Assembly: GCF_001050155.1 (NCBI RefSeq)
Contig: NZ_LFVY01000004.1
Coordinates: 62,001 to 126,000 of the forward strand
Reading direction: 5' to 3'
DNA length: 64,000 nt
Source of the DNA: Nitratireductor soli
GTDB taxonomy: Bacteria > Pseudomonadota > Alphaproteobacteria > Rhizobiales > Rhizobiaceae
Part shown: one piece after another, positions 1 to 64,000 of the stretch
Layout of the letters: each line of letters starts with the position of its first letter
Position numbering within the stretch: the first letter of the stretch is position 1
Notes under the pieces: model-generated
Seen by the model: only the letters and a program-made list of their open reading frames with translations
Told to the model about the DNA's origin: nothing
Databases searched by the model: none
Program-made: the position numbers and the translations under genes

Positions 1-686
1 AACTGTGGCGACCGAACCGCCTCGCCGACCGACGCCCCGGCCCGGACCGCAACCGGCTCATTGGCGTCCAGCGGGTCGCCGTCGGGGCTCGTTCCCTTCT
101 CGCGCGGATCGCTGGATATGAACAGCGACGCGCCCACGCCGATCAGCGTGGCAAGGCCACCCAGGGCCAGGTATGCGTTTCGCCAGCCCAGGGCGTCGAT
201 CAGCCATGAGGCAAGCGAGGGCATCACCATCGTTCCCACGCCAATGCCGCTGACCGCGAGGCCGGATGCGAGGCCTCGCCGTTTCACGAACCAGTGTTGA
301 ACGGCGCCGATGGCCGGGACGTAGGCGCAGCCCACTCCGAGGCCGACGCCAAGGCCGTAGGCCATGTAGACCTCCAGGATCGAGCGCGCCATGCCGGCCA
401 GCGCAAGGCCGGCCCCCACCAGCAGCATTCCGAGAATGGCCAGGCGGCGTGCGCCCCAGCGGTCGGCGAGCGGCCCGCTGATGACGCCAAGTCCGAAGTA
501 CAGGAACCCGGCAAGAGAGAAGACGAGCGACACCGACCCGCGGGAAGCACCGAACTCCTGTTGCAGCGCTTCGACGAACGCGCTGAACGTGTAGGCGCTG
601 CCGAAGCCGACGAAGGTGATGGCGAAGGCGGACATGACGACGACCCAGCCATAGAACAGGCGCTGGGTGGATGAGGCGCAATCCAT
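1..686 (-). CDS. MFS transporter, 3' end outside the window
   Basis: Inner-membrane secondary transporter of the major facilitator superfamily. Only about 228 N-terminal codons are present and the reading frame stays open to the window edge. After a short cytoplasmic start the frame reads FYGWVVV and enters hydrophobic segments. The diagnostic MFS loop GPLADRWGARR lies near residues 71-81, and five to six membrane segments can be followed. The ATG sits one base after the amidase stop codon (TGA T ATG), so the two genes are almost certainly co-transcribed, with the amidase first. FYGWVVV is common in the oxalate/formate-antiporter-like and monocarboxylate-type branches, but the substrate cannot be told. 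Import of the amide or export of the acid product is an inference. Confidence 0.85.
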   Translation of the reverse strand, partial: MDCASSTQRLFYGWVVVMSAFAITFVGFGSAYTFSAFVEALQQEFGASRGSVSLVFSLAGFLYFGLGVISGPLADRWGARRLAILGMLLVGAGLALAGMARSILEVYMAYGLGVGLGVGCAYVPAIGAVQHWFVKRRGLASGLAVSGIGVGTMVMPSLASWLIDALGWRNAYLALGGLATLIGVGASLFISSDPREKGTSPDGDPLDANEPVAVRAGASVGEAVRSPQ

Positions 687-687
687 A

Positions 688-2094
688 TCATGCCACCGGA
701 TGGTGGCGGTGCCAGTTCGAGACGCTCTGGAAGGCCGCGCCGGCACGAAGCAGCGACGTTTCGCCCAGGTGAGCGGCGGCGAGCTGGAAGCCAATCGGCA
801 TGCAGCCGCTGGTAAAGCCGCCGGGCAGTGTGATCGTCGGATGCCCGGACATGTCGAAAGGGCAGGTGTAGCGTTGCAGCATCGCTATGAGTTCCGGCTG
901 TTCGCCAAGCGTCCGGATCGTCTCGAGCGTCGGCGTCGCGAACGGCTGAACCGGCGTCAGCAGCAGATCGATCGAACCGAACAACGCCTCCACATGGCCG
1001 CGGAACACCATGCGCCGCAGCAGGATTTCCTGATACTGCGTGCCCGAGACCGCATGCCCGGCCTCGATCACCGAAGCGAGCACGCTGCCATAATGCTCCT
1101 TCTGCGCGGGATAGGTGCTTTTGTGCGCAACGGCAGCTTCAACCGCGCAGTTGGTGGTCCAGTCCGCGACGGTTTGAGCGACATCCGGGAACGTGACCTC
1201 GACGATCTCGGCGCCAAGTTCGCGGAAGGTCGCCAGAGCACCGTCAAGGACTGCGTGTGTGGCGGGGTCGACGCCGTCGCTGTTCCAGGCCACGTCGATA
1301 CCGATGCGCAGACCCCGCGCGCCGCCCTTGATCGACATCAGGTAGTTGGGCACGGGATCACGCAACGCCGTCGGATCGCCCGGGTCGCTGCCGGCAATCA
1401 CACCGAGCATGGCGCCGGCGTCCTTCGCGCTGCGGGTCATCACTCCGACATGGTCCAGCGACGCGGCAAGTTCGCACACGCCGTGGCGACTGACCCGGCC
1501 CCAGGTGGGCTTCAGCCCCGTCAGGCCATTGGCCGCCGACGGCCAGCGGATGGAGCCGCCCGTATCGGAAGCGATCGCGCCGTAGCAAAGCCCTGCCGCC
1601 GTTGCAACGCCCGAACCGCTGGATGAAATGCCGGTCCAATAATCGCCATTCCAGGGATTGCGCGGCGGCGTCGCGGACGGATGATGGTCGGAATAAGCGC
1701 CCTCGCTGAGTTGCAGTTTGCCCAGCAGGACGGCGCCCGCTTCTTTCAGGCGCCGAACGATTGTCGCGTCCTCGGTCGCCACGCCGTCACGGTGGAACGC
1801 CATGCCGGCGCCGGTCGCAAAGCCCTTGATCCGGCACAGATCCTTGACCGCTATGGGGACCCCGTGCAGTGGGCCGTGGCAACGACCTTCGGCGATATCC
1901 ACGTCCGCCGCTTCGGCTTGGGCGAGGGCAGCATCGGTCATCACCAGGGTGTAGCTATGCAGGGTGCTATCCAGCGAGGCGATCCTTTCAAGCTGGGCGC
2001 GCGTCACGTCCAGCGAGGAGATGTCGCGAGCGCGAATAAGCGCCGCGACCTCCGTAAGCTCGCGATAATGCAGGTCGTCGCCTTTGGTCGTCAT
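688..2094 (-). CDS. Amidase signature family hydrolase
   Basis: About 468 residues, the usual length for the GatA/amidase-signature family (Ser-cisSer-Lys hydrolases of carboxamides, probably cytosolic). Visible motifs are AVKDL with the catalytic Lys near residue 84, a Ser/Gly-rich SSSGSG stretch near 157-161 carrying the cis-Ser, and DTGGSIR near 177-183 with the nucleophilic Ser. The frame is open 18 codons further upstream, but the chosen ATG follows a GGAGAG ribosome-binding site and matches where family homology begins. It lies in tandem with the MFS transporter (one-base gap) and divergent from a LysR gene, so a substrate-inducible transporter/amidase pair is likely. No gatB or gatC is nearby, so it is not the tRNA amidotransferase. 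The specific amide is unknown. Confidence 0.9.
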   Translation of the reverse strand: MTTKGDDLHYRELTEVAALIRARDISSLDVTRAQLERIASLDSTLHSYTLVMTDAALAQAEAADVDIAEGRCHGPLHGVPIAVKDLCRIKGFATGAGMAFHRDGVATEDATIVRRLKEAGAVLLGKLQLSEGAYSDHHPSATPPRNPWNGDYWTGISSSGSGVATAAGLCYGAIASDTGGSIRWPSAANGLTGLKPTWGRVSRHGVCELAASLDHVGVMTRSAKDAGAMLGVIAGSDPGDPTALRDPVPNYLMSIKGGARGLRIGIDVAWNSDGVDPATHAVLDGALATFRELGAEIVEVTFPDVAQTVADWTTNCAVEAAVAHKSTYPAQKEHYGSVLASVIEAGHAVSGTQYQEILLRRMVFRGHVEALFGSIDLLLTPVQPFATPTLETIRTLGEQPELIAMLQRYTCPFDMSGHPTITLPGGFTSGCMPIGFQLAAAHLGETSLLRAGAAFQSVSNWHRHHPVA

Positions 2095-2282
2095 TCTTGC
2101 TCTCCGGCAATGGAAGCCAGACGCCATCGATAGCGACGGCGCGGTCAATTTGCTTTTAATTTAGAAATGCTGATTCAAAATCTGCTTTCGATGGTGCCCG
2201 AGAATCCTGTCTTGAGCGTATGGAAAGCAGTTAGTCACCGAATTTTCCTGGAGCGCAAACTGGAATTTCTACGCAAAACAAG

Positions 2283-2295
2283 TTAGTTTATCTAA
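2283..2295. promoter_or_regulatory. Candidate LysR box (T-N11-A dyad)
   Basis: TTAG-TTTAT-CTAA is a short inverted repeat that fits the T-N11-A rule for LysR-type regulators. It lies immediately before the LysR ATG in an AT-rich divergent gap (2095-2298) shared with the amidase gene. Being so close to the start codon, it would suit autorepression. This is inference from position and symmetry only. Confidence 0.35.
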
Positions 2296-2298
2296 ATA

Positions 2299-3186
2299 AT
2301 GAATCATAAGGTCCCGCCACTCAATGCGCTCAGGGCTTTTGAGGCCGCAGCACGCCATCTTTCCGTAAAGAGAGCGGCGGAGGAACTGTGCGTCACCCCC
2401 GGCGCCGTCAGCCAGATGCTCAAGATTCTCGAGGAGCATCTGGGGGTGAAGCTGTTCGAGCGGGTGAACCGGGGTATTTTCCTGACCGAAACGGGGCGCG
2501 CCTATCTTCCGCCCGTGCGAAACGCCTTTCGCCAGATTTCCGACGCCTCGCAGCGGGTGGCGGCTGTCGCCGGCGCCGGCGTGCTGACCGTCAGCGTCAC
2601 CCCCTTTTTTGCTTCGGCCTGGCTGGTTCCGCGCCTGAAGTCGTTCCAGGAAGCCCATCCGGATATCGATCTTCAGGTGGTTACGGGCAATGCGCTGGTG
2701 GATTTCCACCGCGACGGTGTCGATGTCGCGGTGCGCCACGGCGTCGGGCGATATCCTGGCTTGCACAGCCACCGGGTCGTCGCCGTCGAGATGGTGCCGG
2801 TCGCCGCCCCTTCGGTCGTCGGGCGCCTGGGTCGCCCGCAAGCGCCGGCCGAACTGGTCGACTGGCCGCATGTCCACGATGCCGACCGCAAGGGCTGGAG
2901 TCTCTGGTTCCAGGCCCAGGGTGTCGATGATTTCGGCCGGCCGCGAGGGCCGTCCTTTGGCGATTCCGGCCTGCTTCTGATGGCCGTGCAATCGGGCCAG
3001 GGCGCCGGTCTGCTCCCGGCCGCAATGGTGGCGCTCGACGTGAAGGAAGGGCGGCTTACCAAACTCGCGGACGCCGTCCATATGGAAACGTTCGCCTATT
3101 ACTTGGTTTACCCGAAAGCGAGCCATGACCGTCCGAGCATAGCGGCATTCAGGGACTGGATCCTCGATGAGGCCGCGAAAAGTTGA
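2299..3186 (+). CDS. LysR-family regulator, GcvA type
   Basis: 295 residues, standard LTTR length. An N-terminal winged helix-turn-helix (about residues 5-65; NALRAFEAAARHLSVKRAAEEL, then TPGAVSQMLKILEE) is followed by a substrate-binding effector domain (about 90-290). The PPLNALRAFEAAAR opening and VTPGAVSQ recognition helix are typical of the GcvA branch, which often controls amino-acid or amide metabolism. No clear Shine-Dalgarno precedes the ATG and the leader is AT-rich with a T-N11-A dyad. It is divergent from the amidase/MFS pair and most simply regulates it. The effector is unknown. Confidence 0.9.
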   Translation: MNHKVPPLNALRAFEAAARHLSVKRAAEELCVTPGAVSQMLKILEEHLGVKLFERVNRGIFLTETGRAYLPPVRNAFRQISDASQRVAAVAGAGVLTVSVTPFFASAWLVPRLKSFQEAHPDIDLQVVTGNALVDFHRDGVDVAVRHGVGRYPGLHSHRVVAVEMVPVAAPSVVGRLGRPQAPAELVDWPHVHDADRKGWSLWFQAQGVDDFGRPRGPSFGDSGLLLMAVQSGQGAGLLPAAMVALDVKEGRLTKLADAVHMETFAYYLVYPKASHDRPSIAAFRDWILDEAAKS

Positions 3187-3296
3187 AGTCATGGCGATTG
3201 TCGGTGCGAATGCATGACGCAACGGCAAGGAGCGAACCGCGCCCGGACATCCGCCCGACCGAAATTGGCGCTGGCGCCGTTGTTTTCCGGCTTTCT

Positions 3297-4634
3297 CTAG
3301 GCGCTATAGATTTCGGCGCTCGCCAGCATCAAGGCATCGGCGACCTCGTCATACGACTGGTCGAGGGTGGCGGTCGCAACGCGGATGTGGCGGCTGGGCA
3401 GGATTGAGAACTTGGCTCCCGGGTTGACGGCGATGTTCCTGGCCGCCAGCGTGACCATGGCGAAGGGCTCCGAGGCGACGGGCACCCAGGCGCACAAGCC
3501 GCCACCCGGGCCGATGTCGATCCCCCGGTTGAGCAGCGCCGCCGCGAGACGGTCGCGGCGCTCCTGGTAGATCGAGCGGGCACGAGCGACGTCGGCGCGT
3601 GTCGCCGTGTCGTTGAGCAGCCAGGCGCCCGCCGCCTGCAGGATGCGGCTGGTCCATCCGGCGCTGAAGCTGCGGTAGGACTGGATCTGCTCGACAATCG
3701 CCGCCGTGCTCGAAAGGACGGCAAGGCGAAGATCGGGGCCCAGCGTCTTGGACAGGGAATGGACGTGGATGGTGCGGTCGGGAAAGCGGCCGCCAAGGCT
3801 CTGCGGCGGGGCAGGGGAAATGTCGCCCGCGCCGTCATCCTCGATGATCAGCGTGTCGCAATCGGCAAGCAGATGGCCGAGTGCGGCCAGCCGCGCGGGC
3901 GATACCGTTCGCCCGGTCACCGAGTGGAGGCGCGGCTGCAGCAGGAACGCCGCCGGACGAAGGAGCATCGCCTCGGCCAGGGAAGCGGGCAAGGGCCCCT
4001 CCGCGTCGCAGAGAACCGGCACGATGTTGACCCCGCGGTCTTCCAGGATGTCGAGGAGGCGCATGGCGGTCGGATGTTCGATGGCCACCGTCGATCCCGG
4101 CAGGACGAGCGCGTGCAGGACCGCATAGACGGCATTGTAACCGCCATTCGTCGCCAGGAAGGCTTCCGCCTGATAGGGCCAGTCGCGCCGCACGGCGCTC
4201 TCGAACTCCGGGATGATGCGGCTGCGCTTGTAGCTGTTCAGCCCTTCCGCCGAAATGCCGTGGGCAAACGCCTTGTCGAGCGCCGGCAGCAGGCGGGGGT
4301 CTGGCGCCGCCAGCGTCAGGTCGAGCACGTCGTCGCCATAGTCGCCGGCGCTGGCCAGCCGCTCCGGCTTGGCGATGAAGCGGTCGCCCGTCACCCAGGT
4401 GCCGTTGCGGCCGCGGCCGCTGAGGATTTTCTGGCGGCGAAGCTCGCTCCAGGCTTCCGAGATGGTGGCCGGGCTCACTCCCATTTCAAAGGCGATGTCG
4501 CGGATCGACGGCAGCCGGGTGCCGACCGGCAGGCGACCGGAGCGGATCAGGGCGCTTGTTTCGATTGCGATGCCCCGGGTCGACGTGTCGCCAATCCGCT
4601 GCGCGAACCATTTTCCAGTGATGCCGTCGTTCAT
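3297..4634 (-). CDS. MocR/GntR regulator with aminotransferase-like domain
   Basis: 445 residues. An N-terminal GntR winged helix (about 20-80; LPSIRDIAFEMGVSPATISEAW) is fused to a fold-type I PLP aminotransferase-like domain. The PLP Lys is at about 296 in HSLSKTLGPDLR and the Asp of IIEDDGAG is at about 267, so PLP binding looks intact. Family members sense PLP-amino acid adducts and usually act on a divergent operon. The ATG used here leaves the 4649-4700 inverted repeat in the promoter; a longer open frame would run into that repeat and was not chosen. The gene is divergent from the decarboxylase-like/ABC/M20 module, so an amino-acid-like inducer is plausible. Confidence 0.88.
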   Translation of the reverse strand: MNDGITGKWFAQRIGDTSTRGIAIETSALIRSGRLPVGTRLPSIRDIAFEMGVSPATISEAWSELRRQKILSGRGRNGTWVTGDRFIAKPERLASAGDYGDDVLDLTLAAPDPRLLPALDKAFAHGISAEGLNSYKRSRIIPEFESAVRRDWPYQAEAFLATNGGYNAVYAVLHALVLPGSTVAIEHPTAMRLLDILEDRGVNIVPVLCDAEGPLPASLAEAMLLRPAAFLLQPRLHSVTGRTVSPARLAALGHLLADCDTLIIEDDGAGDISPAPPQSLGGRFPDRTIHVHSLSKTLGPDLRLAVLSSTAAIVEQIQSYRSFSAGWTSRILQAAGAWLLNDTATRADVARARSIYQERRDRLAAALLNRGIDIGPGGGLCAWVPVASEPFAMVTLAARNIAVNPGAKFSILPSRHIRVATATLDQSYDEVADALMLASAEIYSA

Positions 4635-4648
4635 CCAGATGCCATCTT

Positions 4649-4700
4649 TTAAATGTTCAGTAACATAATAGCATTTGTACCGTATTAATTGAACATTTAA
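4649..4700. promoter_or_regulatory. 11-bp perfect inverted repeat in divergent promoter
   Basis: TTAAATGTTCA at 4649-4659 and its exact reverse complement TGAACATTTAA at 4690-4700 are separated by 30 bp of AT-rich DNA. They lie between the MocR start (4634) and the plus-strand operon start (4738). Start-to-start spacing is 41 bp, close to four helical turns, which suits a dimeric MocR protein bending the DNA. Assignment to the adjacent regulator is inference. Confidence 0.5.
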
Positions 4701-4737
4701 CGTCCGGCCACCAGACATTTTTTTGGATTGCCGGATA

Positions 4738-5694
4738 ATGAAGCTCAGCCTCCGTCTCGCCCTTCGCGATTGGGATTATATGACGCCGCTCGTGCTGGGT
4801 GAGGTGACCTCCTCGACGCTGGATGTGAAGGTGGATCGCGTCGGCACGCTGGTGCCGAACGTCGCGGCGAGCGACGTCTACGATGCTGCTGAGACGTCGT
4901 TCAGCCGCTATGCCCAGCTTCGCCATGACGGCGACGAAAGCATTGTCGGCATCCCGAATTTCATCATGCGCGGTTTCCGCCATCGCTGCATCATCACCCG
5001 CAAGGACAGTTCGATCCACAGGCTCGCCGATCTCAAGGGAAAGAAGATCGGCGTTACCGGCTGGCGGGATTCCGGCAACACCTGGACGCGCGCGGCGCTG
5101 CGGCGCGAGGGCGTCGGCGTCGAGGACGCCAGATGGTATGCCGGCCGGCTGACAGAGGCGCATCCGATCGCCGACCGGCTCGACGGCTTCGGCCGTCCGG
5201 GGCGCATCGAGGCCTGCCCCGGCGAGCGCCCGATGGTTGAGTTGCTGCTCGATGGCGGCCTGGATGTGGTCCTTACACCCTTCATGCCGAACGGGTTCTT
5301 CGACGCCGGCTCGCCGTTCCGCCAGGTGATCGAGGATTTCCGTGCCGCCGAGGTCGCCTATTTCAACGACGTCGGCTATGTGCCGGGCATGCATCTGATC
5401 GGCATCAAGGCCGGGATCGCCAACGCGCATCCCTGGGTGATGGACGAACTCAGCCGGATGATCGGCGAGGCGCAGCGCATCTGGCTCGAAAAGCGCGAGA
5501 AATACGCCGACACCACGCCGTGGATGATCGACGAGTTGCGCCGCTGCGCCGCCGACCTGCCGCGAAACTGGAATGACCATGGCTTTGCGGCGAACGAGAA
5601 GATGATCGGCGATTTCGCCGAGGAGCTGTACGCGCAGAGCATCCTGCCGCGCCGTCTCGCGGCGGCGGATCTTTTCCCGGGGCAGGCGGCCTGA
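4738..5694 (+). CDS. Cytosolic 4,5-dihydroxyphthalate-decarboxylase-like protein (binding-protein fold)
   Basis: 318 residues with no signal peptide; it begins MKLSLRLALRDWDYMTPL. It resembles the family of 4,5-dihydroxyphthalate decarboxylase (Pht5), which has the fold of a periplasmic binding protein but works in the cytosol. Supporting stretches are the mid-protein LADLKGKKIGVTGWRDSGNTW and the later PFMPNGFFDAGSPF and VGYVPGMHLIGIKAG. The next genes encode a polar amino-acid ABC importer and an M20 amidohydrolase, so it is probably an intracellular enzyme acting on an imported carboxylate. The reaction is not proven: relatives are annotated both as decarboxylases and as NMT1/THI5-like binding proteins. 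An upstream TTG in frame at 4723 is less likely than the ATG. Confidence 0.72.
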   Translation: MKLSLRLALRDWDYMTPLVLGEVTSSTLDVKVDRVGTLVPNVAASDVYDAAETSFSRYAQLRHDGDESIVGIPNFIMRGFRHRCIITRKDSSIHRLADLKGKKIGVTGWRDSGNTWTRAALRREGVGVEDARWYAGRLTEAHPIADRLDGFGRPGRIEACPGERPMVELLLDGGLDVVLTPFMPNGFFDAGSPFRQVIEDFRAAEVAYFNDVGYVPGMHLIGIKAGIANAHPWVMDELSRMIGEAQRIWLEKREKYADTTPWMIDELRRCAADLPRNWNDHGFAANEKMIGDFAEELYAQSILPRRLAAADLFPGQAA

Positions 5695-5769
5695 CGGTCC
5701 CGCCGCCTCGACCATCGCCGGCCCTTGCGGCCGGTCCAGACCACAGCAAGACCAAAAGGGGAATATCGC

Positions 5770-6660
5770 ATGAAACTGAAAATCTTCGCTTCAACGGCGC
5801 TCGCCGCCCTCGTTCTCTGCGGCGTGGCCAAGGCGCAGGATGCAGCGCTTCCGGCGCTGGAAAAGGACGAGGCCCTGCACGCGCGGCTGCCGGAAGGCAT
5901 CCGCACGGCGGGCAAGATGATCTCGGTCAACAACGGCTCGTTCCCGCCCTATGAAATCGTCACCGGCACGGAGATGACGGGCGCCAGCGCCGATCTCACC
6001 CATGCCTTGGGACAGGTGCTCGGCGTGACGATCGAGCACGAGACGGTCGGCGGACTGCCGGCGCTGCTCGCCGGCGTCAACTCCGGCCGCTACCAGTTCG
6101 CCTTCGGCCCGGTCGGCGATTTCAAGAGCCGCGAGGAGGCCAATGATTTCGTCGACTGGGTGCAGGAATACGTCGTCTTCGCCGTGCAGAACGGCAACCC
6201 GAAAGCCATTGTCTCGCTCGACACCGCCTGCGGCAACCGCATCGCGGTCATGGCCGGCGGCTCGGCCGAGCGCGTGATCAAGGCGCAGGACGAGAAGTGT
6301 CAGGCCGACGGCAAGGCGGCGATCGAGGTCCAGTCCTACACCGACCAGCCAAGCTCGATTCTTTCGGTACGCTCGAAGCGGGCCGATGCCTTCTTCTCCT
6401 CGCAGGCTCCGCTCACCTATTTCGTCAGCCAGGCCAACGGCCAGCTCGAACTGTCCGGCGTCGGCGAGAAGAACGGCTTCGACAATCTGTTCCAGGGCGC
6501 CGTCGTGCCGAAGGGCTCGCCGCTTGCCGAGATTCTCAAGGACGGCATCCAGGTCCTGATGGACAACGGGGCCTATGCTGCCATCATGAAGAAATGGGGC
6601 CTTGAGAACAACATGCTCGAGGAGCCCGGGATCAATCTGGGCGGGTCGCTTCCGAAATGA
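5770..6660 (+). CDS. ABC transporter substrate-binding protein, polar amino-acid type
   Basis: 296 residues with a clear Sec signal peptide (MKLKIFASTALAALVLCGVAKA, cleavage near 22), placing it in the periplasm. It is a family 3 solute-binding protein: VNNGSFPPYEIV near 50 is the ligand-loop start typical of amino-acid binders, and an IMKKWGLE motif lies close to the C-terminus. A GGGG ribosome-binding site sits about 8 bases before the ATG. It overlaps the permease start by 4 bases (ATGA), then comes the ATPase, giving a complete importer. The ligand is probably an amino acid or a small amino-acid-like acid. Confidence 0.9.
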   Translation: MKLKIFASTALAALVLCGVAKAQDAALPALEKDEALHARLPEGIRTAGKMISVNNGSFPPYEIVTGTEMTGASADLTHALGQVLGVTIEHETVGGLPALLAGVNSGRYQFAFGPVGDFKSREEANDFVDWVQEYVVFAVQNGNPKAIVSLDTACGNRIAVMAGGSAERVIKAQDEKCQADGKAAIEVQSYTDQPSSILSVRSKRADAFFSSQAPLTYFVSQANGQLELSGVGEKNGFDNLFQGAVVPKGSPLAEILKDGIQVLMDNGAYAAIMKKWGLENNMLEEPGINLGGSLPK

Positions 6661-7598
6661 GCACGCAACACACCACCGACGTGTCGCCTTCCGGCGACGC
6701 GTCCGTCCGCGACGTCGCCAACGCGCACACGCCGTTCCGCTATGACCGGCTGATCCTGTGGCTTGCCGTCGGCGCGGTCGTCGCCAACTTCGCCTGGATC
6801 GTCGCCAACAACGAGAATTTCGGCTGGCCCGTGGTCCGGCAGTATTTCTTCGATCCGACGGTGATGCAGGGTCTGTATGTGAGCCTCGGGCTGACGGTCG
6901 TCGCCATGGTGCTGGGCATCGCGCTCGGCCTTGTCCTGGCGGTTGCCCGCATGTCGACCGACCGGCTGGCCAGCACGCTGTCGGCCTGGTTCGTCTGGTT
7001 CTTCCGCGGCACGCCGCTGCTGGTTCAGCTCATCTTCTGGTACAATATGTCGACGCTCTTTCCGGTGCTGTCGATCTCCATTCCCTTCGGCCCGACGCTG
7101 GCCAGTTGGGAGACCAATTCCGTCATCACGCCGATGACGGCCGCCATTGCCGGCCTCGCCCTGAACGAGGCGGCCTACATGGCTGAAATCATTCGTGGCG
7201 GCCTGCTGTCCGTCGACCGGGGCCAGGGCGAAACGGCGGAAGCCTTCGGCATGACCCGCGCACGGTCCCTGTGGCGCGTCATCATTCCGCAAGCCATGCG
7301 TTCGATCGTGCCGCCGACCGGCAACCAGCTGATCAGCATGATCAAGGCGACCTCGCTGGTCAGCGTGATCGCCATGGCCGATCTCCTCTACTCGGTCCAG
7401 TCGATCTACAATCGCACCTTCGAGATCATCCCGATGCTGATGGTCGCGGTGATCTGGTACCTGCTGATCACGTCTATCCTGAATGTCGGCCAGGGCTATA
7501 TCGAGCGCTACTACAGCCGCGGCGACCGCCGCACGGGCAACGACGGGCCGGCTGAAAAGCCGGCGGCCACGGCTCTGGCCGAGGAGGCAAGCCATTGA
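6657..7598 (+). CDS. ABC transporter permease, His/Glu/Gln/Arg/opine family
   Basis: 313 residues. A hydrophilic N-terminus of about 28 residues is followed by a membrane segment, then the BPD_transp_1 core with some five hydrophobic segments. [16 protein letters not shown] near 110-125 is the hallmark of the HisMQ/GlnP subfamily. The EAA loop reads [24 protein letters not shown] near 198-221 and contacts the ATPase. Only one permease gene is present, so it presumably acts as a homodimer. It is translationally coupled to both the binding protein and the ATPase genes by 4-base overlaps. Confidence 0.92.
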
Positions 7599-8377
7599 CC
7601 GCGATGAACGCAACGACCGAACCGCTCGTCAAGGCGCGCAACGTTCACAAGGCCTACGAAAGCCTCGAAGTGCTGAAGGGCATCGATCTCGATGTGATGC
7701 CCGGCGAAGTGGTCGTCATTCTGGGGCCGTCGGGCTCCGGCAAATCGACCTTCCTGCGCTGCATCAACCATCTCGAGGCGATCGGCCGCGGCTCGATCAT
7801 GGTCGGCGGAGAGCAGATCGGCTACCGGCTGAAGGGGGACCGGCTGGTCAAGCTGTCGGCCAACGCGATCGCCCGGCAGCGCAGCAGGATCGGCATGGTG
7901 TTCCAGCAGTTCAACCTCTATCCGCACATGACGGTGCTGCAGAACATCATCGAGGCGCCGGTCGGCGTGCATGGCGAAAACCGTGCGGCCGCCATCGAAA
8001 ACGCCGAGCGGCTGCTGGCCCGGGTCGGACTTTCCGACAAGGTGCACAGCTATCCGCGCCAGCTTTCCGGCGGCCAGCAGCAGCGGGTGGCGATCGCCCG
8101 CGCCCTGGCGATCCGGCCGCAACTGATGCTGTTCGACGAGCCGACATCGGCGCTCGATCCGGAACTGGTCGGCGAGGTGCTCAACACCATGCGCGACCTG
8201 GCCGAGCAGGGGCTGACCATGATCGTCGTCACCCACGAGATCAGCTTTGCCCGCGAAGCCGCCGACCGGGTCGTCTTCATGGATGACGGCCACATCGTCG
8301 AGCAGGGCAAGCCCGACGACGTGCTCGGCAACCCCCAGCACCCCAGAACGAAAGCCTTTCTCGCGCGCTTTCTCTGA
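7595..8377 (+). CDS. ABC transporter ATP-binding protein, polar amino-acid type
   Basis: 260 residues. Walker [10 protein letters not shown] near 48-56, Q-loop [12 protein letters not shown] near 110, signature [15 protein letters not shown] near 156, Walker [17 protein letters not shown] near 176-190, and switch His in VVTHEISFA. This is the GlnQ/HisP subfamily. Translation probably begins at TTG 7595, which overlaps the permease stop and follows GGAGG by 7 bases. The alternative is ATG 7604, three codons on, which has a poorer spacing. Confidence 0.93.
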
Positions 8378-8456
8378 GCCGGCGCCAGCGCCTGCTCATC
8401 AGGCCGGCCGCAATGGCCGGCCCGTGCCCTCTGTCTCGTCATTCACGGATTTTGCC

Positions 8457-9638
8457 ATGCTCCAGGACAACGCCTTCGCCAGTGTTTCTGACTTTGACGA
8501 CAGGAAGGAGGAGCTTGTCGCCGTTCGGCGCCATCTGCATGCGCATCCCGAACTGTCGCATCAGGAGGAGAAGACGGCCCGCTATGTCGCCGACAAGCTG
8601 AAAGCCTGGGGCTACGAAGTGACGGAGGGCGTGGGCGGCTATGGTGTCGTTGCAACGCTCACCGTCGGCGAGGGAGGCCGTGGCATCGCCATTCGCGCCG
8701 ACATGGATGCGCTGCCGATTACGGAAGAGACGGGGCTTGCCCACACCAGCACGAACCTCGGCGTGATGCATGCCTGCGGCCATGACGGGCACACGACGAT
8801 CCTTTTGGGCGCCGCCGAGCATCTGGCGCGCACGCGCCGTTTCAACGGCACCGTGACCCTCATCTTCCAGCCGGCGGAGGAGGCGGGTCTCACCAGCGGC
8901 GCGCAGCGCATGATCGCCGATGGTCTGTTCGAGCGGTTCCCCTTCGACGTGATCTACGGCCTGCACAATCATCCAGGCGCCCCCGAGGGGACGCTGTTGA
9001 TGCGCGCCGGCCCGATGATGGCCGCCGCCGACACGGTGGAAATCACCATCCAGGGCAAGGGCGGCCACGCCTCGCGGCCCCATCTGGCGGTCGATCCCAT
9101 CGCCGTCGCCTGCAATCTCGTCATGTCCTTGCAGACGGTCGTCTCGCGCAGCATCGACCCCACCCAGACTGCCGTCGTGACGGTCGGCACGATCCACGCC
9201 GGCGAGGCGAGCAACGTTATTCCCGAGTATGCGAAGCTGGCGATCAGCGCCCGTTCCTTCGATCCAGAGGTCAGGCGCATGCTCGAGGAGCGCATCACGG
9301 CGCTGACGAGGTCGGTCGTGGAAGGGTATGGCGCGACCGTCGAGATCGACTACCAGCACGGCTATCCCGTGGTGGTCAATTCCGAGGCGGAGACGGCGTT
9401 TGCCCGTCAAGTGGCCGAAGAACTCGTCGGCGCCGACAGGGTCTCGACCTGCAATCTCATCCCCGGCAGCGAGGATTTCGCCTATTTCCTCGAACACAAG
9501 CCCGGCGCCTTCCTGAGGCTCGGCAACGGGGTGGATTCGGCGATGCTGCACAACCCCCATTACGACTTCGCCGACGACAGCCTGCCGGTCGGGGCGGCAA
9601 TGTGGGCGCGCCTGGCCGAGCGCTACCTGAAGCTTTGA
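8457..9638 (+). CDS. M20 family metallo-amidohydrolase (hippurate hydrolase type)
   Basis: 393 residues, typical of the HipO/AmhX/IAA-amino-acid hydrolase group that hydrolyses N-acyl amino acids or peptides with a two-metal site. Motifs: RRHLHAHPELSHQE near 23-36, IRADMDALPI near 79-88, HACGHDGHT near 104-112, FQPAEEAG near 140 with the catalytic Glu pair, KGGHAS in the dimerisation domain, and a C-terminal His in LHNPHYDF. No signal peptide, so cytosolic. It follows the amino-acid ABC importer on the same strand after an 80-bp gap. An imported N-acyl or amide conjugate cleaved here and then used by the decarboxylase-like protein is a plausible route, not proven. Confidence 0.9.
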   Translation: MLQDNAFASVSDFDDRKEELVAVRRHLHAHPELSHQEEKTARYVADKLKAWGYEVTEGVGGYGVVATLTVGEGGRGIAIRADMDALPITEETGLAHTSTNLGVMHACGHDGHTTILLGAAEHLARTRRFNGTVTLIFQPAEEAGLTSGAQRMIADGLFERFPFDVIYGLHNHPGAPEGTLLMRAGPMMAAADTVEITIQGKGGHASRPHLAVDPIAVACNLVMSLQTVVSRSIDPTQTAVVTVGTIHAGEASNVIPEYAKLAISARSFDPEVRRMLEERITALTRSVVEGYGATVEIDYQHGYPVVVNSEAETAFARQVAEELVGADRVSTCNLIPGSEDFAYFLEHKPGAFLRLGNGVDSAMLHNPHYDFADDSLPVGAAMWARLAERYLKL

Positions 9639-9689
9639 GCGGCTTCGGCGCGCCGGCGCCGCCATCGCATTGGCGGAGCCGGCCGTGGT

Positions 9690-10475
9690 CTACGCTTCCC
9701 GCGCCTTGCTCGCCACCGAGGCGTGCCAGGGTGTCAGCCAGCCGCGCAACTGGGCGATCAGCGTGTAGAGCGTCAGGCCGATCAGCGTCAGAAGGACGAT
9801 GACGGCGAACAGGCCCGGCACCTGCAGCTCCTGCAGCATGGCGACGGCGAGATAGCCGAGGCCCTCATTGCCGCCGATGAACTCGCCGACGATGGCGCCG
9901 ATCATCGACATGACGACGGCCACCTCCATGCCGGCCAGCACGACGGGCAGCGCCGTCGGCAGGTCGAGCATGGTGAAGCGCTGCACGGGGTTCGCCTGCA
10001 GCATGGTGAAGACGTCGCGGTCGCCGGGCTCGACGGAGCGGAAGGCGACCAGCGCGTTCGAGAACACCGGGAAGAAGGCAAGCGCGGCGGCGATGACGAT
10101 CTTCGATTCCAGTCCGAAGCCGAACCACAGGATGAACAGTGGCGCCAGCGCGATCTTGGGAATGAGCTGCAGGCAGACGATGAACGGCTTGAATGCCCAT
10201 TCGAGCATCTGCACGCGGGCCATCGCCATGCCGAGCGTGATGCCCAGGAAGACGGCGATGAGGAAGCCGGAGACGGCCTCGATCACCGTGACCAGCGCAT
10301 GGCGCCAGACCTCGGCGTCGCTGACCAGTTCGATGAACGCGGCGACGATCTGCAGCGGCGTCGGCAGGATGAAGGCCGAGACCTCGGCGGTGTGCACATA
10401 GGCCGTCCAGGCGAGCAGGAAGGCGGCGACGGTCGCGGTCGGCAGCGCGATGCGGAAGAAATTGTCGGTGCGCAT
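9690..10475 (-). CDS. ABC transporter permease, NitT/TauT family (importer 1)
   Basis: 261 residues with about six membrane helices. The conserved coupling loop is divergent, around RSVEPGDRDVFTMLQANPVQRFTMLDLPTALP (residues about 140-172), as in SsuC/ThiX relatives. The PKIALAPLFILWFG segment near 96-110 is typical of this family. The start ATG overlaps the ATPase stop (TGATG). It is the last gene of a minus-strand operon: binding protein, ATPase, permease. The operon carries the tripartite operator at 12284-12306. It is paralogous to the permease at 19174. Confidence 0.92.
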   Translation of the reverse strand: MRTDNFFRIALPTATVAAFLLAWTAYVHTAEVSAFILPTPLQIVAAFIELVSDAEVWRHALVTVIEAVSGFLIAVFLGITLGMAMARVQMLEWAFKPFIVCLQLIPKIALAPLFILWFGFGLESKIVIAAALAFFPVFSNALVAFRSVEPGDRDVFTMLQANPVQRFTMLDLPTALPVVLAGMEVAVVMSMIGAIVGEFIGGNEGLGYLAVAMLQELQVPGLFAVIVLLTLIGLTLYTLIAQLRGWLTPWHASVASKAREA

Positions 10476-11269
10476 CAATGGCCTCCTGTCAGGCTGGCGC
10501 GCAGGCGCACGAGCATGTCCTGGAATTCGGGATTGCGTTGCAGGTCGAGCGTGCGGGGACGCGCGAACGGCATCTCGATGACCTCCGTGATGCGCGCCGG
10601 CCGCGCCGCCAGCACCACGACGCGGTCCGACAGGAACGCCGCTTCGGTGATCGAGTGGGTGACGAGGATGGTCGTCACGTTCGCCTCGGCGCAGACGGAC
10701 ATCAATTCGAGGTTGAGCGTATCGCGCGTCATCGCGTCGAGCGCGCCGAAGGGCTCGTCGAGCAGCAGGACCTGCGGCTCGGTGATCAGTGCCCGGGCCA
10801 GCGAGGCGCGCTGGCGCATGCCGCCGGAAAGCGACGACGGCCGCATCCTCTCGAAACCCTTCAGGCCGACGGTTTCGCACAGCGCATGGGCGCGCGCCTC
10901 CCGCTCGGCCTTCTTGACGCCGCGCAGGCGCAGCGGCAAGGCGACGTTTTCCGCCACGGTGAACCAGGGAAACAGGCGCGCCTCCTGGAACATCATGGAA
11001 ACCGGGCGTGTGGCTTCCACCGACCGTTTGCCGCCGCTCCAGACCGAGCGGCCGCGCACGATGACCCCGCCCTCGCTCGGCCGTTCCAGGCCGGCGATGA
11101 TGCGCAACAGCGTGGTCTTTCCACAGCCGGAAGGACCGAGCAGGGAGATGAAATCGCCACGCTGCATGTCGAGCGTTGCATCACCGATGGCGCGGACGGC
11201 GTTTTCACCCTGGCCGAAGGTCTTGCCGACACCCGCAAGGCGGATGTCGGCGACAGTGTCCATCTTCAT
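10475..11269 (-). CDS. ABC transporter ATP-binding protein, NitT/TauT family (importer 1)
   Basis: 264 residues. Walker A GPSGCGKTT near 45-53, Q-loop MMFQEARLFPW near 93, signature LSGGMRQRASLARAL near 145, Walker B VLLLDEPFGALDAMTRD near 165-180, and switch His VTHSITEAAFL. LDAMTR and the SGGMRQR signature are typical of SsuB/TauB/ThiZ-type importers of small organic ions. It overlaps the binding-protein gene (4 bases) and the permease gene (1 base), so all three are translationally coupled. Confidence 0.93.
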   Translation of the reverse strand: MKMDTVADIRLAGVGKTFGQGENAVRAIGDATLDMQRGDFISLLGPSGCGKTTLLRIIAGLERPSEGGVIVRGRSVWSGGKRSVEATRPVSMMFQEARLFPWFTVAENVALPLRLRGVKKAEREARAHALCETVGLKGFERMRPSSLSGGMRQRASLARALITEPQVLLLDEPFGALDAMTRDTLNLELMSVCAEANVTTILVTHSITEAAFLSDRVVVLAARPARITEVIEMPFARPRTLDLQRNPEFQDMLVRLRASLTGGH

Positions 11270-12270
11270 GCTTTCAGGGCCTGGTCGAGCAGGTCGTTGG
11301 TGTAGAGGTCGGTTGCAGGCACCGTCTTGTCGATCAGCTTGGCGCCGGCGAGCAGGCCGACGGCGCGCTCCCAGACTTCCGGGACGTTGCGCAGGATGTT
11401 TTCCTCGCCCTTGGAGGCCCAGTTCTGTGCGTTGGCGCGCAGGTCTTTCTGAGCCGTTTCGGGGTTCTTCAGACCCGATACGTCGTGCTTCTCGCCGATG
11501 GTCTTGAGGATCGGCATCAGGTCTTCCGCGCCGACGATCTCCTTGGCGGCGCGGTGCGTGGCGCGCAGGAAGGAGACGAACTTGTCGGGGTTCTCGGCGA
11601 TCTGGTCGGGACGGGCGACATAGACCTGGCCGGGCATGCCGTCATCGATGGGCATGACCGCCACGTCGTCGCGCGCAGCACTTGCGATGACCATCGACGA
11701 CGTGTTGCCGAGGAAAGCGCCGGCACGGCCGGCCTCGATCAGCGCGAAGGAGGCGGCGGAATCGGCCACCTTGACCTTGTTGACCTTGTCCGGCGATGCG
11801 CCGGCGCCGGTCATCATCAGGTCCAGCGTGCCTTCCATCGAGCCGCCCAGCGTCGCCATGCCGACGGTGCGGTTCTCCAGGTCGGCAATCGTCTTCACCG
11901 GGTTTTCCGTGGAGGAGAGCACGTAGAAGGGCGACATCTGGGCGATGGTGGCGATCGAGGTCAGCGGCGCATCGTTGTTGACGCGCGAGACGATGTAGTT
12001 GGTGCCGCCGGTGCGGCCGGAATCCATCTGCTTGGCGATCGTCATCTGCGCGGCGAGCGCCGCGCCCTTGCCGGCCTGCAGGTTCATCTCCAGGCCCTCG
12101 TCGGCGTAGTAGCCGGCGGCATCCGCATAGATGACCGGCGCGAAGGCCAGCGAGAAGGTGAACGGCGTGATGAAATTGAATGCGGCCTGCGCCCGTCCCT
12201 TGACCGGGAAAGACAGCAACGCCGCGCTCCCCATTGCACCCAGCATCAGGCTTCGCCTAGTCAGTTCCAC
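11266..12270 (-). CDS. ABC substrate-binding protein, NitT/TauT/ThiY type, Tat signal (importer 1)
   Basis: 334 residues. The N-terminus has a twin-arginine pattern (LTRRSLMLGAMGSAALLSF) ending near AQA at about 29, so export is probably by Tat. The mature part has the NMT1/SsuA-like start FAPVIYADAAGYYADEGLEMNL. The C-terminus shares PATDLYTND with the second binding protein (18203), showing common ancestry. Translation starts at a GTG preceded by AGGAG. It is first in the importer 1 operon, directly behind the tripartite operator at 12284-12306. The ligand is unknown; the family binds pyrimidines, sulfonates, nitrate and aromatic acids such as phthalate. Confidence 0.88.
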   Translation of the reverse strand: MELTRRSLMLGAMGSAALLSFPVKGRAQAAFNFITPFTFSLAFAPVIYADAAGYYADEGLEMNLQAGKGAALAAQMTIAKQMDSGRTGGTNYIVSRVNNDAPLTSIATIAQMSPFYVLSSTENPVKTIADLENRTVGMATLGGSMEGTLDLMMTGAGASPDKVNKVKVADSAASFALIEAGRAGAFLGNTSSMVIASAARDDVAVMPIDDGMPGQVYVARPDQIAENPDKFVSFLRATHRAAKEIVGAEDLMPILKTIGEKHDVSGLKNPETAQKDLRANAQNWASKGEENILRNVPEVWERAVGLLAGAKLIDKTVPATDLYTNDLLDQALKA

Positions 12271-12283
12271 GCATCATACTCCT

Positions 12284-12306
12284 GTTCAAATTTGAACCCA
12301 TTGTTC
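12284..12306. promoter_or_regulatory. Tripartite operator, copy 1
   Basis: Read on the minus (gene) strand: GAAC-AATGG-GTTC-AAATTT-GAAC. The core GTTCAAATTTGAAC is a perfect 14-bp palindrome. It lies 14-36 bases upstream of the importer 1 binding-protein start, overlapping the probable transcription start or leader, as expected for a repressor. The same three-half-site pattern recurs at 16812, 17008 and 31572. Confidence 0.7.
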
Positions 12307-12384
12307 ATTAAATCTAAGCGTAAATTGCCGCTCGTTGCAAGAGCGGCCCCAATTATGCGGCTTTTTCGCATTTCCGGCCGGGTT

Positions 12385-13215
12385 TCAGGCGCTCGCTCCA
12401 TCCCCGGAGGATGGCTTCGGCAGGCCACCCAGCAGCCGCGTGATGGCGGCGGCGGTGCGCGCCACCTCCCGCCGCACGCCGGCCTCGATGCTGTCGATCC
12501 GGTCGGCGGAGGCCGCCTGGGTGACGTTGATGGCGGCCACCACATTGCCCTCGATGTCGCGCACCGGTGCGGCGATGCTGGCAATCCCCGTTTCGAAATT
12601 GCCGATCTGGACGATGGCTTGCGCATCACGGTCGCGGTGCCATTGCGAGATGAGCTCGCTCAGGCTGCGCGGCGTTTGCCCGGGCGCGTTCTGGTAGGTT
12701 TCATCACGATAGAGCCGCACCAGATCGTCCTCGCTGAGATCGGCGAGAAGCACGCGGCCCATCGTCGTTCCGGCGGCCGGCAGGCGGCTGCCGACATGGA
12801 CGATGCTGGCCAGGCCCATATGGCTGGGGACGCGCAGCATGTAGAGCACGAAGCGGCCGTCGCGCACGCCCAGATGCGCCGACCAGTCGGTGGCGTCGCG
12901 CAGCTTCTCAAGCTCGGGCAGGGCGATCTCCACCAGCTCGCGCGTCGCCAGATAGCCGTAGCCAAGCCGCAGCACCGCCGGCCCGAGCGTGTAGCGCGCG
13001 GTTTGCGGATTGTGCAGGAGATATCCCTGCTGCGCCAGCGTGTAGACCGTGCGGAAGGCTGCCGACCGCGTCGTGCCGAGGCGTCGCGCCACATCGGACA
13101 ATGTCATCTCGCGGTTTTCCGGCGTGAAGGATTGCAGAACCTGCAGACCGCGGATCAGGCCGGGGACGAGGTATTTGTCGTCGGATTGGCTCGGAAGGGG
13201 TGGTGTTTTGTCCAT
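12385..13215 (-). CDS. IclR-family regulator 1
   Basis: 276 residues. N-terminal winged helix (about 15-75; LVPGLIRGLQVLQSF, then MTLSDVARRLGTTRSAAFRTVYTL), then the IclR effector domain (about 90-265) with HVGSRLPAAGTTMGRVLLADL and AAPVRDIEGNVVAAINV. It resembles PcaR/PobR-like activators or repressors of aromatic catabolism. It is divergent from the bicupin gene with a 68-bp shared promoter carrying TAAAAC direct repeats, and lies upstream of and in the same orientation as importer 1. It is a candidate regulator of the bicupin/MBL pair. Its own promoter has no tripartite site. Confidence 0.9.
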   Translation of the reverse strand: MDKTPPLPSQSDDKYLVPGLIRGLQVLQSFTPENREMTLSDVARRLGTTRSAAFRTVYTLAQQGYLLHNPQTARYTLGPAVLRLGYGYLATRELVEIALPELEKLRDATDWSAHLGVRDGRFVLYMLRVPSHMGLASIVHVGSRLPAAGTTMGRVLLADLSEDDLVRLYRDETYQNAPGQTPRSLSELISQWHRDRDAQAIVQIGNFETGIASIAAPVRDIEGNVVAAINVTQAASADRIDSIEAGVRREVARTAAAITRLLGGLPKPSSGDGASA

Positions 13216-13239
13216 AAAACGCTGTCTAGCAGGTAAAAC
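13215..13239. promoter_or_regulatory. TAAAAC direct repeats in IclR1/bicupin promoter
   Basis: TAAAAC at 13215-13220 and 13234-13239, with starts 19 bp apart (about two helical turns), lie between the IclR1 start and the bicupin gene. GTTTT at 13204-13208 adds a third, inverted half. This is a possible IclR1 site, distinct from the GTTC/GAAC operator. It is a weak call based on position and repetition. Confidence 0.3.
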
Positions 13240-13283
13240 ATCGTTGATCTAGCCTCATCTCAACTCAGGAGAAAGGAAATCCG

Positions 13284-14231
13284 ATGACGATGCACACGAC
13301 CGCCACCTCGGCTCTCGCCCAGGAACTCGCTGCCCATACGGGCCGCTTCACCGACAAATCCTTCGACTGGAACGCCTTCCCGTCGAATGCCGGCTTCGAC
13401 GATCTGGCGCGCGCCCAGATGCGCTACATCGGCGCCGGCGGTTCGCCGAAGGTCGGCGACACGTCGACGCTGAAGCCGGACCATTTCACCGTCAGCCTGA
13501 TCCACAAGGAGCCGGGCAAATATGCCGCCTGCCACAGCCACGAGATCGAGGAGAGCTTCCTCATCATCGATGGCGTCCTGGTCGTCGGCTGGGAGAAGGA
13601 TGGCGAGGTCGTCGAGGTCAAGCTCGGCGCCAAGGACATGATCCTCAATGCCCGCGAAATCGGCCATGGCTTCCGCAATGACGGCGTGACCCCGGTGCTG
13701 ATGTCGATTTCGGTCGATGTCGGCAAGCCGCTGCCGCCCGTCTATCACTACCACCCGAAGGAGCATCCGGCGGAACTCGCCCGCAGCTTCGGCGCGGCCC
13801 CCGGCAAGACGCTGCCCTTCGACCGCAATGGCAGCCACCCGCTGCAGAAGCTGATGGGCCAGTATGTGGTGCGCCACAACGAGCTGCCGACGATCTGGGA
13901 AAAGGCGGGCTTCACCCGCAAGGTCTATGTCGGCCAGGGCAGCATCGAGCATGACACCTGCCGCAAGGAAATGCTCGGCATTCCCTCGAATGTCGGCATC
14001 AAGCCGATCGTCCGCGACGTGGAGGACGCCTATCTCGTCCTCGAGGGCTCGCTCACCGTCGGCTGGGAGGAGAATGGCGAGACCGTCGAGACCGAACTCG
14101 GCCCGCGCGACCTGGTCAAGACGCCGGCCGGCCGCAAGCACTGGTTCCGCAACAACTCCGCCGCCCCTGCCACGGTCTGGACGGTGATCGGCTCCGCCGA
14201 GCCGGACGGCATCGTCTACGAAGCCGCATAA
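13284..14231 (+). CDS. Bicupin protein, gentisate-dioxygenase-like fold
   Basis: 315 residues with two cupin barrels. The first has a complete motif 1, with CHSHEIEES (two His and a Glu) near 80-88 followed by LIIDG, and motif 2 DMILNAREIGHGFRN near 115-129 with the last His, so a metal site is likely. The second barrel keeps GRKHWFRN near 287-294, but the HxH pair is absent in the aligned stretch IEHDTCRKEML, so it may be structural. Strong ribosome-binding site GAGAAAGGAA. It is divergent from IclR1 and followed by the MBL hydrolase. Possible roles are an aromatic ring-cleaving dioxygenase or a cupin isomerase/decarboxylase; the reaction is not established. Confidence 0.78.
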   Translation: MTMHTTATSALAQELAAHTGRFTDKSFDWNAFPSNAGFDDLARAQMRYIGAGGSPKVGDTSTLKPDHFTVSLIHKEPGKYAACHSHEIEESFLIIDGVLVVGWEKDGEVVEVKLGAKDMILNAREIGHGFRNDGVTPVLMSISVDVGKPLPPVYHYHPKEHPAELARSFGAAPGKTLPFDRNGSHPLQKLMGQYVVRHNELPTIWEKAGFTRKVYVGQGSIEHDTCRKEMLGIPSNVGIKPIVRDVEDAYLVLEGSLTVGWEENGETVETELGPRDLVKTPAGRKHWFRNNSAAPATVWTVIGSAEPDGIVYEAA

Positions 14232-14349
14232 GGCATCCAGCCGACACTGAAGATCGCGCCCCGGCCCGACCGGCCGGGGTGGCGCACCAGGCTGCGCATG
14301 CCCGCACTCTTGCCGCAGCCTCGACAGGATCACGAGGAGGAGAGAAAAC

Positions 14350-15348
14350 ATGCGCATCACACGCCGAACCGGACTGAAATTCATCGCCGCCAGCGCGGCG
14401 GCAGCTTTCCCGGCGCTGCCGGCCGTGGCGGGATCGCCGGCGGCTTCCGGCAAGGGAACCCGGCTGATCCTGCTCGGCACCGGTGGCGGCCCAACGCCCC
14501 TGCCGGGACGCAACCAGCCGGCCAACGTGCTTCTGGTCAATGACGAGCCCTATGTGATCGATGCCGGCAATGGCGTCGCGCGGCAACTCATGCTGGCCGG
14601 CATCGGCGCCCATCGCGTCGGCAAGATCTTCATCACGCATCACCACGACGACCACAATGCCGACATGGGCACGCTGATGGGGCTCGCCTGGTCGAACGGC
14701 CGCGCCGCGCCTTCCGATGCCTTCGGCCCGCCCGGAACGGAAGCGATGGTCGCCGCCTTCATCGATTATTTCGAGCCGAACGCGGCGGTGCGGCGTGCCT
14801 TCAGCGGCGGCAAGAAGCCGCCGCGCGACCTGTTCCGTGGCCATGACGTCACAGCCTCCGGCCCGGTCTTTGAGGACGACAATGTCCGCGTGACCTGCAT
14901 CGAGAACACCCACTACCCGAACCACGGGCAGAAGGACGGGGCGCATCACGTCTCCTACAGCTACCGCTTCGAGACGGCTGACCGTGTGGTGGTGTTCAGC
15001 GGCGATACGGCGGCGAGCGCGGAGCTTGCGGAACTGGCCAAAGGCGCCGACGTGCTGGTTCACGAGGTGATCAACGCCGAGCGCACGGAAGCGCTGTTCA
15101 AGAAGAAGTTCGCCGAGCAGGGACGGTCGCCCGAGGAGATCGCGCGCGTCCTGAAGGCGGTCATCGCGATCCACACGCCGCTTGAGGATGTCGGCCGGCT
15201 GGCCGAGAGCGCCAGCGTCAAGACCCTGGTGCTCAACCATTTCGTGCCGGGCTTCGACCCGGAGGAAACCGCCGAAGGCTGGACCGCCGGCGTGAAGAAA
15301 CACTATGCCGGCAAGATCATCGTCGGCGAGGATCTGATGGAGATCTGA
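14350..15348 (+). CDS. Tat-exported metallo-beta-lactamase-fold hydrolase
   Basis: 332 residues. The N-terminus MRITRRTGLKFIAASAAAAF is a twin-arginine signal with cleavage near AVAG at about 27-30, so the protein is probably periplasmic. Metal motif ITHHHDDHN near 98-106 (HxHxDH type), a downstream His in ENTHYPNH near 182-189, and the Asp of FSGDTAAS near 218. The closest families are RNase Z-like/arylsulfatase-type or lactonase-type MBL hydrolases; export excludes tRNA processing. It is 118 bp behind the bicupin gene with a GAGGAGAG ribosome-binding site and probably in the same transcript. It may hydrolyse an ester, lactone or sulfate form of the imported substrate outside the cytoplasm. 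Confidence 0.85.
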   Translation: MRITRRTGLKFIAASAAAAFPALPAVAGSPAASGKGTRLILLGTGGGPTPLPGRNQPANVLLVNDEPYVIDAGNGVARQLMLAGIGAHRVGKIFITHHHDDHNADMGTLMGLAWSNGRAAPSDAFGPPGTEAMVAAFIDYFEPNAAVRRAFSGGKKPPRDLFRGHDVTASGPVFEDDNVRVTCIENTHYPNHGQKDGAHHVSYSYRFETADRVVVFSGDTAASAELAELAKGADVLVHEVINAERTEALFKKKFAEQGRSPEEIARVLKAVIAIHTPLEDVGRLAESASVKTLVLNHFVPGFDPEETAEGWTAGVKKHYAGKIIVGEDLMEI

Positions 15349-15402
15349 TGTGGTGCGGGGTGACGGATTGCCGTCGTCCCGCTCGCTGCCCATCCTGACG
15401 GT

Positions 15403-15446
15403 ATTTTGCAGCCAAGTGGAATCACCTGGCGCCCGCATAGATGCGC
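15403..15446. repeat. Two-hairpin REP-like repeat, copy A
   Basis: After ATTTTGCA come two adjacent dyads. Arms 15411-15417/15424-15430 (GCCAAGT / ACCTGGC) pair with one mismatch around a 6-base loop, followed by CGCAT-AG-ATGCG at 15434-15445. The same layout, including the TTTTGCAG lead, occurs at 18122-18164. It lies in the 309-bp convergent gap between the MBL hydrolase and the flavin monooxygenase and could also act as a transcription terminator or mRNA stabiliser. Confidence 0.6.
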
Positions 15447-15528
15447 AGATTCAATAACTTACTGCTTCCTTTGTGCGTCCAAACACCGTATGCGACACAA
15501 TAGTTCGCATTCCGTTGCATCGATCCAA

Positions 15529-15650
15529 TGCGTGGTTCGACAAGCTCACCATGAGGGCGGCTGGACCTGGCAGGGAGCCTGATTCCGAGACGTTGCAGAT
15601 GGGTTCTGCCACCATATAATCTCCTCATGGTGAGCTTGTCGAACCACGCA
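15529..15650. repeat. Perfect 28-bp inverted repeat enclosing 66 bp (MITE-like)
   Basis: Bases 15529-15556 are the exact reverse complement of 15623-15650. The arm contains GGTTCGACAAGCTCACCATG, a sequence known to recur in many alphaproteobacterial genomes. The 66-bp interior has no recognisable gene. A short open frame crossing this region on the minus strand is not a credible protein. With copy A just upstream, almost all of the 15349-15657 gap is repeat DNA. Confidence 0.7.
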
Positions 15651-15657
15651 CGGCGCT

Positions 15658-16788
15658 CTAAGCCGCCTCGGTGAGTTCGGCCGCCCAGGCGTCGTATCCG
15701 TAGACCCAGTCGGCATTCGTGCCCTGCTTCAGCCAGTCATTGGCGAGCGATCCCTCTTGCACCTTGGCCGTGCGCGGGATGCGCGCTGCCTCGTAGCGCC
15801 TGAGCGCGCCGGCCACATTTGCCGGTGTTGCGCCGTCGAGGGCGCGGGCGAGCACCACCGCATCCTCCGACGCCATGCAGGCGCCCTGCGCCATGAACGG
15901 CACCATGGGGTGCGCCGCGTCGCCCAGAAGCGTGATGGCGCCTTCCGACCAGCGCTCCATCGGCTCGCGCACATGCAGCGCCGAGCGGGTGACGGTTTCG
16001 CAGGCATCGAGCAGGGCGCGCGCCTCGGGGTGGAAATCCGCGTAGGCCGCGCGCAATTCGCCGATATCGCCCGGCAGCGTCCAGCCTTCCTCGGTCCAGT
16101 CTTCCTGCGGCGTGGTGGCGAAGACGAAGATCTCGCTGCCCAAATTGAGTGGAAAGGTGACGATCTGGCGCTCCGGCGTCGGGCCCCACCATTTGGTGAA
16201 GGAATCAAGATTGGGAATGCCGTCGCCGCGCGCGCGGGGAAACACGGCGCGGTAGGAAACGAGGCCTGTGAAGCGCGGGTGGTCCTCGCCGAACAGCGAA
16301 TGACGCACCGCCGAATGGATGCCGTCGGCGCCGATCAGCAAATCGGCCTCGAACCGCGTGCCATCGGACAGGATGGCGGCCGCGCCGCCTCCATTGCGCA
16401 CTGCGGCCTCGACCTGCGTGGCAAACCGGATTGTCTGCGGCGCCAGCGCATTCTCCAGCGCGGCGAGCAGGTCGGCGCGGTGGATGGTGAGTTGCGGTGC
16501 GCCATAGCGTTCCTCGGCGGCCGTGCTCATGGGCAGGCGCGAGGTTTCTGCGCCGCTGTCCCAGGTGCGGCTGATGCGGTATTCGGGCCGGGCCGCCGTT
16601 TTGCGCAGCACCGCGCCGATGCCCAGCCCGTCAAGCGCGTGGACGGCGTTGGGAGTCAGGTTGACGTCGGCGCCGATGCGGCCGAAGGCGCGCGCGCGCT
16701 CGAATATCGTGACGTCGTGTCCCTGCTTTTGCAACGCGATCGCCGCTGCCATTCCACCGACGCCAGCGCCGGCTATGCCGATCTTCAT
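15658..16788 (-). CDS. FAD-dependent aromatic monooxygenase, NicC/salicylate-hydroxylase type
   Basis: 376 residues, single-component class A flavoprotein hydroxylase. FAD GAGVGG near 7-12, DG motif LLIGADGIHSAVR near 149-161, GD motif LLGDAAHPMVPFMAQGACMASEDA near 282-305. The C-terminal DWVYGYDAW matches the ending I recall for 6-hydroxynicotinate 3-monooxygenase (NicC), which hydroxylates with decarboxylation. No signal peptide, cytosolic. It is preceded by the tripartite operator at 16812-16834 and is divergent from the long operon starting at 17049. A decarboxylating ring hydroxylation of an aromatic or heteroaromatic acid is the best guess; salicylate-type substrates remain possible. 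Confidence 0.87.
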   Translation of the reverse strand: MKIGIAGAGVGGMAAAIALQKQGHDVTIFERARAFGRIGADVNLTPNAVHALDGLGIGAVLRKTAARPEYRISRTWDSGAETSRLPMSTAAEERYGAPQLTIHRADLLAALENALAPQTIRFATQVEAAVRNGGGAAAILSDGTRFEADLLIGADGIHSAVRHSLFGEDHPRFTGLVSYRAVFPRARGDGIPNLDSFTKWWGPTPERQIVTFPLNLGSEIFVFATTPQEDWTEEGWTLPGDIGELRAAYADFHPEARALLDACETVTRSALHVREPMERWSEGAITLLGDAAHPMVPFMAQGACMASEDAVVLARALDGATPANVAGALRRYEAARIPRTAKVQEGSLANDWLKQGTNADWVYGYDAWAAELTEAA

Positions 16789-16811
16789 TCGGGCTCACTC
16801 CCTGCCAAAAT

Positions 16812-16834
16812 GTTCAAATATGAACTTTAAGTTC
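16812..16834. promoter_or_regulatory. Tripartite operator, copy 2
   Basis: On the minus (gene) strand: GAAC-TTAAA-GTTC-ATATTT-GAAC, 24-46 bases upstream of the flavin monooxygenase start. It has the same order and spacing of half-sites as copies 1 and 3 in the orientation of the controlled gene. Confidence 0.7.
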
Positions 16835-17007
16835 AAAAAATAACTGTAATGATTGAGCGCCGTCCTGTCAACGCGCTGCGGATTCTGAGGGTGCAGGACG
16901 TGGCTCCCGTCCTGCGCAGGCCGTGTATGGCGCGGCTTCAAGCCTCTTCGCGCAACCTGAAAAGGAGGGCGGTTGACTCCCGTCTGGCGATGAGGCATCC
17001 TATTTTT

Positions 17008-17030
17008 GAACAATATGTTCTTATTTGAAC
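17008..17030. promoter_or_regulatory. Tripartite operator, copy 3
   Basis: On the plus strand: GAAC-AATAT-GTTC-TTATTT-GAAC, 19-41 bases upstream of the first gene of the long catabolic operon (17049). A TTGACT at 16973-16978 with CATCCT 17 bases later is a possible weak -35/-10 pair. If real, the operator would cover the +1 region, which points to repression. Confidence 0.7.
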
Positions 17031-17048
17031 ATCTACTGGGAGGTAGAG

Positions 17049-17351
17049 ATGGACGCCTTCAAAGACCGCCTCTCGCAGCGCGCCTTCGACACGGGCCGTC
17101 CCGGACTGGCGCATCAGTGCCGGGGTCGCGCGCTGGATGAGCGCGAAAACGCGCTGGCCGATGCCCTGATGGCGGTCTACGCCACCGGCGAACACGATTT
17201 TTCCGCCGTTGCGCGGCAATTGGCCGAGAAGGGCGTCGTTGCGCCGCGTTCGGGCCGGACCGACTGGACGGAAGCGCTGCTGGCCGAGGAGCTTGCAGCG
17301 ACGAACCGCGAACTTGACGCCGCTTACCAGGTCGATGGCTATGGCGCTTGA
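17049..17351 (+). CDS. Small recombinase-like helix-turn-helix protein leading the catabolic operon
   Basis: 100 residues, mostly helical. The central segment ERENALADALMAVYATGEHD, then FSAVARQLAEKGVVAPRSGR (about 31-70), resembles the helix-turn-helix of resolvase/invertase C-termini. Small proteins like this are annotated next to ring-hydroxylating oxygenase genes. It starts at an ATG 7 bases after GGGAGGT and its end overlaps the next ATPase gene by 17 bases, so it is translated as part of the operon. Whether it binds DNA, acts as an accessory oxygenase component or has another role is unknown. Confidence 0.75.
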   Translation: MDAFKDRLSQRAFDTGRPGLAHQCRGRALDERENALADALMAVYATGEHDFSAVARQLAEKGVVAPRSGRTDWTEALLAEELAATNRELDAAYQVDGYGA

Positions 17352-18111
17352 GTTTCGCTCGGTCACGAAGGAATTCACCACCGGAACGGGGCAGAACCTC
17401 GTTGCCGTCAACGACATCAGCTTCCGGGTGAACGAGGGCGAGTTCGTCTCGGTCGTCGGCCCGTCGGGCTGCGGCAAGAGCACCATCCTCAGCATGACAG
17501 CCGGCCTCTACCAGCCGACGCGCGGCGAGGTCTTCGTCAGCGACGATCTGGTGGGCGGGCCCAACGCGCATGTCGGCTTCATGCTGCAGAAGGACCTGCT
17601 TCTGCCCTGGCGCGACATCGTTTCGAATGTGGAGTTCGGGCTGGAAGCGCGCGGCGTGGCGAAATCGGAACGCCGCGACCGGGCCATGGCCGAGTTGAAG
17701 CGCTGCCAATTGTCCGGTTTTGAAAACCACTATCCCTACCAGCTCTCGGGCGGCATGCGGCAGCGCGCGGCGCTGGCGCGCACGCTGGCCATCAAGCCCG
17801 AGATCGTCCTGCTCGACGAGCCGTTTTCCGCCCTCGACGCGCAGACCAAGCTCCTGCTGCAGAACAGCTTTGCCGGAACGATCTCGCAAACCGGCAAGAC
17901 CACGTTGCTGATCACCCATGACCTGTCCGAGGCAGTGCTCATGTCCGACCGCATCCTGGTTCTTTCGGAGCGGCCAGGCACGGTCGTCGCCGAGATCAAG
18001 GTGGACCTGCCGCACCGCGAGGAGCCGCTCAGGCGCCGGGTGATGCCCGAGGTCAGCGACTATGCGGCACAGATATTCAAGCATCTGAAGCTCGAGGAAA
18101 AGGCCATCTGA
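17335..18111 (+). CDS. ABC transporter ATP-binding protein, NitT/TauT family (importer 2)
   Basis: 258 residues. Walker A GPSGCGKST near 43-51, Q-loop MLQKDLLLPW near 85, signature LSGGMRQRAALARTL near 138, Walker B VLLDEPFSALDAQTK near 158-172, and switch HDLSEAVLMSD. It belongs to the SsuB/TauB/ThiZ group, as does importer 1. The gene starts inside the end of the small HTH gene; ATG 17335 and 17341 are both possible. A 91-bp gap with two hairpins separates it from the binding-protein gene. Confidence 0.92.
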   Translation: MAMALEFRSVTKEFTTGTGQNLVAVNDISFRVNEGEFVSVVGPSGCGKSTILSMTAGLYQPTRGEVFVSDDLVGGPNAHVGFMLQKDLLLPWRDIVSNVEFGLEARGVAKSERRDRAMAELKRCQLSGFENHYPYQLSGGMRQRAALARTLAIKPEIVLLDEPFSALDAQTKLLLQNSFAGTISQTGKTTLLITHDLSEAVLMSDRILVLSERPGTVVAEIKVDLPHREEPLRRRVMPEVSDYAAQIFKHLKLEEKAI

Positions 18112-18121
18112 CTTTAGCTTT

Positions 18122-18164
18122 TTTTGCAGTCAGGTCGTTTCACCTGACGTCCGCATAAATGCGG
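18122..18164. repeat. Two-hairpin REP-like repeat, copy B (inside the operon)
   Basis: TTTTGCA is followed by GTCAGGT (18129-18135), a 6-base loop and ACCTGAC (18142-18148), then CCGCAT-AA-ATGCGG (18151-18164). Both dyads are perfect. It is homologous to copy A at 15403-15446. Its place between the ATPase and binding-protein genes suggests an effect on mRNA stability and a higher level of the downstream binding protein. Confidence 0.65.
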
Positions 18165-18202
18165 AAAAACAAAAAGGCACCAGAAAGCAAAGGGGAATTT
18201 TG

Positions 18203-19177
18203 ATGAAACGCATGCTTCGTTCGACCATCGCCGCCGCCCTGTTGGCGGTTTCCGCCACCGCCTCCTTCGCTGCCGAGAAGGTGACCTATCTGTTCCCGGC
18301 GCCCGACTTCCTGCCGGCCTTCGCACCCTTCCAGCTTGCCAAGAGCAAGGGCTATTTCGATGCGGCCGGCCTTGACGTCACCTTCCAGGTGGGCAAGGGC
18401 GGCGCCGATGTGGCGACCCAGGTGGCGGTCGGCAATGCCGATCTCGGCGGCGGCATCGGCGACACGCCGATCATCGTGCGCGCCAATGGGCTCGACATTC
18501 GCGGCGTGGCCCTGCTCGGCGGTCGCGGCCTGACCCAGCTTGCCTGGCGCAAGGACAGCGGCATCACCGGGCCGGCCGACCTGAAGGGCAAGTCGATTGG
18601 CGTTCTCGCCTTCCAGGACACCACCTATTACAATTTGCTCGGCGTTCTGGCCTCGGCCGAAATGACCAAGGCGGATGCCGACATCCAGGCGGTTGGCCCG
18701 GGCGGCATCATCCAGCTCACCATTGCCGGCAAGCTGCACGCCATGTCGGGCGTTCCCGAATGGATCGCCGCCATCGAGGCCGCCGGCGTCGAGATGGAGC
18801 AGATGCCCGTCGACGAAGTTTTCCCCGCCATGGCGCAGGCGATCATCGCCTCCGACAAGACCATTGAGGAGCGCCCCGAAGTGGTGCGCGGCTTCGTCGG
18901 AGCGGTGCTGAAGGCCGTTGCCGACATCGCGGCCGATCCGGCGCAGGCCGCCAAGGATTATGTCGCCGCCATGCCGCAGCACGCCGGCAAGGAAGCCGAA
19001 ATCGAAGGCATCCTGCGCTCCTATGCGACGCTGGTCTATCCGCAGGGTGAGAACCAGCCGCTCGGCTCTTTCGATCCCGAGCGCATCGCCAAGGTGCAGG
19101 CCTTCTATGTCGACAGCCGCATCGTCCAGACCGCCGTGCCGGTCGAGGACCTCTACACGAACGACTTCGTCCAATGA
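18203..19177 (+). CDS. ABC substrate-binding protein, NitT/TauT type (importer 2)
   Basis: 324 residues with a Sec signal peptide (MKRMLRSTIAAALLAVSATASFA, cleavage near 23). Mature part FAPFQLAKSKGYFDAAGLDVTF is the SsuA/NMT1-type opening. The C-terminus VPVEDLYTND matches the first binding protein's ending. Ribosome-binding site AAAGGGG. It overlaps the permease gene by 4 bases. The ligand is unknown and may be the same as, or related to, that of importer 1. Confidence 0.9.
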   Translation: MKRMLRSTIAAALLAVSATASFAAEKVTYLFPAPDFLPAFAPFQLAKSKGYFDAAGLDVTFQVGKGGADVATQVAVGNADLGGGIGDTPIIVRANGLDIRGVALLGGRGLTQLAWRKDSGITGPADLKGKSIGVLAFQDTTYYNLLGVLASAEMTKADADIQAVGPGGIIQLTIAGKLHAMSGVPEWIAAIEAAGVEMEQMPVDEVFPAMAQAIIASDKTIEERPEVVRGFVGAVLKAVADIAADPAQAAKDYVAAMPQHAGKEAEIEGILRSYATLVYPQGENQPLGSFDPERIAKVQAFYVDSRIVQTAVPVEDLYTNDFVQ

Positions 19178-20004
19178 CACAGGCCAGTTCCATGGAGGCC
19201 GGGGCAGGCGCCCCGGCCAAGGCAGCGAAACCCGCCATGAACACACAGCGCAACACGTTCCTTGCAAGCATGGCGCTTCTGGCGCTGGTGCTCCTTGCCT
19301 GGCAGTTCCTGCCGCCGGCGTTGGACGTGCCGAAATTCATCATTCCGACGGTCACCGACTGCCTGGCCGAGATGAAGCGCATGTGGGTCCAGGAGGGGCT
19401 TCTCGGCCACACGCTGTCGACCGCGCTGTACACGGTGCTCGGCTTTGCCATCGGCAGCCTGCTCGGCGCAGTGATCGGCTATCTGCTCGGCATGTCCGAG
19501 TTCTGGGAGAAGGTGCTGTCGCCCTATATCCTGGCATTGCAGATCGCCCCGAAGGTCGCCTTCGCGCCGCTCTTCATCATGTGGTTCGGCTACAATTCCA
19601 TGCCGAAGCTTCTGGTGACGGTGCTGATCGTCTTCTTCCCGGTGCTGGTCAACGTGCTGCAGGCGATGCGCACCGTCGACCGCGATCTGGTCAATCTGGC
19701 GCGTGCCTACAATCTTTCCCGCTGGGGCATTTTCCTCAAGGTCGAGATGCCTTCCACGCTGCCCAATCTGATGGCCGGGCTGCGCATCGCCTCGACGCTC
19801 GCCGTCATCGGCGTGACGGTCGGCGAGCTGGTCGGCGGCAACACCGGCCTCGGCTTCCTGATTTCCTACGGCGGCGGACAGGCCAACGCGGCGATGGTCT
19901 TCGACGCCATCGTGCTGCTCACCGTGATCGGCTTCCTGCTCTACACCGTGCTGGTGCGGATCGAGGAGCGGGTGCTGCACTATCTGCCCAAGGCCCAGCA
20001 ATAG
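19174..20004 (+). CDS. ABC transporter permease, NitT/TauT family (importer 2)
   Basis: 276 residues: a polar N-terminus of about 28 residues, then about six membrane helices. The segment APKVAFAPLFIMWFGYNS near 125-142 matches its paralogue in importer 1 (PKIALAPLFILWFG), and the coupling loop reads AYNLSRWGIFLKVEMPSTLPNLMAGL near 180-205. It completes importer 2. A 67-bp gap separates it from the Rieske oxygenase gene. Confidence 0.92.
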   Translation: MTQASSMEAGAGAPAKAAKPAMNTQRNTFLASMALLALVLLAWQFLPPALDVPKFIIPTVTDCLAEMKRMWVQEGLLGHTLSTALYTVLGFAIGSLLGAVIGYLLGMSEFWEKVLSPYILALQIAPKVAFAPLFIMWFGYNSMPKLLVTVLIVFFPVLVNVLQAMRTVDRDLVNLARAYNLSRWGIFLKVEMPSTLPNLMAGLRIASTLAVIGVTVGELVGGNTGLGFLISYGGGQANAAMVFDAIVLLTVIGFLLYTVLVRIEERVLHYLPKAQQ

Positions 20005-20071
20005 TCGGGACTTGCCACAACCATTGCCGCCGGAAGCGGGAGGCTTCCGGATATCCACGACGGAGACGGAC

Positions 20072-21112
20072 ATGACAGCCATCGACAAGAAATCGCTGAT
20101 CGAGGACCGGGTGAACAACGGCCTGCGCGGCCAATGGTATCCGGTGGCCAAGTCGGTCGAGATCAAGGCGACCAAGCCCTTTGGCACGCGGTTGCTCGGC
20201 GACAGGATCGTTCTGTGGCGCGACGCCGCGAACCGGCTGCGCTGCGTCGAGGATTTCTGCCCGCATCGCGGCGCGCCGCTTTCCTATGGCGAGATCCACG
20301 AGGGCAATATCGGCTGCCGCTACCATGGCGTCGTCGTCAATGGCGATGGCGTGGTGGTGCGGGTTCCGGCCATGCCCGAATGCGCGCTGGAGGGACGCAA
20401 GGCGCTGAAATCCTTCGAGGTCACGGAAGCGGGCGACGCCGTCTTCGTCTACGTGCCGTCGATCGAGCAGCCCGAAGCGCCGGAACTTGTGCTGCCGAAG
20501 GAACTGACGAGCGACGGCTGGACCGGTTTCCTGTGCACCGGCGAGTGGCAGGCAAACTACCGCTACGCGCTCGATAACCTCGCCGATCCGATGCATGGCT
20601 GCTACCTGCATGCGGAAAGCTTTACCCTGGCCTTCGGCTCCAAGCAGGATCTGATGAAGCTCGACAAGACCGATGCCGGCTTCCGCGTCAGCCGGGTGGG
20701 GCAGGTCGGCGAGAATTTCGACTGGACCGAATTCGAGGTGCATCCCGGCTCGATGTTCTGCTTCCTCGAAATTCCCTATCCGCCGGCGGCGGGACCGGGC
20801 GGCGTCTTCCGCATCATCGGCTTCGTCACGCCCGTCGACGCGACCACCTGCAAGGTCTTCTTCTGGCGCATGCGTCAGGTCTCGGGCCTTGCCCGCGAAA
20901 GCTGGCGCTTCCTCTACCGCGCCCGGCTGGAGCAGACCCATTGGGACGTGCTCGAACAGGATCGTGTCATGCTGGAAGGCATGCCGGACGATGCGCGCAA
21001 GCGCGAAATGCTCTACCAGCACGATCTCGGTGTCTCGCGCGTCAGGCAGGTGTTGACCCGCGCCGCCAAGAGCCAGGTCGAGGCCGAAATGGCAGAGGCC
21101 GCGGCCGAGTGA
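20072..21112 (+). CDS. Rieske non-heme iron oxygenase, alpha-subunit only
   Basis: 346 residues, a phthalate-oxygenase-like single-subunit type. The Rieske [2Fe-2S] motif is CPHRGAPLSYGE... with C63, H65, C82 and H85 (GCRYHG). The mononuclear iron motif DNLADPMHGCYLH gives bridging D172 and ligands H175 and H180, so both metal sites look intact. No beta subunit or plant-type ferredoxin reductase is adjacent. The only redox proteins in the operon are the FprA-type reductase and flavodoxin at 28421-30135. Such enzymes catalyse hydroxylation, dihydroxylation or O/N-demethylation. The substrate is unknown. Its stop overlaps the SDR start (TGATG). Confidence 0.92.
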   Translation: MTAIDKKSLIEDRVNNGLRGQWYPVAKSVEIKATKPFGTRLLGDRIVLWRDAANRLRCVEDFCPHRGAPLSYGEIHEGNIGCRYHGVVVNGDGVVVRVPAMPECALEGRKALKSFEVTEAGDAVFVYVPSIEQPEAPELVLPKELTSDGWTGFLCTGEWQANYRYALDNLADPMHGCYLHAESFTLAFGSKQDLMKLDKTDAGFRVSRVGQVGENFDWTEFEVHPGSMFCFLEIPYPPAAGPGGVFRIIGFVTPVDATTCKVFFWRMRQVSGLARESWRFLYRARLEQTHWDVLEQDRVMLEGMPDDARKREMLYQHDLGVSRVRQVLTRAAKSQVEAEMAEAAAE

Positions 21113-21849
21113 TGCTTCAGGGACGCACCATACTGGTCACGGGGGCCGCGCGCGGCCTCGGCGCCGAGATCGCCAGATGCCTGGCTGAAAAGGGCGCCGA
21201 CCTCGTGCTGGCCGACATCGCCGAGGAAGAAGGTCGTGCGGTCGCCGATGAAACCGGCGCGCGTTTCATCGGGCTCGATCTGGGCGATCCCGCGTCGATC
21301 GAGGCGGCGGGCAAGGCCCTGGCCGGTCACGGCGCGGGCGTCCTGCACGGCCTCGTCAACAACGGCGCCATCGCCACCGGCATTGGTGGCGTCCCCTTCG
21401 ACGAGATCGACATCGACACCTGGGACCGTGTGATGCGCGTCAATGTGCGCGGCACATGGCTGATGACGCGCGCCGCAACCCCGCTTTTGAAGGCGTCGGG
21501 ATCGGGCCGCATCGTCAACATTGCTTCCGATACGGCGCTGTGGGGTGCGCCGCGCCTGATGGCCTATGTGGCGAGCAAGGGCGCGCTGATGTCGATGACG
21601 CGTTCGCTGGCCCGCGAACTCGGCCCCGACCGCATCGGCGTAACGGCGGTCGCGCCGGGCATCCTGACGACGGAATCGACCGGCTATGTGCCGGAGGCCC
21701 GCCACAAGCTCTATGCCGAGGGGCGGGCGGTGCCGGGCGAACAGGCGCCGGGCGAGATCACGGAAATCATCGCCTTCCTGCTTTCCGAGGGCGCGCTCAC
21801 GCTGACGGGACAGGTGCTGCCGGTCAACAACGGTTTTGTCTTCAACTGA
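21112..21849 (+). CDS. Short-chain dehydrogenase/reductase 1
   Basis: 245 residues, classical SDR. Cofactor motif TGAARGLG near 11-18, NNGA near 84-87, catalytic Ser in NIASDTALW near 137, and YVASK near 152-156 with the Tyr and Lys present. The position right after the Rieske oxygenase and the overlapping stop/start suggest oxidation of a cis-dihydrodiol or a related alcohol, but the family is broad. NAD is likely from the Asp of VLADI at the end of strand 2. Confidence 0.9.
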   Translation: MLQGRTILVTGAARGLGAEIARCLAEKGADLVLADIAEEEGRAVADETGARFIGLDLGDPASIEAAGKALAGHGAGVLHGLVNNGAIATGIGGVPFDEIDIDTWDRVMRVNVRGTWLMTRAATPLLKASGSGRIVNIASDTALWGAPRLMAYVASKGALMSMTRSLARELGPDRIGVTAVAPGILTTESTGYVPEARHKLYAEGRAVPGEQAPGEITEIIAFLLSEGALTLTGQVLPVNNGFVFN

Positions 21850-21856
21850 GGCTGTC

Positions 21857-22669
21857 ATGACATTTGCAAAGCAAACATCCGGCGATATCGACTATCTGGA
21901 GCGGCCCGGCGAGGGCGGCCCGGCGCTGGTGATGCTGCATGGCGTCGGCTCGAACGCCGCCTCCTTCGTGCCGCTCTTGCCGCATTTGCCGCGCGGCTGG
22001 CGGGTGATCGCCTGGAACGCGCCGGGCTATGGCGGGTCGGCGCCGCTCGATGTGGAATGGCCGCTGGCGAGCGACTACGCCGGCGCGCTGAAGGCATTTC
22101 TCGACCGGCTCGGGCTTGATCGCGTGCTGCTTGCCGGCCATTCGCTCGGTTGCCTGATGGCCGCGTCTTTCGTCACCACCCATCGCGACCGCGTCGCCCG
22201 GCTCCTGTTGAGTTCGCCAGCACTTGGCCATGGCGTGCCGCGTGGTGCTGCGCTGAGCGCCGCCGCCCAGGCGCGCATCGACGACCTGCGGACGCTCGGC
22301 GCTGAAGATTTCGCCGATCTGCGTGCGCCAAGGCTGGTCTACGAACCGGAGGTCAATCAGGACATCGTGCGCCGCGTGCGCGACGGCATGGCCAAGGTCA
22401 GCGCGCCGGGCTACCCGCAGGCCGCGCGCATGCTCGCCTCGGGCCGCCTGCTTGATGATGCGGAGCGGCTGCAGGTGCCGACCGACGTCATCGTCGGCGC
22501 TCAAGACGTCGTCACCCCGCCCGCTTCGGCGCAGCGCGCCCATGCGGCGCTGCGCGATCCCTGGCGCGGCACGCTCACGCTCGTGCCCGGTGCCGGACAC
22601 GCCCTTTATCAGCAGGCCCCAGCAGCCTTCGCGGCCGCGCTGGAAGCGCTTGCGGAAACCGTCGGCTGA
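21857..22669 (+). CDS. Alpha/beta hydrolase
   Basis: 270 residues. Oxyanion region LHGVGSNA near 28-35, nucleophile elbow AGHSLGC near 92-98, acid Asp in VGAQDVVTP near 215, and His in GAGHALYQ near 243. In aromatic catabolic operons such enzymes often cleave the C-C bond of meta-cleavage products or hydrolyse an ester, enol-lactone or amide. The VOC dioxygenase gene follows. No signal peptide. The specific reaction is not determinable from sequence alone. Confidence 0.9.
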   Translation: MTFAKQTSGDIDYLERPGEGGPALVMLHGVGSNAASFVPLLPHLPRGWRVIAWNAPGYGGSAPLDVEWPLASDYAGALKAFLDRLGLDRVLLAGHSLGCLMAASFVTTHRDRVARLLLSSPALGHGVPRGAALSAAAQARIDDLRTLGAEDFADLRAPRLVYEPEVNQDIVRRVRDGMAKVSAPGYPQAARMLASGRLLDDAERLQVPTDVIVGAQDVVTPPASAQRAHAALRDPWRGTLTLVPGAGHALYQQAPAAFAAALEALAETVG

Positions 22670-22689
22670 GGCCTAGAGGAGGAATGACC

Positions 22690-23616
22690 ATGGCAGAGAC
22701 CATTCGCGTCGGCAGTCTTCGCGGCATCATGATGCGCGGGCCGGGCATCACGAAGACGTTGCCCTTCTATGAGGACATGTGGGGCCTGAGCCTCGCCCAT
22801 AAGGCGGACGGGGTGGCGCTCTTGCGCGGCACCGGCAGCGAACCCTTCCTGTACGGTCTGAAGGACGGCCCGGTCTTCGGCATCGAATATGTGCATTTCG
22901 CCATGCCGGACCGCGCGTCGATGGATGCGCTTCACGCCCAGGTGATGGCGCGCGGCGGCATCGCGCTGGGCGCGCCGGGCCCCTTCGACGACCATGCCGG
23001 CGGCTACGGCTTCGAGATGCTCGATCCCGACAACCGCCGCCTGCGTTTCCGCACCGAGGCGCTGAGCCTCGACGAGGAACCGGAATGGGCGAAGCCCCGC
23101 AAGGTCAGCCATGTGGTGCTGAACACGCCGGACATGGAGGGCGTGCAGGAGTTCTACGCCCATGTGCTGGGTTTCCGGGTGTCGGACTATTCGGCCGACC
23201 AGATGGTGTTCCTGCGCTGCAACACGGATCACCACTCGATCGCCCTGGTGCGCGGCGACTACGCCAGCGTCAACCACGTCGCCTTCGAGATGCCGTCGAT
23301 CGACGAGTTCATGCGCGGCATCGGCCGCATGAAGCAGAAGGGACACGTGCCGACCTGGGGGCCGGGCCGGCATGGGCCGGGCAACAATCCCTTCGCCTAT
23401 TTCGTCTCGCCTTCGGGCTTCGTGATCGAGTTCACCTCCGAATTGCAGCAGATCGACGAGGCGACCCACGAGGCGCAGGTCTGGCCGCGCGACAATCCCG
23501 AGGCGATGGACCGCTGGATGACCGCCGGCCCGCCGACGCCGGCCCAGCGCGCCGTGATGCAGGGCCGCCCCGATCCCGGTTTCCCCGAACTCGCAGCGGC
23601 CAGGAGCAACGCCTGA
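22690..23616 (+). CDS. VOC-superfamily extradiol-type ring-cleavage dioxygenase
   Basis: 308 residues with two VOC modules (about 5-120 and 135-260), as in type I extradiol dioxygenases. In the C-terminal module the likely iron ligands are the His of KVSHVVLN (near 138), the His of SVNHVAFE (near 198) and the Glu of FVIEFTSE (near 250). Later residues include a conserved-looking HGPGNNPFAYFVSPSG. The ATG at 22690 is 7 bases after AGGAGG; a start six bases earlier would be too close. Cleavage of a catechol-like or hydroxylated heteroaromatic ring made by the Rieske enzyme or flavin monooxygenase is the probable role. Confidence 0.85.
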   Translation: MAETIRVGSLRGIMMRGPGITKTLPFYEDMWGLSLAHKADGVALLRGTGSEPFLYGLKDGPVFGIEYVHFAMPDRASMDALHAQVMARGGIALGAPGPFDDHAGGYGFEMLDPDNRRLRFRTEALSLDEEPEWAKPRKVSHVVLNTPDMEGVQEFYAHVLGFRVSDYSADQMVFLRCNTDHHSIALVRGDYASVNHVAFEMPSIDEFMRGIGRMKQKGHVPTWGPGRHGPGNNPFAYFVSPSGFVIEFTSELQQIDEATHEAQVWPRDNPEAMDRWMTAGPPTPAQRAVMQGRPDPGFPELAAARSNA

Positions 23617-24404
23617 TGCACTACGGATATGATGGCAAGGTGGCGGTGGTGACGGGCGGCTCGTCCGGCATCGGTCTCGCCACCGTCGAAACGCTGCTGC
23701 AGTCGGGCGCCAGCGTGGCGCTCTGCGCCCGCACGGAAAGCCGGCTGAACGATGTGGCGGCGGTGCTGGTGCGCGACCACGGCCAGGAGCGGGTCATGGC
23801 GCGCGCCCTGTCGGTTCTCGAACCGGACGCGGTCAAAAGTTTCGCCGGCGAGGTGGAGGCGCGCTTCGGGCGCTGCGACCTGCTCGTCAACAATGCCGGT
23901 CAGGGGCGCATCTCCACCTTCGCCGAAACCGGCGATGACGACTGGCGCGCCGAATACGAATTGAAGCTGTTCAGCCAGATCCACCCGACGCGCGCCTTCC
24001 TGCCGATGCTGCGCAAGGCAAAGGGAGCCATCGTCGCGGTCAACTCGCTGCTGGCCTACCAGCCCGAGCCGCACATGGTCTGCACCTCGTCGGCGCGCGC
24101 CGGCGTGCAGAACCTCGTCAAATCGCTGAGCGTCGAACTGGCGCCGGACGTGCGGGTGAATTCGATCCTGCTCGGCCTCGTCGGCTCGGGCCAATGGTCG
24201 CGCCGCTTTGCCGAGCGCGAGGACCAGAGCCAGAGCCGCGCCGACTGGTACGGCGCGCTGGCGGCCAAAAAGGGCATTCCGCTCGGCCGTCTCGGCAACC
24301 CGGCCGAAGCCGCCGCGGCAATCGCTTTCCTTGGCTCGCCGGCGGCGAGCTACATCACAGGCGCCCAGCTCGAAGTGTCGGGCGGCCTGTCTCGTTACAT
24401 TTGA
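23616..24404 (+). CDS. SDR-family protein 2 lacking the catalytic Tyr and Lys
   Basis: 262 residues. The Rossmann motif TGGSSGIG (13-20) and NNAG (92-95) are intact, as is the Ser of VNSLLAYQP near 144. Where classical SDRs have Y-x3-K, this protein reads CTSSARAG, giving Thr157 and Arg161. The cofactor probably still binds, but normal SDR proton relay is not possible; an altered mechanism or a non-redox role is likely. A subfamily with a TSxARAG motif exists in proteobacteria. The gene overlaps the VOC stop by one base and precedes the ThDP enzyme by 10 bases. Confidence 0.88.
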   Translation: MHYGYDGKVAVVTGGSSGIGLATVETLLQSGASVALCARTESRLNDVAAVLVRDHGQERVMARALSVLEPDAVKSFAGEVEARFGRCDLLVNNAGQGRISTFAETGDDDWRAEYELKLFSQIHPTRAFLPMLRKAKGAIVAVNSLLAYQPEPHMVCTSSARAGVQNLVKSLSVELAPDVRVNSILLGLVGSGQWSRRFAEREDQSQSRADWYGALAAKKGIPLGRLGNPAEAAAAIAFLGSPAASYITGAQLEVSGGLSRYI

Positions 24405-24414
24405 AGGACACGGG

Positions 24415-26088
24415 ATGAAACTCGAAACAATCACAGTCTCCGAGACGGTCGGGGATTTCATCGCCCGCTATCTCGCCGAGATCGGCGTCACCACCGTGTT
24501 CGGGGTCATCTCCATTCACAACATGCCGATCCTCGACGCCATCGCCCGCCAGGAGCGCATCCGCTTTGTGCCGTCGCGCGGCGAGGCCGGCGCCATGAAC
24601 ATGGCCGATGCCTATGCGCGCGTTTCGGGAGAGCTCGGCGTGTGCCTGACCTCGACCGGCACGGCGGCCGGCAATGCGGCCGGCGCGCAGGCCGAGGCGC
24701 TGACGGCGGGATCGTCGGTCCTGCACATCACCACGCAGGTCGATCTCGAATTCGCCGACCGCGACCGCGCCGCGATCCACGACGTGCCACGCCAGCCGGA
24801 AATGCTGCGCGGCATCTCCAAGGCGGTGTTCCGCATGTGGGACGCGAACGGCGCCGTCGGCGCGCTGACGGCGGCGGTGTCGGCGGCACTGTCGGCACCG
24901 ACAGGGCCTGTCAGCCTGGAAATTCCCGTCGACGTGCAGCGCAAGCCGGCGCGCTCGACCGCGCGCATCCACAAGCCGCAACCGACCCGGCCGATCGCCC
25001 CGGACACGGTGATCGACGAGATCGCCGAGCTGGTGAAGGCTGCCAAGCGTCCGCTTCTGTGGCTGGGCGGTGGCGCGCGCGCTGCCGGCAAGGAAGCCAC
25101 CGAACTGATGCGCCGCGGCTTCGGCATCGTCACCTCGACCAATGGCCGCGCCATCGTTTCGGAAGCCGAGCCGGCAAGCCTCGGTGCCTTCAACATGACG
25201 CCGGAGGCCGTCGAGCTCTACCAGAGCTGCGACCTGATGATCGTCGTCGGCTCGCGCATGCGCGGCAACGAAACGCGCAACAACAAGATGCCGTTGCCCC
25301 GGCCGCTGGTGCAGGTCGATGCCGACGCGGCGCAGGGCGGCCGCAATTATCCGGTCGAGGTGTTCGCCCATGGCGATGCAGCCGATACGCTGGCGCGCCT
25401 GCTCCAGCGCCTGCCGGACACGCTCGATACCGACACCAATTTGTCCTTCGACATCGCCCGCACGCGGGCCACGGCCGAGGGCCGGATGCGCGACGTGCTC
25501 GGGCCCTATCGCGTCGTCGCCGACACGCTGGCAGATCGCGTGTTTTCAGGCGGTCATCCGTGGGTTCGCGACGTCACCATCTCGAACTCGACCTTCGGCA
25601 ACCGCTATGTCCGCATCGCCGGGCCCAATCTCGGCGTCCACGCGCTTGGCGGCGGCATCGGCCAGGGCGTCGCCATGGGCGTCGGCGCGGCGGTTGCTTC
25701 GAAGGGCGCGAAGGCGATCACGCTTCTGGGCGACGGCGGCACGATGCTCGGCCTTGCCGAGATGATCACCGCCGTCGAGGAAGATGCGCCGCTCGTCTAC
25801 CTGCTGATGAACGACAAGGCCTATGGCGTGATCCAGAACATCCAGGACGCGCAATATGGCAGCCGTCGGCACTATTCGGCGCTGGCGACGCCCGATTTCG
25901 CCGGCTTCTGCAAGGCGATCGGCATGCCGCATCGGTTGATCAGCGATGTCGCGGAGTTTCCCGCCGCCCTCGACGAAGCCGTCACTGCAAAGGGGCCGCG
26001 CCTGATCGAGATCGACATGTGCGCCATCGGTCCGTTCAACGAAGCGTTCGCCGGCCCGCCGGCAGGCGCTGCCGGCAATGGGGAGTAG
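24415..26088 (+). CDS. Thiamine-diphosphate-dependent enzyme (acetolactate synthase/2-oxoacid decarboxylase type)
   Basis: 557 residues with the three-domain POX/ALS layout: N-terminal PYR domain (about 5-175; catalytic-type Glu in PSRGEAGAMNMADAYAR near 57), central domain (about 200-330), and C-terminal PP domain with GDGGTMLGLAEM near 441 and LMNDKAYG near 465 for Mg/ThDP. The start ATG follows GAAGGA. Upstream codons in the same frame belong to another gene and are not used. Carboligation, decarboxylation of a 2-oxoacid from ring cleavage, or C-C hydrolysis are all possible. It is followed after 4 bases by the aspartate-dehydrogenase-like gene. Confidence 0.88.
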   Translation: MKLETITVSETVGDFIARYLAEIGVTTVFGVISIHNMPILDAIARQERIRFVPSRGEAGAMNMADAYARVSGELGVCLTSTGTAAGNAAGAQAEALTAGSSVLHITTQVDLEFADRDRAAIHDVPRQPEMLRGISKAVFRMWDANGAVGALTAAVSAALSAPTGPVSLEIPVDVQRKPARSTARIHKPQPTRPIAPDTVIDEIAELVKAAKRPLLWLGGGARAAGKEATELMRRGFGIVTSTNGRAIVSEAEPASLGAFNMTPEAVELYQSCDLMIVVGSRMRGNETRNNKMPLPRPLVQVDADAAQGGRNYPVEVFAHGDAADTLARLLQRLPDTLDTDTNLSFDIARTRATAEGRMRDVLGPYRVVADTLADRVFSGGHPWVRDVTISNSTFGNRYVRIAGPNLGVHALGGGIGQGVAMGVGAAVASKGAKAITLLGDGGTMLGLAEMITAVEEDAPLVYLLMNDKAYGVIQNIQDAQYGSRRHYSALATPDFAGFCKAIGMPHRLISDVAEFPAALDEAVTAKGPRLIEIDMCAIGPFNEAFAGPPAGAAGNGE

Positions 26089-26092
26089 CGCA

Positions 26093-26917
26093 ATGCGGCT
26101 TGGATTGATCGGCTTCGGCAACATCGCGCTGACGCTGCTCGGGCAGCTCGCCGAGACGCTCGATGCGCCGCTGGAGCACTTGACGGTGCTGTCGCTGCCG
26201 GAGATGGAGGCAGAAACCGAAGCCCGGCTGAAGGGCGATTTCGCAAGCGTCGCCCGGGAGGCCGTCGTGGTCACCGATGCGCGGGAATTGCTCGCCCATC
26301 GGCCCGGTCTGGTGGTTGAATGTGCCGGGCACGCCGCTGTCGTGGCGCATGTGCCGCCAGTTCTGCACGCCGGCATCGACGTGGTGATCGTCTCCATCGG
26401 CGCCCTGTCCGATGCGGCGCTGGAGGCGGAATTGCGCGCGGCCGCCATTGCCGGCGGATCGCGGCTGATCCTGCCGGCCGGCGCGGTCGGCGGCATCGAT
26501 CTCCTGGCCGCACTTGGCGCTGCCGGGGGGCTTGAAGTCCGCTATCGCGGCTCGAAACCGCCGCTTGCCTGGAGCGGCACGCCGGCAGAACAGGCGCTTG
26601 ACCTCGGCGCGCTGAGCGAGGCCGTCACGTTTTTCACCGGCACCGCGCGCGAGGCGGCACGCGATTTTCCCAAGAACGCCAATGTGGCGGCGACGCTGGC
26701 GCTGGCCGGGGCCGGCTTCGAGGCGACGCATGTGGAACTGGTGGCCGATCCGGCCGCGCCCGGCAACGTCCATGAGTATTCGGTCGTCTCGCCGCTGGCG
26801 AAATACTCCATGCGCATCGAGAACCTGCCGTCGGCGGGCAACGCCAAGACATCCGTTTCGACGGTCTACAGCGTGCTGCGCGAGATCCGGAACCGGATCG
26901 GTCCGGTGGCCATCTGA
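26093..26917 (+). CDS. L-aspartate-dehydrogenase-like NAD(P) enzyme
   Basis: 274 residues. N-terminal Rossmann motif GLIGFGNIA near 3-11, ECAGHAAVVAHVPPVL near 78-93, and the C-terminal DUF108-type stretch FPKNANVAATLALAGAG near 193-209 seen in NadX-type aspartate dehydrogenases. There are no nadA or nadC genes here, so a role in NAD synthesis is not indicated. Within this operon it may release ammonia from, or aminate, a C4 or ring-cleavage product, which hints at a nitrogen-containing substrate. ATG 26093 has GGGGAG 7 bases upstream. Confidence 0.85.
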   Translation: MRLGLIGFGNIALTLLGQLAETLDAPLEHLTVLSLPEMEAETEARLKGDFASVAREAVVVTDARELLAHRPGLVVECAGHAAVVAHVPPVLHAGIDVVIVSIGALSDAALEAELRAAAIAGGSRLILPAGAVGGIDLLAALGAAGGLEVRYRGSKPPLAWSGTPAEQALDLGALSEAVTFFTGTAREAARDFPKNANVAATLALAGAGFEATHVELVADPAAPGNVHEYSVVSPLAKYSMRIENLPSAGNAKTSVSTVYSVLREIRNRIGPVAI

Positions 26918-26930
26918 GGTGGAGGCGAAC

Positions 26931-28424
26931 ATGATCGAATTGCCGCAGAACAAACTTTTTGTCGCTGGCGAGTGGGAAGAGGGAACGGGCGCGGAGATCA
27001 CCTCGATCTTTCCTGCCGACGGCAGCGTCAACCGCGTGCTGCGCGGTGCTTCGTTGGCCGATGGCGAACGTGCCATCGAGCGCGCCAAGCGGGCACAGAT
27101 GGACCCGGCCTGGCGCAATCTGAAGCCGCATGAGCGGGCACGTTTCCTCTATGCCATCGCCGACGGCATCGAGGCGAACGCCCAGCGCATCGCTCACATC
27201 CAGAGCCGCGACACGGGCAAGACCTTGCGCGAGACGGGCGCGCTGGCCGCATCGGCCGCCGGCACGTTCCGCTATTTCGGCGCGGTGCTCGAGACCTCCG
27301 ACGAGGCGCTGACCGCGCAGCGCGGCAACGCGCTGACCATGTCGGTGCATGAGCCGCTGGGACTTGTCGGCGCGATCACGCCGTGGAACTCGCCGATTGC
27401 CTCGGACGCGCAGAAGGTTGCCCCGGCGCTCGCCGCCGGCAATGCCGTCCTTCTGAAGCCGGCCTCCTGGTCGCCGCTCGTCTCTCTGGAACTGGCGCGG
27501 ATCATCGAGGCGTCGGGCCTGCCCAAGGGATTGTTTTCCGTGCTTCCGGGTTCGGGCCGCGAAATCGGTAATCTGCTGGTCGAGCATCCCGACATCGCCA
27601 AGATCAGCTTCACCGGTGGCACCGAAACCGGCCGGGCGCTTGCCGTCAAGGCGGCGCAAAAACTGATGCCGGTATCCCTGGAACTTGGCGGCAAGTCACC
27701 GACCATCGTTTTCGCCGATGCCGATATCGAGCAGGCGCTGGCCGGCGTGCTGTTCGGCATCTTCTCCTCGACCGGCCAGAGCTGCATCGCCGGCGCGCGC
27801 CTGTTCGTCGAGCGGCCGATCCATGCGCAATTCGTCGAAAAGCTGGTGGCGGCGACGAAACGCCTGAAGGTCGGCCATCCCTTCGAAGCGGACACCCAGG
27901 TCGCGCCGATGGTGCATTTCGACCATCGCGACAGCGTTGCCGAGCATGTGCGCAAGGCGCGCGACGAAGGGGCCGAGCTGCTGGCCGGCGGGACCGCACC
28001 TCAGGGGCCGGATTTCGACAAGGGCGCCTACTACATGCCGACGATTCTCGCCGGCGTCGCCAACACGGCGCGCATCTGCCGCGAAGAGGTGTTCGGACCG
28101 GTTCTGGTGGTCCTTCCGTTCGACGACGAAGCCGACGTCATCGCCCAGGCGAACGACAATGAATATGGTCTGGCCTGCGGCATCTGGACCCGCGATTTCC
28201 CCAAAAGCTGGCGCGTCGGCACGGCCATCAGCGCCGGCACGGTCTGGGTCAACACCTACAAGCAGTTCTCGATCTCGACGCCGTTCGGTGGCGAGAAGGA
28301 GAGCGGCATGGGCCGCGAGAAGGGCCGCGACGGCATCCGCGCCTACATGGCGCAGAAATCGTTCTACACCGATCTGTCGGGCATGCCGCACCCCTGGGCG
28401 GCGGCCACGGTGCAGGCGTCATGA
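26931..28424 (+). CDS. Aldehyde dehydrogenase
   Basis: 497 residues, normal for the NAD(P)-dependent ALDH superfamily. Motifs: ITPWNSPIA near 149, KPASWSPL near 174, FTGGTETG near 226-233, catalytic Glu in LELGGKSP near 250-257, catalytic Cys in GQSCIAGAR near 282-290, and EEVFGPVL near 386. It should oxidise an aldehyde formed in the pathway, for example by the ThDP enzyme. Start ATG after GGTGGAGG; the frame is open far upstream but that part overlaps the previous gene. It overlaps the FprA-type gene by 4 bases. Confidence 0.93.
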   Translation: MIELPQNKLFVAGEWEEGTGAEITSIFPADGSVNRVLRGASLADGERAIERAKRAQMDPAWRNLKPHERARFLYAIADGIEANAQRIAHIQSRDTGKTLRETGALAASAAGTFRYFGAVLETSDEALTAQRGNALTMSVHEPLGLVGAITPWNSPIASDAQKVAPALAAGNAVLLKPASWSPLVSLELARIIEASGLPKGLFSVLPGSGREIGNLLVEHPDIAKISFTGGTETGRALAVKAAQKLMPVSLELGGKSPTIVFADADIEQALAGVLFGIFSSTGQSCIAGARLFVERPIHAQFVEKLVAATKRLKVGHPFEADTQVAPMVHFDHRDSVAEHVRKARDEGAELLAGGTAPQGPDFDKGAYYMPTILAGVANTARICREEVFGPVLVVLPFDDEADVIAQANDNEYGLACGIWTRDFPKSWRVGTAISAGTVWVNTYKQFSISTPFGGEKESGMGREKGRDGIRAYMAQKSFYTDLSGMPHPWAAATVQAS

Positions 28425-29671
28425 GCCGCGCCGTCGCCATTGTCGGCTCGGGCCCGTCCGGCTGCTATCTGGCGCAGGCGCTGCTGAAGGCGGCGCCGGA
28501 GCTGCGGCTCGACCTGGTGGACCGCCTGCCGGTGCCTTATGGTCTGGTGCGTTATGGCGTTGCTCCCGACCACCAGGGCACCAAGGGCGTTATCCGGCAG
28601 TTCGAGCGCCTGTTCGAGCGCCAGGGCGCCGGCTTCGTCGGCAATGTCGCCGTCGGCGAGGATGTCGGCCTCGACGATCTGCGCGCGGCCTATGACGCCG
28701 TGGTGCTGGCCGCCGGATTGTCCGCCGACCGCACGCTCGGCATTGCGGGCGAGACGCTGGAGGGCGTCCATCGCGCCGGCCGCCTGACGCGCGCGCTCTA
28801 CGAGCATCCCGACGCCGAACCGCTTCCGGAACTTGGCCCCCGTGTGATCATCATGGGCAATGGCAACGTCGCCATCGACATAGTGCGCCTGCTTGCCAAG
28901 ACGCCGGACGAACTGGCCGGTTCCGATCTCGGTCCCGTGCCGTCCGCCTGGCTGGCGGGGTCCGGCATCGAGGAGATCGAGATTGTCGGGCGCTCGCCGG
29001 CGGCGGCGGCGAAGTTCGATGCGGTCATGGTCAAGGAACTGGCGAAACTCGAAGGGGTGCGCATTCGCGTTCTGGGCGCCGGCGCCAGCGATGATCCGGA
29101 AGGCGCGAAGAAGATCGCTGCGCTCGAGGCGATCGACGGTCACGGTGCCGGCCCGCGCCGCATAACGTTCCGTTTCGGCCTGACGCCGATGGAACTTGCC
29201 GGCGAGGGCGGGCGCATCAGCGAGGCGCGTTTTCAGGATGCGCAGGGCAGGGCCATCGCCTTGCCATGCAGCGCCTTCGTCACGGCGATTGGTTTTGGCG
29301 CGGAAGGCGTGTTGCCGCGCGACGCGCTCATTGGTTCGGCAGCCGACCGGGAGGCGGGCGTCCTTGCGCCCGGCCTCTATGCGACCGGCTGGTTCCGTCG
29401 CGGGCCGCAGGGCACCATTCCCGACAACCGCGCCGACGCGCAGCTTCTGGCAACGCGCATCCTGGCCGATCTCGAGGCGGAAGGCACGCCGGCGCAAAAG
29501 CCCGGCCGGAACGCTTTCCCTGCCTGGGCGAGGGCGGTCGGCTACGAAGGCTGGAAGCGCATCGATGCCGCCGAAATCGCCGCAGCGCCGGAAAACCGTT
29601 GCCGCGTCAAGATCGCCTCGCGCGAAACCATGCTGGCGTTGGCCCTTCAGACAGAGGAGTGTCCTCAATGA
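28421..29671 (+). CDS. FprA/adrenodoxin-reductase-type ferredoxin (flavodoxin) NADP reductase
   Basis: 416 residues. FAD site VGSGPSGCYLAQ near 7-18, LPVPYGLVRYGVAPDHQGTK near 38-57 (typical of the adrenodoxin reductase family), NADP site IIMGNGNVAID near 143-153, and GWFRRGPQGTIPDNR near 324-338. It carries electrons from NADPH to an iron-sulfur protein or flavodoxin. The flavodoxin gene overlaps its end by 4 bases, and the probable final acceptor is the Rieske oxygenase of the same operon. Rieske systems more often use FNR-C/ferredoxin-type reductases, so this pairing is unusual. Confidence 0.92.
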   Translation: MSRAVAIVGSGPSGCYLAQALLKAAPELRLDLVDRLPVPYGLVRYGVAPDHQGTKGVIRQFERLFERQGAGFVGNVAVGEDVGLDDLRAAYDAVVLAAGLSADRTLGIAGETLEGVHRAGRLTRALYEHPDAEPLPELGPRVIIMGNGNVAIDIVRLLAKTPDELAGSDLGPVPSAWLAGSGIEEIEIVGRSPAAAAKFDAVMVKELAKLEGVRIRVLGAGASDDPEGAKKIAALEAIDGHGAGPRRITFRFGLTPMELAGEGGRISEARFQDAQGRAIALPCSAFVTAIGFGAEGVLPRDALIGSAADREAGVLAPGLYATGWFRRGPQGTIPDNRADAQLLATRILADLEAEGTPAQKPGRNAFPAWARAVGYEGWKRIDAAEIAAAPENRCRVKIASRETMLALALQTEECPQ

Positions 29672-30135
29672 ACATCATGCTTTTGTACGGCACCGAGACC
29701 GGCAATGCCGAGATGCTGGCCGAGGACATCATGGCCGAGCTCGACGGCGATCACGATGTGGAATGCCGCAATCTGTCGGATTTTGCGCCCGACGAATTCG
29801 ACCGCAGCCGGCTGCACATGATCGTCTGCTCGACCTATGGCGATGGCGAGTTGCCGGCATCGGCACAGCCCTTTGCCGAGGCGCTGAAGGCGGCCGCGCC
29901 CAGCCTGTCGGGCATCCACTTCGCCATCTTCGGCCTTGGCGACAGCGAGTACGAGGAGACCTTCAATTTCGGCAGCAAGGGGCTTGCCGAATTGCTGGCC
30001 TCGCACGGCGCGGTGCAGATCGGCGAGCGCATCACCCACGATGCCTCGGGCAGCGACATGGCCGAGGATCTGGCGTTTCCCTGGGCCGCGCGGATGGTGG
30101 CGCTTGCCGAGGAAAAGATCGGCGAGAACGCCTGA
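29668..30135 (+). CDS. Flavodoxin-domain protein
   Basis: 155 residues, short-chain flavodoxin size. FMN phosphate loop YGTETGNAEM near 7-16, STYGDGELPASA near 55-66 (first aromatic loop), and FGLGDSEYEETFNFGSKG near 91-108. Sandwiched by 4- and 1-base overlaps between the FprA-type reductase and the pentapeptide protein. It probably shuttles electrons from the reductase to the Rieske oxygenase; no ferredoxin gene is seen in the operon. Confidence 0.92.
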   Translation: MNIMLLYGTETGNAEMLAEDIMAELDGDHDVECRNLSDFAPDEFDRSRLHMIVCSTYGDGELPASAQPFAEALKAAAPSLSGIHFAIFGLGDSEYEETFNFGSKGLAELLASHGAVQIGERITHDASGSDMAEDLAFPWAARMVALAEEKIGENA

Positions 30136-30734
30136 TGAAGGCCGCCGAAATCCGTGCGCTGGTTTCGGTCCCGTGGCGGCACGGCGACTGCGTCGACCTT
30201 TCAGGCGTCGTCTGCGACGGGCCGCTCGATCTCGCCGGGCTCGACCTGACGGGCGTTAACTTCACCGACGCATCCTTTCCTGACGGGATCGATGCGGCAG
30301 GTGCCCGGTTTCTCGGCGTGAGCTGGTTCAGCGGCGTGCGTTTCGGCGGCGTGGCCGGCTTTGCGCGGGCGCTGTTCACCAATGATGCGCGCTTCGACAA
30401 CGCCGCCTTCGCTGCCGCAGCGCAATTCGACGCGGCGGAGTTTCGCGGCATTGCCCGGTTCGACGAAGCGCGGTTCGCTGGGAATGCGGATTTCCGGGGC
30501 ATCGCGTGCTATGGCAATTTCTCGCTGCAGGGCGTCCGGATGGGTGGGCCGGCGTCGTTCCGGCAGGCCGAGTGGCTGGGCGGGCTGTGGTGCCAGGATG
30601 CGCGATTGCCCGAGGGCGTTGATTTCTCGCTGACCCAGGTGCATGGCCGATTGTGGCTGCGCCGCGCGCTGGCGGGAAACGCGCCGCTACGTGATCGAGC
30701 CTTCACCCTGTCTTACGGCTACAGCTATAATTGA
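30135..30734 (+). CDS. Pentapeptide-repeat protein closing the catabolic operon
   Basis: 199 residues. From about residue 22 onward the sequence has a five-residue periodicity centred on Phe/Leu with Ala two positions before (LDLAGLDLTGVNFTDASF; later FDNAAFAAAAQFDAAEF), which predicts a right-handed quadrilateral beta-helix. No signal peptide or membrane helix. The start overlaps the flavodoxin stop by one base, so it is co-translated. Its last 10 bases overlap the convergent IclR gene. Function unknown; it could be a scaffold for the redox chain, but this is speculation. Confidence 0.82.
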   Translation: MKAAEIRALVSVPWRHGDCVDLSGVVCDGPLDLAGLDLTGVNFTDASFPDGIDAAGARFLGVSWFSGVRFGGVAGFARALFTNDARFDNAAFAAAAQFDAAEFRGIARFDEARFAGNADFRGIACYGNFSLQGVRMGGPASFRQAEWLGGLWCQDARLPEGVDFSLTQVHGRLWLRRALAGNAPLRDRAFTLSYGYSYN

Positions 30735-31543
30735 TCGGCCGACCAGCCGCGATAGCCGAGCGCTTCCGACATGGCGCGCGCGGCGGCCTTCAACTCGTGC
30801 TCGATCTTGTCCACCAGCGGGCTGTCATCGGCGAAGACGCTGGCGTGGCCGGTCACGTTGATGGCGCCGACGGCGCGCGCCTGGTGATCGTGGATGGCGA
30901 CGGCGGCCGAGCCGATCTCCCGTTCGAAATTGGCGACGCTCCACGCCATGCCGCGCACTCGGTCCGCCTGCAACTGCGCTTCCAGATCCGCCAGCGAGGT
31001 GCGCGTCTTGGTGGTGAACGATTCCATCACCTGGCCGGCATAGAGCGCGCGCAGCGATGCCTGCGGCAGCTCGGCCAAGAGGATGCGCCCGATGGTCGTC
31101 GCGTGCGCCGGCAGGCGCGTGCCTTCGCGCACCGTGCTGGCGAGGTGCGAGTTCGGCGTCTCGCGCGCCAGATAGACGATCTCGCGGCCTTCGAGGACGC
31201 CGAGATGGGCCGAAAGATTGAGCGACTGGACCAGTTGCTTCAGGAACGGCCGCGCCACCTGAAGGATGCCGCGCTCGTTGAGCGCTTCGGAAGCGAGCGC
31301 GATGAGCCCCGTGCCGAGCCTGTATCCGCCATCGTCGGCGATCTGCTCCAGAATGCCTTCGGCCTCGAGCGTGGCGAGCAGCCGGATCAGCGTCGTGCGG
31401 TTGATGTTGAGCGCCTTGGCGGCGCCGCTGATGTTGCGGCAGCGATTGCCGGCGGCTACATAGCGCAACAGCGCGACCGCGCGCACCACCGGCGGAACCA
31501 CGTAGAGCGGCTCCTGTGTCTCGTTCTGCTGGGTCTCGGCCAT
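30725..31543 (-). CDS. IclR-family regulator 2
   Basis: 272 residues. Winged helix at about 17-75 (PVVRAVALLRYVA, then NISGAAKALNINRTTLIRLLATLEAEG) and an IclR effector domain at about 85-265 (VREGTRLPAHATTIGRILLAEL; AVAIHDHQARAVGAINVTG). It lies at the end of, and convergent to, the long catabolic operon. Its promoter holds a degenerate copy of the tripartite operator (31572-31594), so it is the best candidate for the protein that reads that operator and controls importer 1, the flavin monooxygenase and the long operon. It shares only family-level similarity with IclR1. Confidence 0.9.
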   Translation of the reverse strand: MAETQQNETQEPLYVVPPVVRAVALLRYVAAGNRCRNISGAAKALNINRTTLIRLLATLEAEGILEQIADDGGYRLGTGLIALASEALNERGILQVARPFLKQLVQSLNLSAHLGVLEGREIVYLARETPNSHLASTVREGTRLPAHATTIGRILLAELPQASLRALYAGQVMESFTTKTRTSLADLEAQLQADRVRGMAWSVANFEREIGSAAVAIHDHQARAVGAINVTGHASVFADDSPLVDKIEHELKAAARAMSEALGYRGWSADQL

Positions 31544-31571
31544 TATGATTCTCGCTGCACTGCGCGTATTT

Positions 31572-31594
31572 GCACAGTTTAATCATATTTGAAC
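31572..31594. promoter_or_regulatory. Tripartite operator, copy 4 (degenerate)
   Basis: Plus strand: GCAC-AGTTT-AATC-ATATTT-GAAC, 29-51 bases upstream of IclR2. The ATATTTGAAC end is identical to copy 2 and the spacing is preserved, but two of the three half-sites deviate. Weaker autoregulation is a reasonable reading. Confidence 0.5.
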
Positions 31595-31646
31595 GCAGCG
31601 ATAGGAAAAATATCCGCGCGTCGGCCGTTGCCCACCGATCAGGCTG

Positions 31647-32405
31647 CTACAGATAATGCAGGCCGAGACGGTGGCCATCGACCTCGCGCACGTCGATATG
31701 GGTGTCGTAAATGTCGCGCAGGACCGCCTCGCGCATGAACGTGTCGGACGTGCCTTCCAGCACGACGCGGCCGTCGCGCATGGCGACGATCCTGTCGGCA
31801 TAGATGGAGGCGAAGTTGATGTCGTGCACGACGACGACGATCGACTTGCCGAACGTGTCGGCTGCCCGGCGCAGCAGTTTCATCATCGCCGCCGCGTGCT
31901 TCATGTCGAGGCTGTTGAGCGGCTCGTCGAGAAGCACGTAGTTCGTGTCCTGTGCCAGGACCATGGCGACGAAGGCGCGCTGGCGCTGGCCGCCGGAAAG
32001 CTCGTCGAGGAAACGCCCGCTCAGCGCCTCCAGGCCGAGATAGGCGATGGCCTCGCGCACATGGCGCTCGTCCTCCGCCGTCGGCCTGCTGCCGCAATGG
32101 GGAAACCGGCCGAAGGTCACCAGTTCCTCGACGGTCAGCCGCATGCCGACATGGTTGACCTGCCGCAGGATGGCCAGACGCTTGGCGAGCACGTCGCTTT
32201 TCGTCTTCTGCACGTCCAGCCCGTCGACCCGCACCGCGCCGGCGCTGGGCGTGATGAGCCTGGCGATGATCGACAGCAGCGTCGATTTTCCCGCGCCGTT
32301 CGGTCCGACGATCGCCGTGATGCCGCTTTCCGGCAGGACGAGGCTCACATCGTCGAGAACGGTCTCGTCCTCATAGGTTTTGCTGACGCCGGCGATTTCG
32401 ATCAT
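31647..32405 (-). CDS. Iron-siderophore ABC transporter ATP-binding protein
   Basis: 252 residues of the FepC/FecE family. Walker A GPNGAGKST near 34-42, signature LSGGQRQRAFVAMVL near 134, Walker B YVLLDEPLNSLDMKHA near 153-168, and switch HDINFAS. The start ATG overlaps the stop of the adjacent permease (ATGA). It is the last gene of the minus-strand operon: binding protein, permease, permease, ATPase. Confidence 0.92.
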   Translation of the reverse strand: MIEIAGVSKTYEDETVLDDVSLVLPESGITAIVGPNGAGKSTLLSIIARLITPSAGAVRVDGLDVQKTKSDVLAKRLAILRQVNHVGMRLTVEELVTFGRFPHCGSRPTAEDERHVREAIAYLGLEALSGRFLDELSGGQRQRAFVAMVLAQDTNYVLLDEPLNSLDMKHAAAMMKLLRRAADTFGKSIVVVVHDINFASIYADRIVAMRDGRVVLEGTSDTFMREAVLRDIYDTHIDVREVDGHRLGLHYL

Positions 32406-33370
32406 CGTTTCAGGTCCCGGTAGAGCAGCAGCATGAAGGCGATGCCGCCGGTGAATTCGATAATGATGCTGAGCGCCGTGTCGAAGCCGAAGACGCGTTC
32501 GAAGATGGTTTGCCCGCCGACCAGCGCGATGATGGCGATCAGCGTCGCCGCCGGCAGCGTGTAGCGGTGGCGGTCGGTGCCCAGCGCCTGGTAGGCGAGG
32601 TTGGCGACCAGCAGGCCGAAGAAGGTGACGGGGCCGACAAGGGCCGTCGAAACCGAAACGAGGATGGCGATCATGGCGAACAGCAGCATCACCACGCGGC
32701 GATAATCGACGCCGAGATTGATTGCCACGTCGCGGCCGAGCGCCAGCACATCGAGCCGGGCGAGCAGCCGGCGGCTGAGGATGGATGTGGCGACGACGAT
32801 GACGCCGGAGACGAGCAGCAGTTCCTGGTCGATGGTGTTGAAGCTGGCGAAAAGCTGGTCCTGCAGGACGATGAACGCGTTGGGATCGAGAAGCCGCTGC
32901 ATCATCAGGGAAAGACTGCGGAAGAACACGCCGAAGACGATACCGGCCAGCACCACCAGATGCAGGCCGCGATGGCGGCCGAGAAACAGCCAGCGAAACA
33001 GTAATAGCGACAATCCGCTCATGATGAGCGCTTCCACGATGAAGCGCAGGCGCGGGTCGAAAATCGACAATTGATGCGCGCCGAGGAAGAAGACCACGGC
33101 GGTCTGGATCGCCGCATAAAGCGCATCGAAACCCATCACCGATGGGGTGAGGATGCGGTTTTGCGTGATCGTCTGGAACAGCACCGTCGAGGTCGCCACC
33201 GCGTAGGCGACGAGCGCCATGCCGATCAGCTTGGTGCCGCGGAAGGCGAGGATGAAATCCCACTGTCCCTTGGCGCCGAGCGTCATGAAGACCGCCGCGG
33301 CCACAAGCGCGCCGCCGGTCAGGCCGGCAAGCACCAGCCTTGCCCTCCGGGTGGATTGCCGTTCAGCCAA
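32402..33370 (-). CDS. Iron-siderophore ABC permease 2 (FecCD family)
   Basis: About 322 residues with eight to ten hydrophobic segments and FecCD hallmarks: TQNRILTPSVMGFDALYA near 70, ALGRDVAINLGVDY near 208, and TALVGPVTFFGLLVANLAYQALG near 239. The start is uncertain. No ATG lies in a suitable place; TTG 33370, overlapping the end of permease 1, gives the expected N-terminus ahead of the first helix. An upstream ATG in frame would need a long overlap with permease 1 and has shadow-like codons. Confidence 0.85.
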   Translation of the reverse strand: MAERQSTRRARLVLAGLTGGALVAAAVFMTLGAKGQWDFILAFRGTKLIGMALVAYAVATSTVLFQTITQNRILTPSVMGFDALYAAIQTAVVFFLGAHQLSIFDPRLRFIVEALIMSGLSLLLFRWLFLGRHRGLHLVVLAGIVFGVFFRSLSLMMQRLLDPNAFIVLQDQLFASFNTIDQELLLVSGVIVVATSILSRRLLARLDVLALGRDVAINLGVDYRRVVMLLFAMIAILVSVSTALVGPVTFFGLLVANLAYQALGTDRHRYTLPAATLIAIIALVGGQTIFERVFGFDTALSIIIEFTGGIAFMLLLYRDLKR

Positions 33371-34370
33371 AACGCGCCCGCCGCCGCAGGAGAAGATAGA
33401 GGAAAATGGCCGACCCGAGCACGCCGACCACCGTTCCCACCGGGATTTCATAGGGAAAGCGCAAGGTGCGGCCGGCAATGTCGCAGGCCAGCAGGAAGGC
33501 TGCCCCCGAAAGCGCCACCCAGGGCAGCGCGCGGCGCAGATTGTCGCCGACCATCATGCGCACCACATTGGCGACGATCAGGCCGAAGAACGGCACGGCG
33601 CCGGCGGTGACCACCGCCGCCGCCGCCACCAGGGAAACGATGCACAGGCCGAAGGCCAGGATGCGCCCATAATTGAGGCCGAGATTGCGGGTGAACGCCT
33701 CGCCGAGGCCGGCGACGGTGAAGCGGTCGGCCGCCAGATAGGACAGCGCGGCCAACAGTCCGGCGATCCATAAGAGCTCATAGCGGCCGCGCAGGACGCT
33801 GGAGAAATCTCCATTGGTCCATGCGGCGAGCGATTGCAGCAGGTCGTAGCGATAGGCGAGAAACGTCGTGACCGCGTTGATGACGCCGCCGAACATCAGG
33901 CCGAGCAGCGGGACGATCAGGCTGGCGCTTGAGGGGATCTTGGCGACGAAGCGCAGGAACAGGAACGTCGCCGCCAGGGCGAACAGCGCGGCCACGAGCA
34001 TCTTTGAAAAGATCGGCAGGGCCGGAGCCAGAAGCGCCGTCGCCAGAAGGCCGAGGCTTGCCGCCTCGACCGTGCCGGTGGTGGTGGGTTCGACGAAGCG
34101 GTTGCGAAACAGCATCTGCATGATGATCGCCGCAACGCCCATCGACATGCCGGACAGGACGATGGCCAGGGTGCGCGGAATGCGGCTGACAAACAGGAGC
34201 TGCAACGCCCTGCCATTCTCCCCGCCCTCCATCAGCGCGCCAACGGACATGTCGGCGACGCCGATGAAAATGCTCGCGGCGGCGAGGACCAGGACGAGCC
34301 CCGCCGCCAGGATCAGCCCGGCGGCGGAGCCCCATATGCCCGAACCTGCCGGCAATGCCCGCACGGCCAT
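33363..34370 (-). CDS. Iron-siderophore ABC permease 1 (FecCD family)
   Basis: 335 residues, strongly hydrophobic. Hallmarks are SRIPRTLAIVLSGMSMGVAAIIMQMLFRN near 63-91 and VTAGAVPFFGLIVANVVRMMVG near 252-273. It pairs with permease 2 to form the membrane channel for a ferric siderophore. It begins 6 bases after the binding-protein stop. Confidence 0.92.
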   Translation of the reverse strand: MAVRALPAGSGIWGSAAGLILAAGLVLVLAAASIFIGVADMSVGALMEGGENGRALQLLFVSRIPRTLAIVLSGMSMGVAAIIMQMLFRNRFVEPTTTGTVEAASLGLLATALLAPALPIFSKMLVAALFALAATFLFLRFVAKIPSSASLIVPLLGLMFGGVINAVTTFLAYRYDLLQSLAAWTNGDFSSVLRGRYELLWIAGLLAALSYLAADRFTVAGLGEAFTRNLGLNYGRILAFGLCIVSLVAAAAVVTAGAVPFFGLIVANVVRMMVGDNLRRALPWVALSGAAFLLACDIAGRTLRFPYEIPVGTVVGVLGSAIFLYLLLRRRARFG

Positions 34371-34376
34371 GGAGGC

Positions 34377-35306
34377 CTAATCCTGATTGCCGAGGGCCGT
34401 GGAAATATTGTCGACAACCGTCTGCAGCGAGGACATTCCGCCGCCGACGAGATACCAGCGCACCGTGTCGGCGTAGAAGATCCTGCCGTTCTTGGCGGCC
34501 TCGGTGGCGGCGATCAGCTCGTTGTCGAGCGTCTGTCTGGCCGTCTGGCCGGAATTGCCCACCGCCGAATCGCGGTCGACGACGATCAGCCAATCGGGGT
34601 TGGTCTTGAGAATGAACTCGAAGGAAACGGCCTCGCCATGGGTGGCAGCCTCGACATCGTCGACCGCCGGCTTGATGCCCAGATCCTGGTGGACCCATCC
34701 GAAGCGCGAGCCGGTGCCGTAGGCGGAAATCTTGCCGCCATTGGTCAGGATGACGAGCGCATTGCCGGCGCTTTCGGCCTGCTTGCGCAGATCGGCGACG
34801 GCGCCGTCGAGCTTGGCGATCAGTTCGGCAGCCTTGTCTTCCTTCCCGAAAATGCGCGCCAGCGTCTCGGCGTTTTTCTTGGCGCCGGTAAAGAATGCCT
34901 CGGGCGCCACCGTCAGGTCGATGGTCGGCGCGATGCGCGACAGGGCCGCATATTGCGGGGCCGAACGGCCGGCGACGATGATCAGATCGGGAGCCGCCGC
35001 ATTGACCGCCTCGAAATCGGGCTCGAACAGCGAGCCGATCTTCGCATGGGCGTCGCCGCGATACGTCTCCAGATAGTCGGGGATGAAGGCGGACGGCACG
35101 CCCGCCACCTCGACACCCAACGCGTCGAGCGTGTCGAGGGCTGCGAGATCGAAGGTGAAGATCTTTTTCGGCACGCCGTTCAGGACGGTCTCGCCTTGCG
35201 CATGCTGAACTTTGATTTCCTGCGCCTGGGCGAGGCTTGGCAGGACGAGGGCCGCCAGGAGGAGCAGCGGCGATAAGCGCCGGGCGAGGAAATGGGCGTT
35301 CAGCAT
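34377..35306 (-). CDS. Siderophore ABC substrate-binding protein (FatB/CeuE-like)
   Basis: 309 residues with a signal peptide (LLLLAALVLPSLAQA, cleavage near 28), class III binding protein. LDTLDALGVEVAGVPS near 56-71 and FEAVNAAAPDLIIVAGRSAPQYAAL near 97 are typical of FatB/CeuE/YclQ proteins for catecholate or mixed siderophores. The ATG follows GGAG; codons upstream in the frame are not part of the gene. It is divergent from the DUF2218 gene across a 180-bp gap with a RirA-like box. No lipoprotein Cys is seen. Confidence 0.9.
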   Translation of the reverse strand: MLNAHFLARRLSPLLLLAALVLPSLAQAQEIKVQHAQGETVLNGVPKKIFTFDLAALDTLDALGVEVAGVPSAFIPDYLETYRGDAHAKIGSLFEPDFEAVNAAAPDLIIVAGRSAPQYAALSRIAPTIDLTVAPEAFFTGAKKNAETLARIFGKEDKAAELIAKLDGAVADLRKQAESAGNALVILTNGGKISAYGTGSRFGWVHQDLGIKPAVDDVEAATHGEAVSFEFILKTNPDWLIVVDRDSAVGNSGQTARQTLDNELIAATEAAKNGRIFYADTVRWYLVGGGMSSLQTVVDNISTALGNQD

Positions 35307-35404
35307 GATCGATTGGCTCCACGATGAGAAACGGGTGGGGCAGACGGGCCATGCAGCATTTCCGCAGCAGGATCCCATCTTGCCTGGCCACCGGTTATCA
35401 AATA

Positions 35405-35419
35405 TGAATATGACAATCA
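35405..35419. promoter_or_regulatory. Possible RirA iron-response box (TGA-N9-TCA)
   Basis: TGA-ATATGACAA-TCA lies in the divergent promoter of the siderophore uptake operon and the DUF2218 gene. TGA-N9-TCA is the published core of the rhizobial RirA/IRO box. A short motif like this can occur by chance, so the call rests mostly on context. Confidence 0.4.
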
Positions 35420-35486
35420 ACTTTAATGGCGCGGCAATGAGCCGTTATCGCCAATGTGGATTTCCCGGTTTCAAGGAGTTCTGCCA

Positions 35487-35774
35487 ATGCCCCGTTCGAC
35501 GGCCGTCATCGCGACCGGACACGCGTCCAAATATCTTCAGCAGCTTTGCAAGCATTTTGCCCACAAGGTCTCGGTCGAGTTCGATACCGAGCGCGGGCGG
35601 ATCGATTTTCCCTTTGGCGAATGCGGTCTGCGGGCCGGCGAAAATGCCCTCACCATCGACTGTACGACGAAGACCGATGAGGATATCGAGCGGGCTCAGA
35701 ATGTGGTCTTCGACCATCTGAAGCGCTTCGCCTGGCGCGAGGAGCTCGAAGCCAACTGGTCGGTCTCCGTCTAA
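35487..35774 (+). CDS. DUF2218 family protein
   Basis: 95 residues. ATGHASKYLQQLCKHFAHKV near 10-29 and VVFDHLKRFAWREELEANW near 72-90 match the DUF2218 pattern (YLQQLCKHW...HL.RFA.RE.L...W). AAGGAG lies 8 bases before the ATG. Such genes are often found beside siderophore or iron-responsive genes, as here, but no biochemical role is established to my knowledge. Small, soluble, probably cytosolic. Confidence 0.85.
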   Translation: MPRSTAVIATGHASKYLQQLCKHFAHKVSVEFDTERGRIDFPFGECGLRAGENALTIDCTTKTDEDIERAQNVVFDHLKRFAWREELEANWSVSV

Positions 35775-35808
35775 ACGGTTCAGTGCTTCATGGAATGGCT
35801 GCCTCGGT

Positions 35809-36837
35809 CTATCCGGCCGCCCGCGCTTCACGGAAGGACACCAGGCGCTTGGCTTTCTCGTCCCACAGGACGAGTTTGACGCAACCCAGGCTCTCGAGAA
35901 AGGTGATGCGGCTCGTCTCGCGCAGTTTGGGATGGTCGCGCAGGACCTGCGGAAGGCGATAGAACGGCACCTTGCTCGACAAATGGTGCACGTGATGGAT
36001 GCCGATATTGCCGGTGAACCAGCGCAGCACGGCGGGCAGGTCATAATGCGAGCTGCCATGCAGCGCGGCGCGCTGGAAGTTCCATTCCTCGCCCTCCGAC
36101 CAGTGCGTTTCCTCGAACTGATGCTGGACGTAGAACAACCAGACGCCGACGGTCGCCGCCATCAGGGTGATCGGCAGCTGCACCATCAGAAATGGGCCGA
36201 GCCCCATCAGCCAGACCAGGCCGGCCACCGGCAGCGCAATGCCAAGATTGGTGGCGATGGTCGAAATCCAGGGCTGTGCGCCGTCGCGCATCATGCCGAA
36301 CGGCAGGCGGTACTGGCATAGGAACAGCCACGCCGGTCCAAGGCCGAACATCACCAGCGGATGGCGATACAGCCAATAGCGCATGCGGCCCCACCACGGC
36401 AGGGCGCGATACTCGCCGACGGTCAGCGTTTCGATGTCGCCGACGCCGCGCTTGTCGAGATTGCCGGCGGTCGCGTGATGCACCGCGTGGCTGCGCCGCC
36501 AATAGTCGTAGGGGGTCAGGGTGAGAACGCCGATGGTGCGCCCCGTCCAGTCATTGGCCATACGTCGCGGAAACAGGGCGCCATGGCCGCAATCGTGCTG
36601 CAGGATGAAAAGGCGGACCAGAAAGCCGGCCGCCGGGATGGTCAACAGGAGACCGGGCCAGAAGCCGTACACCGCGGAGAGGGCAGCCAGCGTCCAAAGC
36701 CCGGCAAAGGGAAGGGCGGTGATGACGATCTCGACCGTGCTGCGGGCGATGCTGGGTTGTCGATAGCGTGCCAGCACGGCAGTCCATGCACGGGCATCGT
36801 CTTCAATGGCGGCGCCATCGGCGGTGTTGTTTGTCAA
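35809..36837 (-). CDS. Membrane fatty acid desaturase
   Basis: About 342 residues, four hydrophobic regions and all three histidine boxes of integral-membrane di-iron desaturases: HDCGH near 80, HAVHH near 117, and HHVHH near 282 (with GNIGIHHVHHLSSKVPFY). This predicts insertion of a double bond into an acyl chain, probably a delta-12 or delta-9 type acyl-lipid enzyme. The best translation start is TTG 36837, directly behind GGGAGG. An in-frame ATG at 36876 gives 13 extra residues, but with a poor ribosome-binding site. It lies near a cold-shock gene, consistent with membrane adaptation, though co-regulation is unproven. Confidence 0.9.
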   Translation of the reverse strand: MTNNTADGAAIEDDARAWTAVLARYRQPSIARSTVEIVITALPFAGLWTLAALSAVYGFWPGLLLTIPAAGFLVRLFILQHDCGHGALFPRRMANDWTGRTIGVLTLTPYDYWRRSHAVHHATAGNLDKRGVGDIETLTVGEYRALPWWGRMRYWLYRHPLVMFGLGPAWLFLCQYRLPFGMMRDGAQPWISTIATNLGIALPVAGLVWLMGLGPFLMVQLPITLMAATVGVWLFYVQHQFEETHWSEGEEWNFQRAALHGSSHYDLPAVLRWFTGNIGIHHVHHLSSKVPFYRLPQVLRDHPKLRETSRITFLESLGCVKLVLWDEKAKRLVSFREARAAG

Positions 36838-36882
36838 AGAACCTCCCAGGCCCGGGCCTTTGCCCAGGCAAGACATATCGTA

Positions 36883-37149
36883 TCAATCAGGCGGCGGCGA
36901 AGCAATTCCAGCACTTGGCGTCGACTTGGGCTTGGACGCCTTCTTGGCGCGAGTTTTGGCAGGTGCTGGAGCCGGCTGCTTTGCTTCCATCGCCAGGCGC
37001 GCTTTTTTCAGCCGAAGGGTCTTTGCCTCACGGCTTTCCGCCTCGGCATCGATGATCGCCCGGGCGATGCTGTTCGTGGTTTCGGATTTCGTTTCCGCTT
37101 TCGGTCGGGTGGGCTTGAACAGATTGTGCTTTGTAACAGGGCTGGTCAT
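36883..37149 (-). CDS. Small Lys/Ala-rich conserved hypothetical protein
   Basis: 88 residues beginning MTSPVTKHNLFKPTRPKAET. The C-terminal half is rich in Lys, Ala and Pro (KQPAPAPAKTRAKKASKPKS), suggesting a disordered, possibly nucleic-acid-binding tail. GGAGG lies 8 bases before the ATG. Similar small proteins occur near cold-shock genes in Mesorhizobium-like genomes as far as I recall. It lies between the cspA-like gene and the desaturase, all on the minus strand. Its leader has two short hairpins (one at 37193-37211). Function unknown. Confidence 0.7.
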   Translation of the reverse strand: MTSPVTKHNLFKPTRPKAETKSETTNSIARAIIDAEAESREAKTLRLKKARLAMEAKQPAPAPAKTRAKKASKPKSTPSAGIASPPPD

Positions 37150-37286
37150 GTTGCTTGCCTCCTTTCAGAGTGTTCGCCGCGCTTCGCGGGCGAGCGGGAT
37201 CGATACCCGCTTGGGTGCCCGAAAAGCCGGAATGGGCACGCAGGGGACGGAAGCGATTCTACACGCCTCCGGTGCGCATGGCGCAT

Positions 37287-37317
37287 AAAACAAAAAGGCC
37301 GGGCAGGGGCCCGACCT
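37287..37317 (-). terminator. Rho-independent terminator of the cold-shock gene
   Basis: On the minus strand, AGGTCGGGC (37317-37309) pairs with GCCCGGCCT (37304-37296) with one G-T wobble and a 4-base loop. A T-rich run TTTTTGTTTT follows. It lies about 60 bases after the cspA-like stop codon. Confidence 0.8.
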
Positions 37318-37376
37318 CTTCTCTCATCTCGACAATCCGTGCCAGTACATCCGTGGTCACGGATCGAAGATGAAGC

Positions 37377-37586
37377 TTACGCCGACTGCAGGTTTTCTGC
37401 GGCGCTCTTGCCCGAGCGGCTGTCCTTGACGATGTCAAAGCTTACCTTCTGGCCTTCATTAAGGCCGGACATGCCGGCGCGCTCGACAGCCGAGATGTGA
37501 ACGAACACATCCGCTGCGCCGTCGTCGGGCTGAATGAAGCCGAAGCCTTTGGTGCTGTTGAAGAACTTTACGGTTCCGATGGTCAT
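37377..37586 (-). CDS. cspA: Cold-shock protein (CspA family)
   Basis: 69 residues, single CSD. RNP1 is KGFGFIQ near 13-19 and RNP2 is VFVHIS near 27-32, both needed for single-stranded RNA/DNA binding. It should act as an RNA chaperone in the cytosol. The upstream gap to 37787 (about 200 bp) has no gene and probably holds a long 5' leader. A clear terminator follows at 37287-37317. Paralogues are expected elsewhere, so the exact symbol is only family-level. Confidence 0.93.
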
Positions 37587-37787
37587 GACGATTTCCTTTC
37601 AATCAGTCATAGAAATATGTCCACCAGGCGCCACGCCCGGCAAACGAACAGGTCGACGTTGAGAGGGAAGATCGTTAGAGCGGTTAAGGCTCGAAAACAA
37701 AGTTCAACAAGCAAGATCGATGTCGTCAGTATAGGCGCTATCGATCATTAAAACAAGGCTTCATTTATTTCTCGGGCGATGCAGGCG

Positions 37788-38636
37788 TCAGCCGCCGCTC
37801 TGCCAGAGGCGACGGCATTGTTCCAGCGCCTGCAGCAGGGAATCGGTCAGTGGATAATTGCGGGCGTGCGCGATGCCCACATTGCGCTCCAGCGTCATGC
37901 CGGCCAATTCGCAAAGCTGCGACTGGGGCCCGACGATCGCATGGCGCGGCAGGAGACAGGAGCCGAGCCCGGCGTCGAGCAGGGCGATGGCGCTTTCGTC
38001 GGAGGAGATGCGCGCCTTCACCGCCGGTGCGACGCCGCATTGCTCCAGCGCGGCCTCGAGTTGGGCTTCCACCTCGCAGCCGGTGCGCTTCAGCCATGGC
38101 AGGCCTTGCAGATCGTCGAGCGCCAGCGCCGAGCGCAGGGTCAGCGGATGCGAGCGCGGCAGGCCGAGAAGATAGGTGTCGCGCCAAAGGGGAAAGAAGA
38201 TCTCGTCGTCGCGCAATGTCGAATGGGTCACCACGCGCAAATCCGCCTCCTCGTCCTCGCCGGCCAGGATGACGTCATAGCCACCGGAGGCGCGTGAGAA
38301 CTCGCGCACCAGTGCCACGGCGCGCTCGAGCGGCAGGAAGCGTGTCAGGGAAAGGCGCAAGGGTTCCAGTGGCCGATGCTCGCGCACCACCCGATGGATC
38401 GCCTCCGCGTCGCCGAGCAGCTTGATCGCCAGCGGATAAAGCTGTTCACCGGCCGCCGTCGGTGTCACGCCCTTGGCGTGGCGGATCAGCAGCGGGCAGC
38501 CGAGCGCGCTCTCGAGCGCCTGCATGGCCGCCGAAATCGACGGTTGCGACACCCCGACCCGCCGCGCGGCGAGGCTGAGATTGCGCTCTTCATAGACGGC
38601 GACGAAGTAGCCGAGGGGGCGAATTTCCATAGTCAT
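37788..38636 (-). CDS. LysR-family regulator of the peptide/amide block
   Basis: 282 residues. Helix-turn-helix at about 1-62 (FVAVYEERNLSLAARRVGVSQPSISAAMQ split around residues 11-39), then the effector domain (about 90-275; WLKRTGCEVEAQLEAAL, DAGLGSCLLPR). Two possible ATGs (38636, 38630) both lie inside an 8-bp palindrome (38627-38645) containing ATAG-N7-CTAT. The same site is present in the dpp/M20 divergent promoter at 44448-44462, so this regulator probably controls that block as well as itself. It lies next to the dpp ATPase gene, divergently oriented with respect to neither. Confidence 0.9.
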   Translation of the reverse strand: MTMEIRPLGYFVAVYEERNLSLAARRVGVSQPSISAAMQALESALGCPLLIRHAKGVTPTAAGEQLYPLAIKLLGDAEAIHRVVREHRPLEPLRLSLTRFLPLERAVALVREFSRASGGYDVILAGEDEEADLRVVTHSTLRDDEIFFPLWRDTYLLGLPRSHPLTLRSALALDDLQGLPWLKRTGCEVEAQLEAALEQCGVAPAVKARISSDESAIALLDAGLGSCLLPRHAIVGPQSQLCELAGMTLERNVGIAHARNYPLTDSLLQALEQCRRLWQSGG

Positions 38637-38649
38637 CGACTATGGAGTC
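38627..38649. promoter_or_regulatory. Palindrome over the LysR start, ATAG-N7-CTAT site
   Basis: CCATAGTC (38627-38634), ATC, GACTATGG (38638-38645): perfect 8-bp arms, with T-N11-A geometry. GACT-ATGG-AGTC (38638-38649) is nested beside it. It covers the LysR start codon, suiting autorepression. Confidence 0.5.
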
Positions 38650-38709
38650 TATAGGAAGCCTCGGCGATTATCGATCCGCCAGCCGGCAAAAATGTGGATG
38701 GCGCCGCCG

Positions 38710-39702
38710 TCACGCCGCTTCGCCGCGCCCCTCTTCAACCGCATGGCAGGCAACGCCGGCGCGCATCGCCGGCGCTTCCCTGCGGCAGCGGTCGTTGGCC
38801 AGCGGGCAGCGCGGATGGAAGGTGCAGCCCGGGGGCGGCGTGATCGGATTGGGGATTTCGCCCTGCACGGCCGTCCGCGTCGCGCCGATGGCGGCAATGT
38901 CCGGCACCGCCTGCAACAGCATGCGCGTATAGGGATGACGCGGATTGCGGAACATGTCGCGTCCCTCGCCGATCTCCACCAGCCGGCCGAGATACATGAC
39001 GCCGGTCTGGTCGGCCATGTGGCGCACGACGGCGAGATTGTGGCTGATGATCAGATAGGTCAGGCCGAACTGTTCCTGCAGGTCGCGCATCAAATTGAGA
39101 ATCTGCGCCTGCACCGACACGTCCAGCGCCGAGGTCGGTTCGTCGCAAACGATCAGCTCGGGCTTGGAGGCCAGCGCCCGGGCGATCGCCACGCGCTGCC
39201 TTTGCCCGCCGGAAAACTCGTGCGGGAACTTGCGCGCATCGGCGGCGTGCAGGCCGACCAGCGCCAGCAGTTCATCGACCCGCATGTCCATCTCGCGCTT
39301 GCTGGTTGCCAGGCCGAAGGCGCGGATCGGCTCGGCGATGATGCGCCCGACACGCCAGCGCGGATTGAGGCTTGCGTAGGGGTCCTGGAAGACCATCTGC
39401 ATGCGCCGCCGCAATGCCTTGACGGCGCCGCCGCGCGCCTGCGGGCCAAGCTTGACGCCGTCGATCTCGACCGCGCCGCCGGTTGGCCGCAGAAGGCCGA
39501 CCACCATGCGCGCCACCGTCGATTTGCCGGAGCCGGATTCGCCGACGAGCGCGAAGGTCTTGCCGCGCGGCACGGAGAAACTGACGCCGTCGACGGCTTT
39601 CAGAAATTGCTTCTCGCCGCCTTCCAGCACCCGGTTGAGCCAAGGCTTGGAGACATCGAAGGTGCGCCGCAATTCGGCGATCTGGACGAAATCCTGTTTC
39701 AC
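38710..39702 (-). CDS. Dipeptide/oligopeptide ABC ATP-binding protein (DppF/OppF type)
   Basis: 330 residues. Walker A GESGSGKST near 54-62, Q-loop MVFQDPYASLNPRW near 103, signature [15 protein letters not shown] near 163, and Walker [17 protein letters not shown] near 184. The C-terminal oligopeptide-type extension has GCTFHPRCPLANDRC with Cys residues near 293-307 (possible 4Fe-4S or structural Cys). The GTG start overlaps the DppD-like stop (GTGA). Confidence 0.93.
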   Translation of the reverse strand: MKQDFVQIAELRRTFDVSKPWLNRVLEGGEKQFLKAVDGVSFSVPRGKTFALVGESGSGKSTVARMVVGLLRPTGGAVEIDGVKLGPQARGGAVKALRRRMQMVFQDPYASLNPRWRVGRIIAEPIRAFGLATSKREMDMRVDELLALVGLHAADARKFPHEFSGGQRQRVAIARALASKPELIVCDEPTSALDVSVQAQILNLMRDLQEQFGLTYLIISHNLAVVRHMADQTGVMYLGRLVEIGEGRDMFRNPRHPYTRMLLQAVPDIAAIGATRTAVQGEIPNPITPPPGCTFHPRCPLANDRCRREAPAMRAGVACHAVEEGRGEAA

Positions 39703-40694
39703 GAGGCCATCTCCTCATGTGTGTAGAGGTGGCAGGCGACCCGGCGCGCGCCGCGCGGTTCCGGCTCGGGCCTTAGTGTGGTGCAGATGTCGAAACAGCG
39801 GTCGCAGCGCGGGTGAAAGGCGCACCCGTCGGGCAAGGAAGCCAGGCGCGGCATCGAGCCGGGAATCTGCACCAGCCGGTCGGCATCCGACACCAGCGAG
39901 GGGATGGCGCTCATCAGGCCGCGCGCATAGGGGTGCATGGGGCGGCCGATGATGTCGGCGACCGGGCCTTTCTCGACGATGCGCCCGGCATACATCACCG
40001 CCACCTGGTCGGCGGTCTCGGCAATGACGCCCATATCGTGCGTCACGAGCATGACGGCCGTGCCGCGCTCGGCGCACAGCTTCTTGATCAGCGCGATGAT
40101 CTGCGCCTGCACGGAAACATCGAGCGCCGTCGTCGGCTCGTCGGCCACCACCAGTTTCGGCTCGGCCGCCAGCGCCAGGGCGATCACCACGCGCTGGCGC
40201 ATGCCACCGGAAAATTCATGCGGATAGGAATCGATGCGCTGTTCCGGCGCGGGAATGCCGACATCGGCCAAAAGGTCGATGGCCCGGGCGCGCGCGGCGC
40301 GCGCCGACAGCGGCAGATGCGTGCGGATCGTCTCGGTCAGCTGATCGCCGATGCGGTAGAGCGGATTGAGGCTGGTCAGCGGATCCTGGAAGATCATGCC
40401 GATCTCCTTGCCGCGCACACGGCGCATCTCCTCGGCGCCGAGATTGTCGATGCGCCGGCCGGCAAGGCGGATTTCCCCGCCGCTGATGTGGCCGGGCGGC
40501 TCGATCAGGCCGACGACCGCCGATCCGGTGACCGATTTTCCGGCACCCGATTCACCGACCACGCCCAGCACCTCGCCGGGCGCGATGTCGAAGGAGATGC
40601 CGTCTATGGCCTTCAAGGCGCCGCGTCGGGTGGAGAAATCCACATGCAGGTCGCGGACGGAAAGCACCGGCTCGTTTGTCGGAATGTCTGTCAC
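39699..40694 (-). CDS. Dipeptide/oligopeptide ABC ATP-binding protein (DppD/OppD type)
   Basis: 331 residues. Walker A GESGAGKSV near 43-51, MIFQDPLTSLNPLYRIGDQ near 99, signature FSGGMRQRVVIALAL near 162, and Walker B LVVADEPTTALDVSVQ near 182. C-terminal GCAFHPRCDRCFDIC near 297-311 carries a Cys cluster typical of the family. GTG start. It forms a heterodimer with the DppF-type protein. Confidence 0.93.
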   Translation of the reverse strand: MTDIPTNEPVLSVRDLHVDFSTRRGALKAIDGISFDIAPGEVLGVVGESGAGKSVTGSAVVGLIEPPGHISGGEIRLAGRRIDNLGAEEMRRVRGKEIGMIFQDPLTSLNPLYRIGDQLTETIRTHLPLSARAARARAIDLLADVGIPAPEQRIDSYPHEFSGGMRQRVVIALALAAEPKLVVADEPTTALDVSVQAQIIALIKKLCAERGTAVMLVTHDMGVIAETADQVAVMYAGRIVEKGPVADIIGRPMHPYARGLMSAIPSLVSDADRLVQIPGSMPRLASLPDGCAFHPRCDRCFDICTTLRPEPEPRGARRVACHLYTHEEMAS

Positions 40695-40703
40695 GGGGCG
40701 CTC

Positions 40704-41651
40704 CTATCGCAGTTTCGGATTGAGCGCATCGCGCAGCCAGTCGCCGAGCAGGTTGACCGCCAGCACCAGCGCGGCCAGCGTGAGCCCTGGAAACAGCACG
40801 ATCCACCATTCGCCGGAGAACAGGAATTGCTGGCCGATGCGGATCAGCGTGCCGAGCGACGGCTCCGTCGGCGGCAGGCCGACGCCGAGAAAGGACAGGG
40901 TTGCCTCGGCGATGATGGCCAGGCCGAAATTGATCGTCAGGATGACCAGCACCGGGCCGAGCACGTTCGGCAGCACGTGACGCAGCATGATGATGAAGGA
41001 CGGCAGCCCGACCAGCCGCGCCGCGTGGACATAATCCTTGTTGCGCTCGACCAGCGTGGAGCCGCGCACGACGCGGGCGTATTTGACCCAGAAGGAGAGC
41101 GTGATCGAGAACACCAGCACGCCGAACGCCGTGTCTTCCTGGCCCACGCCCTTCAGCGCGCCATGCACCATGCCGTCGATCAAAAGCGCCACCAGGATCA
41201 CCGGAAAGGTGAGTTGCACGTCGGCGACGCGCATGATGAAGGCATCGACCGTGCCGCCGACATAGCCGGCGACAAGACCCAGACCGACGCCGAGAATGGT
41301 GGCGAACAGCACGCCGAGGATGCTGATCGACAGCGATACGCGCAGGCCATAGAGGATGGCGGCCAAGAGGTCGCGGCCCTGGTCGTCCGTGCCGAGCACG
41401 AAGCGCGGGTCGGCCCCGTCTATCCAGAACGGCGGCAGGTGTGAATCCATGATGAACACGGTGGTGGGATCGAACGGGTCGCTGGCCACCAGGAGCGGCG
41501 CCAGCAGCGCGCCGGCCATCAGCAGGACCGTGACGATGGCCGCCCCGACGGTCACTTTCGAGGACAGGAAGCTTGCCGTCATGTCGTGATCGCGCAGGCG
41601 CGCCATGAAACCGGCTTTGGTCGTGTTCTGCGAGGGCGTGTCGGGTGTCAT
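40704..41651 (-). CDS. Dipeptide ABC permease (DppC type)
   Basis: 315 residues. A first membrane segment at about 35-58, a periplasmic loop with FVLGTDDQGRDLLAAILYGLRVSL (about 85-108, a DppC/OppC hallmark), then five further helices. The coupling loop reads VHAARLVGLPSFIIMLRHVLPNVL near 206-229. Translation starts at ATG 41651, 10 bases downstream of the DppB-type stop. Confidence 0.93.
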   Translation of the reverse strand: MTPDTPSQNTTKAGFMARLRDHDMTASFLSSKVTVGAAIVTVLLMAGALLAPLLVASDPFDPTTVFIMDSHLPPFWIDGADPRFVLGTDDQGRDLLAAILYGLRVSLSISILGVLFATILGVGLGLVAGYVGGTVDAFIMRVADVQLTFPVILVALLIDGMVHGALKGVGQEDTAFGVLVFSITLSFWVKYARVVRGSTLVERNKDYVHAARLVGLPSFIIMLRHVLPNVLGPVLVILTINFGLAIIAEATLSFLGVGLPPTEPSLGTLIRIGQQFLFSGEWWIVLFPGLTLAALVLAVNLLGDWLRDALNPKLR

Positions 41652-41661
41652 GGTCGCTTCC

Positions 41662-42639
41662 TCATCCCGCGCTCGCGGTGGTCTTGATGCGCGGATCGAC
41701 GGCTGCGTAGAGCAGATCGACCGCCAGATTGATGATGACGAACAGGACGCCGATCAGCATCAGATAGCCGGCCATGATCGGGATGTCGGCGTTCTGCACC
41801 GCCTGCAGGAAAAGCAGGCCCATGCCCGGCCACTGGAAAACCGTCTCGGTGATGATGGCAAACGCGATGACCGAGCCAAGCTCGAGGCCCACCACGGTGA
41901 TCACCGGCACCAGCGTGTTCTTCAGCGCGTGGCCGAAATGCACGACGCGGTCCGGCAGGCCGCGGGCGTGGGCGAACTTGATGTAGTCGGTCCTCAGCAC
42001 CTCCATCATCTCGGCGCGCACCAGACGCATGATCAGCGTCATCTGGAACAGGCCGAGCGTGACGGAAGGCATGATCAGCGCCAGCAGGCCCGATCCGGTG
42101 AGGAGCCCGGTGCTCCAGCCGCCGATCGTCACCGTTTCGCCGCGCCCATAGGAGGGCAGCCAGCCGAGCTGGACGGAGAACACGTAGATCAGCAGGATGC
42201 CGATCAGGAAGGTCGGCAGGCTGATGCCGACCAGCGACAGGACCTGCATCAGCTTGGCCGACAGGCTGTCGCGATAGAGCGCGCTGAAAACGCCCATCGG
42301 GATGCCGACGCCGACCGCCAGGACCATCGAGATGACTGCCAGTTCCAGCGTCGCCGGCAGGCGCTCGGCGAACAGTTCGGAGACCGGCTGGCGGAACTGG
42401 TAGGACATGCCGAAGTCGAAGCGCGCCATCCGGCCGACGAAACGGCCGAACTGGATGATCACCGGGTCGTTCAAGCCCAGCGTCTCGCGCATCTCGGCCC
42501 GGTCGGCCGCCGTCGTTTCGATGCCGACGATCTGGTTGACCGGGTCGCCGACGAAACGGAACATGACGAAGGCGATCAGCGCCACGGTCAGCAGCACGAT
42601 GGCTGCCTGGATCATACGGCGCACGATGAAGGCGAGCAT
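41662..42639 (-). CDS. Dipeptide ABC permease (DppB type)
   Basis: 325 residues, N-terminus MLAFIVRRMIQAAIVLLTVALIAFVMF split over the first helix, six membrane segments, and coupling loop FAHARGLPDRVVHFGHALKNTLVP near 215-238. ATG 42639 follows GGGAG by 7 bases; upstream codons in the frame are not used. It lies 127 bp behind the binding-protein gene on the same strand. Confidence 0.93.
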   Translation of the reverse strand: MLAFIVRRMIQAAIVLLTVALIAFVMFRFVGDPVNQIVGIETTAADRAEMRETLGLNDPVIIQFGRFVGRMARFDFGMSYQFRQPVSELFAERLPATLELAVISMVLAVGVGIPMGVFSALYRDSLSAKLMQVLSLVGISLPTFLIGILLIYVFSVQLGWLPSYGRGETVTIGGWSTGLLTGSGLLALIMPSVTLGLFQMTLIMRLVRAEMMEVLRTDYIKFAHARGLPDRVVHFGHALKNTLVPVITVVGLELGSVIAFAIITETVFQWPGMGLLFLQAVQNADIPIMAGYLMLIGVLFVIINLAVDLLYAAVDPRIKTTASAG

Positions 42640-42766
42640 TCGCGGGTACTCCCTGCAGGGGTGGATTGCCGGCAATCGCCGACGCCGGAATCCCGCCTGC
42701 GTAATCGTTTCAGATTGCGGCCCGCATGGCCGCGCGGACGGGCTGACGCCCGCCCGCTAAAGCGTG

Positions 42767-44347
42767 TCAGTCGATCGTCGCGGTCTGGAACACGATGTCG
42801 CCATCGGCCCGCTGCTTGACATGGACGTTCTTCGCGACGCCCCAGGCCAGGCCGCCCTGATACAGCGGCGCATAGGCGACGTCCTCGACCATCGAGATCT
42901 GCCAGGCCTGGCGGATCAGCGCGTCGCGCTTTTCCTTGTCGGTCTCGACACGGATCTGCTCGCGCAGTTCCTCGATCTTCGGGTTGCAATAGCCGCCGAC
43001 ATTCATCGTGCCGCCATTGCCCTTGTCGTCGCGGCAGCCCAGCACGTTGGTGAACAGATCCACCGAATCGAGCACCGCCGGCGACCAGCCGAGCATGAAG
43101 AAGGAGGTGTCGTAACCGCCCGAAGACAGGATTTTCGCGAAGTATTTGGCCTTCGGCTGCGCGTTCAGCGTCGTCTTGATGCCGACCCGCCCGAGCATGC
43201 CGACAACCGCCTGGCAGACGCGCTCATCGTTCGGATAGCGGTCGTTGGAGCAATCGAGCTGGACCTGGAAGCCATCGGGATAGCCGGCCTTGGCCAGCAG
43301 CTTCTTCGACATTTCGGGATCGTAGGGGAAGCGCTTGAATTCTTCCGTCTGGTTGACCAGTTGCGGTGCGATCATCAGCGCCGCCGGCGTGGCCGCGCCG
43401 CGCAGGATCTTGGCAATGATGCCGTCAATGTCGATCGCCTGATAGACGGCGCGGCGCACGCGGGCGTCCTTGAACGGGTTCTTGCCCTCGACATTGGCAT
43501 ATTTCAGCGTGTCGCTCACCTGGTCGAAGCCCAGATACATGGTGCGCAGGTCCGGGCTTTGCAGAACCTGTGCATTGCCGCTGGCATTGATCCGCTCGAT
43601 GTCCTGTTCCGGCACCGGGGCGATCCAGTCGACCTGGCCCGACAAGAGGGCGGCGACGCGCGTCGGGTCGGAGCTGACGGTGGTCAGCACCACCTCGTCC
43701 AGATTGTGCTTCGGCTTGTCCCACCAGGCGGCAAAGGGCTTCCACACGGTCTTGACGCCGGGCTGGTGGCTCTCGACCATGAAAGGCCCGGTGCCGTTTT
43801 CATGCAGCGCCGCATAGCTCGGCGTGTCGGCATTGGCCGGCGACGGCGTGGCGGCATCGTGCTCTTCCGCCCAGCTCTTGCTCATGATGTACCAGCCGGC
43901 CCATTGGTAATGCAGGATCGGATTGGCTTCCGGCAGCATCACGTCGACGGTGTGGTCGTCGATCTTGATGAACTCGGCTTCCTTGGGGATGCGGTATTTG
44001 AGGTCGGAGCCGTCGGCGCGCACGCGCTCGGCGGAAAACAGCACGTCGTCGGCGGTGAATGGCGCGCCATTGTGGAAGGTGACGCCCTTGCGCAGGTGGA
44101 AACGCCAATGCTTCGGATCGATGATTTCCCAGCTTTCGGCCAGGGCCGGCTCCATGGCGAAGTTTTCGCCGCGCCGCACCAGTCCCTCATAGCTGGCGCC
44201 GGCCATGCTGAGCGCGAAAGTCTCGCTGACCGAATAAGGGTCGAGCGATTTCAGATCGCCCTGATAGGCCAAGCGCAACGTCTTGGCGTAAGAATTGCCG
44301 AGCGACAGCAGCAAGGCTGCGCAGCACGTCAAAAGCACCTTCTTCAT
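42767..44347 (-). CDS. Dipeptide/oligopeptide ABC substrate-binding protein (DppA family 5)
   Basis: 526 residues. Signal peptide MKKVLLTCCAALLLSLGNSYA (cleavage near 21). Family 5 hallmarks: LDPYSVSETFAL near 34, LAESWEIIDPKHWRFHLRKGVTFHNGAPFTADDV spread over about 70-103, and VRRAVYQAIDIDGII near 300. It is periplasmic and binds peptides or peptide-like opines and lactams. ATG 44347 follows GGAGGAG. It is first of five minus-strand genes and divergent from the M20 gene across a 250-bp gap containing an ATAG-N7-CTAT site. Confidence 0.92.
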   Translation of the reverse strand: MKKVLLTCCAALLLSLGNSYAKTLRLAYQGDLKSLDPYSVSETFALSMAGASYEGLVRRGENFAMEPALAESWEIIDPKHWRFHLRKGVTFHNGAPFTADDVLFSAERVRADGSDLKYRIPKEAEFIKIDDHTVDVMLPEANPILHYQWAGWYIMSKSWAEEHDAATPSPANADTPSYAALHENGTGPFMVESHQPGVKTVWKPFAAWWDKPKHNLDEVVLTTVSSDPTRVAALLSGQVDWIAPVPEQDIERINASGNAQVLQSPDLRTMYLGFDQVSDTLKYANVEGKNPFKDARVRRAVYQAIDIDGIIAKILRGAATPAALMIAPQLVNQTEEFKRFPYDPEMSKKLLAKAGYPDGFQVQLDCSNDRYPNDERVCQAVVGMLGRVGIKTTLNAQPKAKYFAKILSSGGYDTSFFMLGWSPAVLDSVDLFTNVLGCRDDKGNGGTMNVGGYCNPKIEELREQIRVETDKEKRDALIRQAWQISMVEDVAYAPLYQGGLAWGVAKNVHVKQRADGDIVFQTATID

Positions 44348-44447
44348 GGCTTCGGACTCCTCCTCCTGAACAGGTCCGGTCCCGGACCATCGGGTTATGT
44401 GGCGGAAAAAAATCCAACAGGGAAGAAGAGGGCAAGCTTTGGTTATC

Positions 44448-44462
44448 ATAGGTAATAACTAT
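44448..44462. promoter_or_regulatory. ATAG-N7-CTAT site in dppA/M20 divergent promoter
   Basis: ATAG-GTAATAA-CTAT, with T-N11-A geometry, flanked by C and G to give CATAG...CTATG. It has the same half-sites and spacing as the palindrome at the LysR gene start (38629-38643). It is about 100 bases upstream of dppA and about 135 upstream of the M20 gene, a suitable place for a LysR activator. Confidence 0.5.
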
Positions 44463-44597
44463 GGCTTTGCCGATTGGCCTCGTGTTTTTCTGTATGAGGC
44501 CGATTGCCCCCGGCGGGCATCTATGATCATTTTGGCGCCTACCGGCCGGGCGGCCGGCCTGTTTCACGAACCTGTCTTGCCAAGGGAGAAGATTTGC

Positions 44598-45761
44598 ATG
44601 GCAACTTTCAGCACCGATGCACTGGAGGATGTGCGCGCCTGGCGGCGGGATTTTCATGAAAATCCGGAACTGCTGTTCGAAGTCGACCGCACCGCCGGCA
44701 TCATTGCCGACAAGCTGCGCTCCTTCGGTTGCGATGAGGTGTTGACCGGCATCGGACGCACCGGCGTGGTGGCGGTCGTTCGCGGCCGCCGCAGCGATTC
44801 GGGCAAGGTCGTCGGCCTGCGCGCCGACATGGATGCGCTGCCCATCTACGAGCAGACCAATCTGCCGCACCGTTCCAGGGTCGAGGGAAAGATGCACGCC
44901 TGCGGCCATGACGGCCATTCCGCCATGCTCCTGGGGGCTGCCCGCCACCTGGCCGCCGAGCGTGATTTCAACGGCACGGCGGTGCTCATCTTCCAACCGG
45001 CCGAGGAGGGGGCCGTCGGCGCCAAGGCGATGATCGATGACGGCCTGTTCGACCGCTTCGGCATCCAGGAGGTCTATGGCATGCACAATATGCCGGGCCT
45101 GCCGGTCGGTCAGTTCGCCCTGCGGCCCGGCCCGGCCATGTCGTCGGCCGACCGGTTCGAGGTAACGATCGAGGGGTTCGGCGGCCATGCGGCGCGGCCG
45201 CAGCGTTCGGTCGATCCCGTGATCGCCACCAACCACATCATCACCGCCCTGCAGACCATCGTCTCGCGCAACACGGATCCGCTGGAGTCCGCCGTCCTGT
45301 CGGTCTGCGCCATCCATGGCGGCGAGGCCTTCAACGTCATCCCGCAGAGCGTCAGCTTCAAGGGCACGGTGCGCACGCTTCTGCCGGAGGTGCGCGAGCT
45401 GTGCGAGAAGCGCTTCCACCACATCGTCAACACGGTGGCCGATGCGTTCGGCACCACGGCGACGATCACCTACGCCCATGACTGCCCGATCACCTTCAAC
45501 GACCCGGAGAAGGCGGGCCTTGCCGGCGATGCGGCGGCGGCCGTGGTGGGAACGGACAAGGTGCGGCGCGATCTGCCGCCATCGCTGGGCAGCGAGGATT
45601 TCTCCTTCATGCTCGAGCAGCGGCCGGGCGCCATCATCTTCCTCGGCAACGGCGACACGGCCAACATCCACCACCCGATGTACGACTTCAATGACGAAGC
45701 CATCCCGCACGGCGTGGGCTATTGGACGGAGCTGACGGAACGGCTGATGCCGGCCAATTGA
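44598..45761 (+). CDS. M20 family metallo-amidohydrolase 2 (hippurate hydrolase type)
   Basis: 387 residues. RRDFHENPELLFE near 16-28, LRADMDALPI near 74-83, HACGHDGHS near 99-107, FQPAEEGAVG near 135-144, GGHAARPQ near 196, and HHPMYDF near 357. It is paralogous to the enzyme at 8457. Cytosolic, two-metal amidohydrolase acting on N-acyl amino acids or peptide-like amides. It is divergent from the dpp importer, so the imported compound is its likely substrate. GGGAGAAGA lies before the ATG. Confidence 0.9.
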   Translation: MATFSTDALEDVRAWRRDFHENPELLFEVDRTAGIIADKLRSFGCDEVLTGIGRTGVVAVVRGRRSDSGKVVGLRADMDALPIYEQTNLPHRSRVEGKMHACGHDGHSAMLLGAARHLAAERDFNGTAVLIFQPAEEGAVGAKAMIDDGLFDRFGIQEVYGMHNMPGLPVGQFALRPGPAMSSADRFEVTIEGFGGHAARPQRSVDPVIATNHIITALQTIVSRNTDPLESAVLSVCAIHGGEAFNVIPQSVSFKGTVRTLLPEVRELCEKRFHHIVNTVADAFGTTATITYAHDCPITFNDPEKAGLAGDAAAAVVGTDKVRRDLPPSLGSEDFSFMLEQRPGAIIFLGNGDTANIHHPMYDFNDEAIPHGVGYWTELTERLMPAN

Positions 45762-45818
45762 GGCTGGGGTCGGGTCGGAATGGTTCAGGGCCGAGCGAAC
45801 TGGTCCTGAACATCTGAT

Positions 45819-45942
45819 GCTAGTGGTGCGATCCTAACAGATGGTACCCATCTGTTGGGGAAAATTGCCCCACCAGGTCAATAGCTTGTGGGCTGACTTA
45901 TCGAAACGGATGGGGACCATCTGTTTCGGTCAGACCACTAGC
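45819..45942. mobile_element. 124-bp MITE-like element with imperfect terminal inverted repeats
   Basis: The ends read GCTAGTGGT (45819-45827) and ACCACTAGC (45934-45942). The inverted match continues inward for about 36 bp (AACAGATGGT and ACCATCTGTT are conserved), with mismatches. A second, internal dyad (CAGATGGGTA-type) surrounds 45838-45857. There is no coding capacity. The outer TA could be the target duplication of a Tc1/mariner (IS630)-type insertion. The right end lies inside the 3' end of the alanine-dehydrogenase-like gene and provides its last three codons and stop. Confidence 0.7.
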
Positions 45943-47027
45943 GCCTCGGCAAGCGGCGTCGACGGCATGTTCTGCAGCCGTGCCGTCCGCTCGTGCACCA
46001 CCTTGCCGGCGTGGCAGACGACGGCGGCGCCGAGCCAGTCCTGGTCCTCGACGGCGCGCGCCAGGCCCAGATCCGCCACCGGCTCGACCAGGGTATAGAT
46101 CAGATCGGCGAAGCTGACGGAGCTTGCCTCGGGCACCGCGCTCGGCAGGTTTTCGACGCAGAAATGCGTCACGCCTGCCACCTGGTAGGTGGGATTTTCC
46201 CAACTCGTCGGCATCGACGTTTCAATGGCGCCGGCCCGGTCGCAGGCGACGTCGACGATGACCGCGCCCTTGCGCATCGTCGCCAGCATCTTGCGGGTCA
46301 GGAGGTGGTCGGTGCGGTCCTTGTCCCAGCGCACGCAGTTGATCACCAGATCCGCCTGCGGCAAATGTTCGGCCAGCGTGTCGATATGGGCCGCGGTGAA
46401 ATCCCGGTTCTCCCAGTCAAGTGCGGCGCGCGCCAGCGTCCCCTGGGTGTGGTCGAGGCCGACCACCGAGACGCCAAGGCCGAACAGCGTGCGCAGGGCG
46501 CCGCGTCCGGCAAGCCCCAGGCCGATGACGATCACCCGCGTCGACATCACCCCGGCGTGGCGCATGAAATGCCGTCCGGTGCCGCCATAGGGCAAAAGCA
46601 CCAGCCGCAGCCCTTCGAGCGCGGCGATCTCGCCGGCCAGCGGGCTGTTGCCGGCCTTGTGCGGATGCGCCTTCTCGGCGGCGATGGCCGTCAGGCCGAC
46701 GTCGAGAAACCGGTCCAGCATGACGCGGTCGCGCTCGCAGTAGAGATTGGCGATGATCGTGTGATTGGGCCTGAGAAGGGCGAACTCCGGACGCAGGATC
46801 TCCTTCACCTTGACGATCATCTGGGCGCGCGCATAGAGCGCCGGCCCGTCCGGCGCGATGCGCGCGCCGGCGGCGACATAGTCCTCGTCGAATGCACCCG
46901 CCAGCGCGCCGGCGTTGTGTTCCACCAGCACGTCGTGACCGGCAGCACAAAGCTGCTTCACCTGCGTCGGCAAAAGAGCGACGCGGCTTTCCTTGATCTT
47001 GATTTCCCGGGGAATGCCGATGCGCAT
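45930..47027 (-). CDS. Alanine-dehydrogenase-like protein with altered catalytic His
   Basis: 365 residues. MRIGIPREIKIKESRVALLP is the typical start of the AlaDH/PNT family. VKVKE puts Lys at 75, the Rossmann core is VIVIGLGLAGRGALRTLF near 170, and DVACDRAG keeps the Asp equivalent to D270 of M. tuberculosis AlaDH. The position of the catalytic His96 reads NLYCERD, giving Tyr, so ordinary L-alanine dehydrogenase activity is doubtful. Related enzymes include N5-(carboxyethyl)ornithine synthase and lysine-pathway dehydrogenases. The C-terminus (LVV, stop) comes from an inserted repeat. It is divergent from the gamma-glutamyltransferase-like gene. Confidence 0.82.
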   Translation of the reverse strand: MRIGIPREIKIKESRVALLPTQVKQLCAAGHDVLVEHNAGALAGAFDEDYVAAGARIAPDGPALYARAQMIVKVKEILRPEFALLRPNHTIIANLYCERDRVMLDRFLDVGLTAIAAEKAHPHKAGNSPLAGEIAALEGLRLVLLPYGGTGRHFMRHAGVMSTRVIVIGLGLAGRGALRTLFGLGVSVVGLDHTQGTLARAALDWENRDFTAAHIDTLAEHLPQADLVINCVRWDKDRTDHLLTRKMLATMRKGAVIVDVACDRAGAIETSMPTSWENPTYQVAGVTHFCVENLPSAVPEASSVSFADLIYTLVEPVADLGLARAVEDQDWLGAAVVCHAGKVVHERTARLQNMPSTPLAEALVV

Positions 47028-47137
47028 CCAGAATGCCTTCCGTTCGAGCCCGATTGGCCGGTGCCGTTTCGCCGACACAAGAGTGGAACATGCGGTCGCC
47101 ATGTCCAAGGCTCATTGATCTGGCATCGAGTTTCTTT

Positions 47138-47165
47138 ATAGAGTTTTGTATAGCCATAGCGATAG
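47138..47165. promoter_or_regulatory. Run of four ATAG half-sites in divergent promoter
   Basis: ATAG occurs at 47138, 47150, 47156 and 47162 between the alanine-dehydrogenase-like gene and the gamma-glutamyltransferase-like gene. The half-site is the same as in the proposed LysR sites at 38629 and 44448, but the partner CTAT at N7 is missing. A weak candidate for the same regulator. Confidence 0.3.
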
Positions 47166-47206
47166 ACTTTAGGGTATCGCGATTCCTGATTGAGAGAAAC
47201 ACAGCC

Positions 47207-48793
47207 ATGCATGATTTCTTCCGGCCCGGACGCCCGCCGACGCTTGCCCGGGATGCGGCGATCGCCACATCCCATCCCCTGGCCACCGCCGCCGGCCTGG
47301 AAATTCTCTCCGCCGGAGGCAATGCGGTGGATGCGGCGCTTGCCGCCGTGGCGGCGCAATGCGTGGTCGAGCCGCACATGACCGGCATTGGCGGCGACTG
47401 TTTCGTGCTTTATGCGCCGGCCGGCGGCGATGTGATCGCCCTGAATGGCAGCGGCCGCGCGCCGGCCGCCGCCAGCGTCGAGCGGCTGAAGGCGCTCGGT
47501 CTGTCCCAGATTGCCCGCACCAGCCCGCATGCGGTCACCGTGCCGGGCGCCATCGCCGCCTGGACGAAGCTGCACGGCGATCACGGTTCGCTGCCGCTCG
47601 AGCAATTGTTCCGCCGCGCGGTGGATTACGCCGAGAATGGTTATCCGATCACGCCGCGTGTCGCGCAGGACTGGCGGGCGGAGGCGGCGCTTCTGGCCGA
47701 GGATGCCGGCGCCCGCGCCGTCTACCTGCCGGATGGCCGGGCGCCTGCGGCCGGCGAGCGCCATGCGCAGCCTCTGCTCGGCGCCCGCCTGCGCGAGATC
47801 GCCAGGGACGGGGCGGCCGCCTTCTATCTGGGCCGCGCGGCGCAATCCCTGGTGCACTATCTGAACGGCCTTGGCGGGCTGCACACGCTGGACGATTTCG
47901 CCGCGGGTCTCGATGGTGCCGACTATGTCGCGCCGATCGTCTCTTCTTATCGCGGCCACGAGGTCTACGAATGCCCGCCCAACGGCCAGGGCGTCGCCGC
48001 GCTGATGATCCTCAACATCCTTTCCGGTTTCGATCTCGGCGAGAGCCTGTCCATGGCCGACCGCGTGCATCTTCATGCCGAGGCCACCAAGCTCGCCTAT
48101 CACCACCGTGACGCGCTGATTGCCGATCCGACGCAGACGAGCCAGCCGGTGGAGGCGCTGTTGTCGGACGAAACGGCGGCCTTGCTGCGGCAGCGCATCG
48201 ACACGGGCCGGGCCGGCGCGCCGACCCTCTGGAGCGAACCGGAGCACAAGGACACGGTCTATCTCTGCGTCGTCGACCGCGACGGCAACGCCATCTCCTT
48301 CATCAATTCCATCTTCAATGCCTTCGGCTCGACGCGGCTCGATCCCGAAACCGGCATCGTGCTGCACAATCGCGGGACATCGTTCCGCTTGATCGAGGGG
48401 CATCCAAATGCCATAGCGCCGAACAAGCGGCCCATGCACACGATCATTCCCGGCATGCTGAAGAAGGACGGACGTGTCGTCGCGCCCTTCGGCGTCATGG
48501 GCGGGCATTATCAGGCGGCGGGCCACGCGGCGTTCCTGTCGGGCGTCCTCGACCGCGGGTTGGACGTGCAGGCGGCCCTCGATGCGCCGCGCTCCTTTGC
48601 CTTCGACGGCGCCTTGGAAGTCGAGCCGGCATTGGGCGACGCGGTCATCGCCGCGCTCGCCGCGCGGGGACATGTGATCAAGCCGCGCGCCCAGCCATTG
48701 GGCGGCGGTCAGGCGATCTGGATCGATCACGCGCGCGGCGTTCTGTCGGCAGGATCGGATTTCCGCAAGGACGGATTGGCGCTCGGCTTCTGA
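47207..48793 (+). CDS. Gamma-glutamyltransferase-like Ntn hydrolase
   Basis: 528 residues, full GGT length. ATSHPLATAAGLEILSAGGNAVDAALA (about 20-46) and GIGGDCFVLY near 60 are family hallmarks. The autoprocessing/nucleophile Thr is at about 350 in HKDTVYLCVVDRDGN; most GGTs read TTH there, while here the next residues are Val and Tyr. There is also a C-terminal MGGHYQAAGH near 426. There is no signal peptide, whereas classical GGTs are periplasmic, so this is probably a cytosolic acylase or GGT-like protein. With the dpp importer and M20 enzyme it suggests use of gamma-glutamyl or other amide compounds. The start ATG was chosen because family homology begins there. Confidence 0.85.
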   Translation: MHDFFRPGRPPTLARDAAIATSHPLATAAGLEILSAGGNAVDAALAAVAAQCVVEPHMTGIGGDCFVLYAPAGGDVIALNGSGRAPAAASVERLKALGLSQIARTSPHAVTVPGAIAAWTKLHGDHGSLPLEQLFRRAVDYAENGYPITPRVAQDWRAEAALLAEDAGARAVYLPDGRAPAAGERHAQPLLGARLREIARDGAAAFYLGRAAQSLVHYLNGLGGLHTLDDFAAGLDGADYVAPIVSSYRGHEVYECPPNGQGVAALMILNILSGFDLGESLSMADRVHLHAEATKLAYHHRDALIADPTQTSQPVEALLSDETAALLRQRIDTGRAGAPTLWSEPEHKDTVYLCVVDRDGNAISFINSIFNAFGSTRLDPETGIVLHNRGTSFRLIEGHPNAIAPNKRPMHTIIPGMLKKDGRVVAPFGVMGGHYQAAGHAAFLSGVLDRGLDVQAALDAPRSFAFDGALEVEPALGDAVIAALAARGHVIKPRAQPLGGGQAIWIDHARGVLSAGSDFRKDGLALGF

Positions 48794-48818
48794 GCGCCGG
48801 GTTATAAGGAGGCAGGCA

Positions 48819-49574
48819 ATGCAATTGTGGTTCCAGACGTGGCAGGAGGTGGAAACCTACCTGCAGCACGCGCAGGGCATCATCATCCCCATCGGTTCGA
48901 CAGAGCAGCATGGGCCGAACGGCCTGATCGGCACGGACGCCATTTGCGCCGAGCAGATCGCCCGCGGCACGGGAGAGCTGGCGAATGCGCTGGTGGCGCC
49001 GACCATTTCCGTGGGCATTGCCGGCCATCACATGGGCTTCGCCGGCACCATGACCTTGGCCCCGACGACACTGATCCGCCTGATCGGCGAACAGGTGGAA
49101 GCCCTTGCCGCGCACGGCTTCCGCTCGTTCTTCTTCCTGAACGGGCATGGCGGCAACATCGCCACCGTACAGGCCGCCTTCGCCGAACTGCATGCCGCGC
49201 GCTGGCGCGCCGGCCTGCCGGAAGTGCGCTGCAAGCTGTTGAGCTGGTGGGAATGCGACGGCGTGCAAAAGCTTTGGCGCGAACTCTATGGCGATGCCGA
49301 GGGCCTGCATGCGACGGCCAGCGAAGTGGCGGTGACGCGCTATCTGTTTCCCGAGCACATCAAGAATGTGCCGCTCGACCCGGCGATCGCGCCGACATCG
49401 CATTTCTATGATGCGCGCGACTATCGCCGCCGTTTCCCCGACGGACGGATCGGCTCGAACCCGGCCTTGTCGACGCCGCAGGACGGCGAAAAGCTCTACA
49501 AGGCCGCCGCCAGCGGCATGGCTGAGGCCTACCGCGCCTTCCTTGCCGAGCCATGGGATGGCGCTGCCGTTTAG
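48819..49574 (+). CDS. Creatininase-family amidohydrolase
   Basis: 251 residues. Metal-binding PIGSTEQHGPNG near 24-35 (Glu and His), GTDA near 38, NGHGGN near 111-116, and a further Glu in TASEVAVTRY. The family includes creatinine amidohydrolase, MftE-type peptidases and lactam or formamide hydrolases. A good ribosome-binding site (AAGGAGG) lies 25 bp behind the GGT-like gene, so they are co-transcribed. It may open a small lactam or cyclic amide generated in this block. Confidence 0.87.
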   Translation: MQLWFQTWQEVETYLQHAQGIIIPIGSTEQHGPNGLIGTDAICAEQIARGTGELANALVAPTISVGIAGHHMGFAGTMTLAPTTLIRLIGEQVEALAAHGFRSFFFLNGHGGNIATVQAAFAELHAARWRAGLPEVRCKLLSWWECDGVQKLWRELYGDAEGLHATASEVAVTRYLFPEHIKNVPLDPAIAPTSHFYDARDYRRRFPDGRIGSNPALSTPQDGEKLYKAAASGMAEAYRAFLAEPWDGAAV

Positions 49575-49691
49575 TCGGGGCATGGACGCCGCGCCGGGAA
49601 TCGGCAAGGTATGGTCGTGGCGTCGGGCAGTGCTAATCGGCTTGACTTTGTGATTGCTGATGATTATTGATATTCGTCAGGAAAGAGATTC

Positions 49692-50306
49692 ATGAGCCAA
49701 GCACCACGCACCCGAACGGATCCGGAAGAGACGCGCACGCGCATTCTCGAAGTCGCGGAGGAATTTTTCCGACGGATCGGTTACCAGAAGACCTCGGTCG
49801 CCGACATCGCGACCGAGCTCGGCATGAGTCCGGCGAACATCTACCGGTTCTTCCCGTCAAAGGGCGCCATCAACGAGTGCATCTGCGGGCGTGTGGTGGA
49901 AGAAGTGGCGGAGATCGCCTTCAGCATCGCCCGCGCGCCGGGGCCTGCCTCGGAAAAGCTGGTCCGCTTGCTGACGGCGATCCACATCCACAACAAGACG
50001 ACCTTGTTGAAGGAAAAGCGCACGCACGACATGATTGTCGCGGCGATGCAGGAAAACTGGGCAATCATCAAGGCGCACATCGAACGCGTCACCACCATTT
50101 TCGAAGGCCTTATCCGTGAAGGCGTGGCCGCCGGCGAGTTCCATGTCGACGACCCGGCCGAAGCCGCGCGGTGCGTGAAGACGGCTTTCGTGCCGTTCCT
50201 TCACCCGCTGCTGATCGAGAACTGCATACAGAACGGTGAAGACACCGAGGCGGGGCTGCGCGAGCAGATCCGCTTCATCCTGAAAGCACTGGGCAAACAG
50301 AACTAG
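49692..50306 (+). CDS. TetR/AcrR-family regulator of the RND pump
   Basis: 204 residues. HTH at about 14-62 (RILEVAEEFFRRIGYQKTSVADIATELGMSPANIYRFFPSKGAI in parts), ligand-binding helical C-terminus. It lies 91 bp upstream of the RND adaptor gene on the same strand. A 9-bp inverted repeat at 50346-50369 in that gap is the likely operator for repression of the pump. A self-operator upstream of its own start was not clear. Confidence 0.9.
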   Translation: MSQAPRTRTDPEETRTRILEVAEEFFRRIGYQKTSVADIATELGMSPANIYRFFPSKGAINECICGRVVEEVAEIAFSIARAPGPASEKLVRLLTAIHIHNKTTLLKEKRTHDMIVAAMQENWAIIKAHIERVTTIFEGLIREGVAAGEFHVDDPAEAARCVKTAFVPFLHPLLIENCIQNGEDTEAGLREQIRFILKALGKQN

Positions 50307-50345
50307 GACCGCCGCCGCGGCCCTGGTTTTTCGTGTGCCTAAATT

Positions 50346-50369
50346 GTGACGATTAATTAGAATCGTTAC
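50346..50369. promoter_or_regulatory. Inverted repeat, probable TetR operator of the RND genes
   Basis: GTGACGATT (50346-50354), AATTAG, AATCGTTAC (50361-50369): 8 of 9 positions pair. It is 29-52 bases upstream of the adaptor gene, where a TetR repressor would block transcription. Confidence 0.55.
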
Positions 50370-50397
50370 TCGACATTGTTCACAAAATGAGGCGCAG

Positions 50398-51489
50398 ATG
50401 TCGCTGCTTATGCTGAAACGGATTGCCCTGGTGGCCGCTGCTGCGGCTTTTTTGGCCGGCTGCCAGAAGGAGGAGACGGCCGAGCAGCCCGATCCGGTGG
50501 TGCGTGTCGAGACCGTACGCCTTGCTCCGCTGGCCGAGACGCGCACCTATACGGGCGTCGTGACCCCGCGCATCGAGGTGGCGGAAGCCTTTCGCGTCGG
50601 CGGCAAGGTCGCAGCAAGACTGGTCGATGTCGGCGACACCGTGCAGGAAGGCCAGATACTGGCGCGCCTCGATCCCGTCGATCTGAACCTGCAGCTCGAG
50701 CAGCGCCGCGCCGAACTGCGCGCGGCGACGGCCAGCCTTGCCAAGGCAGAGGCCGATGTGGCGCGCGCCCGGACCCTGTTCAAGCGCGGCCATGTCACGC
50801 AGGCCGCCATCGACGCGCAGTCGCTGGCCGTCGACGAGGCCCGCTCGCGCCACGAACAGGCCGAGCGCACCGTGGCGCTGGCCGCCAACCAGATGGATTA
50901 CAGCGAACTGAAGGCCTCGGCGACCGGCGTCGTCAGCGCCGCCGCCGCCGAAGCCGGCCAGGTGGTTGCACCGGGGCAGACCGTGGTCAACATCGCCCGT
51001 CTCGACGAGAAGGAGGTTGAGGTGGCAATCCCCGAAAGCCGCCTTGCCGACCTCGAAGGATCGCAAGCCACCGCCGCTCTGTGGGCCGGCGGCGAGACCT
51101 ATGCCGCGCATTTGCGCGAGGTCTCGCCGGAGGCCAATGGAACGAGCCGGACCTATGCGGTCCGCTTTTCCATTCCGCAGGCGAGCGCGGCCGTGCGGCT
51201 GGGCATGACCGCCACCGTTTCCCTGACCAAGGGGGACCCGGCGCCCGTTGCCCGCGTGCCGATGACCGCACTTCTCGACGATGGCCGTGGACCGGTGGTC
51301 TTCGTGGTCGATCCGACCTCCAGCGCGCTCGAACGCCGGCCGGTCATCGTCGAGGCCTATCAGTCGGAGAACGCCATTCTCAGCGGCGGCCTGAAGGGGG
51401 GCGAGAAGATCGTCACCCTCGGTGTGCAGAAGCTGGAAGCCGGCGCCAAGGTCCGGCTGGCCGAAATCCAGTCCGCCAGCGCGCGCTGA
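50398..51489 (+). CDS. RND efflux periplasmic adaptor (lipoprotein)
   Basis: 363 residues. The signal ends in a lipobox LAGC with the lipidated Cys at about 21. Barrel-sandwich half-motif VGGKVAARLVDVGDTVQEGQILARLDP (about 63-90) is followed by a coiled-coil hairpin (about 95-165), the second half-motif SATGVVSAAAAEAGQVVAPGQ, and beta-barrel and membrane-proximal domains. It bridges the inner-membrane pump to an outer-membrane channel, which is not encoded nearby. 13 bp before the pump gene. Confidence 0.92.
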   Translation: MSLLMLKRIALVAAAAAFLAGCQKEETAEQPDPVVRVETVRLAPLAETRTYTGVVTPRIEVAEAFRVGGKVAARLVDVGDTVQEGQILARLDPVDLNLQLEQRRAELRAATASLAKAEADVARARTLFKRGHVTQAAIDAQSLAVDEARSRHEQAERTVALAANQMDYSELKASATGVVSAAAAEAGQVVAPGQTVVNIARLDEKEVEVAIPESRLADLEGSQATAALWAGGETYAAHLREVSPEANGTSRTYAVRFSIPQASAAVRLGMTATVSLTKGDPAPVARVPMTALLDDGRGPVVFVVDPTSSALERRPVIVEAYQSENAILSGGLKGGEKIVTLGVQKLEAGAKVRLAEIQSASAR

Positions 51490-51502
51490 TCGGGAGACCA
51501 CC

Positions 51503-54500
51503 ATGCAGCGCTTCAACCTTTCCCAATGGGCGGTCACCCATCAGGCCCTCGTCCTGTTCTTGATCATCGTGCTGTCGCTCGGCGGGGCCTATTCCTACGC
51601 CCGCCTCGGCCGCGCCGAGGATCCGAGTTTCACCATCAAGGTGATGGTGGTGACGGCCATATGGCCGGGGGCGACCGCCGAGGAAGTCCAGCGGCAGGTG
51701 GCCGATCCGATCGAGAAGACGCTGCAGGAGATCCCCCATTTCGACAAGGTGCGCACCTATTCGAAACCGGGCTCGACCTTCATGCAGTTGCAATTGCAGG
51801 ACACGACGCCGCCCGGTGACGTGGCCGACATCTGGTATCAGGTGCGCAAGCGCGTCGGCGACATTCGCGGCAGCCTGCCCGCCGGCGTCATCGGCCCGTT
51901 CTTCAACGACGAGTTTGGCGACGTCGACAGCGCGCTCTACATGCTGTCGGGCGAGGGCGCCACGATGCGCGACCTGAAGGACGCTGCCGAAGACATCCGC
52001 CAGCGCCTGCTGCGCGTGCCGGATGTGGAAAAGGTGCGCTTCTACGGCGAGCAGGATGAGCGCATCTATGTCGAGGTGTCGCATTCGAAGCTCGCCACGC
52101 TCGGCATCGACCCGCAGGTGATCTTCAACTCCATCGCCGCGCAGAATGCCGTGACGCCGGCCGGCGAGATCGAGACGGCCTCCGACCGGGTTTTCCTGCG
52201 TGTCGAGGGAGCATTGAAGGGGGTTGAGGCGGTGGCTGCCGTGCCGGTCTCCGTCAACGGCACGGTGTTCCGCCTCGGCGACATCGCCGAGATCAGCCGG
52301 GGGTATGAGGACCCTCCGTCCTTCACCGCTCGGCATCAGGGCCGCCAGGCGATCGGCATCGGCGTGGTGATGGCCGAAGGCGCCAACATACTGACGCTCG
52401 GCGAGAACCTCAAGGCCGCGATGCAGGCGGCGCACGCCGACCTGCCGGTCGGGCTGGACGTCGAACTCGTTGCCGATCAGCCGGAAGTGGTTCAGGAATC
52501 GGTCGGCGAATTCGTCAAGGTGTTCATGGAGGCGCTGGCCATCGTCCTGGCCGTCAGCTTCCTGTCGCTCGGCTGGCGCACGGGCATCGTCGTGGCGCTC
52601 GCCGTGCCGCTGGTGCTGGCGATCGTCATGATCGCGCTCGATCTCCTTGGCATGAGCCTGGAGCGCATCACCCTTGGCGCCCTGATCATTGCGCTCGGCC
52701 TGCTGGTCGATGACGCCATCATCGCCGTCGAGATGATGGTGGTGAAGATGGAGCAGGGCTATGACCGGCTGAAGGCGGCGACCTTCGCCTGGACATCGAC
52801 CGCCTTTCCGATGCTGACCGGCACGCTGGTCACCGCCGCCGGCTTCCTGCCGGTCGGGTTTGCCCAGTCGACGGCCGGCGAATATGCCGGCGGCATCTTC
52901 TGGGTGGTGACCATCGCGCTCGTTGCTTCCTGGTTCGTCGCCGTGGTCTTCACGCCCTATATCGGCGTCAAGCTGTTGCCCGACTTCCACAAGGGCGGCG
53001 CGGCTGTGGCCGGCGATCCAGTCGGTGGCGGCGGCCATCACGATATCTACGATACACGGCTCTACAATGCCCTGCGCGTCGTGATCGACTGGTGCGTCTC
53101 CTGGCGCTGGCTGGTTATCGCCGCCGTCATCGGCCTGTTCGCCCTCTCGGTCTGGTCTTTCGGCTTCGTCCAGCAGCAATTCTTCCCGACCTCGCCACGG
53201 CCCGAACTGATGGTCGAAATCCGTCTGCCGGAAGGCGCGCCCTTCAAGGCGACGGAGGCGGCCGCCCGTGAGGTCGAGGCCGTGGTCGCCGCCGACAAGG
53301 AGGTGCTGACCTACAGCACCTATACCGGCGCCGGCGCGCCGCGCTGGTTCCTCGCCTCCAATCCCGAATTGCCCAAGCCGAACTATGCCATCCTGGTCAT
53401 GTACACGGAAGATGCGGCGGCCCGCGACCGGGTCAAGGCGCGGCTGCAGGACTATGTTGCCGAGGGCGGCCTGCCGCAGGCGCGGGTGCGCGTCACGGAG
53501 CTGGTGTTCGGTCCGCCCGTCGGCTTCCCGGTCCAGTTCCGCGTCGTCGGCCCGGACCCGCTCGAAGTGCGCCGCATCGCCTATCAGGTGCGTGACGTGA
53601 TGGCTGAGAATCCCCGCGCGCTCGATCCCAATCTCGATTGGAACGAGCAGGCGAAGTCGATCCGGCTTGAAGTCGACCAGGACCGCGCCCGGGCACTTGG
53701 CCTGACGCCGCAGGACATCGGCCGCACGCTGCAGACCCTGTTGTCGGGCTACACGGTGACCGCCGTGCGCGACGGGATCGAGGCCATCGACGTGGTGGCG
53801 CGCGCGGTGGAGAGCGAGCGGCTCGACATCGAGCATCTGGGCGACCTGACCATCGCCACGCGCGGTGGGGCGGCGGTGCCGCTGTCGCAGGTTGCCCGCG
53901 TCGTCTACGGCCACGAGGAGCCGATCCTGTGGCGGCAGAACCGCGACATGCTGATCACCGTCCGCGCCGATGTGCCGGCCGGCGTCCAGCCGCCCGATGT
54001 CTCGGCGGAAATCCTGCCGACCCTGCAGCCCTTGATCAAGGGTCTGCCGCTCGGCTACCGCATCGAGATGGGCGGCGCGATCGAGGAAAGCGCCAAGGCC
54101 AATGTGGCCCTGTTCCAGGTCTTCCCGATCATGATCCTCGCCATGCTGACCCTGCTGATGATCCAGTTGCAGAGCTTTTCGCGGCTGGCGCTGGTGTTTG
54201 CCACGGCGCCGCTCGGCCTGATCGGCGCGGCGCTCGGCCTGCTGGTCTTCAACCAGCCTTTCGGCTTCGTCGCGCTGCTCGGCCTGATCGCGCTCGCCGG
54301 CATGATCATGCGCAACACGGTCATCCTGGTCGACCAGATCGACGCGGATATCGAGGATGGGCGGGCGAAATGGACGGCGATCATCGAGGCGACGGTGCGC
54401 CGCACGCGGCCCGTCGTGCTGACCGCGCTGGCGGCGATCCTCGCCATGGTGCCCCTGTCGCGCAATGTCTTCTGGGGTCCGATGGCGTTTGCCATCATGG

Positions 54501-54652
54501 GCGGCCTGGCGGTCGCCACGGTGCTGACGATCCTGTTCGTTCCGGCGCTCTACGCCGCATTCTATCGTGTACGGCGCCCGAAGGACACAGCCGAGGACAC
54601 CGAGGGCGAGGGCTACGCGGCACCGCTGGCCCTGCCCGAAGCGGCCGAGTAG
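51503..54652 (+). CDS. RND efflux transporter, inner-membrane pump
   Basis: 1049 residues, twelve membrane helices in two repeats, each with a large periplasmic loop. The N-terminal helix region is QALVLFLIIVLSLGGAYSY. The D-D pair of HAE-1/AcrB-type proton relay reads LLVDDAIIAVEMMVVKMEQG near 410. The protein is somewhat closer to the AcrB/HAE1-like multidrug or solvent pumps than to CzcA metal pumps. GGGAGA precedes the ATG; the open frame extends upstream into the adaptor gene but is not used. No outer-membrane factor follows. Confidence 0.93.
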   Translation: MQRFNLSQWAVTHQALVLFLIIVLSLGGAYSYARLGRAEDPSFTIKVMVVTAIWPGATAEEVQRQVADPIEKTLQEIPHFDKVRTYSKPGSTFMQLQLQDTTPPGDVADIWYQVRKRVGDIRGSLPAGVIGPFFNDEFGDVDSALYMLSGEGATMRDLKDAAEDIRQRLLRVPDVEKVRFYGEQDERIYVEVSHSKLATLGIDPQVIFNSIAAQNAVTPAGEIETASDRVFLRVEGALKGVEAVAAVPVSVNGTVFRLGDIAEISRGYEDPPSFTARHQGRQAIGIGVVMAEGANILTLGENLKAAMQAAHADLPVGLDVELVADQPEVVQESVGEFVKVFMEALAIVLAVSFLSLGWRTGIVVALAVPLVLAIVMIALDLLGMSLERITLGALIIALGLLVDDAIIAVEMMVVKMEQGYDRLKAATFAWTSTAFPMLTGTLVTAAGFLPVGFAQSTAGEYAGGIFWVVTIALVASWFVAVVFTPYIGVKLLPDFHKGGAAVAGDPVGGGGHHDIYDTRLYNALRVVIDWCVSWRWLVIAAVIGLFALSVWSFGFVQQQFFPTSPRPELMVEIRLPEGAPFKATEAAAREVEAVVAADKEVLTYSTYTGAGAPRWFLASNPELPKPNYAILVMYTEDAAARDRVKARLQDYVAEGGLPQARVRVTELVFGPPVGFPVQFRVVGPDPLEVRRIAYQVRDVMAENPRALDPNLDWNEQAKSIRLEVDQDRARALGLTPQDIGRTLQTLLSGYTVTAVRDGIEAIDVVARAVESERLDIEHLGDLTIATRGGAAVPLSQVARVVYGHEEPILWRQNRDMLITVRADVPAGVQPPDVSAEILPTLQPLIKGLPLGYRIEMGGAIEESAKANVALFQVFPIMILAMLTLLMIQLQSFSRLALVFATAPLGLIGAALGLLVFNQPFGFVALLGLIALAGMIMRNTVILVDQIDADIEDGRAKWTAIIEATVRRTRPVVLTALAAILAMVPLSRNVFWGPMAFAIMGGLAVATVLTILFVPALYAAFYRVRRPKDTAEDTEGEGYAAPLALPEAAE

Positions 54653-54661
54653 CTTTCCGCC

Positions 54662-55558
54662 TTATTCGGCGGCAACGGCTTTCCCGACGCGCTTCTGGCC
54701 GGCGAATGTCTTGGCGCCGGCCACGCAGGCGACGATCGCCACGGTGACGATAAGCATCCCGCCGGTGACCGGCTCGTTGAGCAGCAACGCCGCCAGCGCC
54801 AGGCCGAAGAAGGGCTGCAGCAACTGCAATTGCCCGACGGCGACGGTTCCGCCCTGCGCCAGGCCGCGATACCAGAAGACGAAGCCGACCAGCATGCTGA
54901 ACACCGACACGTAGCCGAGCCCGATCCATGCCGAAACGGCGGGCGCATCGAGGCGTGCAGGCCAGGTGGCCATGGTCAGGACGAGCATGACGGGAAGCGA
55001 AAGGACGAGCGCCCAGCAGATCACCTGCCAGCCGCCGATCTTGCGCGACAGCGACGCGCCCTCCGCATAGCCGAGGCCGCAGACGATGATCGCGCCGAGC
55101 ATCAGGAGATCGCCGAGCGGCGAGGCGGTCATGCCCTGGCTGAAGGCGAAGCCGACGACAAGCGCGCTGCCGGCGATCGAAAACAGCCAGAAGGCCGGGC
55201 GCGGCCGCTCGCCGCCGCGCAGCACGCCGAAGACCGCCGTCGCCAACGGCAGAAGTCCGATGAAGACGATCGAATGGGCCGAGGTCACGTGCTCGAGGGC
55301 CAGCGCGGTCAAAAGCGGAAACCCGACGACGACACCCAGCGCGACGATCAAAAGCGCGACGAGGTCGCCCCGTTGCGGCCGCCGGGGCTTGAGGACGAGC
55401 AGGAGGGCGCCGGCGAGCAGGCCGGCGATCGTCGCCCGCGCGCCCGTCAGGAAGACGGGATCGAAACCCATCACGGCAACGCGTGTCGCCGGCAGCGATC
55501 CGCTGAAGATCAGAACGCCCAGCAACCCGTTGGCCCACCCGCTCATCATCTTGTTCAT
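54662..55558 (-). CDS. EamA/DMT-family transporter
   Basis: 298 residues, ten predicted membrane helices arranged as two EamA repeats (about 5-138 and 150-285); VTSAHSIVFIGLLPLATAVFGVL near 88-110 and YRGLAQGGTVAVGQLQLLQPFFGLALAALLLNE in the second half are typical. Drug/metabolite exporters of this type often export amino acids or their derivatives. ATG 55558 follows GGGAG. It is divergent from a MocR regulator, the usual arrangement for a regulator/exporter pair, and convergent with the RND gene (9-bp gap). Confidence 0.9.
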   Translation of the reverse strand: MNKMMSGWANGLLGVLIFSGSLPATRVAVMGFDPVFLTGARATIAGLLAGALLLVLKPRRPQRGDLVALLIVALGVVVGFPLLTALALEHVTSAHSIVFIGLLPLATAVFGVLRGGERPRPAFWLFSIAGSALVVGFAFSQGMTASPLGDLLMLGAIIVCGLGYAEGASLSRKIGGWQVICWALVLSLPVMLVLTMATWPARLDAPAVSAWIGLGYVSVFSMLVGFVFWYRGLAQGGTVAVGQLQLLQPFFGLALAALLLNEPVTGGMLIVTVAIVACVAGAKTFAGQKRVGKAVAAE

Positions 55559-55621
55559 GGCATGCTCCCTTGTGGACTCCCGTGTGCGGGAAAGGGCATG
55601 GCGGCGCCAGATACAATAAGG

Positions 55622-55641
55622 TACAGTTAAGCCTGACTGTA
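55622..55641. promoter_or_regulatory. TACAGT...ACTGTA inverted repeat between EamA and MocR genes
   Basis: TACAGT (55622-55627) and ACTGTA (55636-55641) are separated by 8 bases. A further AGTAC follows at about 55655. It lies in the divergent promoter and is the probable binding site of the adjacent MocR protein. Confidence 0.45.
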
Positions 55642-55662
55642 ATGGTGACGCGGACAGTACGG

Positions 55663-57057
55663 ATGAGCGAGAAAACCCTGGAGAGCAGCGCCACCCTTCT
55701 CGAAGGCGTGATGGAGACGATCCGCGGCAGGATCGCCAATCGCAGCCTGATCCCTGGGGCGAAACTGCCATCGATACGCGCCTGCGCACACACCATGCGC
55801 GTCTCGAAGTCGACGGTGGTCGAGGCTTATGACCGGCTGGCCGCCGAAGGAATCATCCGCTCGCGGCCGGGATCGGGCTTCTTCGTCACCGCGCCGCTGG
55901 CGCCGCTGTCGCTTGCCGAGATCGGTCCGGCGCGCGCGCGCGAGGTCGATCCGCTGTGGATATCGCGCCAGGCTTTGGGCGCCGGCGATGATCTGCTGAT
56001 CCCCGGCTGCGGCTGGCTTCCGCCCTCATGGATGCCCGCCGATGGACTGCGCCGGGCGCTGCGTTCGGCGGCGCGCGCCGAAGCCGCGGGGCTGGTCGAT
56101 TACGGGACGCCGCTTGGCCTTCCCGCCCTGCGCGCGCTGCTGGCGCGCCGCATGGCGGGGCATGGCATCGAGGCCGCGCCCGGCCAGATCATGCTGACGG
56201 ATTCGGGCACCCAGGCGATCGATCTCGTCTGCCGCCTTCTTCTCAAGCCCGGCGATACGGTGCTGGTCGACGATCCGTGCTATTTCAATTTTCACGCGCT
56301 GCTCAGGGCGCATCAGGTGAACATCGTCGGCGTGCCCTACACCGTTTCGGGCCCCGACATTGCCCGGTTTGCCCAGGCCGTCGCCGAACACGCGCCGCGC
56401 CTCTACGTGACCAACTCGGCCCTGCACAATCCGACCGGCGCGACGCTGTCGCCGGTCACCGCGCACAAGCTCCTGACCCTGGCCGATCAGGCGGGGCTGA
56501 CGATCATCGAAGACGACATCTTCGCCGATTTCGAGACCGACCCGGCGCCGCGGCTGGCGGCTTTCGACGGGCTGTCACGCGTCGTCTATATCGGCAGTTT
56601 CTCGAAATCCCTGTCGGCCTCGGTGCGCTGCGGCTACATCGCCGCGCCCGCCGATTGGATCGAAGGCCTGGTCGATCTCAGGATCGCCACCGCCTTCGGC
56701 GGCCCGGCCTTGTCGGCGGAGCTGGTCCTGACGCTGCTCAGGGACGGCAGCTACCGCAAGCATATGGAAGCCGTTCGCCTGCGCCTGGCGCGCGCCATGG
56801 ACGAGACCGTGGCGCGGCTGCGGCGGATCGGCATCACGCCGTGGATTGAACCGCGCGCCGGCATGTTTGTCTGGTGCAAGCTTCCCGATGGGATGGACGC
56901 GGCGGCACTGGCGCGGGGAATGCTCGAGGCGAACATCGTTCTCGCGCCGGGAAACGCCTTCAGCCACGCGCGTTCGGCCGGAAGCTTCCTGCGCTTCAAC
57001 GTGGCGCAATGCGAGGACGAGCGCATCTTCACCGCGCTGGCGCGCCTGGTTGCCTGA
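55663..57057 (+). CDS. MocR/GntR regulator 2 with aminotransferase-like domain
   Basis: 464 residues from the chosen ATG; another in-frame ATG at 55642 would add 7. Winged helix at about 12-76 (AKLPSIRACAHTMRVSKSTVVEAY), then a fold-type I PLP domain with HNPTGATLSP near 255-264, IIEDDIFADF near 281-290, and the PLP Lys at about 315 in GSFSKSLSASVRCGY. It binds PLP and senses an amino compound. It presumably controls the divergent EamA exporter. The later ATG was preferred because the 55622-55641 dyad abuts the earlier one. Confidence 0.88.
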   Translation: MSEKTLESSATLLEGVMETIRGRIANRSLIPGAKLPSIRACAHTMRVSKSTVVEAYDRLAAEGIIRSRPGSGFFVTAPLAPLSLAEIGPARAREVDPLWISRQALGAGDDLLIPGCGWLPPSWMPADGLRRALRSAARAEAAGLVDYGTPLGLPALRALLARRMAGHGIEAAPGQIMLTDSGTQAIDLVCRLLLKPGDTVLVDDPCYFNFHALLRAHQVNIVGVPYTVSGPDIARFAQAVAEHAPRLYVTNSALHNPTGATLSPVTAHKLLTLADQAGLTIIEDDIFADFETDPAPRLAAFDGLSRVVYIGSFSKSLSASVRCGYIAAPADWIEGLVDLRIATAFGGPALSAELVLTLLRDGSYRKHMEAVRLRLARAMDETVARLRRIGITPWIEPRAGMFVWCKLPDGMDAAALARGMLEANIVLAPGNAFSHARSAGSFLRFNVAQCEDERIFTALARLVA

Positions 57058-57081
57058 CATGGTGAGACGGGCGTCGCGCGG

Positions 57082-57930
57082 TCAGGGCGAGACGGCGACA
57101 TTATCGATGAGGCGGATGTCGCCGAGCCAGGCGGCGGCCAGGAGCCGTGCCGGCCGCGTCAGGCGACCGACGGGCGCGAGTGTCGTCTCGTCGCGCAGTT
57201 CCAGATATTCGATCATGTCGAAGCCATCATTCATCAGGGCGGAGCGGCTTGCCGCCAGCGTTGCATCGGCTTCGGCGCCGGCGGCAAGGCGCGCGGCGGC
57301 ATCGAACAGGATTTCCGCCAGCCTTGGGGCAATCTCCCTCTGGCTGTCCGACAGGCGCACATTGCGCGAGGATAGCGCCAGGCCGTCACCTTCGCGCACC
57401 GTCGGGCAGCCGATGATCTCGACGGGGATGTCAAGATCGCGGGCCAGCCGCCGCACCACGTGCAATTGCTGAAAATCCTTCTCTCCGAAACAGGCGAAGT
57501 CGGCGCCGCTTTGCAGCAGGAGCTTCGTCACCACGGTCGCCACGCCGTCGAAATGCCCCGGACGATGGCCGCCGCACAGGCCCTCGCTGACGCCGCTGAC
57601 CGAGACGGTGGTCGAAAAGCCGGGCGCGTACATTTCTTCCCCATCAGGGGCAAAAAGCACGTCGGCGCCCAGCGGCGCCAGCTTGGCGGCGTCTTCCTCT
57701 TCCGTGCGTGGATAGGCTGCGAGATCGGCCGCGCTGTTGAACTGCTTCGGGTTGACGAACAGGGTGACGATCACTCGGTCGGCGCGCGCCAGCGCTGCGC
57801 TGACCAGGCTGAGATGACCTTCATGCAAGGCGCCCATGGTCGGCACCACCGCGATGGTTTCGCCGGCGCGCCGCCATCTCGTCACCAGGGTTCTAAGCGC
57901 GTGAACGGTGCGGACAATGGGCAGGCTCAT
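57082..57930 (-). CDS. panC: Pantothenate synthetase
   Basis: 282 residues, ATP-dependent condensation of pantoate and beta-alanine. [14 protein letters not shown] near 30-43 has the first HxGH-type signature, VNPKQFN near 58, GEKDFQQ near 147, and the KMSKS-equivalent [10 protein letters not shown] near 183-192. It overlaps panB by 4 bases, so panB-panC is one operon. It is convergent with the MocR gene. Confidence 0.96.
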
Positions 57931-58772
57931 GCGTCTGGCACCTTCTGGCTGGCGGGGGTCGCGTCGGCGAACACATGGTCGTCGCCGGGGAAACGGCGCT
58001 GCCGGACATCCTCCGCATAGGCGGCGATGGCCGCGCCGGCATCGTCGGCGAGTTCGGCATAGCGCTTGACGAATTTCGGCCGGAAGTCGCTGAACATGCC
58101 GAGCATGTCGTCGACGACGAGCACCTGCCCGTCGCAGGCGGGCGAAGCGCCGATGCCGATGGTTGGAATGGGGGTCTGGGCGGTGATCCTGCGCGCCAGC
58201 GCGTCGGGCACCTTTTCCAGGACGACGGCGAAGGCGCCGGCCGCTGCCACCGCCGCCGCGTCGCGTTCGATCGCCGCGCCGCCCGTGCCGCGGCCCTGCA
58301 CCTTGTATCCGCCGAACGTGTTCACCGCCTGCGGGGTCAGTCCGATATGCGCCATGACGGGAATGCCGCGTCGGGTGAGGAAGCCGATGGTCTCGGCCAT
58401 GCTTTCCCCGCCTTCCAGCTTGACGGCGGCTGAGCCGGTCTCGCGCATCACCCGGGCGGCGCTGTGAAACGCCTGTGCGGGCGATTCCTCATAGGAGCCG
58501 AACGGCAGGTCGACCACCAGCAGCGCGCGCTCCACGCCGCGCCGCACCGCCTGGCCATGCAGAATCATCATGTCGAGCGTCACGCCGAGCGTGCTGGGCA
58601 GGCCGTGCAGCACCATGCCGACGCTGTCGCCGACCAGAACGATGTCGCAATGGGGATCGACAAGGCGGGCGATGGGGGTGGTGTAGGCCGTCAGGCAGAC
58701 GAGCGGGACGCCGCCCTTGCGTGCCAGCACATCCGGCGGTGTCAGGGCCGCCGATTTTCCCGTTGCACTCAA
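57927..58772 (-). CDS. panB: 3-methyl-2-oxobutanoate hydroxymethyltransferase
   Basis: 281 residues; forms ketopantoate from 2-oxoisovalerate and methylene-tetrahydrofolate. [13 protein letters not shown] near 42-54 (metal Asp), [11 protein letters not shown] near 83-93, AVKLEGG near 110-116, MAHIGLTPQ near 134-142, and [14 protein letters not shown] near 195-208. Translation most likely begins at TTG 58772, 4-9 bases behind GGGAGGG. The in-frame ATG codons further upstream lack a ribosome-binding site and add residues unlike the family. Confidence 0.94.
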
Positions 58773-58903
58773 ACTGCCCTCCCTAAATGGTCTCAGGCCA
58801 TCGGACACATGGCGTGGCGAGCGCGCCCGCCGATGCATCGACGCGCAGGGATATGGCATATTTTTTTGCAGTTGCGAAGGCAGGAAGAACCCGACGTCCG
58901 CAC

Positions 58904-59950
58904 TCAGTCCTCGTCGAAAACATCATTTGGCGCGAGGATTTGCGCCAGGCCGCCCGGTTGGGTGGGGGCGCCGGAAAGGATCAACTGGGCTGCCTTCAAG
59001 GCGCCTGTGATGCGCCGCAGCACGGGTTCCGGGCCCAGCGTTTCGAGCGGCAATCCCCATTGGCCCTTGCCGGGCGTGCGCGGCGGCCAGACCGTAAGCT
59101 CGAAATAGCGCGCCGCCTTGCGGTCGATGTCGCCCCAATACTGGATGATGGTTGCCTCCGGCGCCGCCTTGGCGATCAGCCCCAGGTCGCGAATGCCCAG
59201 CCGGGGCTCGTCCATCGGCCTGAGGGCGAGCACGACCGCGTCCCAGGAATGCTCGAAAACCAGGTCGGCGCGCGAAAAGACGACGACCTGCGCGCCGGCT
59301 TCGCGCAGGCCACGCTCCAGATTGTCGGCCAGGGGATTGTCGCAGATCAGCGCCACGGCCGCGTTTGCCACAGCCACTTCCGCGACGCTGAACAATTCCA
59401 GGCACAGTGCCGGCTGGTAGTCCGCGCCGCCGACAAGCGGGTGCGATTCATTGACCGCCGAGATCGGCACGCCGTGTTCGCGGCAGGCCTCGACATCGAC
59501 CTCGCCCTTGATCGACATCCAGGCTTCATGCAGCAGCGCCACCACTGCCCGATCCGGCAGCCGCTCGATGATCGACCGGGTGACCGGGCGAATGGGGTCG
59601 GAGCTTACGAGCAGATTGGTCGTCCTGCAGGTCTGGTGGTCGATCCGCTCTTCAATGCTCAGATTGCGGTTGAGGCCGGCGAGCGAGGCGAGCGCCAGCG
59701 TTGCTTCCGCCGCCTCCTCGGCCGATCGAAAGCGGTTTGTCTGCGGGGTGATCGCCGTCACGCTGGCCGCCCCGGCCACCAGGGCAAGCGTTGCCGCGGC
59801 CGCAAGATAGCCGTTGTCGGCCGGCACGACGACGCGCAACCCGGAGAGATCGAGCTCGAAGGCCCGCGCATTCCCGTGGATAAGCGACAGCATCAGGGTC
59901 GTGTCAGCTTGCGGAAACGCTCGTTCTGAACTGCCAGTGTTGGTCATCAA
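58904..59950 (-). CDS. Unknown protein with two Rossmann-like segments
   Basis: 348 residues, no signal peptide or membrane helix. Not recognised. [30 protein letters not shown] split over about 38-67 and [27 protein letters not shown] around 200-226 look like two beta-alpha-beta nucleotide-binding-type units, a layout reminiscent of formate/glycerate or adenosylhomocysteinase-like dehydrogenases, but no GxGxxG is present. Late motif [20 protein letters not shown] near 271-290. It lies between panBC and the exopolysaccharide genes, all on the minus strand, with a 131-bp gap to panB. A link to surface polysaccharide synthesis is only positional. Confidence 0.75.
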
Positions 59951-60455
59951 AATTCTTGCCCGGTTCGCCGACGTTCACCTGGAGCGGCATTCTGTTTCTC
60001 GAGCGGCACCCGCGTCTTTCCAAAGGCGCGAAGGACCGCTCTAGCCCTTGCCCCGCCTAGCCCCTCCCGGTTGGGCCGTAGGGATTTCTCCCACTGTTCC
60101 AACGTCGCCGGACACAGGGTTCCCGTCTGTTCGCCAAAGGCGCTAATGGGCGCTAGATAGCCCGGAATGGAAAACCGCTACGCCTCGATCTCCGCATGTT
60201 CTCGACCGCCCCAAGCTGTTTGAACTGCCGGAATGATAAGGCCCCGCACGCATCGCGCAGCTAGCACGTTGGTGCAAACCCACTGCGCTTAGGTGTTACG
60301 GCGCTCATCTAGTCAGCGTATCGGCGGATTCTTCCTAATCAATTTGAAAGGCGTTGCCCGACAGGGTCGAAACGGCGCTGCGGGCAGCGGCATCCAGCAC
60401 GCTGGATGCCGCCGGTCCCGATTCCAAAATCGCCGAACCGCGCCGAGCCGCCGTG
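59951..60455. other. 505-bp gap without a recognised gene
   Basis: No open frame here has convincing protein features. The sequence contains short repeated GGCGCGAAGG/GGCGCTAATGG-like pieces and C-rich runs around 60050-60150. It could contain promoters for the minus-strand unknown gene and decayed DNA; I see no tRNA, attachment site or transposase remnant. Confidence 0.5.
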
Positions 60456-60836
60456 TCAATGCCGTGCATGCGAAGGCGAGACGCCGGCCACATGACTAAG
60501 GCCATAATCCTCGGCGAAGGCTGTCGTGCTGGCCCGCAATTGGCCGATCAGATCGATCTGCCGCTCCAGCGCCTCCATGCGCTTGGTATAGTCCTTCAAC
60601 GACTGCGTCAGACCGTCGATCCGCTCCGAGAGCCCGGTATTCTGTGCTTCGTCTTCGTAATATTGCTGCGCGAAGGCGGCGCTGACGGCGGCATTCTCAT
60701 AACGCTGCTGAAGTCCGAACTTTTCCGACAGGAGCCCCGCTTCGATCCCGTCCAGCGTGCTGAGCAATCTGGCGAAGCGGAGCGTGTCCGTCCGGTGGTC
60801 GCGTCCTTCGCCGCGCATGCGAAAACCGATCTGCAT
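60456..60836 (-). CDS. Small coiled-coil hypothetical protein
   Basis: 126 residues, not recognised. The C-terminal half has heptad-like spacing of Leu/Ile (SERIDGLTQSLKDYTKRMEALERQIDLIGQL in about 70-100), predicting a coiled coil. The gene starts 12 bases after the stop of the glycosyltransferase gene, on the same strand, suggesting co-transcription. Codon usage is normal for the window. It could be a partner or regulator of the polysaccharide machinery, which is inference from position. Confidence 0.65.
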   Translation of the reverse strand: MQIGFRMRGEGRDHRTDTLRFARLLSTLDGIEAGLLSEKFGLQQRYENAAVSAAFAQQYYEDEAQNTGLSERIDGLTQSLKDYTKRMEALERQIDLIGQLRASTTAFAEDYGLSHVAGVSPSHARH

Positions 60837-60848
60837 TGGGGCTCTCCA

Positions 60849-62135
60849 TCAAGGATCGTTTCTCATCGCTTTCGCCGCCACCGCCGCCTGCCCGCCGCGC
60901 GCAGCAGTGGCCCGGATGGGCAGCGATGCCGGGCGCCGCGCACGCTGCTGCTGCCTGCGACCGAGCTCCTGGTCGATAATGGCCTGCATCCGATGCTTGA
61001 AGTTCGCCTCGCTGAACTGCAGCGCGTGAGCGCGGATGAGATCGGGCCTGAAGGTCGTCTCGATTGCCTCGAACCGCTGCACCGCCTCGATCAGGCCGTC
61101 CTCCGACTGGTCGTCGAAGAGGATGCCTGTATGATCGGCAATGACGCTGTCCAGAGCGCCGCCGCTGGCATGGGCGATGACCGGGCGTCCGCTCGCCATG
61201 GCTTCCACCGGCACGATGCCGAAATCCTCGGTGCCGGAGAAAACCAGCGCCCTGCAGCGGGCGAGCTTTTCCTTGAGAACGGGGAAGGGCGCGCGCCCGA
61301 GGAACGACACCGTCGGGCCGGCCATGCGTTTGAGCGTGGCGGTTTCGGGACCTTCGCCGATGACGACGAGATAGCGGCCCATCCGGGTAAACGCCCTGAC
61401 CGCCAGATCGACGCGCTTGTAGCCGACGAGCTGGCCGACGGTGAGATAGAAATCCTCGGTGGCCGCCACGGGGGCGAAATCATCGACCGAGACCGGCGGG
61501 TTGAGAACCGTGGCGTTGCGCCGGTAGTATTTCTCGATCCGGTCGGCCACGTGCCGCGAGTTGGCGACGAAGGCGTCGACGCGGGCGCTGGTCGTCACAT
61601 CCCAGACCCGCAGGGCCGGCGCGATCCACGGAAACAGCAGGCGCGGCAGAAAACCCAAGCCGGCGCGATAGAAATGGTAGTGGTCCCACAGGTAGCGCAT
61701 CGGTGAGTGGCAATAGCAGATATGGGTCGCCTGCGGCCCCGGCGTGATCCCCTTGGCGGGACCGGACTCGCTGGACAGAACCAGATCATATTGCGACAGG
61801 TCGAGGCTCTCGAGCGCGAACGGCATCAACGGCAGAAGCGATTGATAATGCCGTTTCGCGCCGGGAATTTTCTGCAGGAAGGATGGCGTGATCTTGTGCC
61901 GCTTGATCTTCTCGGAGATTTTTTTCGGGTCATAGACCAGGGTGAAGATGTCGGCTTGCGGGTACATGTCGCAAAGCGCCTCGACGACCTTTTCGCCACC
62001 GCGCATGGACACCAGCCAGTAGTGAACGATCGCCACGCGCAATGCGGTGTCTCCCAGAATTTTCGCGTCGAGTTTTCGCGTCGGGTTTTTCTGGCCGATC
62101 ATGGCGGCAACCGCCGGTGCGGGCACGCCGTCCAT
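60849..62135 (-). CDS. Family 4 glycosyltransferase
   Basis: About 428 residues. N-terminal acceptor domain starts LRVAIVHYWLVSMRGGEKV near 32-50 (GGEKV is the GT4 glycine loop), and a middle HSPMRYLWDHYH near 138. The donor-binding C-terminal domain has LTVGQLVGYKRVDLAVRAF near 226-244 and the E-x7-E motif in FSGTEDFGIVPVEAMASGRPVIAHASGG near 295-322. Cytosolic or membrane-peripheral transfer of a sugar (mannose or related) to a lipid-linked acceptor is likely. The start is uncertain; ATG 62102 is an alternative. It diverges from the export gene at 62401. Confidence 0.9.
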   Translation of the reverse strand: MDGVPAPAVAAMIGQKNPTRKLDAKILGDTALRVAIVHYWLVSMRGGEKVVEALCDMYPQADIFTLVYDPKKISEKIKRHKITPSFLQKIPGAKRHYQSLLPLMPFALESLDLSQYDLVLSSESGPAKGITPGPQATHICYCHSPMRYLWDHYHFYRAGLGFLPRLLFPWIAPALRVWDVTTSARVDAFVANSRHVADRIEKYYRRNATVLNPPVSVDDFAPVAATEDFYLTVGQLVGYKRVDLAVRAFTRMGRYLVVIGEGPETATLKRMAGPTVSFLGRAPFPVLKEKLARCRALVFSGTEDFGIVPVEAMASGRPVIAHASGGALDSVIADHTGILFDDQSEDGLIEAVQRFEAIETTFRPDLIRAHALQFSEANFKHRMQAIIDQELGRRQQQRARRPASLPIRATAARGGQAAVAAKAMRNDP

Positions 62136-62400
62136 CCGGCTTGCCGCTTGTCTGAACGGAGGAGCGGGACGCTCGAATGGGCTAGGTCTTCATCCGATCG
62201 TGCGCGGCACCGCCCGTCGCGATGCGGGGCCTGCCTCGAATATGCGCTGCGCTTAGGCCGGCTAGCCGAAAGGGACTAGGCGAAAACCGTCGCGACGGTA
62301 TTTACCCGGCGCCGATTCGACCGATGATCAGCCAGGGCGTAAGGCGCAAGGCGCCGTTTCCGACGCCCGCGAATCGGACGGAGGCATCGGGGCAGGCATC

Positions 62401-63756
62401 ATGGCGGGAACGGGGATTCAGCGGGCGCGCATATCTGGTGGGCTTTGGCGATATCTTCCGGCCGGCCGGCTATCGCCGCTGGCGATTGTCCTGGTCTGGA
62501 GCCTTGTTTCGGCAATGGCCCCCGCACGCGCCGCCGACGACTTCCGGCTTCTGCCCCAGACCCGCATCAAGATCAGCGTTGTCGAATGGGTCGAGGCCCA
62601 GGGCGAGTATCGCGAATGGACGGCGCTCAACGGTGAATATGCGGTGTCGAAATCGGGCATGATCGCCCTGCCGCTGGTCGGCGAGGCCGAGGCCAGCGGG
62701 CTGACCACCGAGGCGCTTGCTGCCGGCATCGCCGATGCGCTGCAGCGCAGGACCGGGCTTGTCAGCCCGCCATCGGTGACTGTGGAGGTCATCCGTTACC
62801 CGTCGATCTATGTGACCGGCAGCGTCGACCGGCCAGGCGAGTTCGAGTACCGGCCGGGCTTGATCGTATTGCAGGCGCTGGCCATGGCGGGCGGGCGTGT
62901 TCGCAAATCAGATCTCGCTGGCGGCTATTCCGAGCTGGAACAGATTCGCTATGCGGGCGAATTGGGGCGCATCGAGCTGGAATTGCTGCAACGCCTGACA
63001 CGGCGCGCGCGCCTCGAAGCCGAGCTCGCCGAGCGCCCGGAGATCGAGTTCGCCGCCGCCCTTGCCGAAGCGCCGTTCGCCGCGCATGCGGCCCAGTTCG
63101 CCAGCGATGAGGACGCCATCTTCAAGGCCCGCACGGAAGCGTATGAGCGGCAGCTTGCTTCGCTGACCGAGCTTGGCGCGCTGTTTCGCGAGGAGATCAA
63201 GATTCTCGGCGAGAAAGTCACGGCGCAGGACCGGCAGATCGCTATTGCCGAGGACGAGCTTCGCGACATCGCCAAGCTGGTCAAGAGCGGCACCGCCACC
63301 AGATCGCGCGAGACGGGGCTGGAACGCGTCGTCGCCGACCTGCAAAGCAGCCGGCTCGATCTGGCCGTCGCCTCGATGCGCGCCCAGCAAAGACTGAGCG
63401 AAACCGATCGCGACGCGCTCAGCCTGAAGGGAGCGCGGCGAACGGAAGTCGGCACGGCGCTGCAGACCGTCAATCTCGAAATCGACGATCTCAAGCTGCG
63501 GCGCGACGTAACCGAACAGCTCTTGCAGGCGACCGGTGCGTCATTGAACCGGCGCCAGGATCGCGCCTTCGAGCAGCAGCCGCTGCATTTCACCGTGATC
63601 CGTGGTGGCGTGGCCGGCAAGCGCCAGGAAGCGCTCGAGACAACCTCGCTGCAACCCGGCGATGTTTTGGAAGTGCATCTCGATCTGGCGGGCGCCTCGA
63701 TGCCGCCGCTCGCCGCCGCAGCAACCGAACAAGCTGGCCGCGCCACGCCCCGCTGA
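62401..63756 (+). CDS. Polysaccharide export outer-membrane protein (ExoF/Wza family)
   Basis: 451 residues. Long N-terminus with a hydrophobic segment (LSPLAIVLVWSLVSAMAPARA, about 25-45) as signal peptide. Poly_export domain at about 50-130 (LLPQTRIKISVVEWVE; ALPLVGEAEASGLT), SLBB-like RYPSIYVTGSVDRPGEFEYRPGLIVLQALAMAGG near 130-163, then a long predicted coiled coil (about 175-390) as in rhizobial ExoF proteins, and a C-terminal LQPGDVLEVHLD. It forms the periplasmic/outer-membrane exit for an exopolysaccharide. 24 bp before the chain-length/kinase gene. Confidence 0.88.
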   Translation: MAGTGIQRARISGGLWRYLPAGRLSPLAIVLVWSLVSAMAPARAADDFRLLPQTRIKISVVEWVEAQGEYREWTALNGEYAVSKSGMIALPLVGEAEASGLTTEALAAGIADALQRRTGLVSPPSVTVEVIRYPSIYVTGSVDRPGEFEYRPGLIVLQALAMAGGRVRKSDLAGGYSELEQIRYAGELGRIELELLQRLTRRARLEAELAERPEIEFAAALAEAPFAAHAAQFASDEDAIFKARTEAYERQLASLTELGALFREEIKILGEKVTAQDRQIAIAEDELRDIAKLVKSGTATRSRETGLERVVADLQSSRLDLAVASMRAQQRLSETDRDALSLKGARRTEVGTALQTVNLEIDDLKLRRDVTEQLLQATGASLNRRQDRAFEQQPLHFTVIRGGVAGKRQEALETTSLQPGDVLEVHLDLAGASMPPLAAAATEQAGRATPR

Positions 63757-63780
63757 CGCGACAAAGGAACGGAACGAACC

Positions 63781-64000
63781 ATGGTGGTCCAGGACATTCG
63801 CAAGTTCCCAAGCGGTGAGTACGCAAGGCCGGGCAATGACCTGCCGCAGGAGTATATTTCCTTTCGCGACATCTGGTCTTTCCTGCGCCGGCATCTCCTG
63901 GTGCTGGCCTTCATGACCGGGCTCGGCGCCGCCCTCGGCGCGCTCTACATCGCCGAGACGCAACCGACCTATTCGTCCATCGCCCGCATCGTCATCGACC
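63781..64000 (+). CDS. Exopolysaccharide chain-length/co-polymerase protein (ExoP/Wzz type), 3' end outside window
   Basis: Only the first 73 codons are present. The frame starts MVVQDIRKFPSGEYAR and reaches EYISFRDIWSFLRRHLLVLAFM, then LGAALGALYIAE, which is the first membrane helix of a Wzz domain, followed by the typical PTYSSIARIVID. AAAGGAACGG precedes the ATG. Full-length relatives have a periplasmic coiled coil and often a C-terminal BY-kinase domain; this cannot be checked here. Confidence 0.85.
   Translation, partial: MVVQDIRKFPSGEYARPGNDLPQEYISFRDIWSFLRRHLLVLAFMTGLGAALGALYIAETQPTYSSIARIVID

Follow-up and report, generated by a model that had tools for sequence, protein, structure and literature searches.

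Operators built from three half-sites of alternating direction have been described for the IclR-type proteins PcaU, PobR and HmgR, and predicted for 32 orthologous groups (Suvorova and Gelfand 2021, PMC8222616). The three-box consensuses given in that article are GKTYCRYW3-4RYGRAMC and TGRAACAN1-2TGTTYCA, and the third box is cited there as required for binding in PcaU. It also assigns tandem palindromic sites, with 18–22 nt between centres, to 94 groups, and a title in its reference list calls PcaU and PobR transcriptional activators.

Here we describe GAAC-N5-GTTC-N6-GAAC sites in a catabolic island of Nitratireductor soli, contained in a window of 64,000 nt (the whole stretch of DNA analysed). 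A first, sequence-only reading of this window knew of no described IclR operator with such a layout, which is contradicted by the published sites of PcaU, PobR and HmgR (PMC8222616). The island sites share with these the three half-sites of alternating direction, a single IclR regulator, the association with aromatic catabolism and a half-site of the GTTC/GAAC type. They differ in spacing, with N6 and N5 between boxes and a 19-bp direct repeat, versus 7–8 and 3–4 between comparable bases in the consensuses of PMC8222616, both of which therefore leave the island spacing outside. It is in spacing alone, with this 19-bp direct repeat, that the sites are tighter than the three-box consensus published there; because the article itself allows ranges, we treat spacing as descriptive and not as defining. 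The sites are a well-supported new example of a three-part IclR site, and not a new kind of switch or regulatory principle.

Three-box sites in the window and the genome

The motif is perfect at three places in the window, against 0 expected from 100 shuffles. These lie where the sequence-only reading had located them, before the substrate-binding gene SBP1 of importer 1, the FAD monooxygenase gene FMO and a catabolic operon (Table 1), and all three keep the same orientation relative to the controlled gene, as had also been noted. Their distances to the start codon, given earlier as 14–46 bases, are 13, 23 and 18 nt, the upper end of that range being wrong. Likewise, the N6 element proposed as WWATTT fits the three window copies but not the relatives, which also show ACATTT, ATATGT, AATAAT and ATTTTT. 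The cluster could not be matched to a described pathway, and among the papers listed on homarine or on Nitratireductor, Rieske and IclR proteins none was recognised as dealing with it.

An earlier suggestion had been to count hits outside the island. The whole-genome scan yielded four perfect sites, three of them in the island and a single stray one, GC-rich and within an ORF. Loosened scans of the same genome gave 32 matches, versus 15 for a reversed-pattern control, and we consider them largely due to chance.

The FMO site carries an imperfect fourth box, overlooked at first, which is present as GTTA in all eight Nitratireductor FMO sites and overlaps the putative −10 of FMO. With this box, whose addition leaves centres 19 bp apart, the FMO site resembles the tandem palindromic IclR sites of PMC8222616; unlike in those sites, the fourth box is not conserved at the other promoters among the tabulated sites.

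Table 1. Features of the catabolic island (positions in the window)
Feature	Position	Strand	Basis
Importer 1: SBP1 (NMT1 family), ATPase, permease	9690..12270	-	Pfam for SBP1; ATPase and permease named from sequence
Three-box operator before SBP1, 12/12 box bases	12284..12306	-	Motif scan, gene upstreams
Putative SBP1 promoter TTGCAA-18-TAGATT	12311..12340	-	Hexamer search
IclR1, second IclR regulator, predicted reader of a different operator	12385..13215	-	Profile searches, upstream comparison
Predicted IclR1 operator GTTTT-N6-AAAAC-N14-AAAAC, between IclR1 and cupin gene	13205..13239		Conservation
FMO, FAD-dependent aromatic monooxygenase (best NCBIfam 3-hydroxybenzoate 6-monooxygenase, below cut-off)	15658..16788	-	Profile searches
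Three-box operator before FMO, 12/12 box bases	16812..16834	-	Motif scan, gene upstreams
Imperfect fourth box TAAC/GTTA, extending the FMO operator to 16812–16844	16841..16844	-	Match 16822–16844 with 1 mismatch
Sigma70-like FMO promoter TTGACA-17-TACAGT, just upstream of operator	16843..16871	-	Consensus match only
Putative operon promoter TTGACT-17-CATCCT, weak −10	16973..17001	+	Hexamer search
Three-box operator before catabolic operon, 12/12 box bases	17008..17030	+	Motif scan, gene upstreams
Operon: HTH_62 small protein, importer 2, Rieske oxygenase, SDR, hydrolase, extradiol-type VOC, SDR, ThDP enzyme, aspartate dehydrogenase-like, ALDH, FAD reductase, flavodoxin, pentapeptide protein	17049..30734	+	Profile searches
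IclR2, predicted reader and repressor	30725..31543	-	Domain and family profile searches, helix comparison
Degenerate three-box site before IclR2, 9/12 box bases, flipped relative to gene	31572..31594	+	Mismatch scan, alignment, homologue promoters

Conservation of the sites in related clusters

The cluster is conserved within Nitratireductor and also outside this genus. Motif scans provided 44 tabulated sites at the promoters of importer 1, the monooxygenase and the operon; they come from 20 genomes or records of Hyphomicrobiales, Rhodobacterales and one Vibrio plasmid. All 12 box bases are kept in 42 of the 44, none shows altered spacing, and they comprise 29 distinct 23-mers; the sequences are related and not independent, with genomes G781 and G783 nearly identical at their sites. 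In these rows, found by motif scan, the outer box is conserved as well as the others. Aligned intergenic regions show conserved promoter and operator columns, while much of the remaining DNA has diverged. A motif match in G405 lies inside an ORF resembling an iron-ABC permease (named from sequence) and is taken as chance.

An upstream comparison that started from the genes, and not from the motif, retrieved a perfect site for SBP1 in 10/11 cases, for orf95/operon in 18/19 (the G642 site being positioned before orf95, the operon head) and for FMO in 13/14 rows. In two of the latter (G568 and G625) the perfect match is the neighbouring divergent site, and their own FMO sites have one mismatch. 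Among other genes of the same clusters, IclR2 excepted, a single upstream out of 295 was perfect, at ATP2; this one is the site of G773, which stands 77 bp ahead of the ATP2 stretch that was matched. No site was found by this comparison in the Paracoccus SBP1 upstream or in the G773 FMO upstream. In all, the motif is conserved in promoters of the same genes across orders, a check that the first reading had proposed.

A fourth, degenerate copy before IclR2 had also been reported; it is present with the same spacing and mismatches at 3 of 12 box bases, although, as went unmentioned, it is flipped with respect to the perfect copies. On the IclR2 gene strand it reads GTTC-N6-GATT-N5-GTGC followed by AAATA. 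We rejected it as significant on its own, because the window contains 49 matches with up to three mismatches against 42.65 expected. Comparison of aligned sequences nevertheless rescues this copy: all eight of the eight aligned Nitratireductor genomes retain GTTCAAATATGA ahead of IclR2, and the best match at IclR2 promoters is GTTC-N6-GNNN-N5-GNNC in 16/17 homologues. The copy is weak (8–9 of 12 box bases in the eight Nitratireductor rows), degenerate and mostly flipped in most homologues, and absent or unconvincing in the upstreams of G773 and Vibrio. The frequency of such imperfect matches would also fit chance or coding constraint as the origin of the motif as a whole; with no perfect sites expected and with the motif conserved ahead of corresponding genes in different orders, this origin has a negligible probability and, for the three perfect sites, is already refuted.

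IclR2 as candidate reader and a predicted separate operator at IclR1

IclR2 belongs to the IclR family, as its HTH_IclR (PF09339) and IclR_C (PF01614) domains both exceed the gathering score. Among NCBIfam models it fits that of PcaR/PcaU/PobR (TIGR02431) best, with 142.1 bits, below the cut-off of 284.75. A family scan of 394 genomes, in which at most the six best IclR2 candidates per genome were scored and homologues may be missed, found the motif in 10, IclR2 in at least 12 and both in at least eight (Fisher p=1.6e-12); the reversed-pattern control gave 0 among the matches listed. In G002, IclR2 is present and an island-like operator is absent, and the cluster runs off the contig end. A class-wide IclR2 search of 385 genomes (best six candidates or fewer per genome) returned only the own genome among the matches listed.

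The window encodes a second IclR regulator, IclR1, and it is improbable that this protein reads the GAAC/GTTC sites, alone or together with IclR2. IclR1 adjoins the site at 12284, accompanies many clusters, and also has TIGR02431 as its best NCBIfam model (174.1 bits, likewise below the 284.75 cut-off); but its own upstreams lack the motif, the best match having 3–5 mismatches in 17/17. The motif is, moreover, kept without IclR1 in G773, which has an IclR2-like gene and no IclR1 in the whole genome at E≤1e-50, and in a Vibrio plasmid stretch (L120) with two perfect sites, an IclR2-like gene and no IclR1. The recognition-helix regions of the two regulators also differ, with NRTT in 10/10 IclR2 homologues and RSAA, preceded by S or T, in 4/4 IclR1 proteins.

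Between IclR1 and the cupin gene lies another conserved operator, not seen in the first reading. It is perfect in 11 of 16 examined upstreams, its first box falls within IclR1 codons 3–4, and IclR1 is predicted to read it before itself and the cupin gene. With a different conserved operator at the IclR1 promoter, the island would hold two IclR circuits. The single regulon proposed initially stands for importer 1, the monooxygenase, the operon and IclR2, and does not cover every island gene, because a different operator serves the promoter region of IclR1 and the cupin gene.

The alphaproteobacterial LexA box is a GTTC-N7-GTTC direct repeat. Since the sites contain GTTC/GAAC words, orf95 is itself a helix-turn-helix (HTH_62) protein of the operon, and the genome has many IclR-like candidates (38 at first look), another DNA-binding protein could be the reader, be it LexA, orf95 or an unlinked IclR protein. 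We deem this very unlikely: same-direction boxes are 19 bp apart and not 11 as in a LexA box, orf95 gives no hit at E≤1 in the Vibrio stretch with its two perfect sites, and the linkage in the family scan is to IclR2. IclR2, already named as reader in the first reading, is the best-supported candidate from co-occurrence, IclR1-free clusters, the copy at its own promoter and recognition helices. These comparisons link a cognate IclR regulator to the three-box sites, and it is very probable that the IclR-type repressor encoded in the cluster itself, IclR2, lands on them.

Position of the boxes and proposed regulation

A −35-like hexamer (at least 5/6) precedes the first box by 30–40 bp in 37/44 sites (shuffles: mean 2.5, maximum 8), so that transcription probably starts close to the boxes; both G773 sites lack a clear −35. 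As −10 matches are poor across sites (2–5 of 6), the start is only approximate. This position suggests that IclR2 acts as a repressor. PcaU and PobR, with their three-box sites, are titled activators in PMC8222616, and IclR1 and IclR2 both score best with the PcaR/PcaU/PobR model, so that IclR2 might instead activate with inducer, its operator working as in PcaU/PobR. We find this unlikely, because in most sites the boxes lie downstream of the −35/−10-like hexamers, a repressor position.

What we observe directly is the sites, how well they are conserved, where they stand with respect to promoter-like hexamers, and that they are linked to IclR2; from this we infer binding, repression, a tetramer, an inducer and the IclR1 assignment, and consider it likely that GAAC-N5-GTTC-N6-GAAC is the operator of IclR2, a PcaR/PcaU/PobR-like repressor whose gene closes the cluster. 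Without inducer, IclR2 would occupy the three boxes and block transcription initiation at the promoters of importer 1, the monooxygenase and the operon, where the boxes come immediately after the −10. Inducer binding would release it, thereby switching on import and breakdown together. At its own promoter, IclR2 would bind the weaker flipped site, resulting in autoregulation, and IclR1 would act separately on its GTTTT/AAAAC operator. The three boxes can be read as a GTTC-N6-GAAC and a GAAC-N5-GTTC palindrome that overlap, with a direct repeat of 19 bp. For an IclR tetramer a tandem double palindrome is expected, of which they may represent the greater part. The TtgV–operator complex (PDB 2XRO) shows an IclR protein solved with its operator, and IclR2 is sequence-related to it (2xrn/2xro, E 5.7e-17); TtgV differs from IclR2 in regulon and operator, and any comparison of binding mode would be by inference.

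Tentatively, and with clearly less confidence, one IclR protein might arrange its dimers in two alternative ways on palindromes that overlap in a common middle box, in a 19-bp register tighter than published. Operator polarity would then be meaningful, with a strong forward site at catabolic promoters and a conserved, degenerate and mostly reversed site at the regulator's own promoter; together with the IclR1 operator, which has this 19-bp register as well, this would make two orthogonal three-box IclR circuits.

For this catabolic cluster, our results yield a regulon that is precise and can be tested, with its likely repressor and operator named. The 44 natural copies of the three-box site, 29 of them distinct, may be useful for experiments on the use of three boxes by IclR proteins and in the search for the inducer.

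Three-box sites in the window and in the genome

The motif GAAC-N5-GTTC-N6-GAAC (three-box site) has three perfect matches in the window and none in 100 dinucleotide shuffles, which confirms the three copies described in the sequence-only reading, at the positions in the table. They precede the importer-1 substrate-binding gene (SBP1), the FAD monooxygenase gene (FMO) and the first operon gene, orf95. The genome-wide scan suggested by that reading retrieved four perfect matches in 5.1 Mb, against one for a reversed-pattern control; the single match outside the island, on contig C11, is GC-rich and lies within a 605-aa ORF. In this genome (G000), the window corresponds to C33:62001-126000. Allowing up to three mismatches, the window contains 49 matches versus 42.65 expected and, at this near-expected frequency, the three-mismatch copy at the IclR2 promoter (31572-31594) carries no weight by itself. 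The 14-mer core of this copy, AATCATATTTGAAC, occurs once more in the genome, around G000:C1:353067, 3' of an ORF for an AMP-binding enzyme. Also, G000:C10:19596-19630 contains a pair of GTTC-N6-GAAC palindromes spaced 21 bp apart and flanked by ORFs resembling an AraC-type regulator and an alpha/beta-hydrolase; the pair is perhaps a tandem operator of another regulator.

Putative operators and first operon gene of the catabolic island
Feature	Position	Strand	Location or product	Remarks
Three-box site, perfect	12284-12306	-	before SBP1	ends 13 nt ahead of start codon
Three-box site, perfect	16812-16834	-	before FMO	ends 23 nt ahead of start codon
Three-box site, perfect	17008-17030	+	before first operon gene	ends 18 nt ahead of start codon
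GTTTT-N6-AAAAC-N14-AAAAC	13205-13239		between IclR1 and cupin gene	conserved, IclR-type
orf95, first operon gene	17049-17336		95-aa HTH_62 'recombinase-like helix-turn-helix' protein	

Conservation of the sites across genomes

Eight of the ten genomes of the genus Nitratireductor, including the present one, contain an IclR2 orthologue, and the island is syntenic wherever contigs permit. The motif is kept at equivalent promoters of related islands: boxes and promoter-like hexamers are preserved amid diverged DNA when the SBP1 and FMO/operon intergenic regions are aligned for five genomes, and likewise the IclR2 upstream region for eight. The motif also occupies equivalent promoters in other genera of the family (G568, G625, G623, G715, G642 and G773). 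Mesorhizobium sediminum and an Aquamicrobium MAG contain three cluster sites each, which are nearly identical, and Sulfitobacter sp. HI0040 contains one; plasmids of Pseudosulfitobacter sp. DSM 107133, Vibrio nigripulchritudo, Paracoccus sp. MA and Nitratireductor sp. OM-1 also carry the motif. In the Vibrio plasmid stretch (L120), the monooxygenase match is broken into three pieces (16510-17569) and the annotation splits the ThDP enzyme into two CDS (21238-22825), so this cluster may be decaying, though both its operators are perfect.

We compiled 44 sites in 20 genomes or records, 10 before SBP1, 13 before FMO and 21 at operon heads (the G642 site precedes orf95, not SBP1). All 12 box bases are present in 42 sites and 11 in the other two, a conservation partly due to selection because rows were collected by motif scans; spacing is invariant across the 44 sites, which represent 29 distinct 23-mers. 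In a test starting instead from the genes, the upstream 200 bp held a perfect site in 10 of 11 rows for SBP1, 18 of 19 for orf95/operon and 13 of 14 for FMO, although two FMO rows (G568 and G625) reflect the neighbouring divergent site, their own FMO sites having one mismatch. In 19 of the clusters tested in this way, orf95 heads the operon. The 200 bp upstream of Paracoccus SBP1 and of G773 FMO contained no site, and the G773 orf95 miss derives from an extrapolated start. The remaining genes except IclR2, many of them operon-internal, yielded one perfect site in 295 upstreams, 77 bp ahead of the ATP2 match of G773.

Candidate regulators of the island and their proposed operators

Of the 394 family genomes, 10 contain the strict motif, at least 12 IclR2 (E<=1e-90, with at most six candidates scored per genome) and at least 8 both (Fisher p=1.6e-12, a guide value because the genomes are related). 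Two genomes have the motif and no IclR2 at that threshold: G773 contains an IclR2 homologue (55% identity) inside the cluster, and the G405 match is within an ORF resembling an iron-ABC permease. Conversely, four genomes have IclR2 and lack the strict motif: G568, G625 and G642 carry perfect boxes with other spacer sequences, and G002 has no island-like operator in its genome. In G002, IclR2 and the operon end lie at a contig end (G002:C18) and IclR1 is absent at E<=1e-50, reflecting either cluster loss or an assembly gap. IclR1 is likewise absent from G773 at E<=1e-50. In the Vibrio stretch, two perfect sites accompany an IclR2 homologue (56%), which is the only match to the IclR1 query (32%), and orf95 retrieved nothing there. 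All 10 IclR2 homologues compared, which extend down to 47% identity, have NRTT in the recognition-helix region, where all 4 IclR1 proteins compared have RSAA. Motif co-occurrence and the clusters without IclR1 thus make IclR2, as originally proposed, the best-supported candidate reader of the three-box sites.

At the IclR2 promoter itself, 16 of 17 homologues gave GTTC-N6-GNNN-N5-GNNC as best match, with G773 as the exception, and by a second measure 15 of 21 rows had the site in flipped orientation with respect to the gene. In Sulfitobacter and Pseudosulfitobacter the unflipped match was better, in G001 and G781 a better match lay elsewhere, and the Vibrio and G773 upstreams held no convincing copy among the 21 rows compared.

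None of 17 IclR1 upstreams contains a GAAC/GTTC site (3-5 mismatches). We infer that GTTTT-N6-AAAAC-N14-AAAAC is IclR1's own operator. Of the 16 clusters examined, 11 have it in perfect form and the other five with 1-3 mismatches (the G003 copy was read by eye); its AAAAC boxes are 19 bp apart, the register of the GAAC/GTTC motif. In the window its first box falls in IclR1 codons 3-4, so its conservation may be partly coding.

Putative promoters, operator type and probable island function

A hexamer resembling TTGACA in 5 or 6 of 6 bases starts 30-40 bp ahead of the first box in 37 of the 44 sites, versus a mean of 2.5 and a maximum of 8 in base shuffles, and the best -10 (16-18 spacer) ends 5-9 bp ahead of it, also in 37. 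Matches to the -10 are poor (2-5 of 6), and among window promoters FMO alone passed an independent consensus scan. Transcription is therefore expected to start at or near the first box, where a bound protein would block initiation; from this position, repression is the likely mode of IclR2 control.

In each site the middle box belongs to two palindromes, which thereby overlap. At FMO, an imperfect fourth box, overlapping the putative -10, turns the site into a tandem palindrome whose centres are 19 bp apart, a layout that would be expected for a tetramer; this box is not kept at other promoters.

The enzymes of the island (a Rieske oxygenase, an extradiol-type VOC protein, SDRs, a ThDP enzyme and an aspartate dehydrogenase-like protein), accompanied by an ALDH, FAD reductase, flavodoxin, FAD monooxygenase, cupin and two NMT1-type importers, suggest that the substrate is aromatic or heteroaromatic. 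For the monooxygenase, the label "NicC-like" lacks specificity: among NCBIfam models, 3-hydroxybenzoate 6-monooxygenase scores highest, below cut-off. For both IclR1 and IclR2 the top model is TIGR02431 (PcaR/PcaU/PobR), again with scores below cut-off.

The sequence-only reading knew of no IclR operator with this layout; it had in fact been described by Suvorova and Gelfand 2021 (PMC8222616), who report three boxes of alternating direction for PcaU, PobR and HmgR and extend the prediction to 32 orthologous groups, and the present orthologous group may already be among those predicted there. The three-box consensuses from that article have 7-8 and 3-4 bases between comparable words, whereas 6 and 5 bases separate the four-base words here. 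The three-box operator is hence a further example of a known operator type, and the strongly conserved regulon that it defines is real.
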